A DNA stretch of 64,000 nt from Crossaster papposus (lineage: Eukaryota; Echinodermata; Asteroidea; Velatida; Solasteridae). Below the pieces are notes generated by a model. The model had not been told where the DNA came from, made no database searches, and saw only the letters and a list, made by a program, of their open reading frames with translations. Position numbers and translations under genes: made by a program. The stretch covers positions 372,001-436,000 of the forward strand of contig JBAIAA010000013.1 in assembly GCA_037893245.1 (NCBI GenBank), in the 5' to 3' direction. Positions 1 to 64,000 of the stretch are shown here, one piece after another (the first letter of the stretch is position 1; each line of letters opens with the position of its first letter).

Positions 1-42
1 CCCATAACCCAGAGGTCCGAGGATCGAAACCTCGCTCTGCTA
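1..42 (+). pseudogene. Partial A1 initiator-tRNA-like element cut by the window edge
   Basis: The window opens inside the anticodon loop of an A1 copy. Its anticodon-stem 3' strand, variable region, T arm with an intact B-box-like GATCGAAAC, and acceptor 3' strand are present. The 5' 30 nt lie outside the window. The unit containing it then continues normally to 772. Confidence 0.9.
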
Positions 43-779
43 ACAAGTTTTTGGTATGACATGAGGTACTCGACTCGGAGTGACAAAGTAGACACTTTCT
101 TGGTCAGTACCCGAGAGTTTGGTTGACCACAACCTCGGTCTGCTCAGGATAATTATTTCCTTGAAAGTGATTTCATTTTCATTACAAATAGTTACGCAGA
201 GTGGTGCAGTGGGAAGTGTGATGGGCCCATAACCCAGAGGCCCGAGGACCGAAACCTCGCTCTGCTAAAGAGGTATTTTTGCTTCACTGTTATTCAAATT
301 TAATAATTATTTTAGAATGTTTTTATAATGTCTGCTTTTATTTTGTTTGTTGTTTTTCTAAATTTACATGAGGCATGGTGGCGCAGTGGAAGCTTGCTGG
401 GCCTATAACCCAGAGTGCCGAGGATCAAAACCTCGTTCTGCTGCTAATAAGTTTTTGGTATGACTTGAAGTACTCGACTCAGAGTGACAAAGTAGACCCT
501 TTCTTGGTCAGTAACCGAGAGTTCGGATGATCACAACCTCGGTCTGCTCAGGATAATTTTGTATTTGATAGGGATTTCATTTTCATTAAAAATAGTTACG
601 CAGAGTAGTGCAGCGGGAGCGTGATGGGCCCATAGCCCAGAGGTCCGAGGACCAAAACCTCGCTTTGCTAACTAGGTATGTTTGCTTCACTGCTATTCAC
701 ATTTAATAAATATTGTAGAATGTTTTTAGAATGTCTGCTTTCATTTTGTTTGCATTTTCTAAATTTACATGAGGCATAG

Positions 780-790
780 TGGCGCAGTTG
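780..790 (+). promoter_or_regulatory. A1 A-box-like site (one lesion)
   Basis: TGGCGCAGTTG matches the tRNA-iMet A box TGGCGCAGTGG except that the first G of the GG pair (tRNA G18) is T. This pattern is constant in nearly all A1 copies. It should weaken TFIIIC contact; this is inference. Confidence 0.6.
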
Positions 791-823
791 AAGCGTGCTG
801 GGCCCATAACCCAGAGGTCCGAG

Positions 824-832
824 GATCGAAAC
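824..832 (+). promoter_or_regulatory. A1 B-box-like site (intact)
   Basis: GATCGAAAC is the exact eukaryotic iMet form of the RNA polymerase III B box (GWTCRANNC). It is intact in most A1 copies from 1 to 53 kb. In many copies from 53 to 64 kb, and at 43.6 and 48.2 kb, the first G is T. Confidence 0.7.
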
Positions 833-849
833 CTCGCTCTGCTAACAAG

Positions 850-854
850 TTTTT
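850..854 (+). terminator. T5 run after A1 (Pol III-type terminator)
   Basis: TTTTT begins 6 nt after the A1 discriminator base. A run of four or more T shortly downstream is what eukaryotic tRNA genes use to stop RNA polymerase III. It is conserved in nearly all units. Confidence 0.6.
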
Positions 855-875
855 GGTATGACATGAGGTACTCGA

Positions 876-947
876 CTCGGAGTGACAAAGTAGACACTTT
901 CTTGGTCAGTACCCTAGAGTTTGGTTGACCACAACCTCGGTCTGCTC
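876..947 (+). pseudogene. A-relic: strongly diverged initiator-tRNA-derived sequence
   Basis: The spacer between A1 and A2 hides a third tRNA-derived element. Aligned without gaps to the canonical iMet core from position 3, I count about 46 matches in 70. The best-kept parts are the start (CGGAGTGACAAAGTAGAC against CAGAGTGGCGCAGTGGAA) and the end (ACCTCGGTCTGCT against ACCTCGCTCTGCT). In most copies the anticodon arm still pairs (CTTGG, loop TCAGTAC, CCGAG); in this copy CCTAG replaces CCGAG and weakens it. The T arm no longer pairs in tRNA register and instead contains GGTTG-ACCA-CAACC. The A-box region is lost. It could be an older decayed copy of the same gene. Confidence 0.78.
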
Positions 948-996
948 AGGATAATTATTTCCTTGAAAGTGATTTCATTTTCATTACAAATAGTTA

Positions 997-1069
997 CGCA
1001 GAGTGGTGCAGTGGGAAGCGTGATGGGCCCATAACCCAGAGGCCCGAGGACCGAAACCTCGCTCTGCTA
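997..1069 (+). pseudogene. A2: initiator tRNA-Met(CAT)-like element
   Basis: This 73-nt tRNA-like sequence has acceptor strands CGCAGAG/CTCTGCT pairing at six of seven positions (C1-T72 mismatched), D stem GTGC/GCGT with an 8-nt loop AGTGGGAA that keeps the GG pair, anticodon stem ATGGG/CCCAG (first pair A-G mismatched), loop CCCATAA with CAT, and T stem CGAGG/CCTCG. T55 has become C (loop ACCGAAA), which damages both the tRNA T loop and the B box. The A-box region TGGTGCAGTGGG fits the general consensus. It has the best acceptor stem, with B2, but is an unlikely functional tRNA because of T55C. In many copies from 21 kb onward the following T run is four instead of five, which makes those units 801 bp. 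Confidence 0.9.
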
Positions 1070-1173
1070 AAGAGGTATTTTTGCTTCACTGTTATTCAAA
1101 TTTAATAATTATTTTAGAATGTTTTTAGAATGTCTGTTTTTATTTTGTTTGTTGTTTTTCTAAATTTACATGA
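1070..1173 (+). repeat. T-rich spacer between A2 and B1
   Basis: This 104-bp AT-rich spacer (T-rich on the + strand) contains a short direct repeat AGAATGTTTTTAGAATGT and ends TCTAAATTTACATGA just before B1. The spacer between B2 and the next A1 (1473-1574) is its diverged twin with the same landmarks. I see no gene or other recognisable signal in it beyond the T run after A2. Confidence 0.8.
1078..1082 (+). terminator. T5 run after A2 (Pol III-type terminator)
   Basis: TTTTT starts 9 nt after A2. It is shortened to TTTT in copies near 21.5, 23.9, 24.7, 27.1, 32.7, 43.8, 48.5, 49.3 and 53.9 kb and most copies from 57 kb on, which accounts for the 801-bp unit length there. Confidence 0.55.
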
Positions 1174-1180
1174 GGCATGG

Positions 1181-1191
1181 TGGCGCAGTGG
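1181..1191 (+). promoter_or_regulatory. B1 A-box (intact)
   Basis: TGGCGCAGTGG equals the initiator tRNA A box. Copies at about 2.8, 5.2, 6.0, 6.8, 10.0, 11.6, 12.4 and 13.2 kb read TGGTGCAGTGG, still within consensus. Confidence 0.7.
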
Positions 1192-1224
1192 AAGCTTGCT
1201 GGGCCTATAACCCAGAGTGCCGAG

Positions 1225-1233
1225 GATCAAAAC
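1225..1233 (+). promoter_or_regulatory. B1 B-box (consensus)
   Basis: GATCAAAAC satisfies GWTCRANNC. The copy near 27.28 kb reads GATCGAAAC, the parental form, and looks like reversion or conversion from A1. Confidence 0.65.
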
Positions 1234-1253
1234 CTCGTTCTGCTGCTAATAAG

Positions 1254-1258
1254 TTTTT
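1254..1258 (+). terminator. T5 run after B1 (Pol III-type terminator)
   Basis: TTTTT starts 9 nt after B1. Some copies (20.9, 24.1, 35.3, 37.9, 46.4, 51.8 kb) have a G to T change giving TTTTTT; the copy at 18.49 kb has a still longer T run, producing an 803-bp unit. Copies at 44.8 and 50.2 kb are interrupted (TTGTTG). Confidence 0.55.
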
Positions 1259-1279
1259 GGTATGACTTGAAGTACTCGA

Positions 1280-1351
1280 CTCAGAGTGACAAAGTAGACC
1301 CTTTCTTGGTCAGTAACCGAGAGTTCGGATGATCACAACCTCGGTCTGCTC
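1280..1351 (+). pseudogene. B-relic: diverged initiator-tRNA-derived sequence
   Basis: This is the B-half counterpart of the A-relic and closer to the parent. Ungapped over 70 nt I count about 51 matches to the iMet core, including CAGAGTG at the start, AACC plus GAG in the anticodon-stem region, ATCACAACCT at the T arm and TCTGCT at the acceptor end. A B-box remnant GATCACAAC survives. The anticodon position reads AGT. The agreement in length and register for both relics makes chance similarity very unlikely. Confidence 0.82.
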
Positions 1352-1400
1352 AGGATAATTTTGTATTTGATAGGGATTTCATTTTCATTAAAAATAGTTA

Positions 1401-1472
1401 CGCAGAGTAGTGCAGCGGGAGCGTGATGGGCCCATAGCCCAGAGGTCCGAGGACCAAAACCTCGCTTTGCTA
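1401..1472 (+). pseudogene. B2: initiator tRNA-Met(CAT)-like element
   Basis: This tRNA-like sequence has acceptor CGCAGAG against CTTTGCT (one mismatch plus one G-T pair), position 9 changed to A, D loop AGCGGGA, anticodon stem ATGGG/CCCAG, loop CCCATAG (CAT kept, A38 to G), T stem CGAGG/CCTCG and T loop ACCAAAA (T55C and G57A). The A-box TAGTGCAGCGGG fits the general consensus; the B box is degraded. Several units read GAGCAG or GAGAAG in the acceptor strand instead of GAGTAG. Confidence 0.88.
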
Positions 1473-2282
1473 ACTAGGTATGTTTGCTTCACTGCTATTC
1501 ACATTTAATAAATATTGTAGAATGTTTTTAGAATGTCTGCTTTCATTTTGTTTGCATTTTCTAAATTTACATGAGGCATAGTGGCGCAGTTGAAGCGTGC
1601 TGGGCCCATAACCCAGAGGTCCGAGGATCGAAACCTCGCTCTGCTAACAAGTTTTTGGTATGACATAAGGTACTCGACTCGGAGTGACAAAGTAGACACT
1701 TTCTTGGTCAGTACCCGAGAGTTTGGTTGACCACAACCTCGGTCTGCTCAGGATAATTATTTCCTTGAAAGTGATTTCATTTTCATTACAAATAGTTACG
1801 CAGAGTGGTGCAGTGGGAAGCGTGATGGGCCCATAACCCAGAGGCCCGAGGACCGAAACCTCGCTCTGCTAAAGAGGTATTTTTGCTTCACTGTTATTCA
1901 AATTTAATAATTATTTTAGAATGTTTTTAGAATGTCTGCTTTTATTTTGTTTGTTGTTTTTCTAAATTTACATGAGGCATGGTGGCGCAGTGGAAGCTTG
2001 CTGGGCCTATAACCCATAGTGCCGAGGATCAAAACCTCGTTCTGCTGCTAATAAGTTTTTGGTATGACTTGAAGTACTCGACTCAGAGTGACAAAGTAGA
2101 CCCTTTCTTGGTCAGTAACCGAGAGTTCGGATGATCACAACCTCGGTCTGCTCAGGATAATTTTGTATTTGATAGGGATTTCATTTTCATTAAAAATAGT
2201 TACGCAGAGCAGTGCAGCGGGAGCGTGATGGGCCCATAGCCCAGAGGTCCGAGGACCAAAACCTCGCTTTGCTAACTAGGTA

Positions 2283-2287
2283 TTTTT
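2283..2287 (+). terminator. T5 run after B2 (Pol III-type terminator)
   Basis: TTTTT follows the B2 at 2203-2274 by 8 nt. In a subset of units (near 0.68, 1.48, 3.89, 8.70, 10.31 and 17.12 kb) the stretch is TATGTTTGC, leaving only TTT, so that B2 lacks a standard terminator. Confidence 0.5.
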
Positions 2288-3799
2288 GCTTCACTGCTAT
2301 TCACATTTAATAAATATTGTAGAATGTTTTTAGAATGTCTGATTTCATTTTGTTTGCATTTTCTAAATTTACATGAGGCATAGTGGCGCAGTTGAAGCGT
2401 GCTGGGCCCATAACCCAGAGGTCCGAGGATCGAAACCTCGCTCTGCTAACAAGTTTTTGGTATGACATGAGGTACTCGACTCGGAGTGACAAAGTAGACA
2501 CTTTCTTGGTCAGTACCCGAGAGTTTGGTAGACCACAACCTCGGTCTGCTCAGGATAATTATTTCCTTGAAAGTGATTTCATTTTCATTACAAATAGTTA
2601 CGCAGAGTGGTGCAGTGGGAAGCGTGATGGGCCCATAACCCAGAGGCCCGAGGACCGAAACCTCGCTCTGCTAAAGAGGTATTTTTGCTTCACTGTTATT
2701 CAAATATAATAATTATTTTAGAATGTTTTTAGAATGTCTGCTTTTATTTTGTTTGTTGTTTTTCTAAATTTACATGAGGCATGGTGGTGCAGTGGAAGCT
2801 TGCTGGGCCTATAACCCAGAGTGCCGAGGATCAAAACCTCGTTCTGTTGCTAATAAGTTTTTGGTATGACTTGAAGTACTCGACTCAGAGTGACAAAGTA
2901 GACCCTTTCTTGGTCAGTAACCGAGAGTTCGGATGATCACAACCTCGGTCTGCTCAGGATAATTTTGTATTTGATAGGGATTTCATTTTTATTAAAAATA
3001 GTTACGCAGAGTAGTGCAGCGGGAGCGTGATGGGCCCATAGCCCAGAGGTCCGAGGACCAAAACCTCGCTTTGCTAACTAGGTATTTTTGCTTCACTGCT
3101 ATTCACATTTAATAAATATTGTGGAATGTTTTTAGAATGTCTGCTTTCATTTTGTTTGCATTTTCTAAATTTACATGAGGCATAGTGGCGCAGTTGAAGC
3201 GTGCTGGGCCCATAACCCAAAGGTCCGAGAATCGAAACCTCGCTCTGCTAACAAGTTTTGGGTATGACATGAGGTACTCGACTCGGAGTGACAAAGTAGA
3301 CACTTTCTTGGTCAGTACCCGAGAGTTTGCTTGACCACAACCTCGGTCTGCTCAGGATAATTATTTCCTTGAAAGTGATTTCATTTTCATTACAAATAGT
3401 TACGCAGAGTGGTGCAGTGGGAAGCGTGATGGGCCCATAACCCAGAGGCCCGAGGACCGAAACCTTGCTCTGCTAAAGAGGTATTTTTGCTTCACTGTTA
3501 TTCAAATTTAATAATTATTTTAAAATGTTTTTAGAATGTCTGCTTTTATTTTGTTTGTTGTTTTTCTAAATTCACATGAGGCATGGTGGCGCAGTGGAAG
3601 CTTGCTGGGCCTATAACCCAGAGTGCCGAGGATCAAAACCTCGTTCTGCTGCTAATAAGTTTTTGGTATGACTTGAAGTACTCGACTCGGAGTGACAAAG
3701 TAGACCCTTTCTTGGTCAGTAACCGAGAGTTCGGATGATCACAACCTCGGTCTGCTCAGGATAATTTTGTATTTGATAGGGATTTTATTTTCATTAAAA

Positions 3800-6700
3800 A
3801 TAGTTACGCAGAGTAGTGCAGCGGGAGCGTGATGGGCCCATAGCCCAGAGGTCCGAGGACCAAAACCTCGCTTTGCTAACTAGGTATGTTTGCTTCACTG
3901 CTATTCACATTTAATAAATATTGTAGAATGTTTTTAGAATGTCTGCTTTCATTTTGTTTGCATTTTCTAAATTTACATGAGGCATAGTGGCGCAGTTGAA
4001 GCGTGCTGGGCCCATAACCCAGAGGTCCGAGGATTGAAACCTCGCTCTGCTAACAAGTTTTTGGTATGACATAAGGTACTCGACTCGGAGTGACAAAGTA
4101 GACACTTTCTTGGTCAGTACCCGAGAGTTTGGTTGACCACAACCTCGGTCTGCTCAGGATAATTATTTCCTTGAAAGTGATTTCATTTTCATTACAAATA
4201 GTTACGCAGAGTGGTGCAGTGGGAAGCGTGATGGGCCCATAACCCAGAGGCCCGAGGACCGAAACCTCGCTCTGCTAAAGAGGTATTTTTGCTTCACTGT
4301 TATTCAAATTTAATAATTATTTTAGAATGTTTTTAGAATGTCTGCTTTTATTTTGTTTGTTGTTTTTCTAAATTTACATGAGGCATGGTGGCGCAGTGGA
4401 AGCTTGCTGGGCCTATAACCCAGAGTGCCGAGGATCAAAACCTCGTTCTGCTGCTAATAAGTTTTTGGTATGACTTGAAGTACTCGACTCAGAGTGACAA
4501 AGTAGACCCTTTCTTGGTCAGTAACCGAGAGTTCGGATGATCACAACCTCGGTCTGCTCAGGATAATTTTGTATTTGATAGGGATTTCATTTTCATTAAA
4601 AATAGTTACGCAGAGCAGTGCAGCGGGAGCGTGATGGGCCCATAGCCCAGAGGTCCGAGGACCAAAACCTCGCTTTGCTAACTAGGTATTTTTGCTTCAC
4701 TGCTATTCACATTTAATAAATATTGTAGAATGTTTTTAGAATGTCTGATTTCATTTTGTTTGCATTTTCTAAATTTACATGAGGCATAGTGGCGCAGTTG
4801 AAGCGTGCTGGGCCCATAACCCAGAGGTCCGAAGATCGAAACCTCGCTCTGCTAACAAGTTTTTGGTATGACATGAGGTACTCGACTCGGAGTGACAAAG
4901 TAGACACTTTCTTGGTCAGTACCCGAGAGTTTGGTAGACCACAACCTCGGTCTGCTCAGGATAATTATTTCCTTGAAAGTGATTTCATTTTCATTACAAA
5001 TAGTTACGCAGAGTGGTGCAGTGGGAAGCGTGATGGGCCCATAACCCAGAGGCCCGAGGACCGAAACCTCGCTCTGCTAAAGAGGTATTTTTGCTTCACT
5101 GTTATTCAAATATAATAATTATTTTAGAATGTTTTTAGAATGTCTGCTTTTATTTTGTTTGTTGTTTTTCTAAATTTACATGAGGCATGGTGGTGCAGTG
5201 GAAGCTTGCTGGGCCTATAACCCAGAGTGCCGAGGATCAAAACCTCGTTCTGTTGCTAATAAGTTTTTGGTATGACTTGAAGTACTCGACTCAGAGTGAC
5301 AAAGTAGACCCTTTCTTGGTCAGTAACCGAGAGTTCGGATGATCACAACCTCGGTCTGCTCAGGATAATTTTGTATTTGATAGGGATTTCATTTTCATTA
5401 AAAATAGTTACGCAGAGTAGTGCAGCGGGAGCGTGATGGGCCCATAGCCCAGAGGTCCGAGGACCAAAACCTCGCTTTGCTAACTAGGTATTTTTGCTTC
5501 ACTGCTATTCACATTTAATAAATATTGTAGAATGTTTTTAGAATGTCTGATTTCATTTTGTTTGCATTTTCTAAATTTACATGAGGCATAGTGGCGCAGT
5601 TGAAGCGTGCTGGGCCCATAACCCAGAGGTCCGAGGATCGAAACCTCGCTCTGCTAACAAGTTTTTGGTATGACATGAGGTACTCGACTCGGAGTGACAA
5701 AGTAGACACTTTCTTGGTCAGTACCCGAGAGTTTGGTAGACCACAACCTCGGTCTGCTCAGGATAATTATTTCCTTGAAAGTGATTTCATTTTCATTACA
5801 AATAGTTACGCAGAGTGGTGCAGTGGGAAGCGTGATGGGCCCATAACCCAGAGGCCCGAGGACCGAAACCTCGCTCTGCTAAAGAGGTATTTTTGCTTCA
5901 CTGTTATTCAAATATAATAATTATTTTAGAATGTTTTTAGAATGTCTGCTTTTATTTTGTTTGTTGTTTTTCTAAATTTACATGAGGCATGGTGGTGCAG
6001 TGGAAGCTTGCTGGGCCTATAACCCAGAGTGCCGAGGATCAAAACCTCGTTCTGTTGCTAATAAGTTTTTGGTATGACTTGAAGTACTCGACTCAGAGTG
6101 ACAAAGTAGACCCTTTCTTGGTCAGTAACCGAGAGTTCGGATGATCACAACCTCGGTCTGCTCAGGATAATTTTGTATTTGATAGGGATTTCATTTTCAT
6201 TAAAAATAGTTACGCAGAGTAGTGCAGCGGGAGCGTGATGGGCCCATAGCCCAGAGGTCCGAGGACCAAAACCTCGCTTTGCTAACTAGGTATTTTTGCT
6301 TCACTGCTATTCACATTTAATAAATATTGTAGAATGTTTTTTAGAATGTCTGATTTCATTTTGTTTGCATTTTCTAAATTTACATGAGGAATAGTGGCGC
6401 AGTTGAAGCGTGCTGGGCCCATAACCCAGAGGTCCGAGGATCGAAACCTCGCTCTGCTAACAAGTTTTTGGTATGACATGAGGTACTCGACTCGGAGTGA
6501 CAAAGTAGACACTTTCTTGGTCAGTACCCGAGAGTTTGGTAGACCACAACCTCGGTCTGCTCAGGATAATTATTTCCTTGAAAGTGATTTCATTTTCATT
6601 ACAAATAGTTACGCAGAGTGGTGCAGTGGGAAGCGTGATGGGCCCATAACCCAGAGGCCCGAGGACCGAAACCTCGCTCTGCTAAAGAGGTATTTTTGCT

Positions 6701-8430
6701 TCACTGTTATTCAAATATAATAATTATTTTAGAATGTTTTTAGAATGTCTGCTTTTATTTTGTTTGTTGTTTTTCTAAATTTACATGAGGCATGGTGGTG
6801 CAGTGGAAGCTTGCTGGGCCTATAACCCAGAGTGCCGAGGATCAAAACCTCGTTCTGTTGCTAATAAGTTTTTGGTATGACTTGAAGTACTCGACTCAGA
6901 GTGACAAAGTAGACCCTTTCTTGGTCAGTAACCGAGAGTTCGGATGATCACAACCTCGGTCTGCTCAGGATAATTTTGTATTTGATAGGGATTTCATTTT
7001 CATTAAAAATAGTTACGCAGAGTAGTGCAGCGGGAGCGTGATGGGCCCATAGCCCAGAGGTCCGAGGACCAAAACCTCGCTTTGCTAACTAGGTATTTTT
7101 GCTTCACTGCTATTCACATTTAATAAATATTGTGGAATGTTTTTAGAATGTCTGCTTTCATTTTGTTTGCATTTTCTAAATTTACATGAGGCATAGTGGC
7201 GCAGTTGAAGCGTGCTGGGCCCATAACCCAAAGGTCCGAGGATCGAAACCTCGCTCTGCTAACAAATTTTGGGTATGACATGAGGTACTCGACTCGGAGT
7301 GACAAAGTAGACACTTTCTTGGTCAGTACCCGAGAGTTTGCTTGACCACAACCTCGGTCTGCTCAGGATAATTATTTCCTTGAAAGTGATTTCATTTTCA
7401 TTACAAATAGTTACGCAGAGTGGTGCAGTGGGAAGCGTGATGGGCCCATAACCCAGAGGCCCGAGGACCGAAACCTTGCTCTGCTAAAGAGGTATTTTTG
7501 CTTCACTGTTATTCAAATTTAATAATTATTTTAAAATGTTTTTAGAATGTCTGCTTTTATTTTGTTTGTTGTTTTTCTAAATTCACATGAGGCATGGTGG
7601 CGCAGTGGAAGCTTGCTGGGCCTATAACCCAGAGTGCCGAGGATCAAAACCTTGTTCTGCTGCTAATAAGTTTTTGGTATGACTTGAAGTACTCGACTCG
7701 GAGTGACAAAGTAGACCCTTTCTTGGTCAGTAACCGAGAGTTCGGATGATCACAACCTCGGTCTGCTCAGGATAATTTTGTATTTGATAGGGATTTCATT
7801 TTCATTAAAAATAGTTACGCAGAGTAGTGCAGCGGGAGCGTGATGGGCCCATAGCCAAGAGGTCCGAGGACCAAAACCTCGCTTTGCTAACTAGGTATTT
7901 TTGCTTCACTGCTATTCACATTTAATAAATATTGTAGAATGTTTTTAGAATGTCTGATTTCATTTTGTTTGCATTTTCTAAATTTACATGAGGCATAGTG
8001 GCGCAGTTGAAGCGTGCTGGGCCCATAACCCAGAGGTCCGAGGATCGAAACCTCGCTCTGCTAACAAGTTTTTGGTATGACATGAGGTACTCGACTCGGA
8101 GTGACAAAGTAGACACTTTCTTGGTCAGTACCCGAGAGTTTGGTTGACCACAACCTCGGTCTGCTCAGGATAATTATTTCCTTGAAAGTGATTTCATTTT
8201 CATTACAAATAGTTACGCAGAGTGGTGCAGTGGAAAGCGTGATGGGCCCATAACCCAGAGGCCCGAGGACCGAAACCTCGCTCTGCTAAAGAGGTATTTT
8301 TGCTTCACTGTTATTCAAATTTAATAATTATTTTAGAATGTTTTTAGAATGTCTGCTTTTATTTTGTTTGTTGTTTTTCTAAATTTACATGAGGCATGGT
8401 GGCGCAGTGGAAGCTTGCTGGGCCTATAAC
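3800..8430 (+). repeat. 4.6-kb segment, first copy (partner at 10217-14847, offset 6417 bp)
   Basis: Private variants recur at exactly 6417 bp in the second copy: an extra T in the spacer before the A1 at 6388 and 12805, AACCCAAAGG in the A1 at 7190 and 13607, AACCTTGTTC in B1 near 7650 and 14067, AGCCAAGAGG in B2 near 7853 and 14270, and TGGAAAGCG in A2 near 8231 and 14648. The match ends near 8.43 kb, where the downstream B1 sequences differ. The left limit lies between about 3.79 and 3.88 kb. Confidence 0.85.
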
Positions 8431-10216
8431 CCAGAATGCCGAGGATCAAAACCTCGTTCTGCTGCTAATAAGTTTTTGGTATGACTTGAAGTACTCGACT
8501 CGGAGTGACAAAGTAGACCCTTTCTTGGTCAGTAACCGAGAGTTCGGATGATCACAACCTCGGTCTGCTCAGGATAATTTTGTATTTGATAGGGATTTCA
8601 TTTTCATTAAAAATAGTTACGCAGAGTAGTGCAGCGGGAGCGTGATGGGCCCATAGCCCAGAGGTCCGAGGACCAAAACCTCGCTTTGCTAACTAGGTAT
8701 GTTTGCTTCACTGCTATTCACATTTAATAAATATTGTAGAATGTTTTTAGAATGTCTGCTTTCATTTTGTTTGCATTTTCTAAATTTACATGAGGCATAG
8801 TGGCGCAGTTGAAGCGTGCTGGGCCCATAACCCAGAGGTCCGAGGATCGAAACCTCGCTCTGCTAACAAGTTTTTGGTATGACATAAGGTACTCGACTCG
8901 GAGTGACAAAGTAGACACTTTCTTGGTCAGTACCCGAGAGTTTGGTTGACCACAACCTCGGTCTGCTCAGGATAATTATTTCCTTGAAAGTGATTTCATT
9001 TTCATTACAAATAGTTACGCAGAGTGGTGCAGTGGGAAGCGTGATGGGCCCATAACCCAGAGGCCCGAGGACCGAAACCTCGCTCTGCTAAAGAGGTATT
9101 TTTGCTTCACTGTTATTCAAATTTAATAATTATTTTAGAATGTTTTTAGAATGTCTGCTTTTATTTTGTTTGTTGTTTTTCTAAATTTACATGAGGCATG
9201 GTGGCGCAGTGGAAGCTTGCTGGGCCTATAACCCAGAGTGCCGAGGATCAAAACCTCGTTCTGCTGCTAATAAGTTTTTGGTATGACTTGAAGTACTCGA
9301 CTCAGAGTGACAAAGTAGACCCTTTCTTGGTCAGTAACCGAGAGTTCGGATGATCACAACCTCGGTCTGCTCAGGATAATTTTGTATTTGATAGGGATTT
9401 CATTTTCATTAAAAATAGTTACGCAGAGCAGTGCAGCGGGAGCGTGATGGGCCCATAGCCCAGAGGTCCGAGGACCAAAACCTCGCTTTGCTAACTAGGT
9501 ATTTTTGCTTCACTGCTATTCACATTTAATAAATATTGTAGAATGTTTTTAGAATGTCTGATTTCATTTTGTTTGCATTTTCTAAATTTACATGAGGCAT
9601 AGTGGCGCAGTTGAAGCGTGCTGGGCCCATAACCCAGAGGTCCGAAGATCGAAACCTCGCTCTGCTAACAAGTTTTTGGTATGACATGAGGTACTCGACT
9701 CGGAGTGACAAAGTAGACACTTTCTTGGTCAGTACCCGAGAGTTTGGTAGACCACAACCTCGGTCTGCTCAGGATAATTATTTCCTTGAAAGTGATTTCA
9801 TTTTCATTACAAATAGTTACGCAGAGTGGTGCAGTGGGAAGCGTGATGGGCCCATAACCCAGAGGCCCGAGGACCGAAACCTCGCTCTGCTAAAGAGGTA
9901 TTTTTGCTTCACTGTTATTCAAATATAATAATTATTTTAGAATGTTTTTAGAATGTCTGCTTTTATTTTGTTTGTTGTTTTTCTAAATTTACATGAGGCA
10001 TGGTGGTGCAGTGGAAGCTTGCTGGGCCTATAACCCAGAGTGCCGAGGATCAAAACCTCGTTCTGTTGCTAATAAGTTTTTGGTATGACTTGAAGTACTC
10101 GACTCAGAGTGACAAAGTAGACCCTTTCTTGGTCAGTAACCGAGAGTTCGGATGATCACAACCTCGGTCTGCTCAGGATAATTTTGTATTTGATAGGGAT
10201 TTCATTTTCATTAAAA

Positions 10217-13200
10217 ATAGTTACGCAGAGTAGTGCAGCGGGAGCGTGATGGGCCCATAGCCCAGAGGTCCGAGGACCAAAACCTCGCTTTGCTAACTAG
10301 GTATGTTTGCTTCACTGCTATTCACATTTAATAAATATTGTAGAATGTTTTTAGAATGTCTGCTTTCATTTTGTTTGCATTTTCTAAATTTACATGAGGC
10401 ATAGTGGCGCAGTTGAAGCGTGCTGGGCCCATAACCCAGAGGTCCGAGGATCGAAACCTCGCTCTGCTAACAAGTTTTTGGTATGACATAAGGTACTCGA
10501 CTCGGAGTGACAAAGTAGACACTTTCTTGGTCAGTACCCGAGAGTTTGGTTGACCACAACCTCGGTCTGCTCAGGATAATTATTTCCTTGAAAGTGATTT
10601 CATTTTCATTACAAATAGTTACGCAGAGTGGTGCAGTGGGAAGCGTGATGGGCCCATAACCCAGAGGCCCGAGGACCGAAACCTCGCTCTGCTAAAGAGG
10701 TATTTTTGCTTCACTGTTATTCAAATTTAATAATTATTTTAGAATGTTTTTAGAATGTCTGCTTTTATTTTGTTTGTTGTTTTTCTAAATTTACATGAGG
10801 CATGGTGGCGCAGTGGAAGCTTGCTGGGCCTATAACCCAGAGTGCCGAGGATCAAAACCTCGTTCTGCTGCTAATAAGTTTTTGGTATGACTTGAAGTAC
10901 TCGACTCAGAGTGACAAAGTAGACCCTTTCTTGGTCAGTAACCGAGAGTTCGGATGATCACAACCTCGGTCTGCTCAGGATAATTTTGTATTTGATAGGG
11001 ATTTCATTTTCATTAAAAATAGTTACGCAGAGCAGTGCAGCGGGAGCGTGATGGGCCCATAGCCCAGAGGTCCGAGGACCAAAACCTCGCTTTGCTAACT
11101 AGGTATTTTTGCTTCACTGCTATTCACATTTAATAAATATTGTAGAATGTTTTTAGAATGTCTGATTTCATTTTGTTTGCATTTTCTAAATTTACATGAG
11201 GCATAGTGGCGCAGTTGAAGCGTGCTGGGCCCATAACCCAGAGGTCCGAAGATCGAAACCTCGCTCTGCTAACAAGTTTTTGGTATGACATGAGGTACTC
11301 GACTCGGAGTGACAAAGTAGACACTTTCTTGGTCAGTACCCGAGAGTTTGGTAGACCACAACCTCGGTCTGCTCAGGATAATTATTTCCTTGAAAGTGAT
11401 TTCATTTTCATTACAAATAGTTACGCAGAGTGGTGCAGTGGGAAGCGTGATGGGCCCATAACCCAGAGGCCCGAGGACCGAAACCTCGCTCTGCTAAAGA
11501 GGTATTTTTGCTTCACTGTTATTCAAATATAATAATTATTTTAGAATGTTTTTAGAATGTCTGCTTTTATTTTGTTTGTTGTTTTTCTAAATTTACATGA
11601 GGCATGGTGGTGCAGTGGAAGCTTGCTGGGCCTATAACCCAGAGTGCCGAGGATCAAAACCTCGTTCTGTTGCTAATAAGTTTTTGGTATGACTTGAAGT
11701 ACTCGACTCAGAGTGACAAAGTAGACCCTTTCTTGGTCAGTAACCGAGAGTTCGGATGATCACAACCTCGGTCTGCTCAGGATAATTTTGTATTTGATAG
11801 GGATTTCATTTTCATTAAAAATAGTTACGCAGAGTAGTGCAGCGGGAGCGTGATGGGCCCATAGCCCAGAGGTCCGAGGACCAAAACCTCGCTTTGCTAA
11901 CTAGGTATTTTTGCTTCACTGCTATTCACATTTAATAAATATTGTAGAATGTTTTTAGAATGTCTGATTTCATTTTGTTTGCATTTTCTAAATTTACATG
12001 AGGCATAGTGGCGCAGTTGAAGCGTGCTGGGCCCATAACCCAGAGGTCCGAGGATCGAAACCTCGCTCTGCTAACAAGTTTTTGGTATGACATGAGGTAC
12101 TCGACTCGGAGTGACAAAGTAGACACTTTCTTGGTCAGTACCCGAGAGTTTGGTAGACCACAACCTCGGTCTGCTCAGGATAATTATTTCCTTGAAAGTG
12201 ATTTCATTTTCATTACAAATAGTTACGCAGAGTGGTGCAGTGGGAAGCGTGATGGGCCCATAACCCAGAGGCCCGAGGACCGAAACCTCGCTCTGCTAAA
12301 GAGGTATTTTTGCTTCACTGTTATTCAAATATAATAATTATTTTAGAATGTTTTTAGAATGTCTGCTTTTATTTTGTTTGTTGTTTTTCTAAATTTACAT
12401 GAGGCATGGTGGTGCAGTGGAAGCTTGCTGGGCCTATAACCCAGAGTGCCGAGGATCAAAACCTCGTTCTGTTGCTAATAAGTTTTTGGTATGACTTGAA
12501 GTACTCGACTCAGAGTGACAAAGTAGACCCTTTCTTGGTCAGTAACCGAGAGTTCGGATGATCACAACCTCGGTCTGCTCAGGATAATTTTGTATTTGAT
12601 AGGGATTTCATTTTCATTAAAAATAGTTACGCAGAGTAGTGCAGCGGGAGCGTGATGGGCCCATAGCCCAGAGGTCCGAGGACCAAAACCTCGCTTTGCT
12701 AACTAGGTATTTTTGCTTCACTGCTATTCACATTTAATAAATATTGTAGAATGTTTTTTAGAATGTCTGATTTCATTTTGTTTGCATTTTCTAAATTTAC
12801 ATGAGGCATAGTGGCGCAGTTGAAGCGTGCTGGGCCCATAACCCAGAGGTCCGAGGATCGAAACCTCGCTCTGCTAACAAGTTTTTGGTATGACATGAGG
12901 TACTCGACTCGGAGTGACAAAGTAGACACTTTCTTGGTCAGTACCCGAGAGTTTGGTAGACCACAACCTCGGTCTGCTCAGGATAATTATTTCCTTGAAA
13001 GTGATTTCATTTTCATTACAAATAGTTACGCAGAGTGGTGCAGTGGGAAGCGTGATGGGCCCATAACCCAGAGGCCCGAGGACCGAAACCTCGCTCTGCT
13101 AAAGAGGTATTTTTGCTTCACTGTTATTCAAATATAATAATTATTTTAGAATGTTTTTAGAATGTCTGCTTTTATTTTGTTTGTTGTTTTTCTAAATTTA

Positions 13201-14847
13201 CATGAGGCATGGTGGTGCAGTGGAAGCTTGCTGGGCCTATAACCCAGAGTGCCGAGGATCAAAACCTCGTTCTGTTGCTAATAAGTTTTTGGTATGACTT
13301 GAAGTACTCGACTCAGAGTGACAAAGTAGACCCTTTCTTGGTCAGTAACCGAGAGTTCGGATGATCACAACCTCGGTCTGCTCAGGATAATTTTGTATTT
13401 GATAGGGATTTCATTTTCATTAAAAATAGTTACGCAGAGTAGTGCAGCGGGAGCGTGATGGGCCCATAGCCCAGAGGTCCGAGGACCAAAACCTCGCTTT
13501 GCTAACTAGGTATTTTTGCTTCACTGCTATTCACATTTAATAAATATTGTGGAATGTTTTTAGAATGTCTGCTTTCATTTTGTTTGCATTTTCTAAATTT
13601 ACATGAGGCATAGTGGCGCAGTTGAAGCGTGCTGGGCCCATAACCCAAAGGTCCGAGGATCGAAACCTCGCTCTGCTAACAAGTTTTGGGTATGACATGA
13701 GGTACTCGACTCGGAGTGACAAAGTAGACACTTTCTTGGTCAGTACCCGAGAGTTTGCTTGACCACAACCTCGGTCTGCTCAGGATAATTATTTCCTTGA
13801 AAGTGATTTCATTTTCATTACAAATAGTTACGCAGAGTGGTGCAGTGGGAAGCGTGATGGGCCCATAACCCAGAGGCCCGAGGACCGAAACCTTGCTCTG
13901 CTAAAGAGGTATTTTTGCTTCACTGTTATTCAAATTTAATAATTATTTTAAAATGTTTTTAGAATGTCTGCTTTTATTTTGTTTGTTGTTTTTCTAAATT
14001 CACATGAGGCATGGTGGCGCAGTGGAAGCTTGCTGGGCCTATAACCCAGAGTGCCGAGGATCAAAACCTTGTTCTGCTGCTAATAAGTTTTTGGTATGAC
14101 TTGAAGTACTCGACTCGGAGTGACAAAGTAGACCCTTTCTTGGTCAGTAACCGAGAGTTCGGATGATCACAACCTCGGTCTGCTCAGGATAATTTTGTAT
14201 TTGATAGGGATTTCATTTTCATTAAAAATAGTTACGCAGAGTAGTGCAGCGGGAGCGTGATGGGCCCATAGCCAAGAGGTCCGAGGACCAAAACCTCGCT
14301 TTGCTAACTAGGTATTTTTGCTTCACTGCTATTCACATTTAATAAATATTGTAGAATGTTTTTAGAATGTCTGATTTCATTTTGTTTGCATTTTCTAAAT
14401 TTACATGAGGCATAGTGGCGCAGTTGAAGCGTGCTGGGCCCATAACCCAGAGGTCCGAGGATCGAAACCTCGCTCTGCTAACAAGTTTTTGGTATGACAT
14501 GAGGTACTCGACTCGGAGTGACAAAGTAGACACTTTCTTGGTCAGTACCCGAGAGTTTGGTTGACCACAACCTCGGTCTGCTCAGGATAATTATTTCCTT
14601 GAAAGTGATTTCATTTTCATTACAAATAGTTACGCAGAGTGGTGCAGTGGAAAGCGTGATGGGCCCATAACCCAGAGGCCCGAGGACCGAAACCTCGCTC
14701 TGCTAAAGAGGTATTTTTGCTTCACTGTTATTCAAATTTAATAATTATTTTAGAATGTTTTTAGAATGTCTGCTTTTATTTTGTTTGTTGTTTTTCTAAA
14801 TTTACATGAGGCATGGTGGCGCAGTGGAAGCTTGCTGGGCCTATAAC
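10217..14847 (+). repeat. 4.6-kb segment, second copy (offset 6417 bp)
   Basis: Second copy of the segment at 3800-8430, almost identical. Differences include GGATTG against GGATCG in the first A1 and AACAAATTTT against AACAAGTTTT near 7262 and 13679. Between the copies lie about two further units (A1 at 8794 and 9596) that resemble the beginning of the segment (GAGCAGTGCAG in B2 followed by GAAGATC in the next A1), which suggests a second, partial duplication. Confidence 0.83.
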
Positions 14848-15210
14848 CCAGAGTGCCGAGGATCAAAACCTCGTTCTGCTGCTAATAAGTTTTTGGTATG
14901 ACTTGAAGTACTCGACTCAGAGTGACAAAGTAGACCCTTTCTTGGTCAGTAACCGAGAGTTCGGATGATCACAACCTCGGTCTGCTCAGGATAATTTTGT
15001 ATTTGATAGGGATTTCATTTTTATTAAAAATAGTTACGCAGAGTAGTGCAGCGGGAGCGTGATGGGCCCATAGCCCAGAGGTCCGAGGACCAAAACCTCG
15101 CTTTGCTAACTAGGTATTTTTGCTTCACTGCTATTCACATTTAATAAATATTGTGGAATGTTTTTAGAATGTCTGCTTTCATTTTGTTTGCATTTTCTAA
15201 ATTTACATGA

Positions 15211-15607
15211 GGCATAGTGGCGCAGTTGAAGCGTGCTGGGACCATAACCAGAGGTCCGAGGATCGAAACCTCGCTCTGCTAACAAGTTTTTGGTATGACA
15301 TGAGGTACTCGACTCGGAGTGACAAAGTAGACACTTTCTTGGTCAGTAACCGAGAGTTCGGATGATCACAACCTCGGTCTGCTCAGGATAATTTTGTATT
15401 TGATAGGGATTTCATTTTCATTAAAAATAGTTACGCAGAGTAGTGCAGCGGGAGCGTGATGGGCCCATAGCCAAGAGGTCCGAGGACCAAAACCTCGCTT
15501 TGCTAACTAGGTATTTTTGCTTCACTGCTATTCACATTTAATAAATATTGTAGAATGTTTTTAGAATGTCTGATTTCATTTTGTTTGCATTTTCTAAATT
15601 TACATGA
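15211..15607 (+). repeat. Half-length hybrid unit (397 bp): A/B crossover in the relic
   Basis: This unit starts as an A half (A1 with one C lost, then the A-type spacer) and switches to B type within the relic: CTTGGTCAGTA is followed by ACCGAGAGTTCGGATGATC, the B form. A2, one spacer and B1 are missing. The 397 bp is what a crossover between A- and B-relic predicts (401 minus the 3-bp spacing difference minus the 1-bp deletion in A1). The adjoining units at 14409 and 15608 are close relatives. Confidence 0.9.
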
Positions 15608-18600
15608 GGCATAGTGGCGCAGTTGAAGCGTGCTGGGCCCATAACCCAGAGGTCCGAGGATCGAAACCTCGCTCTGCTAACAAGTTTTTGGTATGACATG
15701 AGGTACTCGACTCGGAGTGACAAAGTAGACACTTTCTTGGTCAGTACCCGAGAGTTTGGTTGACCACAACCTCGGTCTGCTCAGGATAATTATTTCCTTG
15801 AAAGTGATTTCATTTTCATTACAAATAGTTACGCAGAGTGGTGCAGTGGAAAGCGTGATGGGCCCATAACCCAGAGGCCCGAGGACCGAAACCTCGCTCT
15901 GCTAAAGAGGTATTTTTGCTTCACTGTTATTCAAATTTAATAATTATTTTAGAATGTTTTTAGAATGTCTGCTTTTATTTTGTTTGTTGTTTTTCTAAAT
16001 TTACATGAGGCATGGTGGCGCAGTGGAAGCTTGCTGGGCCTATAACCCAGAGTGCCGAGGATCAAAACCTCGTTCTGCTGCTAATAAGTTTTTGGTATGA
16101 CTTGAAGTACTCGACTCAGAGTGACAAAGTAGACCCTTTCTTGGTCAGTAACCGAGAGTTCGGATGATCACAACCTCGGTCTGCTCAGGATAATTTTGTA
16201 TTTGATAGGGATTTCATTTTCATTAAAAATAGTTACGCAGAGTAGTGCAGCGGGAGCGTGATGGGCCCATAGCCCAGAGGTCCGAGGACCAAAACCTCGC
16301 TTTGCTAACTAGGTATTTTTGCTTCACTGCTATTCACATTTAATAAATATTGGGGAATGTTTTTAGAATGTCTGCTTTCATTTTGTTTGCATTTTCTAAA
16401 TTTACATGAGGCATAGTGGCGCAGTTGAAGCGTGCTGGGACCATAACCCAGAGGTCCGAGGATCGAAACCTCGCTCTGCTAACAAGTTTTTGGTATGACA
16501 TGAGGTACTCGACTCGGAGTGACAAAGTAGACACTTTCTTGGTCAGTACCCGAGAGTTTGGTTGACCACAACCTCGTTCTGCTCAGGATAATTATTTCCT
16601 TGAAAGTGATTTCATTTTCATTACAAATAGTTACGCAGAGTGGTGCAGTGGAAAGCGTGATGGGCCCATAACCCAGAGGCCCGAGGACCGAAACCTCGCT
16701 CTGCTAAAGAGGTATTTTTGCTTCACTGTTATTCAAATTTAATAATTATTTTAGAATGTTTTTAGAATGTCTGCTTTTATTTTGTTTGTTGTTTTTCTAA
16801 ATTTACATGAGGCATGGTGGCGCAGTGGAAGCTTGCTGGGCCTATAACCCAGAGTGCCGAGGATCAAAACCTCGTTCTGCTGCTAATAAGTTTTTGGTAT
16901 GACTTGAAGTACTCGACTCAGAGTGACAAAGTAGACCCTTTCTTGGTCAGTAACCGAGAGTTCGGATGATCACAACCTCGGTCTGCTCAGGATAATTTTG
17001 TATTTGATAGGGATTTCATTTTCATTACAAATAGTTACGCAGAGTAGTGCAGCGGGAGCGTGATGGGCCCATAGCCCAGAGGTCCGAGGACCAAAACCTC
17101 GCTTTGCTAACTAGGTATGTTTGCTTCACTGCTATTCACATTTAATAAATATTGTAGAATGTTTTTAGAATGTCTGCTTTCATTTTGTTTACATTTTCTA
17201 AATTTACATGAGGCATAGTGGCGCAGTTGAAGCGTGCTGGGCCCATAACCCAGAGGTCCGAGGATCGAAACCTCGCTCTGCTAACAAGTTTTCGGTATGA
17301 CATGAGGTACTCGACTCGGAGTGACAAAGTAGACACTTTCTTGGTCAGTACCCTAGAGTTTGGTTGACCACAACCTCGGTCTGCTCAGGATAATTATTTC
17401 CTTGAAAGTGATTTCATTTTCATTACAAATAGTTACGCAGAGTGGTGCAGTGGGAAGCGTGATGGGCCCATAACCCAGAGGCCCGAGGACCGAAACCTCG
17501 CTCTGCTAAAGAGGTATTTTTGCTTCACTCTTATTCAAATTTAATAATTATTTTAGAATGTTTTTAGAATGCCTGTTTTTATTTTGTTTGTTGTTTTTCA
17601 AAATTTACATGAGGCATGGTGGCGCAGTGGAAGCTTGCTGGGCCTATAACTCAGAGTGCCGAGGATCAAAACCTCGTTCTGCTGCTAATAAGTTTTTGGT
17701 ATGACTTGAAGTACTCGACTCAGAGTGACAAAGTAGACACTTTCTTGGTCAGTAACAGAGAGTTCGGATGATCACAACCTCGGTCTGCTCAGAATAATTT
17801 TGTATTTGATAGGGATTTCATTTTCATTAAAAATAGTTACGCAGAGAAGTGCAGCGGGAGCGTGATGGGCCCATAGCCCAGAGGTCCGAGGACCAAAACC
17901 TCGCTTTTCTAACTAGGTATTTTTGCTTCACTGCTATTCACATTTAATAAATATTGTAGAATGTTTTTAGAATGTCTGCTTTCATTTTGTTTGCATTTTC
18001 TAAATTTACATGAGGCATAGTGGCGCAGTTGAAGCGTGCTGGGCCCATAACCCAGAGGTCCGAGGATCGAAACCTCGCTCTGCTAACAAGTTTTTGGTAT
18101 GACATGAGGTACTCTACTCGGAGTGACAAAGTAGACACTTTCTTGGTCAGTACCCGAGAGTTTGGTTGACCACAACCTCGGTCTGCTCAGGATAATTATT
18201 TCCTTGAAAGTGATTTCATTTTCATTACAAATAGTTACGCAGAGTGGTGCAGTGGGAAGCGTGATGGGCCCATAACCCAGAGGCCCGAGGACCGAAACCT
18301 CGCTCTGCTAAAGAGGTATTTTTGCTTCACTGTTATTCAAATTTAATAATTATTTTAGAATGTTTTTAGAATGTCTGCTTTTATTTTGTTTGTTGTTTTT
18401 CTAAATTTACATGAGGCATGGTGGCGCAGTGGAAGCTTGCTGGGCCTATAACCCAGAGTGCCGAGGATCAAAACCTCGTTCTGCTGCTAATAATTTTTTT
18501 GGTATGACTTGAAGTACTCGACTCAGAGTGACAAAGTAGAACCTTTCTTGGTCAGTAACCGAGAGCTCGGATGATCACAACCTCGGTCTGCTCAGGATAA

Positions 18601-20749
18601 TTTTGTATTTAATAGGGATTTCATTTTCATTAAAAATAGTTACGCAGAGTAGTGCAGCGGGAGCGTGATGGGCCCATAGCCCAGAGGTCCGAGGACCAAA
18701 ACCTCGCTTTGCTAACTAGGTATTTTTGCTTCACTGCTATTCACATTTAATAAATATTGTAGAATGTTTTTAGAATGTCTGCTTTCATTTTGTTTGCATT
18801 TTCTAAATTTACATGAGGCAAAGTGGCGCAGTTGAAGCGTGCTGGGCCCATAACCCAGAGGTCCGAGGATCGAAACCTCGCTCTGCTAACAAGTTTTTGG
18901 TATGACATGAGGTACTCGACTCGGAGTGACAAAGTAGACACTTTCTTGGTCAGTACCCTAGAGTTTGGTTGACCACAACCTCGGTCTGCTCAGGATAATT
19001 CTTTCCTTGAAAGTGATTTCATTTTCATTACAAATAGTTACGCAGAGTGGTGCAGTGGGAAGCGTGATGGGCCCATAACCCAGAGGCCCGAGGACCGAAA
19101 CCTCGCTCTGCTAAAGAGGTATTTTTGCTTCACTGTTATTCAAATTTAATAATTATTTTAGAATGTTTTTAGAATGTCTGTTTTTATTTTGTTTGTTGTT
19201 TTTCTAAATTTACATGAGGCATGGTGGCGCAGTGGAAGCTTGCTGGGCCTATAACTCAGAGTGCCGATGATCAAAACCTCGTTCTGCTGCTAATAAGTTT
19301 TTGGTATGACTTGAAGTACTCGACTCAGAGTGACAAAGTAGACACTTTCTTGGTCAGTAACAGAGAGTTCGGATGATCACAACCTCGGTCTGCTCAGAAT
19401 AATTTTGTATTTGATAGGGATTTCATTTTCATTAAGAATAGTTACGCAGAGAAGTGCAGCGGGAGCGTGATGGGCCCATAGCCCAGAGGTCCGAAGACCA
19501 AAACCTCGCTTTGCTAACTAGGTATTTTTGCTTCACTGCTATTCACATTTAATAAATATTGTAGAATGTTTTTAGAATGTCTGCTTTCATTTTGTTTGCA
19601 TTTTCTAAATTTACATGAGGCATAGTGGCGCAGTTGAAGCGTGCTGGGCCCATAACCCAGAGGTCCGAGGATCGAAACCTCGCTCTGCTAACAAGTTTTT
19701 GGTATGACATGAGGTACTCGACTCGGAGTGACAAAGTAGACACTTTCTTGGTCAGTACCCGAGAGTTTGGTTGACCACAACCTCGGTCTGCTCAGGATAA
19801 TTATTTCCTTGAAAGTGATTTCATTTTCATTACAAATAGTTACGCAGAGTGGTGCAGTGGGAAGCGTGATGGGCCCATAACCCAGAGGCCCGAGGACCGA
19901 AACCTCGCTCTGCTAAAGAGGTATTTTTGCTTCACTGTTATTCAAATTTAATAATTATTTTAGAATGTTTTTAGAATGTCTGCTTTTATTTTGTTTGTTG
20001 TTTTTCTAAATTTACATGAGGCATGGTGGCGCAGTGAAAGCTTGCTGGGCCTATAACCCAGAGTGCCGAGGATCAAAACCTCGTTCTGCTGCTAATAAGT
20101 TTTTGGTATGACTTGAAGTACTCGACTCAGAGTGACAAAGTATAACCTTTCTTGGTCAGTAACCGAGAGTTCGGATGATCACAACCTCGGTCTGCTCAGG
20201 ATAATTTTGTATTTGATAGGGATTTCATTTTCATTAAAAATAGTTACGCAGAGTAGTGCAGCGGGAGCGTGATGGGCCCATAGCCCAGAGGTCCGAGGAC
20301 CAAAACCTCGCTTTGCTAACTAGGTATTTTTGCTTCACTGCTATTCACATTTAATAAATATTGTAGAATGTTTTTAGAATGTCTGCTTTCATTTTGTTTG
20401 CATTTTCTAAATTTACATGAGGCATAGTGGCGCAGTTGAAGCGTGCTGGGCCCATAACCCAGAGGTCCGAGGATCGAAACCTCGCTCTGCTAACAAGTTT
20501 TTGGTATGACATGAGGTACTCGACTCGGAGTGACAAAGTAGACACTTTCTTGGTCAGTACCCGAGAGTTTGGTTGACCACAACCTCGGTCTGCTCAGGAT
20601 AATTATTTCCTTGAAAGTGATTTCATTTTCATTACAAATAGTTACGCAGAGTGGTGCAGTGGGAAGCGTGATGGGCCCATAACCCAGAGGCCCGAGGACC
20701 GAAACCTCGCTCTGCTAAAGAGGTATTTTTGCTTCACTGTTATTCAAAT

Positions 20750-23700
20750 TTAATAATTATTTTAGAATGTTTTTAGAATGTCTGCTTTGATTTTGTTTGT
20801 TGTTTTTCTAAATTTACATGAGGCATGGTGGCGCAGTGGAAGCTTGCTGGGCCTATAACTCAGAGTGCCGAGGATCAAAACCTCGTTCTGCTGCTAATAA
20901 TTTTTTGGTATGACTTGAAGTACTTGACTCAGAGTGACAAAGTAGACCCTTTCTTGGTCAGTAACCGAGAGTTCGGATGATCACAACCTCGGTCTGCTCA
21001 GGATAATTTTGTATTTGATAGGGATTTCATTTTCATTAAAAATAGTTACGCAGAGTAGTGCAGCGGGAGCGTGATGGGCCCATAGCCCAGAGGTCCGAGG
21101 ACCAAAACCTCGCTTTGCTAACTAGGTATTTTTGCTTCACTGCTATTCACATTTAATAAATGTTGTAGAATGTTTTTAGAATGTCTGCTTTCATTTTGTT
21201 TGCATTTTCTAAATTTACATGAGGCATAGTGGCGCAGTTGAAGCGTGCTGGGCCCATAACCCAGAGGTCCGAGGATCGAAACCTCGCTCTGCTAACAAGT
21301 TTTTGGTATGACATGAGGTACTCGACTCGGAGTGACAAAGTAGACACTTTCTTGGTCAGTACCCGAGAGTTTGGTTGACCACAACTTCGGTCTGCTCAGG
21401 ATAATTATTTCTTTGAAAGTGATTTCATTTTCATTACAAATAGTTACGCAGAGTGGTGCAGTGGAAAGCGTGATGGGCCCATAACCCAGAGGCCTGAGGA
21501 CCGAAACCTCGCTCTGCTAAAGAGGTATTTTGCTTCACTGTTATTCAAATTTAATAATTATTTTAGAATGTTTTTAGAATGTCTGCTTTTATTTTGTTTG
21601 TTGTTTTTCTAAATTTACATGAGGCATGGTGGCGCAGTGGAAGCTTGCTGGGCCTATAACCCAGAGTGCCGAGGATCAAAACCTCGTTCTGCTGCTAATA
21701 AGTTTTTGGTATGACTTGAAGTACTCGACTCAGAGTGACAAAGTAGACCCTTTCTTGGTCAGTAACCGAGAGTTCGGATGATCACAACCTCGGTCTGCTC
21801 AGGATAATTTTGTATTTGATAGGGATTTCATTTTCATTAAAAATATCTACGCAGAGTAGTGCAGCGGGAGCGTGATGGGCCCATAGCCCAGAGGTCCGAG
21901 GACCAAAACCTCGCTTTGCTAACTAGGTATTTTTGCTTCACTGCTATTCACATTTAATAAATATTGTAGAATGTTTTTAGAATGTCTGCTTTCATTTTGT
22001 TTGCATTTTCTAAATTTACATGAGGCATAGTGGCGCAGTTGAAGCGTGCTGGGCCCATAACCCAGAGGTCCGAGGATCGAAACCTCGCTCTGCTAACAAG
22101 TTTTTGGTATTACATGAGGTACTCGACTCGGAGTGACAAAGTAGACACTTTCTTGGTCAGTACCCGAGAGTTTGGTTGACCACAACCTCGGTCTGCTCAG
22201 GATAATTATTTCCTTGAACGTGATTTCATTTTCATTACAAATAGTTACGCAGAGTGGTGCAGTGGGAAGCGTGATGGGCCCATAACCCAGAGGCCCGAGG
22301 ACCGAAACCTCGCTCTGCTAAAGAGGTATTTTTGCTTCACTGTTATTCAAATTTAATAATTATTTTAGAATGTTTTTAGAATGTCTGCTTTTATTTTGTT
22401 TGTTGTTTTTCTAAATTTACATGAGGCATGGTGGCGCAGTGGAAGCTTGCTGGGCCTATAACCCAGAGTGCCGAGGATCAAAACCTCGTTCTGCTGCTAA
22501 TAAGTTTTTGGTATGACTTGAAGTACTCGACTCAGAGTGACAAAGTAGAACCTTTCTTGGTCAGTAACCGAGAGTTCGGATGATCACAACCTCGGTCTGC
22601 TCAGGATAATTTTGTATTTGATAGGGATTTCATTTTCATTAAAAATAGTTACGCAGAGTAGTGCAGCGGGAGCGTGATGGGCCCATAGCTCAGAGGTCCG
22701 AGGACCAAAACCTCGCTTTGCTAACTAGGTATTTTTGCTTCACTGCTATTCACATTTAATAAATATTGTAGAATGTTTTTAGAATGTCTGCTTTCATTTT
22801 GTTTGCATTTTCTAAATTTACATGAGGCATAGTGGCGCAGTTGAAGCGTGCTGGGCCCATAACCCAGAGGTCCGAGGATCGAAACCTCGCTCTGCTAACA
22901 AGTTTTTGGTATGACATGAGGTACTAGACTCGGAGTGACAAAGTAGACACTTTCTTGGTCAGTACCCTAGAGTTTGGTTGACCACAACCTCGGTCTGCTC
23001 AGGATAATTATTTCCTTGAAAGTGATTTCATTTTCATTACAAATAGTTACGCAGAGTGGTGCAGTGGGAAGCGTGATGGGCCCATAACCCAGAGGCCCGA
23101 GGACCGAAACCTCGCTCTGCTAAAGAGGTATTTTTGCTTCACTGTTATTCAAATTTAATAATTATTTTAGAATGTTTTTAGAATGTCTGTTTTTATTTTG
23201 TTTGTTGTTTTTCTAAATTTACATGAGGCATGGTGGCGCAGTGGAAGCTTGCTGGGCCTATAACTCAGAGTGCCAAGGATCAAAACCTCGTTCTGCTGCT
23301 AATAAGTTTTTGGTATGACTTGAAGTACTCGACTCAGAGTGACAACGTAGACACTTTCTTGGTCAGTAACAGAGAGTTCGGATGATCACAACCTCGGTCT
23401 GCTCAGAATAATTTTGTATTTGATAGGGATTTCATTTTCATTAAAAATAGTTACGCAGAGAAGTGCAGCGGGAGCGTGATGGGCCCATAGCCCAGAGGTC
23501 CGAGGACCAAAACCTCGCTTTGCTAACTAGGTATTTTTGCTTCACTGCTATTCACATTTAATAAATGTTGTAGAATGTTTTTAGAATGTCTGCTTTCATT
23601 TTGTTTGCATTTTCTAAATTTACATGAGGCATAGTGGCGCAGTTGAAGCGTGCTGGGCCCATAACCCAGAGGTCCGAGGATCGAAACCTCGCTCTGCTAA

Positions 23701-23955
23701 CAAGTTTTTGGTATGACATGAGGTACTCGACTCGGAGTGACAAAGTAGACACTTTCTTGGTCAGTACCCGAGAGTTTGGTTGACCACAACTTCGGTCTGC
23801 TCAGGATAATTATTTCCTTGAAAGTGATTTCATTTTCATTACAAATAGTTACGCAGAGTGGTGCAATGGAAAGCGTGATGGGCCCATAACCCAGAGGCCT
23901 GAGGACCGAAACCTCGCTCTGCTAAAGAGGTATTTTGCTTCACTGTTATTCAAAT
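20750..23955 (+). repeat. 3206-bp four-unit higher-order repeat, copy 1
   Basis: Four units duplicated in tandem. Variants shared with copy 2 at exactly 3206 bp: CTTTGATTTT (20785/23991), TACTTGACTC (20921/24127), CTTTGAAAGT (21411/24617), TATTACATGAGG (near 22109/25315) and TACTAGACTC. The unit just before this copy lacks the variants. Confidence 0.9.
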
Positions 23956-26900
23956 TTAATAATTATTTTAGAATGTTTTTAGAATGTCTGCTTTGATTTT
24001 GTTTGTTGTTTTTCTAAATTTACATGAGGCATGGTGGCGCAGTGGAAGCTTGCTGGGCCTATAACTCAGAGTGCCGAGGATCAAAACCTCGTTCTGCTGC
24101 TAATAATTTTTTGGTATGACTTGAAGTACTTGACTCAGAGTGACAAAGTAGACCCTTTCTTGGTCAGTAACCGAGAGTTCGGATGATCACAACCTCGGTC
24201 TGCTCAGGATAATTTTGTATTTGATAGGGATTTCATTTTCATTAAAAATAGTTACGCAGAGTAGTGCAGCGGGAGCGTGATGGGCCCATAGCCCAGAGGT
24301 CCGAGGACCAAAACCTCGCTTTGCTAACTAGGTATTTTTGCTTCACTGCTATTCACATTTAATAAATGTTGTAGAATGTTTTTAGAATGTCTGCTTTCAT
24401 TTTGTTTGCATTTTCTAAATTTACATGAGGCATAGTGGCGCAGTTGAAGCGTGCTGGGCCCATAACCCAGAGGTCCGAGGATCGAAACCTCGCTCTGCTA
24501 ACAAGTTTTTGGTATGACATGAGGTACTCGACTCGGAGTGACAAAGTAGACACTTTCTTGGTCAGTACCCGAGAGTTTGGTTGACCACAACTTCGGTCTG
24601 CTCAGGATAATTATTTCTTTGAAAGTGATTTCATTTTCATTACAAATAGTTACGCAGAGTGGTGCAGTGGAAAGCGTGATGGGCCCATAACCCAGAGGCC
24701 TGAGGACCGAAACCTCGCTCTGCTAAAGAGGTATTTTGCTTCACTGTTATTCAAATTTAATAATTATTTTAGAATGTTTTTAGAATGTCTGCTTTTATTT
24801 TGTTTGTTGTTTTTCTAAATTTACATGAGGCATGGTGGCGCAGTGGAAGCTTGCTGGGCCTATAACCCAGAGTGCCGAGGATCAAAACCTCGTTCTGCTG
24901 CTAATAAGTTTTTGGTATGACTTGAAGTACTCGACTCAGAGTGACAAAGTAGACCCTTTCTTGGTCAGTAACCGAGAGTTCGGATGATCACAACCTCGGT
25001 CTGCTCAGGATAATTTTGTATTTGATAGGGATTTCATTTTCATTAAAAATATCTACGCAGAGTAGTGCAGCGGGAGCGTGATGGGTCCATAGCCCAGAGG
25101 TCCGAGGACCAAAACCTCGCTTTGCTAACTAGGTATTTTTGCTTCACTGCTATTCACATTTAATAAATATTGTAGAATGTTTTTAGAATGTCTGCTTTCA
25201 TTTTGTTTGCATTTTCTAAATTTACATGAGGCATAGTGGCGCAGTTGAAGCGTGCTGGGCCCATAACCCAGAGGTCCGAGGATCGAAACCTCGCTCTGCT
25301 AACAAGTTTTTGGTATTACATGAGGTACTCGACTCGGAGTGACAAAGTAGACACTTTCTTGGTCAGTACCCGAGAGTTTGGTTGACCACAACCTCGGTCT
25401 GCTCAGGATAATTATTTCCTTGAACGTGATTTCATTTTCATTACAAATAGTTACGCAGAGTGGTGCAGTGGGAAGCGTGATGGGCCCATAACCCAGAGGC
25501 CCGAGGACCGAAACCTCGCTCTGCTAAAGAGGTATTTTTGCTTCACTGTTATTCAAATTTAATAATTATTTTAGAATGTTTTTAGAATGTCTGCTTTTAT
25601 TTTGTTTGTTGTTTTTCTAAATTTACATGAGGCATGGTGGCGCAGTGGAAGCTTGCTGGGCCTATAACCCAGAGTGCCGAGGATCAAAACCTCGTTCTGC
25701 TGCTAATAAGTTTTTGGTATGACTTGAAGTACTCGACTCAGAGTGACAAAGTAGAACCTTTCTTGGTCAGTAACCGAGAGTTCGGATGATCACAACCTCG
25801 GTCTGCTCAGGATAATTTTGTATTTGATAGGGATTTCATTTTCATTAAAAATAGTTACGCAGAGTAGTGCAGCGGGAGCGTGATGGGCCCATAGCTCAGA
25901 GGTCCGAGGACCAAAACCTCGCTTTGCTAACTAGGTATTTTTGCTTCACTGCTATTCACATTTAATAAATATTGTAGAATGTTTTTAGAATGTCTGCTTT
26001 CATTTTGTTTGCATTTTCTAAATTTACATGAGGCATAGTGGCGCAGTTGAAGCGTGCTGGGCCCATAACCCAGAGGTCCGAGGATCGAAACCTCGCTCTG
26101 CTAACAAGTTTTTGGTATGACATGAGGTACTAGACTCGGAGTGACAAAGTAGACACTTTCTTGGTCAGTACCCTAGAGTTTGGTTGACCACAACCTCGGT
26201 CTGCTCAGGATAATTATTTCCTTGAAAGTGATTTCATTTTCATTACAAATAGTTACGCAGAGTGGTGCAGTGGGAAGCGTGATGGGCCCATAACCCAGAG
26301 GCCCGAGGACCGAAACCTCGCTCTGCTAAAGAGGTATTTTTGCTTCACTGTTATTCAAATTTAATAATTATTTTAGAATGTTTTTAGAATGTCTGTTTTT
26401 ATTTTGTTTGTTGTTTTTCTAAATTTACATGAGGCATGGTGGCGCAGTGGAAGCTTGCTGGGCCTATAACTCAGAGTGCCAAGGATCAAAACCTCGTTCT
26501 GCTGCTAATAAGTTTTTGGTATGACTTGAAGTACTCGACTCAGAGTGACAACGTAGACACTTTCTTGGTCAGTAACAGAGAGTTCGGATGATCACAACCT
26601 CGGTCTGCTCAGAATAATTTTGTATTTGATAGGGATTTCATTTTCATTAAAAATAGTTACGCAGAGAAGTGCAGCGGGAGCGTGATGGGCCCATAGCCCA
26701 GAGGTCCGAGGACCAAAACCTCGCTTTGCTAACTAGGTATTTTTGCTTCACTGCTATTCACATTTAATAAATGTTGTAGAATGTTTTTAGAATGTCTGCT
26801 TTCATTTTGTTTGCATTTTCTAAATTTACATGAGGCATAGTGGCGCAGTTGAAGCGTGCTGGGCCCATAACCCAGAGGTCCGAGGATCGAAACCTCGCTC

Positions 26901-27161
26901 TGCTAACAAGTTTTTGGTATGACATGAGGTACTCGACTCGGAGTGACAAAGTAGACACTTTCTTGGTCAGTACCCGAGAGTTTGGTTGACCACAACTTCG
27001 GTCTGCTCAGGATAATTATTTCCTTGAAAGTGATTTCATTTTCATTACAAATAGTTACGCAGAGTGGTGCAATGGAAAGCGTGATGGGCCCATAACCCAG
27101 AGGCCTGAGGACCGAAACCTCGCTCTGCTAAAGAGGTATTTTGCTTCACTGTTATTCAAAT
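23956..27161 (+). repeat. 3206-bp four-unit higher-order repeat, copy 2
   Basis: Immediate tandem copy of 20750-23955. The A2 preceding each end carries GCAATGGAAAG (near 23865 and 27070). After 27.16 kb the B1 no longer matches, so the duplication stops at two copies, which suggests a recent single event. Confidence 0.88.
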
Positions 27162-30100
27162 TTAATAATTATTTTAGAATGTTTTTAGAATGTCTGCTTT
27201 TATTTTGTTTGTTGTTTTTCTAAATTTACATGAGGCATGGTGGCGCAGTGGAAGCTTGCTGGGCCTATAACCCAGAGTGCCGAGGATCGAAACCTCGTTC
27301 TGCTGCTAATAAGTTTTTGGTATGACTTGAAGTACTCGACTCAGAGTGACAAAGTAGACCCTTTCTTGGTCAGTAACCGAGAGTTCGGATGATCACAACC
27401 TCGGTCTGCTCAGGATAATTTTGTATTTGATAGGGATTTCATTTTCATTAAAAATATCTACGCAGAGTAGTGCAGCGGGAGCGTGATGGGCCCATAGCCC
27501 AGAGGTCCGAGGACCAAAACCTCGCTTTGCTAACTAGGTATTTTTGCTTCACTGCTATTCACATTTAATAAATATTGTAGAATGTTTTTAGAATGTCTGC
27601 TTTAATTTTGTTTGCATTTTCTAAATTTACATGAGGCATAGTGGCGCAGTTGAAGCGTGCTGGGCCCATAACCCAGAGGTCCGAGGATCGAAACCTCGCT
27701 CTGCTAACAAGTTTTTGGTATGACATGAGGTACTCGACTCGGAGTGACAAAGTAGACACTTTCTTGGTCAGTACCCTAGAGTTTGGTTGACCACAACCTC
27801 GGTCTGCTCAGGATAATTATTTCCTTGAAAGTGATTTCATTTTCATTACAAATAGTTACGCAGAGTGGTGCAGTGGGAAGCGTGATGGGCCCATAACCCA
27901 GAGGCCCGAGGACCGAAACCTCGCTCTGCTAAAGAGGTATTTTTGCTTCACTGTTATTCAAATTTAATAATTATTTTAGAATGTTTTTAGAATGTCTGCT
28001 TTTATTTTGTTTGTTGTTTTTCTAAATTTACATGAGGCATGGTGGCGCAGTGGAAGCTTGCTGGGCCTATAACCCAGAGTACCGAGGATCAAAACCTCGT
28101 TCTGCTGCTAATAAGTTTTTGGTATGACTTGAAGTACTCGACTCAGAGTGACAAAGTAGAACCTTTCTTGGTCAGTAACCGAGAGTTCGGATGATCACAA
28201 CCTCGGTCTGCTCAGGATAATTTTGTATTTGATAGGGATTTCATTTTCATTAAAAATAGTTACGCAGAGTAGTGCAGCGGGAGCGTGATGGGCCCATAGC
28301 TCAGAGGTCCGAGGACCAAAACCTCGCTTTGCTAACTAGGTATTTTTGCTTCACTGCTATTCACATTTAATAAATATTGTAGAATGTTTTTAGAATGTCT
28401 GCTTTCATTTTGTTTGCATTTTTTCTAAATTTACATGAGGCATAGTGGCGCAGTTGAAGCGTGCTGGGCCCATAACCCAGAGGTCCGAGGATCGAAACCT
28501 CGCTCTGCTAACAAGTTTTTGATATGACATGAGGTACTCGACTCGGAGTGACAAAGTAGACACTTTCTTGGTCAGTACCCTAGAGTTTGGTTGACCACAA
28601 CCTCGGTCTGCTCAGGATAATTATTTCCTTGAAAGTGATTTCATTTTCATTACAAATAGTTACGCAGAGTGGTGCAGTGGGAAGCGTGATGGGCCCATTA
28701 CCCAGAGGCCCGAGGACCGAAACCTCGCTCTGCTAAAGAGGTATTTTTGCTTCACTGTTATTCAAATTTAATAATTATTTTAGAATGTTTTTAGAATGTC
28801 TGCTTTTATTTTGTTTGTTGTTTTTCTAAATTTACATGAGGCATGGTGGCGCAGTGGAAGCTTGCTGGGCCTATAACCCAGAGTGCCGAGGATCAAAACC
28901 TCGTTCTGCTGCTAATAAGTTTTTGGTATGACTTGAAGTACTCGACTCAGAGTGACAAAGTAGACCCTTTCTTGGTCAGTAACCGAGAGTTCGGATGATC
29001 ACAACCTCGGTCTGCTCAGGATAATTTTGTATTTGATAGGGATTTCATTTTCATTAAAACTATCTACGCAGAGTAGTGCAGCGGGAGCGTGATGGGCCCA
29101 TAGCCCAGAGGTCCGAGGACCAAAACCTCGCTTTGCTAACTAGGTATTTTTGCTTCACTGCTATTCACATTTAATAAATATTGTAGAATGTTTTTAGAAT
29201 GTCTGCTTTCATTTTGTTTGCATTTTCTAAATTTACATGAGGCATAGTGGCGCAGTTGAAGCGTGCTGGGCCCATAACCCAGAGGTCCGAGGATCGAAAC
29301 CTCGCTCTGCTAACAAGTTTTTGGTATGACATGAGGTACTCGACTCGGAGTGACAAAGTAGACACTTTCTTGGTCAGTACCCTAGAGTTTGGTTGACCAC
29401 AACCTCGGTCTGCTCAGGATAATTATTTCCTTGAAAGTGATTTCATTTTCATTACAAATAGTTACGCAGAGTGGTGCAGTGGGAAGCGTGATGGGCCCAT
29501 AACCCAGAGGCCCGAGGACCGAAACCTCGCTCTGCTAAAGAGGTATTTTTGCTTCACTGTTATTCAAATTTAATAATTATTTTAGAATGTTTTTATAATG
29601 TCTGCTTTTATTTTGTTTGTTGTTTTTCTAAATTTACATGAGGCATGGTGGCGCAGTGGAAGCTTGCTGGGCCTATAACCCAGAGTGCCGAGGATCAAAA
29701 CCTCGTTCTGCTGCTAATAAGTTTTTGGTATGACTTGAAGTACTCGACTCAGAGTGACAAAGTAGACCCTTTCTTGGTCAGTAACCGAGAGTTCGGATGA
29801 TCACAACCTCGGTCTGCTCAGGATAATTTTGTATTTGATAGGGATTTCATTTTCATTAAAAATATCTACGCAGAGTAGTGCAGCGGGAGCGTGATGGGCC
29901 CATAGCCCAGAGGTCCGAGGACCAAAACCTCGCTTTGCTAACTAGGTATTTTTGCTTCACTGCTATTCACATTTAATAAATATTGTAGAATGTTTTTAGA
30001 ATGTCTGCTTTCATTTTGTTTGCATTTTCTAAATTTACATGAGGCATAGTGGCGCAGTTGAAGCGTGCTGGGCCCATAACCCAGAGGTCCGAAGATCGAA

Positions 30101-32448
30101 ACCTCGCTCTGCTAACAAGTTTTTGGTATGACATGAGGTACTCGACTCGGAGTGACAAAGTAGACACTTTCTTGGTCAGTACCCTAGAGTTTGGTTGACC
30201 ACAACCTCGGTCTGCTCAGGATAATTATTTCCTTGAAAGTGATTTCATTTTCATTACAAATAGTTACGCAGAGTGGTGCAGTGGGAAGCGTGATGGGCCC
30301 ATAACCCAGAGGCCCGAGGACCGAAACCTCGCTCTGCTAAAGAGGTATTTTTGCTTCACTGTTATTCAAATTTAATAATTATTTTAGAATGTTTTTAGAA
30401 TGTCTGTTTTTATTTTGTTTGTTGTTTTTCTAAATTTACATGAGGCATGGTGGCGCAGTGGAAGCTTGCTGGGCCTATAACTCAGAGTGCCGAGGATCAA
30501 AACCTCGTTCTGCTGCTAATAAGTTTTTGGTATGACTTGAAGTACTCGACTCAGAGTGACAAAGTAGACACTTTCTTGGTCAGTAACAGAGAGTTCGGAT
30601 GATCACAACCTCGGTCTGCTCAGAATAATTTTGTATTTGATAGGGATTTCATTTTCATTAAAAATAGTTACGCAGAGAAGTGCAGCGGGAGCGTGATGGG
30701 CCCATAGCCCAGAGGTCCGAGGACCAAAACCTCGCTTTGCTAACTAGGTATTTTTGCTTCACTGCTATTCACATTTAATAAATATTGTAGAATGTTTTTA
30801 GAATGTCTGCTTTCATTTTGTTTGCATTTTCTAAATTTACATGAGGCATAGTGGCGCAGTTGAAGCGTGCTGGGCCCATAACCCAGAGGTCCGAGGATCG
30901 AAACCTCGCTCTGCTAACAAGTTTTTGGTATGACATGAGGTACTCGACTCGGAGTGACAAAGTAGACACTTTCTTGGTCAGTACCCGAGAGTTTGGTTGA
31001 CCACAACCTCGGTCTGCTCAGGATAATTATTTCCTTGAAAGTGATTTCATTTTCATTACAAATAGTTACGCAGAGTGGTGCAGTGGGAAGCGTGATGGGC
31101 CCATAACCCAGAGGCCCGAGGACCGAAACCTCGCTCTGCTAAAGAGGTATTTTTGCTTCACTGTTATTCAAATTTAATAATTATTTTAGAATGTTTTTAG
31201 AATGTCTGCTTTTATTTTGTTTGTTGTTTTTCTAAATTTACATGAGGCATGGTGGCGCAGTGGAAGCTTGCTGGGCCTATAACCCAGAGTGCCGAGGATC
31301 AAAACCTCGTTCTGCTGCTAATAAGTTTTTGGTATGACTTGAAGTACTCGACTCAGAGTGACAAAGTAGAACCTTTCTTGGTCAGTAACCGAGAGTTCGG
31401 ATGATCACAACCTCGGTCTGCTCAGGATAATTTTGTATTTGATAGGGATTTCATTTTCATTAAAAATAGTTACGCAGAGTAGTGCAGCGGGAGCGTGATG
31501 GGCCCATAGCTCAGAGGTCCGAGGACCAAAACCTCGCTTTGCTAACTAGGTATTTTTGCTTCACTGCTATTTACATTTAATAAATATTGTAGAATGTTTT
31601 TAGAATGTCTTCTTTCATTTTGTTTGCATTTTCTAAATTTACATGAGGCATAGTGGCGCAGTTGAAGCGTGCTGGGCCCATAACCCAGAGGTCCGAGGAT
31701 CGAAACCTCGCTCTGCTAACAAGTTTTTGGTATGACATGAGGTACTCGACTCGGAGTGACAAAGTAGACACTTTCTTGGTCAGTACCCTAGAGTTTGGTT
31801 GACCACAACCTCGGTCTGCTCAGGATAATTATTTCCTTGAAAGTGATTTCATTTTCATTACAAATAGTTACGCAGAGTGGTGCAGTGGGAAGCGTGATGG
31901 GCCCATAACCCAGAGGCCCGAGGACCGAAACCTCGCTCTGCTAAAGAGGTATTTTTGCTTCACTGTTATTCAAATTTAATAATTATTTTAGAATGTTTTT
32001 AGAATGTCTGTTTTTATTTTGTTTGTTGTTTTTCTAAATTTACATGAGGCATGGTGGCGCAGTGGAAGCTTGCTGGGCCTATAACTCAGAGTGCCAAGGA
32101 TCAAAACCTCGTTCTGCTGCTAATAAGTTTTTGGTATGACTTGAAGTACTCGACTCAGAGTGACAAAGTAGACACTTTCTTGGTCAGTAACAGAGAGTTC
32201 GGATGATCACAACCTTGGTCTGCTCAGGATAATTTTGTATTTGATAGGGATTTCATTTTCATTAAAAATAGTTACGCAGAGAAGTGCAGCGGGAGCGTGA
32301 TGGGCCCATAGCCCAGAGGTCCGAGGACCAAAACCTCGCTTTGCTAACTAGGTATTTTTGCTTCACTGCTATTCACATTTAATAAATGTTGTAGAATGTT
32401 TTTAGGATGTCTGCTTTCATTTTGTTTGCATTTTCTAAATTTACATGA

Positions 32449-32513
32449 GGCATAGTGGCGCAGTTGAAGCGTGCTGGGCCCATAACCCAGAGGATCGAAA
32501 CCTCGCTCTGCTA
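32449..32513 (+). pseudogene. A1 copy with a 7-bp deletion at the T arm
   Basis: AACCCAGAGG runs directly into ATCGAAACC: 7 bp covering the variable region and the 5' strand of the T stem are lost, flanked by the short repeat GAGG. With the TTTT form after A2 this explains the 794-bp unit length. The element cannot form a T arm. Confidence 0.85.
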
Positions 32514-34476
32514 ACAAGTTTTTGGTATGACATGAGGTACTCGACTCGGAGTGACAAAGTAGACACTTTCTTGGTCAGTACCCGAGAGTTTGGTTGACCA
32601 CAACTTCGGTCTGCTCAGGATAATTATTTCCTTGAAAGTGATTTCATTTTCATTACCAATAGTTACGCAGAGTGGTGCAGTGGAAAGCGTGATGGGCCCA
32701 TAACCCAGAGGCCTGAGGACCGAAACCTCGCTCTGCTAAAGAGGTATTTTGCTTCACTGTTATTCAAATTTAATAATTATTTTAGAATGTTTTTAGAATG
32801 TCTGCTTTTATTTTGTTTGTTGTTTTTCTAAATTTACATGAGGCATGGTGGCGCAGTGGAAGCTTGCTGGGCCTATAACCCAGAGTGCCGAGGATCAAAA
32901 CCTCGTTCTGCTGCTAATAAGTTTTTGGTATGACTTGAAGTACTCGACTCAGAGTGACAAAGTAGACCCTTTCTTGGTCAGTAACCGAGAGTTCGGATGA
33001 TCACAACCTCGGTCTGCTCAGGATAATTTTGTATTTGATAGGGATTTCATTTTCATTAAAAATAGTTACGCAGAGTAGTGCAGCGTGAGCGTGATGGGCC
33101 CATAGCCCAGAGGTCCGAGGACCAAAACCTCGCTTTGCTAACTAGGTATTTTTGCTTCACTGCTATTCACATTTAATAAATATTGTAGAATGTTTTTAGA
33201 ATGTCTGCTTTCATTTTGTTTGCATTTTCTAAATTTACATGAGGCATAGTGGCGCAGTTGAAGCGTGCTGGGCCCATAACCCAGAGGTCCGAGGATCGAA
33301 ACCTCGCTCTGCTAACAAGTTTTTGGTATGACATGAGGTACTCGACTCGGAGTGACAAAGTAGACACTTTCTTGGTCAGTACCCGAGAGTTTGGTGGACC
33401 ACAACCTCGGTCTGCTCAGGATAATTATTTCCTTGAAAGTGATTTCATTTTCATTACAAATAGTTACGCAGAGTGGTGCAGTGGGAAGCGTGATGGGCCC
33501 ATAACCCAGAGGCCCGAGGACCGAAACCTCGCTCTGCTAAAGAGGTATTTTTGCTTCACTGTTATTCAAATTTAATAATTATTTTAGAATGTTTTTAGAA
33601 TGTCTGCTTTTATTTTGTTTGTTGTTTTTCTAAATTTACATGAGGCATGGTGGCGCAGTGGAAGCTTGCTGGGCCTATAACCCAGAGTGCCGAGGATCAA
33701 AACCTCGTTCTGCTGCTAATAAGTTTTTGGTATGACTTGAAGTACTCGACTCAGAGTGACAAAGTAGACCCTTTCTTGGTCAGTAACCGAGAGTTCGGAT
33801 GATCACAACCTCGGTCTGCTCAGGATAATTTTGTATTTGATAGGGATTTCATTTTCATTAAAAATAGTTACGCAAAGTAGTGCAGCGGGAGCGTGATGGG
33901 CCCATAGCCCAGAGGTCCGAGGACCAAAACCTCGCTTTGCTAACTAGGTATTTTTGCTTCACTGCTATTCACATTTAATAAATATTGTAGAATGTTTTTA
34001 GAATGTCTGCTTTCATTTTGTTTGCATTTTCTAAATTTACATGAGGCATAGTGGCGCAGTTGAAGCGTGCTGGGCCCATAACCCAGAGGTCCGAGGATCG
34101 AAACCTCGCTCTGCTAACAAGTTTTTGGTATGACATGAGGTACTCGACTCGGAGTGACAAAGTAGACACTTTCTTGGTCAGTACCCGAGAGTTTGGTTGA
34201 CCACAACCTCGGTCTGCTCAGGATAATTATTTCCTTGAAAGTGATTTCATTTTCATTACAAATAGTTACGCAGAGTGGTGCAGTGGGAAGCGTGATGGGC
34301 CCATAACCCAGAGGCCCGAGGACCGAAACCTCGCTCTGCTAAAGAGGTATTTTTGCTTCACTGTTATTCAAATTTAATAATTATATTAGAATGTTTTTAG
34401 AATGTCTGCTTTTATTTTGTTTGTTGTTTTTCTAAATTTACATGAGGCATGGTGGCGCAGTGGAAGCTTGCTGGGC

Positions 34477-37104
34477 CTATAACCCAGAGTGCCGAGGATC
34501 AAAACCTCGTTCTGCTGCTAATAAGTTTTTGGTATGACTTGAAGTACTCGACTCAGAGTGACAAAGTAGACCCTTTCTTGGTCAGTAACCGAGAGTTCGG
34601 ATGATCACAACCTCTGTCTGCTCAGGATAATTTTGTATTTGATAGGGATTTCATTTTCATTAAAAATAGTTACGCAGAGTAGTGCAGCGGGAGCGTGATG
34701 GGCCCATAGCCCAGAGGTCCGAGGACCAAAACCTCGCTTTGCTAACTAGGTATTTTTGCTTCACTGCTATTCACATTTAATAAATATTGTAGAATGTTTT
34801 TAGAATGTCTGCTTTCATTTTGTTTGCATTTTCTAAATTTACATGAGGCATAGTGGCGCAGTTGAAGCGTGCTGGGCCCATAACCCAGAGGTCCGAGGAT
34901 CGAAACCTCGCTCTGCTAACAAGTTTTTGGTATGACATGAGGTACTCGACTCGGAGTGACAAAGTAGACACTTTCTTGGTCAGTACCCGAGAGTTTGGTT
35001 GACCACAACCTCGGTCTGCTCAGGATAATTATTTCCTTGAAAGTGATTTCATTTTCATTACAAATAGTTACGCAGAGTGGTGCAGTGGGAAGCGTGATGG
35101 GCCCATAACCCAGAGGCCCGAGGACCGAAACCTCGCTCTGCTAAAGAGGTATTTTTGCTTCACTGTTATTCAAATTTAATAATTATTTTATAATGTTTTT
35201 AGAATGTCTGCTTTTATTTTGTTTGTTGTTTTTCTAAATTTACATGAGGCATGGTGGCGCAGTGGAAGCTTGCTGGGCCTATAACCCAGAGTGCCGAGGA
35301 TCAAAACCTCGTTCTGCTGCTAATAATTTTTTGGTATGACTTGAAGTACTCGACTCAGAGTGACAAAGTAGACCCTTTCTTGGTCAGTAACCGAGAGTTC
35401 GGATGATCACAACCTCGGTCTGCTCAGGATAATTTTGTATTTGATAGGGATTTCATTTTCATTAAAAATAGTTACGCAGAGTAGTGCAGCGGGAGCGTGA
35501 TGGGCCCATATCCCAGAGGTCCGAGGACCAAAACCTCGCTTTGCTAACTAGGTATTTTTGCTTCACTGCTATTCACATTTAATAAATATTGTAGAATGTT
35601 TTTAGAATGTCTGCTTTCATTTTGTTTGCATTTTCTAAATTTACATGAGGCATAGTGGCGCAGTTGAAGCGTGCTGGGCCCATAACCCAGAGGTCCGAGG
35701 ATCGAAACCTCGCTCTGCTAACAAGTTTTTGGTATGACATGAGGTACTCGACTCGGAGTGACAAAGTAGACACTTTCTTGGTCAGTACCCGAGAGTTTGG
35801 TTGACCACAACCTCGGTCTGCTCAGGATAATTATTTCCTTGAAAGTGATTTCATTTTCATTACAAATAGTTATGCAGAGTGGTGCAGTGGGAAGCGTGAT
35901 GGGCCCATAACCCAGAGGCCTGAGGACCGAAACCTCGCTCTGCTAACAAGTTTTTGGTATGACATGAGGTACTCGACTCGGAGTGACAAAGTAGACACTT
36001 TCTTGGTCAGTACCCGAGAGTTTGGATGATCACAACCTCGGTCTGCTCAGGATAATTTTGTATTTGATAGGGATTTCATTTTCATTAAAAATAGTTACGC
36101 AGAGTAGTGCAGCGGGAGCGTGATGGGCCCATAGCCCAGAGGTCCGAGGACCAAAACCTCGCTTTGCTAACTAGGTATTTTTGCTTCACTGCTATTCACA
36201 TTTAATAAATATTGTAGAATGTTTTTAGAATGTCTGCTTTCATTTTGTTTGCATTTTCTAAATTTACATGAGGCATAGTGGCGCAGTTGAAGCGTGCTGG
36301 GCCCATAACCCAGAGGTCTGAGGATCGAAACCTCGCTCTGCTAACAAGTTTTTGGTATGACATGAGGTACTCGACTCGGAGTGACAAAGTAGACACTTTC
36401 TTGGTCAGTACCCGAGAGTTTGGTTGACCACAACCTCGGTCTGCTCAGGATAATTATTTCCTTGAAAGTGATTTCATTTTCATTACAAATAGTTACGCAG
36501 AGTGGTGCAGTGGGAAGCGTGATGGGCCCATAACCCAGAGGCCCGAGGACCAAAACCTCGCTCTGCTAAAGAGGTATTTTTGCTTCACTGTTATTCAAAT
36601 TTAATAATTATATTAGAATGTTTTTAGAATGTCTGCTTTTATTTTGTTTGTTGTTTTTCTAAATTTACATGAGGCATGGTGGCGCAGTGGAAGCTTGCTG
36701 GGCCTATAACCCAGAGTGCCGAGGATCAAAACCTCGTTCTGCTGCTAATAAGTTTTTGGTATGACTTGAAGTACTCGACTCGGAGTGACAAAGTAGACAC
36801 TTTCTTGGTCAGTACCCGAGAGTTTGGATGATCACAACCTCGGTCTGCTCAGGATAATTTTGTATTTGATAGGGATTTCATTTTCATTAAAAATAGTTAC
36901 GCAGAGTAGTGCAGCGGGAGCGTGATGGGCCCATAGCCCAGAGGTCCGAGGACCAAAACCTCGCTTTGCTAACTAGGTATTTTTGCTTCACTGCTATTCA
37001 CATTTAATAAATATTGTAGAATGTTTTTAGAATGTCTGCTTTCATTTTGTTTGCATTTTCTAAATTTACATGAGGCATAGTGGCGCAGTTGAAGCGTGCT
37101 GGGC
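34477..37104 (+). repeat. 2628-bp higher-order repeat, copy 1
   Basis: It shares with copy 2, at exactly 2628 bp, CCTCTGTCTG (34611/37239), TAATAATTTT (35321/37949), CATATCCCAG in B2 (near 35507/38135), the 623-bp unit and GTCTGAGG in the following A1. The copy begins in the B1 near 34477 and ends inside the A1 that starts at 37074. Confidence 0.9.
35649..36271 (+). repeat. 623-bp unit lacking B1 (copy 1)
   Basis: Order is A1, A-relic, A2, hybrid relic, B2. After A2 the sequence continues with the spacer normally found after A1 (CTAACAAGTTTTTGG) and an A-type relic, then becomes B type at TTTGGATGATCAC. A2 and A1 share the 13-nt end CCTCGCTCTGCTA, where the first switch must lie. This unit lacks the AAGCTT site. 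Confidence 0.9.
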
Positions 37105-37145
37105 CTATAACCCAGAGTGCCGAGGATCAAAACCTCGTTCTGCTG
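37074..37145 (+). pseudogene. A1/B1 hybrid tRNA-like element at a duplication junction
   Basis: The 5' part is A1 (GGCATAG, AGTTGAAGCGTGCTGGG) and the 3' part is B1 (CCTATAACCCAGAGTGCC, GATCAAAACC). The switch falls just before the anticodon. The remaining sequence to 37474 is the rest of a B half, giving a 401-bp unit. It combines the A1 D-loop lesion with the B1 anticodon TAT. Confidence 0.92.
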
Positions 37146-39732
37146 CTAATAAGTTTTTGGTATGACTTGAAGTACTCGACTCAGAGTGACAAAGTAGACC
37201 CTTTCTTGGTCAGTAACCGAGAGTTCGGATGATCACAACCTCTGTCTGCTCAGGATAATTTTGTATTTGATAGGGATTTCATTTTCATTAAAAATAGTTA
37301 CGCAGAGTAGTGCAGCGGGAGCGTGATGGGCCCATAGCCCAGAGGTCCGAGGACCAAAACCTCGCTTTGCTAACTAGGTATTTTTGCTTCACTGCTATTC
37401 ACATTTAATAAATATTGTAGAATGTTTTTAGAATGTCTGCTTTCATTTTGTTTGCATTTTCTAAATTTACATGAGGCATAGTGGCGCAGTTGAAGCGTGC
37501 TGGGCCCATAACCCAGAGGTCCGAGGATCGAAACCTCGCTCTGCTAACAAGTTTTTGGTATGACATGAGGTACTCGACTCGGAGTGACAAAGTAGACACT
37601 TTCTTGGTCAGTACCCGAGAGTTTGGTTGACCACAACCTCGGTCTGCTCAGGATAATTATTTCCTTGAAAGTGATTTCATTTTCATTACAAATAGTTACG
37701 CAGAGTGGTGCAGTGGGAAGCGTGATGGGCCCATAACCCAGAGGCCCGAGGACCGAAACCTCGCTCTGCTAAAGAGGTATTTTTGCTTCACTGTTATTCA
37801 AATTTAATAATTATTTTAGAATGTTTTTAGAATGTCTGCTTTTATTTTGTTTGTTGTTTTTCTAAATTTACATGAGGCATGGTGGCGCAGTGGAAGCTTG
37901 CTGGGCCTATAACCCAGAGTGCCGAGGATCAAAACCTCGTTCTGCTGCTAATAATTTTTTGGTATGACTTGAAGTACTCGACTCAGAGTGACAAAGTAGA
38001 CCCTTTCTTGGTCAGTAACCGAGAGTTCGGATGATCACAACCTCGGTCTGCTCAGGATAATTTTGTATTTGATAGGGATTTCATTTTCATTAAAAATAGT
38101 TACGCAGAGTAGTGCAGCGGGAGCGTGATGGGCCCATATCCCAGAGGTCCGAGGACCAAAACCTCGCTTTGCTAACTAGGTATTTTTGCTTCACTGCTAT
38201 TCACATTTAATAAATATTGTAGAATGTTTTTAGAATGTCTGCTTTCATTTTGTTTGCATTTTCTAAATTTACATGAGGCATAGTGGCGCAGTTGAAGCGT
38301 GCTGGGCCCATAACCCAGAGGTCCGAGGATCGAAACCTCGCTCTGCTAACAAGTTTTTGGTATGACATGAGGTACTCGACTCGGAGTGACAAAGTAGACA
38401 CTTTCTTGGTCAGTACCCGAGAGTTTGGTTGACCACAACCTCGGTCTGCTCAGGATAATTATTTCCTTGAAAGTGATTTCATTTTCATTACAAATAGTTA
38501 CGCAGAGTGGTGCAGTGGGAAGCGTGATGGGCCCATAACCCAGAGGCCTGAGGACCGAAACCTCGCTCTGCTAACAAGTTTTTGGTATGACATGAGGTAC
38601 TCGACTCGGAGTGACAAAGTAGACACTTTCTTGGTCAGTACCCGAGAGTTTGGATGATCACAACCTCGGTCTGCTCAGGATAATTTTGTATTTGATAGGG
38701 ATTTCATTTTCATTAAAAATAGTTACGCAGAGTAGTGCAGCGGGAGCGTGATGGGCCCATAGCCCAGAGGTCCGAGGACCAAAACCTCGCTTTGCTAACT
38801 AGGTATTTTTGCTTCACTGCTATTCACATTTAATAAATATTGTAGAATGTTTTTAGAATGTCTGCTTTCATTTTGTTTGCATTTTCTAAATTTACATGAG
38901 GCATAGTGGCGCAGTTGAAGCGTGCTGGGCCCATAACCCAGAGGTCTGAGGATCGAAACCTCGCTCTGCTAACAAGTTTTTGGTATGACATGAGGTACTC
39001 GACTCGGAGTGACAAAGTAGACACTTTCTTGGTCAGTACCCGAGAGTTTGGTTGACCACAACCTCGGTCTGCTCAGGATAATTATTTCCTTGAAAGTGAT
39101 TTCATTTTCATTACAAATAGTTACGCAGAGTGGTGCAGTGGGAAGCGTGATGGGCCCATAACCCAGAGGCCCGAGGACCAAAACCTCGCTCTGCTAAAGA
39201 GGTATTTTTGCTTCACTGTTATTCAAATTTAATAATTATATTAGAATGTTTTTAGAATGTCTGCTTTTATTTTGTTTGTTGTTTTTCTAAATTTACATGA
39301 GGCATGGTGGCGCAGTGGAAGCTTGCTGGGCCTATAACCCAGAGTGCCGAGGATCAAAACCTCGTTCTGCTGCTAATAAGTTTTTGGTATGACTTGAAGT
39401 ACTCGACTCGGAGTGACAAAGTAGACACTTTCTTGGTCAGTACCCGAGAGTTTGGATGATCACAACCTCGGTCTGCTCAGGATAATTTTGTATTTGATAG
39501 GGATTTCATTTTCATTAAAAATAGTTACGCAGAGTAGTGCAGCGGGAGCGTGATGGGCCCATAGCCCAGAGGTCCGAGGACCAAAACCTCGCTTTGCTAA
39601 CTAGGTATTTTTGCTTCACTGCTATTCACATTTAATAAATATTGTAGAATGTTTTTAGAATGTCTGCTTTCATTTTGTTTGCATTTTCTAAATTTACATG
39701 AGGCATAGTGGCGCAGTTGAAGCGTGCTGGGC
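37105..39732 (+). repeat. 2628-bp higher-order repeat, copy 2
   Basis: Tandem copy of 34477-37104. It starts at an A1/B1 fusion and ends within the A1 at 39702, after which A1 continues normally. The arrangement is what one unequal crossover between a B1 and an A1 predicts. The single-base limits are uncertain by about 10 bp because A1 and B1 are alike there. Confidence 0.88.
38277..38899 (+). repeat. 623-bp unit lacking B1 (copy 2)
   Basis: Same junctions as the copy at 35649, carried along by the 2628-bp duplication. A2 keeps TTACGCAGAG here where the first copy has TTATGCAGAG. Confidence 0.9.
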
Positions 39733-42700
39733 CCATAACCCAGAGGTCCGAGGATCGAAACCTCGCTCTGCTAACAAGTTTTTGGTATGACATGAGGTAC
39801 TCGACTCGGAGTGACAAAGTAGACACTTTCTTGGTCAGTACCCGAGAGTTTGGTTGACCACAACCTCGGTCTGCTCAGGATAATTATTTCCTTGAAAGTG
39901 ATTTCATTTTCATTACAAATAGTTACGCAGAGTGGTGCAGTGGGAAGCGTGATGGGCCCATAACCCAGAGGCCCGAGGACCAAAACCTCGCTCTGCTAAA
40001 GAGGTATTTTTGCTTCACTGTTATTCAAATTTAATAATTATTTTAGAATGTTTTTAGAATGTCTGCTTTTATTTTGTTTGTTGTTTTTCTAAATTTACAT
40101 GAGGCATGGTGGCGCAGTGGAAGCTTGCTGGGCCTATAACCCAGAGTGCCGAGGATCAAAACCTCGTTCTGCTGCTAATACGTTTTTGGTATGACTTGAA
40201 GTACTCGACTCGGAGTGACAAAGTAGACACTTTCTTGGTCAGTACCCGAGAGTTTGGATGATCACAACCTCGGTCTGCTCAGGATAATTTTGTATTTGAT
40301 AGGGATTTCATTTTCATTAAAAATAGTTACGCAGAGTAGTGCAGCGGGAGCGTGATGGGCCCATAGCCCAGAGGTCCGAGGACCAAAACCTCGCTTTGCT
40401 AACTAGGTATTTTTGCTTCACTGCTATTCACATTTAATAAATATTGTAGAATGTTTTTAGAATGTCTGCTTTCATTTTGTTTGCATTTTCTAAATTTACA
40501 TGAGGCATAGTGGCGCAGTTGAAGCGTGCTGGGCCCATAACCCAGAGGTCCGAGGATCGAAACCTCGCTCTGCTAACAAGTTTTTGGTATGACATGAGGT
40601 ACTCGACTCGGAGTGACAAAGTAGACACTTTCTTGGTCAGTACCCGAGAGTTTGGTTGACCACAACCTCGGTCTGCTCAGGATAATTATTTCCTTGAAAG
40701 TGATTTCATTTTCATTACAAATAGTTACGCAGAGTGGTGCAGTGGGAAGCGTGATGGGCCCATAACCCAGAGGCCCGAGGACCGAAACCTCGCTCTGCTA
40801 AAGAGGTATTTTTGCTTCACTGTTATTCAAATTTAATAATTATTTTAGAATGTTTTTAGAATGTCTGCTTTTATTTTGTTTGTTGTTTTTCTAAATTTAC
40901 ATGAGGCATGGTGGCGCAGTGGAAGCTTGCTGGGCCTATAACCCAGAGTGCCGAGGATCAAAACCTCGTTCTGCTGCTAATAAGTTTTTGGTATGACTTG
41001 AAGTACTCGACTCAGAGTGACAAAGTAGACCCTTTCTTGGTCAGTAACCGAGAGTTCGGATGATCACAACCTCGGTCTGCTCAGGATAATTTTGTATTTG
41101 ATAGGGATTTCATTTTCATTAAAAATAGTTACGCAGAGTAGTGCAGCGGGAGCGTGATGGGCCCATAGCCCAGAGGTCCGAGGACCAAAACCTCGCTTTG
41201 CTAACTAGGTATTTTTGCTTCACTGCTATTCACATTTAATAAATATTGTAGAATGTTTTTAGAATGTCTGCTTTCATTTTGTTTGCATTTTCTAAATTTA
41301 CATGAGGCATAGTGGCGCAGTTGAAGCGTGCTGGGCCCATAACCCAGAGGTCCGAGGATCGAAACCTCGCTCTGCTAACAAGTTTTTGGTATGACATGAG
41401 GTACTCGACTCGGAGTGACAAAGTAGACACTTTCTTGGTCAGTACCCGAGAGTTTGGTTGACCACAACCTCGGTCTGCTCAGGATAATTATTTCCTTGAA
41501 AGTGATTTCATTTTCATTACAAATAGTTACGCAGAGTGGTGCAGTGGGAAGCGTGATGGGCCCATAACCCAGAGGCCCGAGGACCGAAACCTCGCTCTGC
41601 TAAAGAGGTATTTTTGCTTCACTGTTATTCAAATTTAATAATTATTTTAGAATGTTTTTAGAATGTCTGCTTTTATTTTGTTTGTTGTTTTTCTAAATTT
41701 ACATGAGGCATGGTGGCGCAGTGGAAGCTTGCTGGGCCTATAACCCAGAGTGCCGAGGATCAAAACCTCGTTCTGCTGCTAATAAGTTTTTGGTATGACT
41801 TGAAGTACTCGACTCAGAGTGACAAAGTAGACCCTTTCTTGGTCAGTAACCGAGAGTTCGGATGATCACAACCTCGGTCTGCTCAGGATAATTTTGTATT
41901 TGATAGGGATTTCATTTTCATTAAAAATAGTTACGCAGAGTAGTGCAGCGGGAGCGTGATGGGCCCATAGCCCAGAGGTCCGAGGACCAAAACCTCGCTT
42001 TGCTAACTAGGTATTTTTGCTTCACTGCTATTCACATTTAATAAATATTGTAGAATGTTTTTAGAATGTCTGCTTTCATTTTGTTTGCATTTTCTAAATT
42101 TACATGAGGCATAGTGGCGCAGTTGAAGCGTGCTGGGCCCATAACCCAGAGGTCCGAGGATCGAAACCTCGCTCTGCTAACAAGTTTTTGGTATGACATG
42201 AGGTACTCGACTCGGAGTGACAAAGTAGACACTTTCTTGGTCAGTACCCGAGAGTTTGGTTGACCACAACCTCGGTCTGCTCAGGATAATTATTTCCTTG
42301 AAAGTGATTTCATTTTCATTACAAATAGTTACGCAGAGTGGTGCAGTGGGAAGCGTGATGGGCGCATAACCCAGAGGCCCGAGGACCGAAACCTCGCTCT
42401 GCTAAAGAGGTATTTTTGCTTCACTGTTATTCAAATTTAATAATTATATTAGAATGTTTTTAGAATGTCTGCTTTTATTTTGTTTGTTGTTTTTCTAAAT
42501 TTACATGAGGCATGGTGGCGCAGTGTAAGCTTGCTGGGCCTATAACCCAGAGTGCCGAGGATCAAAACCTCGTTCTGCTGCTAATAAGTTTTTGGTATGA
42601 CTTGAAGTACTCGACTCAGAGTGACAAAGTAGACCCTTTCTTGGTCAGTAACCGAGAGTTCGGATGATCACAACCTCTGTCTGCTCAGGATAATTTTGTA

Positions 42701-42909
42701 TTTGATAGGGATTTCATTTTCATTAAAAATAGTTACGCAGAGTAGTGCAGCGGGAGCGTGATGGGCCCATAGCCCAGAGGTCCGAGGACCAAAACCTCGC
42801 TTTGCTAACTAGGTATTTTTGCTTCACTGCTATTCACATTTAATAAATATTGTAGAATGTTTTTAGAATGTCTGCTTTCATTTTGTTTGCATTTTCTAAA
42901 TTTACATGA

Positions 42910-43532
42910 GGCATAGTGGCGCAGTTGAAGCGTGCTGGGCCCATAACCCAGAGGTCCGAGGATCGAAACCTCGCTCTGCTAACAAGTTTTTGGTATGACA
43001 TGAGGTACTCGACTCGGAGTGACAAAGTAGACACTTTCTTGGTCAGTACTCGAGAGTTTGGTTGACCACAACCTCGGTCTGCTCAGGATAATTATTTCCT
43101 TGAAAGTGATTTCATTTTCATTACAAATAGTTATGCAGAGTGGTGCAGTGGGAAGCGTGATGGGCCCATAACCCAGAGGCCTGAGGACCGAAACCTCGCT
43201 CTGCTAACAAGTTTTTGGTATGACATGAGGTACTCGACTCGGAGTGACAAAGTAGACACTTTCTTGGTCAGTACCCGAGAGTTTGGATGATCACAACCTC
43301 GGTCTGCTCAGGATAATTTTGTATTTGATAGGGATTTCATTTTCATTAAAAATAGTTACGCAGAGTAGTGCAGCGGGAGCGTGATGGGCCCATAGCCCAG
43401 AGGTCCGAGGACCAACACCTCGCTTTGCTAACTAGGTATTTTTGCTTCACTGCTATTCACATTTAATAAATATTGTAGAATGTTTTTAGAATGTCTGCTT
43501 TCATTTTGTTTGCATTTTCTAAATTTACATGA
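42910..43532 (+). repeat. 623-bp unit lacking B1 (copy 3)
   Basis: Same two junctions. Preceded, as in copy 1, by the ATTATATTAG and CCTCTGTCTG variants (near 42442 and 42674), which points to common descent rather than an independent event. The B2 reads ACCAACACC. Confidence 0.88.
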
Positions 43533-44069
43533 GGCATAGTGGCGCAGTTGAAGCGTGCTGGGCCCATAACCCAGAGGTCCGAGTATCGAAACCTCGCTCT
43601 GCTAACAAGTTTTTGGTATGACATGAGGTACTCGACTCAGAGTGACAAAGTAGACACTTTCTTGGTCAGTACCCGAGGGTTTGGTTGACCACAACCTCGG
43701 TCTGCTCAGGATAATTATTTCCTTGAAAGTGATTTCATTTTCATTACAAATAGTTACGCAGAGTGGTGCAGTGGGAAGCGTGATGGGCCCATAACCCAGA
43801 GGCCCGAGGACCGAAACCTCGCTCTGCTAAAGAGGTATTTTGCTTCACTGTTATTCAAATTTAATACTTATTTTAGAATGTTTTTAGAATGTCTGCTTTT
43901 ATTTTGTTTGTTGTTTTTCTAAATTTACATGAGGCATGGTGGCGCAGTGGAAGCTTGCTGGGCCTATAACCCAGAGTGCCGAGGATCAAAACCTCGTTCT
44001 GCTGCTAATAAGTTTTTGGTATGACTTGAAGTACTCGACTCAGAGTGACAAAGTAGACCCTTTCTTGGT

Positions 44070-47000
44070 CAGTAACCGAGAGTTTGGATGATCACAACCT
44101 CGGTCTGCTCAGGATAATTTTGTATTTGATAGGGATTTCATTTTCATTAAAAATAGTTACGCAGAGTAGTGCAGCGGGAGCGTGATGGGCCCATAGCCCA
44201 GAGGTCCGAGGACCAAAACCTCGCTTTGCTAACTAGGTATTTTTGCTTCACTGCTATTCACATTTAATAAATATTGTAGAATGTTTTTAGAATGTCTGCT
44301 TTCATTTTGTTTGCATTTTCTAAATTTACATGAGGCATAGTGGCGCAGTTGAAGCGTGCTGGGCCCATAACCCAGAGGTCCGAGGATCGAAACCTCGCTC
44401 TGCTAACAAGTTTTTGGTATGACATGAGGTACTCGACTCGGAGTGACAAAGTAGACACTTTCTTGGTCAGTACCCGAGAGTTTGGTTGACCACAACCTCG
44501 GTCTGCTCAGGATAATTATTTCCTTGAAAGTGATTTCATTTTCATTACAAATAGTTACGCAGAGTGGTGCAGTGGGAAGCGTGATGGGCCCATAACCCAG
44601 AGGCCCGAGGACCGAAACCTCGCTCTGCTAAAGAGGTATTTTTGCTTCACTGTTATTCAAATTTAATAATTATTTTAGAATGTTTTTAGAATGTCTGCTT
44701 TTATTTTGTTTGTTGTTTTTCTAAATTTACATGAGGCATGGTGGCGCAGTGGAAGCTTGCTGGGCCTATAACCCAGAGTGCCGAGGATCAAAACCTCGTT
44801 CTGCTGCTAATAAGTTGTTGGTATGACTTGAAGTACTCGACTCAGAGTGACAAAGTAGACCCTTTCTTGGTCAGTAACCGAGAGTTCGGATGATCACAAC
44901 CTCGGTCTGCTCAGGATAATTTTGTATTTGATAGGGATTTCATTTTCATTAAAAATAGTTACGCAGAGTAGTGCAGCGGGAGCGTGATGGGCCCATAGCC
45001 CAGAGGTCCGAGGACCAAAACCTCGCTTTGCTAACTAGGTATTTTTGCTTCACTGCTATTCACATTTAATAAATATTGTAGAATGTTTTTAGAATGTCTG
45101 CTTTCATTTTGTTTGCATTTTCTAAATTTACATGAGGCATAGTGGCGCAGTTGAAGCGTGCTGGGCCCATAACCCAGAGGTCCGAGGATCGAAACCTCGC
45201 TCTGCTAACAAGTTTTTGGTATGACATGAGGTACTCGACTCGGAGTGACAAAGTAGACACTTTCTTGGTCAGTACCCGAGAGTTTGGTTGACCACAACCT
45301 CGGTCTGCTCAGGATAATTATTTCCTTGAAAGTGATTTCATTTTCATTACAAATAGTTACGCAGAGTGGTGCAGTGGGAAGCGTGATGGGCCCATAACCC
45401 AGAGGCCCGAGGACCGAAACCTCGCTCTGCTAAAGAGGTATTTTTGCTTCACTGTTATTCAAATTTAATAATTATATTAGAATGTTTTTAGAATGTCTGC
45501 TTTTATTTTGTTTGTTGTTTTTCTAAATTTACATGAGGCATGGTGGCGCAGTGGAAGCTTGCTGGGCCTATAACCCAGAGTGCCGAGGATCAAAACCTCG
45601 TTCTGCTGCTAATAAGTTTTTGGTATGACTTGAAGTACTCGACTCAGAGTGACAAAGTAGACCCTTTCTTGGTCAGTAACCGAGAGTTCGGATGATCACA
45701 ACCTCTGTCTGCTCAGGATAATTTTGTATTTGATAGGGATTTCATTTTCATTAAAAATAGTTACGCAGAGTAGTGCAGCGGGAGCGTGATGGGCCCATAG
45801 CCCAGAGGTCCGAGGACCAAAACCTCGCTTTGCTAACTAGGTATTTTTGCTTCACTGCTATTCACATTTAATAAATATTGTAGAATGTTTTTAGAATGTC
45901 TGCTTTCATTTTGTTTGCATTTTCTAAATTTACATGAGGCATAGTGGCGCAGTTGAAGCGTGCTGGGCCCATAACCCAGAGGTCCGAGGATCGAAACCTC
46001 GCTCTGCTAACAAGTTTTTGGTATGACATGAGGTACTCGACTCGGAGTGACAAAGTAGACACTTTCTTGGTCAGTACCCGAGAGTTTGGTTGACCACAAC
46101 CTCGGTCTGCTCAGGATAATTATTTCCTTGAAAGTGATTTCATTTTCATTACAAATAGTTACGCAGAGTGGTGCAGTGGGAAGCGTGATGGGCCCATAAC
46201 CCAGAGGCCCGAGGACCGAAACCTCGCTCTGCTAAAGAGGTATTTTTGCTTCACTGTTATTCAAATTTAATAATTATTTTAGAATGTGTTTAGAATGTCT
46301 GCTTTTATTTTGTTTGTTGTTTTTCTAAATTTACATGAGGCATGGTGGCGCAGTGGAAGCTTGCTGGGCCTATAACCCAGAGTGCCGAGGATCAAAACCT
46401 CGTTCTGCTGCTAATAATTTTTTGGTATGACTTGAAGTACTCGACTCAGAGTGACAAAGTAGACCCTTTCTTGGTCAGTAACCGAGAGTTCGGATGATCA
46501 CAACCTCGGTCTGCTCAGGATAATTTTGTATTTGATAGGGATTTCATTTTCATTAAAAATAGTTACGCAGAGTAGTGCAGCGGGAGCGTGATGGGCCCAT
46601 AGCCCAGATGTCCGAGGACCAAAACCTCGCTTTGCTAACTAGGTATTTTTGCTTCACTGCTATTCACATTTAATAAATATTGTAGAATGTTTTTAGAATG
46701 TCTGCTTTCATTTTGTTTGCATTTTCTAAATTTACATGAGGCATAGTGGCGCAGTTGAAGCGTGCTGGGCCCATAACCCAGAGGTCCGAGGATCGAAACC
46801 TCGCTCTGCTAACAAGTTTTTGGTATGACATGAGGTACTCGACTCGGAGTGACAAAGTAGACACTTTCTTGGTCAGTACCCGAGAGTTTGGTTGACCACA
46901 ACCTCGGTCTGCTCAGGATAATTATTTCCTTGAAAGTGATTTCATTTTCATTACAAATAGTTATGCAGAGTGGTGCAGTGGGAAGCGTGATGGGCCCATA

Positions 47001-47650
47001 ACCCAGAGGCCTGAGGACCGAAACCTCGCTCTGCTAACAAGTTTTTGGTATGACATGAGGTACTCGACTCGGAGTGACAAAGTAGACACTTTCTTGGTCA
47101 GTACCCGAGAGTTTGGATGATCACAACCTCGGTCTGCTCAGGATAATTTTGTATTTGATAGGGATTTCATTTTCATTAAAAATAGTTAGGCAGAGTAGTG
47201 CAGCGGGAGCGTGATGGGCCCATAGCCCAGAGGTCCGAGGACCAAAACCTCGCTTTGCTAACTAGGTATTTTTGCTTCACTGCTATTCACATTTAATAAA
47301 TATTGTAGAATGTTTTTAGAATGTCTGCTTTCATTTTGTTTGCATTTTCTAAATTTACATGAGGCATAGTGGCGCAGTTGAAGCGTGCTGGGCCCATAAC
47401 CCAGAGGTCCGAGGATCGAAACCTCGCTCTGCTAACAAGTTTTTGGTATGACATGAGGTACTCGACTCGGAGTGACAAAGTAGACACTTTCTTGGTCAGT
47501 ACCCGAGAGTTTGGTTGACCACAACCTAGGTCTGCTCAGGATAATTATTTCCTTGAAAGTGATTTCATTTTCATTACAAATAGTTACGCAGAGTGGTGCA
47601 GTGGGAAGCGTGATGGGCCCATAACCCAGAGGCCCGAGGACCGAAACCTC
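44070..47650 (+). repeat. 3.6-kb segment, first copy (partner at 49503-53083, offset 5433 bp)
   Basis: Private variants recur at exactly 5433 bp: TAAGTTGTTG (44811/50244), AGAATGTGTT (46281/51714), CCTCTGTCTG (45702/51135), CAGATGTCCG in B2 (near 46605/52038), TTAGGCAGAG (near 47187/52620) and CCTAGGTCTG (near 47525/52958). The match ends near 47.65 kb, where the A2 and following spacer diverge. Confidence 0.87.
46740..47362 (+). repeat. 623-bp unit lacking B1 (copy 4)
   Basis: Same junctions, A2 beginning TTATGCAGAG and containing GGCCTGAGG. The B2 acceptor strand is altered (GTTAGGCAGAG), shared with the copy at 52173. Confidence 0.88.
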
Positions 47651-49502
47651 GCTCTGCTAAAGAGGTATTTTTGCTTCACTGTTATTCAAATTTAATAATT
47701 ATTTTAAAATGTTTTTAGAATGTCTGCTTTTATTTTGTTTGTTGTTTTTCTAAATCTACATGAGGCATGGTGGCGCAGTGGAAGCTTGCTGGGCCTATAA
47801 CCCAGAGTGCCGAGGATCAAAACCTCGTTCTGCTGCTAATAAGTTTTTGGTATGACTTGAAGTACTCGACTCAGAGTGACAAAGTAGACCCTTTCTTGGT
47901 CAGTAACCGAGAGTTCGGATGACCACAACCTCGGTCTGCTCAGGATAATTTTTTATTTGATAGGGATTTCATTTTCATTAAAAATAGTTACGCAGAGTAG
48001 TGCAGCGGGAGCGTGATGGGCCCATAGCCCAGAGGTCCGAGGACCAACACCTCGCTTTGCTAACTAGGTATTTTTGCTTCACTGCTATTCACATTTAATA
48101 AATATTGTAGAATGTTTTTAGAATGTCTGCTTTCATTTTGTTTGCATTTTCTAAATTTACATGAGGCATAGTGGCGCAGTTGAAGCGTGCTGGGCCCATA
48201 ACCCAGAGGTCCGAGTATCGAAACCTCGCTCTGCTAACAAGTTTTTGGTATGACATGAGGTACTCGACTCAGAGTGACAAAGTAGACACTTTCTTGGTCA
48301 GTACCCGAGGGTTTGGTTGACCACAACCTCGGTCTGCTCAGGATAATTATTTCCTTGAAAGTGATTTCATTTTCATTACAAATAGTTACGCAGAGTGGTG
48401 CAGTGGGAAGCGTGATGGGCCCATAACCCAGAGGCCCGAGGACCGAAACCTCGCTCTGCTAAAGAGGTATTTTGCTTCACTGTTATTCAAATTTAATACT
48501 TATTTTAGAATGTTTTTAGAATGTCTGCTTTTATTTTGTTTGTTGTTTTTCTAAATTTACATGAGGCATGGTGGCGCAGTGGAAGCTTGCTGGGCCTATA
48601 ACCCAGAGTGCCGAGGATCAAAACCTCGTTCTGCTGCTAATAAGTTTTTGGTATGACTTGAAGTACTCGACTCAGAGTGACAAAGTAGACCCTTTCTTGG
48701 TCAGTAACCGAGAGTTCGGATGATCACAACCTCGGTCTGCTCAGGATAATTTTTTATTTGATAGGGATTTCATTTTCATTAAAAATCGTTACGCAGAGTA
48801 GTGCAGCGGGAGCGTGATGGGCCCATAGCCCAGAGGTCCGAGGACCAAAACCTCGCTTTGCTAACTAGGTATTTTTGCTTCACTGCTATTCACATTTAAT
48901 AAATATTGTAGAATGTTTTTAGAATGTCTGCTTTCATTTTGTTTGCATTTTCTAAATTTACATGAGGCATAGTGGCGCAGTTGAAGCGTGCTGGGCCCAT
49001 AACCCAGAGGTCCGAGGATCGAAACCTCGCTCTGCTAACAAGTTTTTGGTATGACATGAGGTACTCGACTCGGAGTGACAAAGTAGACACTTTCTTGGTC
49101 AGTACCCGAGAGTTTGGTTGACCACAACCTCGGTCTGCTCAGGATAATTATTTCCTTGAAAGTGATTTCATTTTCATTACAAATAGTTATGCAGAGTGGT
49201 GCAGTGGGAAGCGTGATGGGCCCATAACCCAGAGGCCCGAGGACCGAAACCTCGCTCTGCTAAAGAGGTATTTTGCTTCACTGTTATTCAAATTTAATAC
49301 TTATTTTAGAATGTTTTTAGAATGTCTGCTTTTATTTTGTTTGTTGTTTTTCTAAATTTACATGAGGCATGGTGGCGCAGTGGAAGCTTGCTGGGCCTAT
49401 AACCCAGAGTGCCGAGGATCAAAACCTCGTTCTGCTGCTAATAAGTTTTTGGTATGACTTGAAGTACTCGACTCAGAGTGACAAAGTAGACCCTTTCTTG
49501 GT

Positions 49503-52500
49503 CAGTACCCGAGAGTTTGGATGATCACAACCTCGGTCTGCTCAGGATAATTTTGTATTTGATAGGGATTTCATTTTCATTAAAAATAGTTACGCAGAGT
49601 AGTGCAGCGGGAGCGTGATGGGCCCATAGCCCAGAGGTCCGAGGACCAAAACCTCGCTTTGCTAACTAGGTATTTTTGCTTCACTGCTATTCACATTTAA
49701 TAAATATTGTAGAATGTTTTTAGAATGTCTGCTTTCATTTTGTTTGCATTTTCTAAATTTACATGAGGCATAGTGGCGCAGTTGAAGCGTGCTGGGCCCA
49801 TAACCCAGAGGTCCGAGGATCGAAACCTCGCTCTGCTAACAAGTTTTTGGTATGACATGAGGTACTCGACTCGGAGTGACAAAGTAGACACTTTCTTGGT
49901 CAGTACCCGAGAGTTTGGTTGACCACAACCTCGGTCTGCTCAGGATAATTATTTCCTTGAAAGTGATTTCATTTTCATTACAAATAGTTACGCAGAGTGG
50001 TGCAGTGGGAAGCGTGATGGGCCCATAACCCAGAGGCCCGAGGACCGAAACCTCGCTCTGCTAAAGAGGTATTTTTGCTTCACTGTTATTCAAATTTAAT
50101 AATTATTTTAGAATGTTTTTAGAATGTCTGCTTTTATTTTGTTTGTTGTTTTTCTAAATTTACATGAGGCATGGTGGCGCAGTGGAAGCTTGCTGGGCCT
50201 ATAACCCAGAGTGCCGAGGATCAAAACCTCGTTCTGCTGCTAATAAGTTGTTGGTATGACTTGAAGTACTCGACTCAGAGTGACAAAGTAGACCCTTTCT
50301 TGGTCAGTAACCGAGAGTTCGGATGATCACAACCTCGGTCTGCTCAGGATAATTTTGTATTTGATAGGGATTTCATTTTCATTAAAAATAGTTACGCAGA
50401 GTAGTGCAGCGGGAGCGTGATGGGCCCATAGCCCAGAGGTCCGAGGACCAAAACCTCGCTTTGCTAACTAGGTATTTTTGCTTCACTGCTATTCACATTT
50501 AATAAATATTGTAGAATGTTTTTAGAATGTCTGCTTTCATTTTGTTTGCATTTTCTAAATTTACATGAGGCATAGTGGCGCAGTTGAAGCGTGCTGGGCC
50601 CATAACCCAGAGGTCCGAGGATCGAAACCTCGCTCTGCTAACAAGTTTTTGGTATGACATGAGGTACTCGACTCGGAGTGACAAAGTAGACACTTTCTTG
50701 GTCAGTACCCGAGAGTTTGGTTGACCACAACCTCGGTCTGCTCAGGATAATTATTTCCTTGAAAGTGATTTCATTTTCATTACAAATAGTTACGCAGAGT
50801 GGTGCAGTGGGAAGCGTGATGGGCCCATAACCCAGAGGCCCGAGGACCGAAACCTCGCTCTGCTAAAGAGGTATTTTTGCTTCACTGTTATTCAAATTTA
50901 ATAATTATATTAGAATGTTTTTAGAATGTCTGCTTTTATTTTGTTTGTTGTTTTTCTAAATTTACATGAGGCATGGTGGCGCAGTGGAAGCTTGCTGGGC
51001 CTATAACCCAGAGTGCCGAGGATCAAAACCTCGTTCTGCTGCTAATAAGTTTTTGGTATGACTTGAAGTACTCGACTCAGAGTGACAAAGTAGACCCTTT
51101 CTTGGTCAGTAACCGAGAGTTCGGATGATCACAACCTCTGTCTGCTCAGGATAATTTTGTATTTGATAGGGATTTCATTTTCATTAAAAATAGTTACGCA
51201 GAGTAGTGCAGCGGGAGCGTGATGGGCCCATAGCCCAGAGGTCCGAGGACCAAAACCTCGCTTTGCTAACTAGGTATTTTTGCTTCACTGCTATTCACAT
51301 TTAATAAATATTGTAGAATGTTTTTAGAATGTCTGCTTTCATTTTGTTTGCATTTTCTAAATTTACATGAGGCATAGTGGCGCAGTTGAAGCGTGCTGGG
51401 CCCATAACCCAGAGGTCCGAGGATCGAAACCTCGCTCTGCTAACAAGTTTTTGGTATGACATGAGGTACTCGACTCGGAGTGACAAAGTAGACACTTTCT
51501 TGGTCAGTACCCGAGAGTTTGGTTGACCACAACCTCGGTCTGCTCAGGATAATTATTTCCTTGAAAGTGATTTCATTTTCATTACAAATAGTTACGCAGA
51601 GTGGTGCAGTGGGAAGCGTGATGGGCCCATAACCCAGAGGCCCGAGGACCGAAACCTCGCTCTGCTAAAGAGGTATTTTTGCTTCACTGTTATTCAAATT
51701 TAATAATTATTTTAGAATGTGTTTAGAATGTCTGCTTTTATTTTGTTTGTTGTTTTTCTAAATTTACATGAGGCATGGTGGCGCAGTGGAAGCTTGCTGG
51801 GCCTATAACCCAGAGTGCCGAGGATCAAAACCTCGTTCTGCTGCTAATAATTTTTTGGTATGACTTGAAGTACTCGACTCAGAGTGACAAAGTAGACCCT
51901 TTCTTGGTCAGTAACCGAGAGTTCGGATGATCACAACCTCGGTCTGCTCAGGATAATTTTGTATTTGATAGGGATTTCATTTTCATTAAAAATAGTTACG
52001 CAGAGTAGTGCAGCGGGAGCGTGATGGGCCCATAGCCCAGATGTCCGAGGACCAAAACCTCGCTTTGCTAACTAGGTATTTTTGCTTCACTGCTATTCAC
52101 ATTTAATAAATATTGTAGAATGTTTTTAGAATGTCTGCTTTCATTTTGTTTGCATTTTCTAAATTTACATGAGGCATAGTGGCGCAGTTGAAGCGTGCTG
52201 GGCCCATAACCCAGAGGTCCGAGGATCGAAACCTCGCTCTGCTAACAAGTTTTTGGTATGACATGAGGTACTCGACTCGGAGTGACAAAGTAGACACTTT
52301 CTTGGTCAGTACCCGAGAGTTTGGTTGACCACAACCTCGGTCTGCTCAGGATAATTATTTCCTTGAAAGTGATTTCATTTTCATTACAAATAGTTATGCA
52401 GAGTGGTGCAGTGGGAAGCGTGATGGGCCCATAACCCAGAGGCCCGAGGACCGAAACCTCGCTCTGCTAACAAGTTTTTGGTATGACATGAGGTACTCGA

Positions 52501-53083
52501 CTCGGAGTGACAAAGTAGACACTTTCTTGGTCAGTACCCGAGAGTTTGGATGATCACAACCTCGGTCTGCTCAGGATAATTTTGTATTTGATAGGGATTT
52601 CATTTTCATTAAAAATAGTTAGGCAGAGTAGTGCAGCGGGAGCGTGATGGGCCCATAGCCCAGAGGTCCGAGGACCAAAACCTCGCTTTGCTAACTAGGT
52701 ATTTTTGCTTCACTGCTATTCACATTTAATAAATATTGTAGAATGTTTTTAGAATGTCTGCTTTCATTTTGTTTGCATTTTCTAAATTTACATGAGGCAT
52801 AGTGGCGCAGTTGAAGCGTGCTGGGCCCATAACCCAGAGGTCCGAGGATCGAAACCTCGCTCTGCTAACAAGTTTTTGGTATGACATGAGGTACTCGACT
52901 CGGAGTGACAAAGTAGACACTTTCTTGGTCAGTACCCGAGAGTTTGGTTGACCACAACCTAGGTCTGCTCAGGATAATTATTTCCTTGAAAGTGATTTCA
53001 TTTTCATTACAAATAGTTACGCAGAGTGGTGCAGTGGGAAGCTTGATGGGCCCATAACCCAGAGGCCCGAGGACCGAAACCTC
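49503..53083 (+). repeat. 3.6-kb segment, second copy (offset 5433 bp)
   Basis: Second copy of 44070-47650. Just past its end the A2 at about 53.03 kb carries private changes (GAAGCTTGATGGG, CTCTGTTAAAG). The former creates an extra AAGCTT not expected in A2. Confidence 0.85.
52173..52795 (+). repeat. 623-bp unit lacking B1 (copy 5)
   Basis: Same junctions and the GTTAGGCAGAG variant of copy 4, from which it is displaced by 5433 bp. It differs in A2 (GGCCCGAGG). Confidence 0.88.
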
Positions 53084-56000
53084 GCTCTGTTAAAGAGGTA
53101 TTTTTGCTTCACTGTTATTCAAATTTAATAATTATTTTAGAATGTTTTTAGAATGTCTGCTTTTATTTTGTTTGTTGTTTTTCTAAATTTACATGAGGCA
53201 TGGTGGCGCAGTGGAAGCTTGCTGGGCCTATAACCCAGAGTGCCGAGGATCAAAACCTCGTTCTGCTGCTAATAAGTTTTTGGTATGACTTGAAGTACTC
53301 GACTCAGAGTAACAAAGTAGACCCTTTCTTGGTCAGTAACCGAGAGTTCGGATGATCACAACCTCGGTCTGCTCAGGATAATTTTGTATTTGATAGGGAT
53401 TTCATTTTCATTAAAAATAGTTACGCAGAGTAGTGCAGCGGGAGCGTGATGGGCCCATAGCCCAGAGGTCCGAGGACCAAAAGCTCGCTTTGCTAACTAG
53501 GTATTTTTGCTTCACTGCTATTCACATTTAATAAATATTGTAGAATGTTTTTAGAATGTCTGCTTTCATTTTGTTTGCATTTTCTAAATTTACATGAGGC
53601 ATAGTGGCGCAGTTGAAGCGTGCTGGGCCCATAACCCAGAGGTCCGAGTATCGAAACCTCGCTCTGCTAACAAGTTTTTGGTATGACATGAGGTACTCGA
53701 CTCAGAGTGACAAAGTAGACACTTTCTTGGTCAGTACCCGAGAGTTTGGTTGACCACAACCTCGGTCTGCTCAGGATAATTATTTCCTTGAAAGTGATTT
53801 CATTTTCATTACAAATAGTTACGCAGAGTGGTGCAGTGGGAAGCGTGATGGGCCCATAACCCAGAGGCCCGAGGACCGAAACCTCGCTCTGCTAAAGAGG
53901 TATTTTGCTTCACTGTTATTCAAATTTAATACTTATTTTAGAATGTTTTTAGAATGTCTGCTTTTATTTTGTTTGTTGTTTTTCTAAATTTACATGAGGC
54001 ATGGTGGCGCAGTGGAAGCTTGCTGGGCCTATAACCCAGAGTGCCGAGGATCAAAACCTCGTTCTGCTGCTAATAAGTTTTTGGTATGACTTGAAGTACT
54101 CGACTCAGAGTGACAAAGTAGACCCTTTCTTGGTCAGTAACCGAGAGTTCGGATGATCACAACCTCGGTCTGCTCAGGATAATTTTTTATTTGATAGGGA
54201 TTTCATTTTCATTAAAAATAGTTACGCAGAGTAGTGCAGCGGGAGCGTGATGGGCCCATAGCCCAGAGGTCCGAGGACCAAAACCTCGCTTTGCTAACTA
54301 GGTATTTTTGCTTCACTGCTATTCACATTTAATAAATATTGTAGAATGTTTTTAGAATGTCTGATTTCATTTTGTTTGCATTTTCTAAATTTACATGAGG
54401 CATAGTGGCGCAGTTGAAGCGTGCTGGGCCCATAACCCAGAGGTCCGAGGATCGAAACCTCGCTCTGCTAACAAGTTTTTGGTATGACATGAGGTACTCG
54501 ACTCGGAGTGACAAAGTAGACACTTTCTTGGTCAGTACCCGAGAGTTTGGTTGACCACAACCTCGGTCTGCTCAGGATAATTATTTCCTTGAAAGTGATT
54601 TCATTTTCATTACAAATAGTTACGCAGAGTGGTGCAGTGGGAAGCGTGATGGGCCCATAACCCAGAGGCCCGAGGACCGAAACCTCGCTCTGCTAAAGAG
54701 GTATTTTTGCTTCACTGTTATTCAAATTTAATAATTATTTTAAAATGTTTTTAGAATGTCTGCTTTTATTTTGTTTGTTGTTTTTCTAAATCTACATGAG
54801 GCATGGTGGCGCAGTGGAAGCTTGCTGGGCCTATAACCCAGAGTGCCGAGGATCAAAACCTCGTTCTGCTGCTAATAAGTTTTTGGTATGACTTGAAGTA
54901 CTCGACTCAGAGTGACAAAGTAGACCCTTTCTTGGTCAGTAACCGAGAGTTCGGATGATCACAACCTCGGTCTGCTCAGGATAATTTTTTATTTGATAGG
55001 GATTTCATTTTCATTAAAAATAGTTACGCAGAGTAGTGCAGCGGGAGCGTGATGGGCCCATAGCCCAGAGGTCCGAGGACCAAAACCTCGCTTTGCTAAC
55101 TAGGTATTTTTGCTTCATTGCTATTCACATTTAATAAATATTGTAGAATGTTTTTAGAATGTCTGATTTCATTTTGTTTGCATTTTCTAAATTTACATGA
55201 GGCATAGTGGCGCAGTTGAAGCGTGCTGGGCCCATAACCCAGAGGTCCGAGGATCGAAACCTCGCTCTGCTAACAAGTTTTTGGTATGACATGAGGTACT
55301 CGACTCGGAGTGACAAAGTAGACACTTTCTTGGTCAGTACCCGAGAGTTTGGTTGACCACAACCTCGGTCTGCTCAGGATAATTATTTCCTTGAAAGTGA
55401 TTTCATTTTCATTACAAATAGTTACGCAGAGTGGTGCAGTGGGAAGCGTGATGGGCCCATAACCCAGAGGCCCGAGGACCGAAACCTCGCTCTGCTAAAG
55501 AGGTATTTTTGCTTCACTGTTATTCAAATTTAATAATTATTTTAAAATGTTTTTAGAATGTCTGCTTTTATTTTGTTTGTTGTTTTTCTAAATCTACATG
55601 AGGCATGGTGGCGCAGTGGAAGCTTGCTGGGCCTATAACCCAGAGTGCCGAGGATCAAAACCTCGTTCTGCTGCTAATAAGTTTTTGGTATGACTTGAAG
55701 TACTCGACTCAGAGTGACAAAGTAGACCCTTTCTTGGTCAGTAACCGAGAGTTCGGATGATCACAACCTCGGTCTGCTCAGGATAATTTTTTATTTGATA
55801 GGGATTTCATTTTCATTAAAAATAGTTACGCAGAGTAGTGCAGCGGGAGCGTGATGGGCCCATAGCCCAGAGGTCCGAGGACCAACACCTCGCTTTGCTA
55901 ACTAGGTATTTTTGCTTCACTGCTATTCACATTTAATAAATATTGTAGAATGTTTTTAGAATGTCTGCTTTCATTTTGTTTGCATTTTCTAAATTTACAT

Positions 56001-58005
56001 GAGGCATAGTGGCGCAGTTGAAGCGTGCTGGGCCCATAACCCAGAGGTCCGAGTATCGAAACCTCGCTCTGCTAACAAGTTTTTGGTATGACATGAGGTA
56101 CTCGACTCAGAGTGACAAAGTAGACACTTTCTTGGTCAGTACCCGAGGGTTTGGTTGACCACAACCTCGGTCTGCTCAGGATAATTATTTCCTTGAAAGT
56201 GATTTCATTTTCATTACAAATAGTTACGCAGAGTGGTGCAGTGGGAAGCGTGATGGGCCCATAACCCAGAGGCCCGAGGACCGAAACCTCGCTCTGCTAA
56301 AGAGGTATTTTTGCTTCACTGTTATTCAAATTTAATAATTATTTTAAAATGTTTTTAGAATGTCTGCTTTTATTTTGTTTGTTGTTTTTCTAAATCTACA
56401 TGAGGCATGGTGGCGCAGTGGAAGCTTGCTGGGCCTATAACCCAGAGTGCCGAGGATCAAAACCTCGTTCTGCTGCTAATAAGTTTTTGGTATGACTTGA
56501 AGTACTCGACTCAGAGTGACAAAGTAGACCCTTTCTTGGTCAGTAACCGAGAGTTCGGATGATCACAACCTCGGTCTGCTCAGGATAATTTTTTATTTGA
56601 TAGGGATTTCATTTTCATTAAAAATAGTTACGCAGAGTAGTGCAGCGGGAGCGTGATGGGCCCATAGCCCAGAGGTCCGAGGACCAACACCTCGCTTTGC
56701 TAACTAGGTATTTTTGCTTCACTGCTATTCACATTTAATAAATATTGTAGAATGTTTTTAGAATGTCTGCTTTCATTTTGTTTGCATTTTCTAAATTTAC
56801 ATGAGGCATAGTGGCGCAGTTGAAGCGTGCTGGGCCCATAACCCAGAGGTCCGAGTATCGAAACCTCGCTCTGCTAACAAGTTTTTGGTATGACATGAGG
56901 TACTCGACTCAGAGTGACAAAGTAGACACTTTCTTGGTCAGTACCCGAGGGTTTGGTTGACCACAACCTCGGTCTGCTCAGGATAATTATTTCCTTGAAA
57001 GTGATTTCATTTTCATTACAAATAGTTACGCAGAGTGGTGCAGTGGGAAGCGTGATGGGCCCATAACCCAGAGGCCCGAGGACCGAAACCTCGCTCTGCT
57101 AAAGAGGTATTTTGCTTCACTGTTATTCAAATTTAATACTTATTTTAGAATGTTTTTAGAATGTCTGCTTTTATTTTGTTTGTTGTTTTTCTAAATTTAC
57201 ATGAGGCATGGTGGCGCAGTGGAAGCTTGCTGGGCCTATAACCCAGAGTGCCGAGGATCAAAACCTCGTTCTGCTGCTAATAAGTTTTTGGTATGACTTG
57301 AAGTACTCGACTCAGAGTGACAAAGTAGACCCTTTCTTGGTCAGTAACCGAGAGTTCGGATGATCACAACCTCGGTCTGCTCAGGATAATTTTTTATTTG
57401 ATAGGGATTTCATTTTCATTAAAAATAGTTACGCAGAGTAGTGCAGCGGGAGCGTGATGGGCCCATAGCCCAGAGGTCCGAGGACCAAAACCTCGCTTTG
57501 CTAACTAGGTATTTTTGCTTCACTGCTATTCACATTTAATAAATATTGTAGAATGTTTTTAGAATGTCTGCTTTCATTTTGTTTGCATTTTCTAAATTTA
57601 CATGAGGCATAGTGGCGCAGTTAAAGCTTGCTGGGCCCATAACCCAGAGGTCCGAGTATCGAAACCTCGCTCTGCTAACAAGTTTTTGGTATGACATGAG
57701 GTACTCGACTCAGAGTGACAAAGTAGACACTTTCTTGGTCAGTACCCGAGAGTTTGGTTGACCACAACCTCGGTCTGCTCAGGATAATTATTTCCTTGAA
57801 AGTGATTTCATTTTCATTACAAATAGTTACGCAGAGTGGTGCAGTGGGAAGCGTGATGGGCCCATAACCCAGAGGCCCGAGGACCGAAACCTCGCTCTGC
57901 TAAAGAGGTATTTTGCTTCACTGTTATTCAAATGTAATACTTATTTTAGAATGTTTTTAGAATGTCTGCTTTTATTTTGTTTGTTGTTTTTCTAAATTTA
58001 CATGA

Positions 58006-58077
58006 GGCATGGTGGCGCAGTGGAAGCTTGCTGGGCCAATAACCCAGAGTGCCGAGGATCAAAACCTCGTTCTGCTG
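58006..58077 (+). pseudogene. B1 variant with anticodon AAT
   Basis: The anticodon loop reads CCAATAA instead of CCTATAA, so the anticodon is AAT (58038-58040), a second step away from the initiator CAT. The same variant recurs at 60442-60444, 62044-62046 and 63646-63648, every second or third unit. The rest of the element is the normal B1, with A box and B box kept. Confidence 0.88.
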
Positions 58078-61000
58078 CTAATAAGTTTTTGGTATGACTT
58101 GAAGTACTCGACTCAGAGTGACAAAGTAGACCCTTTCTTGGTCAGTAACCGAGAGTTCGGATGATCACAACCTCGGTCTGCTCAAGATAATTTTTTATTT
58201 GATAGGGATTTCATTTTCATTAAAAATAGTTACGCAGAGTAGTGCAGCGGGAGCGTGATGGGCCCATAGCCCAGAGGTCCGAGGACCAAAACCTCGCTTT
58301 GCTAACTAGGTATTTTTGCTTCATTGCTATTCACATTTAATAAATATTGTAGAATGTTTTTAGAATGTCTGATTTCATTTTGTTTGCATTTTCTAAATTT
58401 ACATGAGGCATAGTGGCGCAGTTGAAGCGTGCTGGGCCCATAACCCAGAGGTCCGAGGATCGAAACCTCGCTCTGCTAACAAGTTTTTGGTATGACATGA
58501 GGTACTCGACTCGGAGTGACAAAGTAGACACTTTCTTGGTCAGTACCCGAGAGTTTGGTTGACCACAACCTCGGTCTGCTCAGGATAATTATTTCCTTGA
58601 AAGTGATTTCATTTTCATTACAAATAGTTACGCAGAGTGGTGCAGTGGGAAGCGTGATGGGCCCATAACCCAGAGGCCCGAGGACCGAAACCTCGCTCTG
58701 CTAAAGAGGTATTTTTGCTTCACTGTTATTCAAATTTAATAATTATTTTAAAATGTTTTTAGAATGTCTGCTTTTATTTTGTTTGTTGTTTTTCTAAATC
58801 TACATGAGGCATGGTGGCGCAGTGGAAGCTTGCTGGGCCTATAACCCAGAGTGCCGAGGATCAAAACCTCGTTCTGCTGCTAATAAGTTTTTGGTATGAC
58901 TTGAAGTACTCGACTCAGAGTGACAAAGTAGACCCTTTCTTGGTCAGTAACCGAGAGTTCGGATGATCACAACCTCGGTCTGCTCAGGATAATTTTTTAT
59001 TTGATAGGGATTTCATTTTCATTAAAAATAGTTACGCAGAGTAGTGCAGCGGGAGCGTGATGGGCCCATAGCCCAGAGGTCCGAGGACCAACACCTCGCT
59101 TTGCTAACTAGGTATTTTTGCTTCACTGCTATTCACATTTAATAAATATTGTAGAATGTTTTTAGAATGTCTGCTTTCATTTTGTTTGCATTTTCTAAAT
59201 TTACATGAGGCATAGTGGCGCAGTTGAAGCGTGCTGGGCCCATAACCCAGAGGTCCGAGTATCGAAACCTCGCTCTGCTAACAAGTTTTTGGTATGACAT
59301 GAGGTACTCGACTCAGAGTGACAAAGTAGACACTTTCTTGGTCAGTACCCGAGGGTTTGGTTGACCACAACCTCGGTCTGCTCAGGATAATTATTTCCTT
59401 GAAAGTGATTTCATTTTCATTACAAATAGTTACGCAGAGTGGTGCAGTGGGAAGCGTGATGGGCCCATAACCCAGAGGCCCGAGGACCGAAACCTCGCTC
59501 TGCTAAAGAGGTATTTTGCTTCACTGTTATTCAAATTTAATACTTATTTTAGAATGTTTTTAGAATGTCTGCTTTTATTTTGTTTGTTGTTTTTCTAAAT
59601 TTACATGAGGCATGGTGGCGCAGTGGAAGCTTGCTGGGCCTATAACCCAGAGTGCCGAGGATCAAAACCTCGTTCTGCTGCTAATAAGTTTTTGGTATGA
59701 CTTGAAGTACTCGACTCAGAGTGACAAAGTAGACCCTTTCTTGGTCAGTAACCGAGAGTTCGGATGATCACAACCTCGGTCTGCTCAGGATAATTTTTTA
59801 TTTGATAGGGATTTCATTTTCATTAAAAATAGTTACGCAGAGTAGTGCAGCGGGAGCGTGATGGGCCCATAGCCCAGAGGTCCGAGGACCAAAACCTCGC
59901 TTTGCTAACTAGGTATTTTTGCTTCACTGCTATTCACATTTAATAAATATTGTAGAATGTTTTTAGAATGTCTGCTTTCATTTTGTTTGCATTTTCTAAA
60001 TTTACATGAGGCATAGTGGCGCAGTTGAAGCGTGCTGGGCCCATAACCCAGAGGTCCGAGTATCGAAACCTCGCTCTGCTAACAAGTTTTTGGTATGACA
60101 TGAGGTACTCGACTCAGAGTGACAAAGTAGACACTTTCTTGGTCAGTACCCGAGAGTTTGGTTGACCACAACCTCGGTCTGCTCAGGATAATTATTTCCT
60201 TGAAAGTGATTTCATTTTCATTACAAATAGTTACGCAGAGTGGTGCAGTGGGAAGCGTGATGGGCCCATAACCCAGAGGCCAGAGGACCGAAACCTCGCT
60301 CTGCTAAAGAGGTATTTTGCTTCACTGTTATTCAAATTTAATACTTATTTTAGAATGTTTTTAGAATGTCTGCTTTTATTTTGTTTGTTGTTTTTCTAAA
60401 TTTACATGAGGCATGGTGGCGCAGTGGAAGCTTGCTGGGCCAATAACCCAGAGTGCCGAGGATCAAAACCTCGTTCTGCTGCTAATAAGTTTTTGGTATG
60501 ACTTGAAGTACTCGACTCAGAGTGACAAAGTATACCCTTTCTTGGTCAGTAACCGAGAGTTCGGATGATCACAACCTCGGTCTGCTCAGGATAATTTTTT
60601 ATTTGATAGGGATTTCATTTTCATTAAAAATAGTTACGCAGAGTAGTGCAGCGGGAGCGTGATGGGCCCATAGCCCAGAGGTCCGAGGACCAAAACCTCG
60701 CTTTGCTAACTAGGTATTTTTGCTTCATTGCTATTCACATTTAATAAATATTGTAGAATGTTTTTAGAATGTCTGATTTCATTTTGTTTGCATTTTCTAA
60801 ATTTACATGAGGCATAGTGGCGCAGTTGAAGCGTGCTGGGCCCATAACCCAGAGGTCCGAGGATCGAAACCTCGCTCTGCTAACAAGTTTTTGGTATGAC
60901 ATGAGGTACTCGACTCAGAGTGACAAAGTAGACACTTTCTTGGTCAGTACCCGAGGGTTTGGTTGACCACAACCTCGGTCTGCTCAGGATAATTATTTCC

Positions 61001-61611
61001 TTGAAAGTGATTTCATTTTCATTACAAATAGTTACGCAGAGTGGTGCAGTGGGAAGCGTGATGGGCCCATAACCCAGAGGCCCGAGGACCGAAACCTCGC
61101 TCTGCTAAAGAGGTATTTTGCTTCACTGTTATTCAAATTTAATACTTATTTTAGAATGTTTTTAGAATGTCTGCTTTTATTTTGTTTGTTGTTTTTCTAA
61201 ATTTACATGAGGCATGGTGGCGCAGTGGAAGCTTGCTGGGCCTATAACCCAGAGTGCCGAGGATCAAAACCTCGTTCTGCTGCTAATAAGTTTTTGGTAT
61301 GACTTGAAGTACTCGACTCAGAGTGACAAAGTAGACCCTTTCTTGGTCAGTAACCGAGAGTTCGGATGATCACAACCTCGGTCTGCTCAGGATAATTTTT
61401 TATTTGATAGGGATTTCATTTTCATTAAAAATAGTTACGCAGAGTAGTGCAGCGGGAGCGTGATGGGCCCATAGCCCAGAGGTCCGAGGACCAAAACCTC
61501 GCTTTGCTAACTAGGTATTTTTGCTTCACTGCTATTCACATTTAATAAATATTGTAGAATGTTTTTAGAATGTCTGCTTTCATTTTGTTTGCATTTTCTA
61601 AATTTACATGA

Positions 61612-63213
61612 GGCATAGTGGCGCAGTTGAAGCGTGCTGGGCCCATAACCCAGAGGTCCGAGTATCGAAACCTCGCTCTGCTAACAAGTTTTTGGTATGA
61701 CATGAGGTACTCGACTCAGAGTGACAAAGTAGACACTTTCTTGGTCAGTACCCGAGAGTTTGGTTGACCACAACCTCGGTCTGCTCAGGATAATTATTTC
61801 CTTGAAAGTGATTTCATTTTCATTACAAATAGTTACGCAGAGTGGTGCAGTGGGAAGCGTGATGGGCCCATAACCCGGAGGCCCGAGGACCGAAACCTCG
61901 CTCTGCTAAAGAGGTATTTTGCTTCACTGTTATTCAAATGTAATACTTATTTTAGAATGTTTTTAGAATGTCTGCTTTTATTTTGTTTGTTGTTTTTCTA
62001 AATTTACATGAGGCATGGTGGCGCAGTGGAAGCTTGCTGGGCCAATAACCCAGAGTGCCGAGGATCAAAACCTCGTTCTGCTGCTAATAAGTTTTTGGTA
62101 TGACTTGAAGTACTCGACTCAGTGTGACAAAGTAGACCCTTTCTTGGTCAGTAACCGAGAGTTCGGATGATCACAACCTCGGTCTGCTCAGGATAATTTT
62201 TTATTTGATAGGGATTTCATTTTCATTAAAAATAGTTACGCAGAGTAGTGCAGCGGGAGCGTGATGGGACCATAGCCCAGAGGTCCGAGGACCAAAACCT
62301 CGCTTTGCTAACTAGGTATTTTTGCTTCACTGCTATTCACATTTAATAAATATTGTAGAATGTTTTTAGAATGTCTGCTTTCATTTTGTTTGCATTTTCT
62401 AAATTTACATGAGGCATAGTGGCGCAGTTGAAGCGTGCTGGGCCCATAACCCAGAGGTCCGAGTATCGAAACCTCGCTCTGCTAACAAGTTTTTGGTATG
62501 ACATGAGGTACTCGACTCAGAGTGACAAAGTAGACACTTTCTTGGTCAGTACCCGAGAGTTTGGTTGACCACAACCTCGGTCTGCTCAGGATAATTATTT
62601 CCTTGAAAGTGATTTCATTTTCATTACAAATAGTTACGCAGAGTGGTGCAGTGGGAAGCGTGATGGGCCCATAACCCAGAGGCCCGAGGACCGAAACCTC
62701 GCTCTGCTAAAGAGGTATTTTGCTTCACTGTTATTCAAATTTAATACTTATTTTAGAATGTTTTTAGAATGTCTGCTTTTATTTTGTTTGTTGTTTTTCT
62801 AAATTTACATGAGGCATGGTGGCGCAGTGGAAGCTTGCTGGGCCTATAACCCAGAGTGCCGAGGATCAAAACCTCGTTCTGCTGCTAATAAGTTTTTGGT
62901 ATGACTTGAAGTACTTGACTCAGAGTGACAAAGTAGACCCTTTCTTGGTCAGTAACCGAGAGTTCGGATGATCACAACCTCGGTCTGCTCAGGATAATTT
63001 TGTATTTGATAGGGATTTCATTTTCATTAAAAATAGTTACGCAGAGTAGTGCAGCGGGAGCGTGATGGGCCCATAGCCCAGAGGTCCGAGGACCAAAACC
63101 TCGCTTTGCTAACTAGGTATTTTTGCTTCACTGCTATTCACATTTAATAAATATTGTAGAATGTTTTTAGAATGTCTGCTTTCATTTTGTTTGCATTTTC
63201 TAAATTTACATGA
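61612..63213 (+). repeat. Two-unit (1602-bp) higher-order repeat near the right edge
   Basis: Two 801-bp units alternate in type. TAACCCGGAG in A2 (61871/63473), CCAATAAC in B1 and AGTGTGACAA in the B-relic (62121/63723) recur at exactly 1602 bp. The next copy begins at 63214 and runs to the window edge, so the number of copies beyond is unknown. Confidence 0.82.
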
Positions 63214-64000
63214 GGCATAGTGGCGCAGTTGAAGCGTGCTGGGCCCATAACCCAGAGGTCCGAGTATCGAAACCTCGCTCTGCTAACAAGTTTTTGGTAT
63301 GACATGAGGTACTCGACTCAGAGTGACAAAGTAGACACTTTCTTGGTCAGTACCCGAGAGTTTGGTTGACCACAACCTCGGTCTGCTCAGGATAATTATT
63401 TCCTTGAAAGTGATTTCATTTTCATTACAAATAGTTACGCAGAGTGGTGCAGTGGGAAGCGTGATGGGCCCATAACCCGGAGGCCCGAGGACCGAAACCT
63501 CGCTCTGCTAAAGAGGTATTTTGCTTCACTGTTATTCAAATTTAATACTTATTTTAGAATGTTTTTAGAATGTCTGCTTTTATTTTGTTTGTTGTTTTTC
63601 TAAATTTACATGAGGCATGGTGGCGCAGTGGAAGCTTGCTGGGCCAATAACCCAGAGTGCCGAGGATCAAAACCTCGTTCTGCTGCTAATAAGTTTTTGG
63701 TATGACTTGAAGTACTCGACTCAGTGTGACAAAGTAGACCCTTTCTTGGTCAGTAACCGAGAGTTCGGATGATCACAACCTCGGTCTGCTCAGGATAATT
63801 TTTTATTTGATTGGGATTTCATTTTCATTAAAAATAGTTACGCAGAATAGTGCAGCGGGAGCGTGATGGGCCCATAGCCCAGAGGTCCGAGGACCAAAAC
63901 CTCGCTTTGCTAACTAGGTATTTTTGCTTCATTGCTATTCACATTTAATAAATATTGTAGAATGTTTTTAGAATGTCTGATTTCATTTTGTTTGCATTTT

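Follow-up and report, generated by a model that had tools for sequence, protein, structure and literature searches.

A satellite array of at least 64 kb probably descended from a small cluster of initiator tRNA-Met genes

The window analysed here, a stretch of 64,000 nucleotides, is occupied throughout by a satellite array whose repeat unit contains six homologous elements related to initiator tRNA-Met. It is likely that this satellite descended from a small cluster of initiator tRNA-Met genes in a eukaryote, probably an animal, and that this cluster was duplicated, then amplified by unequal exchange and now persists as ordinary satellite DNA. Most satellites have no recognisable ancestor.

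The array is arranged head to tail with a period of 802 bp and spans the window without a break. Self-matching peaks at a lag of 802 (0.743), with the next peak at 1604 (0.589), and TRF, run with periods limited to 500 or less, reported one array at 1-52471 and another at 52398-64000 with a half-period of 398. Across the whole window we counted 481 non-overlapping initiator-tRNA-like elements, all on the + strand, in agreement with an earlier note on this DNA that had described a satellite of at least 64 kb in a single orientation with about 480 elements. They comprise six types (A1 81, including one copy truncated at the window start; A2 76; B1 80; B2 82; C1 85; C2 77), which follow the order A1-C1-B1-A2-C2-B2 in 75 units, with seven irregular places. 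Neighbouring elements are at most 107 bp apart anywhere in the window, and as this matches the normal spacer size, the array contains no long insertion. tRNA-like sequence accounts for 56% of the 802-bp unit (A/B elements 36.5%, C elements 19.7%) and spacer for 43.8%, so that the earlier wording 'built almost wholly' from tRNA genes was too strong. For all variation counts we used 72 of the 75 regular-order units, leaving out the unit truncated at the window start, the last unit and the unit preceding an extra half-unit, together with all seven irregularities, namely five units of the form A1-C1-B1-C1-B2, one loss of half a unit and the extra half-unit. The aligned regular units (n = 72) are 794-804 bp long and differ by 1.24% on average, forming the long head-to-tail array of near-identical units that defines satellite DNA. 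The two halves of the unit are identical at 360/398 positions (~10% apart), compared with ~99% identity between units, and the array thus has a higher-order structure, with diverged subunits inside a homogeneous multimer. Its features are listed below, each with the evidence in brackets where one applies.

1..64000, + strand: continuous satellite array with a higher-order unit of 802 bp, composed of a pair of ~401-bp halves; the array continues past the window on either side (lag-802 self-match, TRF, 481 ordered elements, 72 aligned units)
772..1573, + strand: representative 802-bp unit (unit alignment boundaries)
772..844, + strand: A1, the best-preserved initiator-tRNA-Met-like element; anticodon CAT; 20/21 cloverleaf pairs (Rfam tRNA 49.8 bits, ARAGORN, pair census)
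845..868, + strand: spacer following A1; contains a T5 run, a possible Pol III terminator (unit consensus, T-run census)
869..946, + strand: C1, decayed tRNA-iMet-derived element; 12/21 pairs (local alignment to A1; without Rfam tRNA match)
947..995, + strand: spacer after C1 (unit consensus)
996..1069, + strand: B1, tRNA-iMet-like; extra G in the D loop; mismatches at position 1 and in the anticodon stem; 19/21 pairs (Rfam 38.0 bits)
1070..1172, + strand: spacer after B1 (unit consensus)
1173..1245, + strand: A2, tRNA-iMet-like; anticodon now TAT (Rfam 35.5 bits, anticodon census)
1246..1270, + strand: spacer following A2; contains a T5 run (unit consensus)
1271..1350, + strand: C2, decayed tRNA-iMet-derived element; 13/21 pairs (alignment to A1)
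1351..1399, + strand: spacer after C2 (unit consensus)
1400..1472, + strand: B2, tRNA-iMet-like; 19/21 pairs; marginal to Rfam (32.1 bits; 7/82 copies at gathering score)
1473..1573, + strand: spacer after B2 (unit consensus)
15210..15606, + strand: short unit A1-C1/C2-B2; half unit lost, junction within the C element
35648..36270, + strand: variant unit A1-C1-B1-C1-B2, 623 bp; the B1 body joins an A1-type spacer directly
at 38276, 42909, 46739 and 52172: further A1-C1-B1-C1-B2 variant units
37073..37145, + strand: A1/A2 chimeric element opening the extra half-unit

The Rfam tRNA model RF00005 accepted 222/481 elements at its gathering score, all on the + strand (cmscan, with the window scanned as two halves, 105 + 117), and acceptance varied by type: A1 77/81, A2 72/76, B1 66/80, B2 7/82, C1 0/85 and C2 0/77. 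When a single unit was scanned with laxer filters, A1 scored 49.8, B1 38.0, A2 35.5 and B2 32.1 bits at a cut-off of 29, the C elements were not matched as tRNA, and the five hits to further Rfam families all lay far under their respective cut-offs. The covariance-model check that had been suggested thus finds tRNA in A1, A2, B1 and B2, with B2 marginal, and no better family. ARAGORN called 57 elements, every one as tRNA-Met(CAT), and, allowing three mismatches at most, a 39-base initiator core is found 139 times in the window and not once in 100 shuffles. The A and B elements are 77-90% identical to each other, and the C elements are 60-72% identical to A/B. Local alignment to A1 scores 40 for C1 (shuffle mean 13.5) and 58 for C2 (shuffle mean 14.1); both C elements are still relatives, with 0/1000 shuffles as good in each case. 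Both align best with A and B elements from the array itself. When 78 other tRNAs were compared, the top partner was a tRNA-Met, although this panel had been collected by means of a Met anticodon-arm pattern and hence is rich in tRNA-Met. The proposed four better and two worse preserved elements per 802 bp are indeed present.

Hallmarks of a eukaryotic initiator tRNA are the T-loop bases A54 and A60, an anticodon stem closed by three G:C pairs, and the anticodon CAT. By eye, the A1 consensus carries all of these, whereas A2 lacks the CAT anticodon. A1 is identical to a fly initiator tRNA at 68/72 positions and to a human elongator tRNA-Met at 42/71, which bears out the initiator identity claimed previously. 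The first pair of eukaryotic initiator tRNAs, A1:U72, is G:U in the A-type consensus and C:U in the B-type consensus, and the B types have C at position 55. The A1 identities support an initiator rather than an elongator tRNA-Met.

Relatives of the satellite were sought by exact search, which gave no match to three patterns in viral contigs and to two in genome contigs. A search with an 18-base pattern from the anticodon arm hit 18 viral contigs. ARAGORN finds a tRNA-Met at the match in 17/18, and in the remaining one the match lies within a tRNA-like stretch that ARAGORN left uncalled; these contigs do not carry the satellite and served only to supply the panel of 78 tRNAs. In BLAST searches of one unit, none of the phage (11) or plasmid (75) records covers 80% of it; coverage is 26% or less in the best 10 of 11 phage and the best 10 of 75 plasmid records, and a tRNA-Met is annotated in 2 of these 10 phage records.

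We analysed the damage carried by the elements in copy censuses that exclude the truncated first A1. None of the 318 complete A/B copies retains all 21 cloverleaf pairs; 20/21 pairs are kept in 59/80 A1, 1/76 A2 and 2/82 B2 copies. The acceptor stem of the A-type consensus contains a U:C mismatch, and the B-type consensus combines the C:U first pair with an anticodon-stem mismatch. The A2 anticodon reads TAT in 72/76 copies and AAT in 4. In no region does the mean per-site frequency of departures from the consensus exceed 1.05%, and this low frequency, together with the type-specific damage sitting in the repeat consensus itself, indicates that the damage predates amplification. The earlier picture of one gene multiplied while each copy decays is therefore misleading. 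In minimum-energy folds of one copy per element type, 0/6 show all four arms; all A and B types form at least part of the T-arm stem, to which B1 and B2 add the acceptor stem. No fold is strikingly more stable than its shuffles (z from -1.75 to 0.01; 11-100/200 shuffles equally stable), and these predicted single-strand folds speak neither for nor against a tRNA origin and lend no support to a preserved structure.

The array bears signs of exchange between units. Neighbouring units have variants in common at 82/272 steps, compared with 28.4 +/- 4.9 expected, and the array is therefore homogenised locally, via unequal exchange or gene conversion. The junctions of the chimeric elements fall within tRNA-like elements, which indicates that misaligned exchange involving tRNA elements of different types has probably reshaped the array.

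A working gene array, in which tandem initiator tRNA genes supply translation as in Entamoeba, would account for the CAT anticodon in 80/80 complete A1 copies, for their largely intact pairing and for the consensus A box, B box and T-run terminator retained in 63/80 A1. The Entamoeba tRNA arrays are likewise long and head to tail, with tRNA genes and spacers, yet they are reported to have units with one to five acceptor types, spacers with short tandem repeats and no clear pseudogene copies (PMC2652664), whereas the present array has one acceptor type, damage in every consensus type, no fully paired A/B copy and C elements reduced to 12-13 pairs. Variable non-CpG sites are as frequent in tRNA (34/252) as in spacer (48/351, p = 1.0), and because the two vary equally we see no sign that tRNA function is under selection today. 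Stems and loops do not differ in variation (p = 0.58), and 10/25 stem changes keep the pair, with 31% expected. Intact genes and tRNA parts more conserved than the spacer, as in a functional array of the Entamoeba type, are thus not found here, and a supply of translation by this array appears very improbable. One pattern counts against our preferred descent from decayed genes: among the A/B elements, 11/13 single-element changes lie in the second half of the unit (A2 6, B2 5, A1 1, B1 1; p = 0.022, post hoc, with 7/20 differing columns excluded as common to two elements or in several states), as if A1 and B1 had been under constraint for longer.

tRNA-derived SINEs are common, and a retrotransposon with a tRNA head might have been caught in an array; satellites with SINE and tRNA parts have been reported from Harttia fish (PMC11955569). 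In the consensus examined by eye, however, tRNA homology of the A and B elements reaches the last acceptor base with no CCA or A-rich tail after it, and a T5 run follows within ~12 bases of A1 and A2, an arrangement that resembles a genomic tRNA gene with its trailer. SINE copies would furthermore share a body, whereas no relation was detected among the spacers after A, B and C: all 12/12 between-type comparisons were unremarkable against shuffles (lowest 73/500), with low power for the 24-base spacer after A. We regard a SINE origin as a very slim prospect. Tandem amplification of one tRNA gene together with its flanking sequence, followed by copy-by-copy decay, would explain why six homologous elements share one orientation, and it is compatible with the C flanks, where the test is weak. 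Neutral flanks should then align strongly at the divergence between A and B. Using equal 45-base windows as a yardstick, we obtained alignment scores of 22, 19, 16 and 15 for the sequences upstream of A compared with those upstream of B, against an expected mean of 46-73 for flanks diverged by 10-23%; among 1000 simulated flanks (up to 23% substitutions, 3% indels), no more than 1.5% had scores of 22 or below, and the half-to-half upstream flanks serving as positive controls scored 67 and 62. A weak upstream similarity between A1 and B1 (p = 0.0495) points the other way and is the lowest of 32 flank comparisons, some of which (downstream of A, upstream of C) enter the adjoining tRNA element because the A-C spacer is only 24-25 bases long. 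For the C elements, diverged by 28-40%, the power is low (with substitutions set to 30%, 6-13% of the simulations fall to the scores of the real flanks), and C may thus be a tandem copy with its flank. The unrelated upstream flanks of such similar A and B elements fit a pre-existing cluster better, and the type-specific damage in the consensus again places decay before amplification. The sequence comparison thus suggests a cluster rather than one gene as founder; the single-gene origin put forward earlier is doubtful, and we consider it improbable.

The descent from a gene cluster may be outlined as follows. In a founder of ~401 bp, A and B would have been good genes and C already an older pseudogene, all three with the same orientation. 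This stretch would have been duplicated and its halves would have drifted to ~90% identity, before the 802-bp unit was amplified to at least ~80 copies by unequal exchange. Homogenisation would have remained strongest between neighbours, with misaligned exchange reshaping the array, which probably has no role in translation. As 63/80 A1 elements keep promoter boxes and terminator, their transcription is conceivable. That Pol III still transcribes them or TFIIIC still binds them, giving each unit a promoter and the array a function via Pol III binding rather than as tRNA, seems unlikely; if true, the array could make initiator-like decoy RNAs or act as a chromatin barrier or centromere platform.

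We compared the array to other tandem repeats containing Pol III genes. Xenopus laevis tDNA has a tandem unit of ~3 kb with several different, mostly intact tRNA genes, including the initiator; it shares a tandem unit with initiator tRNA genes and differs in unit size, gene variety and intactness. In the human 1q23.3 repeat, tRNA genes also lie in a homogeneous (98%) tandem repeat, but the GC-rich, CTCF-bound unit is reported to be 7.3 kb long, present in 9-43 units and to carry several tRNA genes (PMC4041453). The 5SHindIII satellite of Hoplias malabaricus is likewise a tandem satellite derived partly from a Pol III-transcribed gene and partly from spacer, its 360 bp consisting of 95 bp gene-like and 265 bp NTS-like sequence; it differs by its reported 5S rRNA source, single gene-like segment per unit and centromeric location, whereas our unit has a tRNA source and six segments (PMC2713275). 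As in 5SHindIII, a tandem family of gene-like segments and spacer without intact genes is found here. In Harttia catfish, satDNAs are reported to derive from tRNAs, and satellites to consist of SINE/LINE and tRNA-gene parts; these are composites with intervening sequence, and the excerpted report shows neither an initiator-tRNA source nor a higher-order unit (PMC11955569). Among the matches listed from the openly licensed PMC literature, judged by title and the opening of the abstract, we found no satellite made from initiator tRNA genes, which is weak evidence.

The array represents a form of gene-derived satellite DNA in which enough of an essential gene is left to order its history, from cluster, decay and half-unit duplication to amplification and misaligned exchange within the tRNA parts. 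It also poses an annotation hazard, since tRNA finders report dozens of initiator genes (57 with ARAGORN) where 0/318 complete A/B copies are fully paired. If the surviving Pol III promoters were bound, the array would offer a test of Pol III factors in building or keeping satellite arrays. What now looks like ordinary non-coding satellite DNA thus probably began as a few clustered tRNA genes of an essential kind.

One tandem array fills the window from end to end: the window start truncates the first element, and the array reaches the final base. The top self-match lies at a lag of 802 bases. A search with six elements hand-cut from a single unit returned 481 non-overlapping elements, on the plus strand without exception and with neighbors at most 107 bases apart. 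In 75 units they follow the regular order A1-C1-B1-A2-C2-B2, where A and B are the better-kept initiator-tRNA-Met-like elements, C the decayed ones, and the suffix denotes the half of the unit. The exceptions are five A1-C1-B1-C1-B2 units, one half-unit loss and one half-unit gain. Individual places are the following (forward strand of the window, except for the last line).

1070-1172: spacer after B1, containing a short internal direct repeat noted by eye, TAGAATGTTTT / TAGAATGTCTG
1173-1245: A2 element
1271-1350: C2 element
about 15210: half-unit loss, C1 front fused to C2 back
about 37073: half-unit gain, A1 front fused to A2 back
L008 (a 277-kb viral contig outside the window) 11260-11380, minus strand: tRNA-Met-like sequence

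The Rfam tRNA model RF00005, scanned over two half-windows, gave 222 matches above its own cut-off, all on the plus strand. In a single-unit scan with laxer filters, B2 reached 32.1 bits, barely over the cut-off of 29, and the C elements were without a match to the model even there. Aligned to A1, however, C1 scores 40 and C2 58 versus a shuffle mean of about 14, and none of 1000 shuffles scored as high. A comparison panel of 78 tRNAs was drawn from unrelated viral contigs in a way that enriches tRNA-Met; in it, the best score of each C element was with a tRNA-Met (25 and 32), and scores with the A/B elements of the window are higher (31-46 and 38-62). A1 is clearly initiator-like in its sequence, matching a fly initiator tRNA at 68 of 72 bases and a human elongator at 42 of 71. 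An earlier note had described the array, its tRNA-iMet-like elements and their single orientation, an observation that was right and well made; its statement that the satellite consists almost wholly of tRNA gene copies needs correcting as to the share of tRNA.

Element types in the window (number found; accepted by RF00005; consensus cloverleaf pairs kept of 21; complete copies with 20 of 21 pairs)
A1: 81; 77/81; 20; 59/80
C1: 85; 0/85; 12
B1: 80; 66/80; 19; 0/80
A2: 76; 72/76; 19; 1/76
C2: 77; 0/77; 13
B2: 82; 7/82; 19; 2/82

Counted copy by copy, none of the 318 complete A/B elements keeps all 21 pairs. An acceptor-stem mismatch is common to the A types, and the B types carry mismatches at the first pair and within the anticodon stem. 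Initiator tRNAs have an A:U first pair; this mark is absent from the A1, A2, B1 and B2 consensus. The CAT anticodon is kept in every copy of A1 (80/80), B1 (80/80) and B2 (82/82). Of the 76 A2 copies, 72 read TAT and the other 4 AAT. TAT in the initiator-like A2 is an Ile-type anticodon. Minimum-energy RNA folds of one copy per element gave no complete cloverleaf and unremarkable stability. C2 and its equivalents have lost 8 of 21 pairs, yet the consensus anticodon stem is fully paired, with one pair changed on both sides relative to the A types (G-C to T-G, by eye), and encloses a loop of seven bases, TCAGTAA. The L008 sequence has an anticodon arm identical to that of the satellite and was left uncalled by ARAGORN; its close likeness in another viral contig, L016, was called tRNA-Met.

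Among 72 aligned units, the unit-to-unit difference averages 1.24% (maximum 2.87%), and departures from the consensus have a mean frequency of at most 1.05% per site in every region. The damage that separates the types is present in the consensus and is therefore older than the amplification; the earlier note had each copy decaying during multiplication, a timing that needs to be revised. Within the consensus unit, the first half matches the second at 360 of 398 positions (A 64/73, C 72/78, B 67/73; spacers 20/22, 42/49, 92/101), spacers and tRNA-like parts being about equally diverged. Identity is 77-90% between A and B elements, and 60-72% between C and A/B. Given these divergences, three tRNA-like elements would have formed a set, the set of about 401 bp would have been duplicated, and the resulting 802-bp unit would then have been amplified. 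Adjacent units share variants at 82 of 272 steps (28.4 +/- 4.9 expected), as exchange or conversion between neighbors would give. The irregular places are of three kinds, each with its junction within a tRNA-like element. In the five A1-C1-B1-C1-B2 units the B1 body passes directly into A1-type spacer beyond a shared 3'-terminal stretch of tRNA; this junction links non-equivalent elements whose tRNA part is their sole detectable common sequence, and one event may be ancestral to all five alike units.

The earlier note proposed a single founder gene. Had one gene been copied in tandem together with its flanks, the flanks should be as alike as the genes, but the 45-base windows upstream of A and B score only 22, 19, 16 and 15 in four comparisons. 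Without indels, simulated flank copies have mean scores of 73 (10% substitution) and 50 (23%); with 3% indels the means are 66 and 46. A score of 22 or less arose in at most 1.5% of 1000 runs at 10-23% divergence. The same windows compared half versus half score 67 for A and 62 for B. Whole spacers between types fall inside the shuffle range in 12 of 12 comparisons, and the smallest p among 32 flank comparisons is 0.0495, for the upstream A1-B1 pair. After A, the 24-base spacer makes the flank test low-powered. The one-gene founder thus probably needs correcting for A and B, and the simplest reading of these sequences is that both come from a pre-existing cluster, in which selection would have preserved the likeness of the two genes and the flanks would have drifted. 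For C, which has diverged by 28-40%, 6-13% of simulated flanks at 30% substitution score as low, and C could therefore be an old tandem copy.

Among units, variable non-CpG sites are as frequent in A/B elements (34/252) as in spacers (48/351; p = 1.0). Stems (17/138) and loops (17/114) vary alike (p = 0.58). Pairing survives in 10 of 25 stem changes (expectation 31%). No constraint on the tRNA-like parts is detectable now. Against a reading without function count two results. A consensus A box and B box with a run of at least four T within 30 bases are retained in 63 of 80 A1 copies, 1 of 76 A2 copies and no B or C element. Of single-element A/B changes, 11 of 13 lie in the second half (p = 0.022, in a test devised after seeing the data), whereas those of C lean the opposite way (C1 5, C2 2, undecided 1). 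CpG sites carry 0.36 changes each in A/B and 0.63 in C, about 2-fold and 5.5-fold the values for the remaining sites of these elements (0.17 and 0.11). The consensus spacers contain no CpG (5.0 expected), which together with CpG hypervariability hints at germline methylation and suggests a methylated host genome.

Among the systems compared, the nearest analogue of the 802-bp array is the 5SHindIII satellite of Hoplias malabaricus, of probable 5S rDNA origin (PMC2713275), and satellites with tRNA-derived parts are mentioned for Harttia catfish (PMC11955569). Entamoeba tRNA arrays differ from the window in lacking clear pseudogenes and in holding one to five tRNA kinds per unit (PMC2652664). 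The human 1q23.3 repeat differs in having a 7.3-kb unit (PMC4041453). According to a survey published in 2010 and covering 74 eukaryotic genomes, tRNA tandem repeats had until then been reported from Entamoeba only (PMC2888827). Among the matches listed in the openly licensed literature, we found no report of an initiator-tRNA satellite. The array belongs to a kind already known, satellites that descend from Pol III genes, and its interest lies in its readable history and in the possibility that the A1 promoters remain bound.
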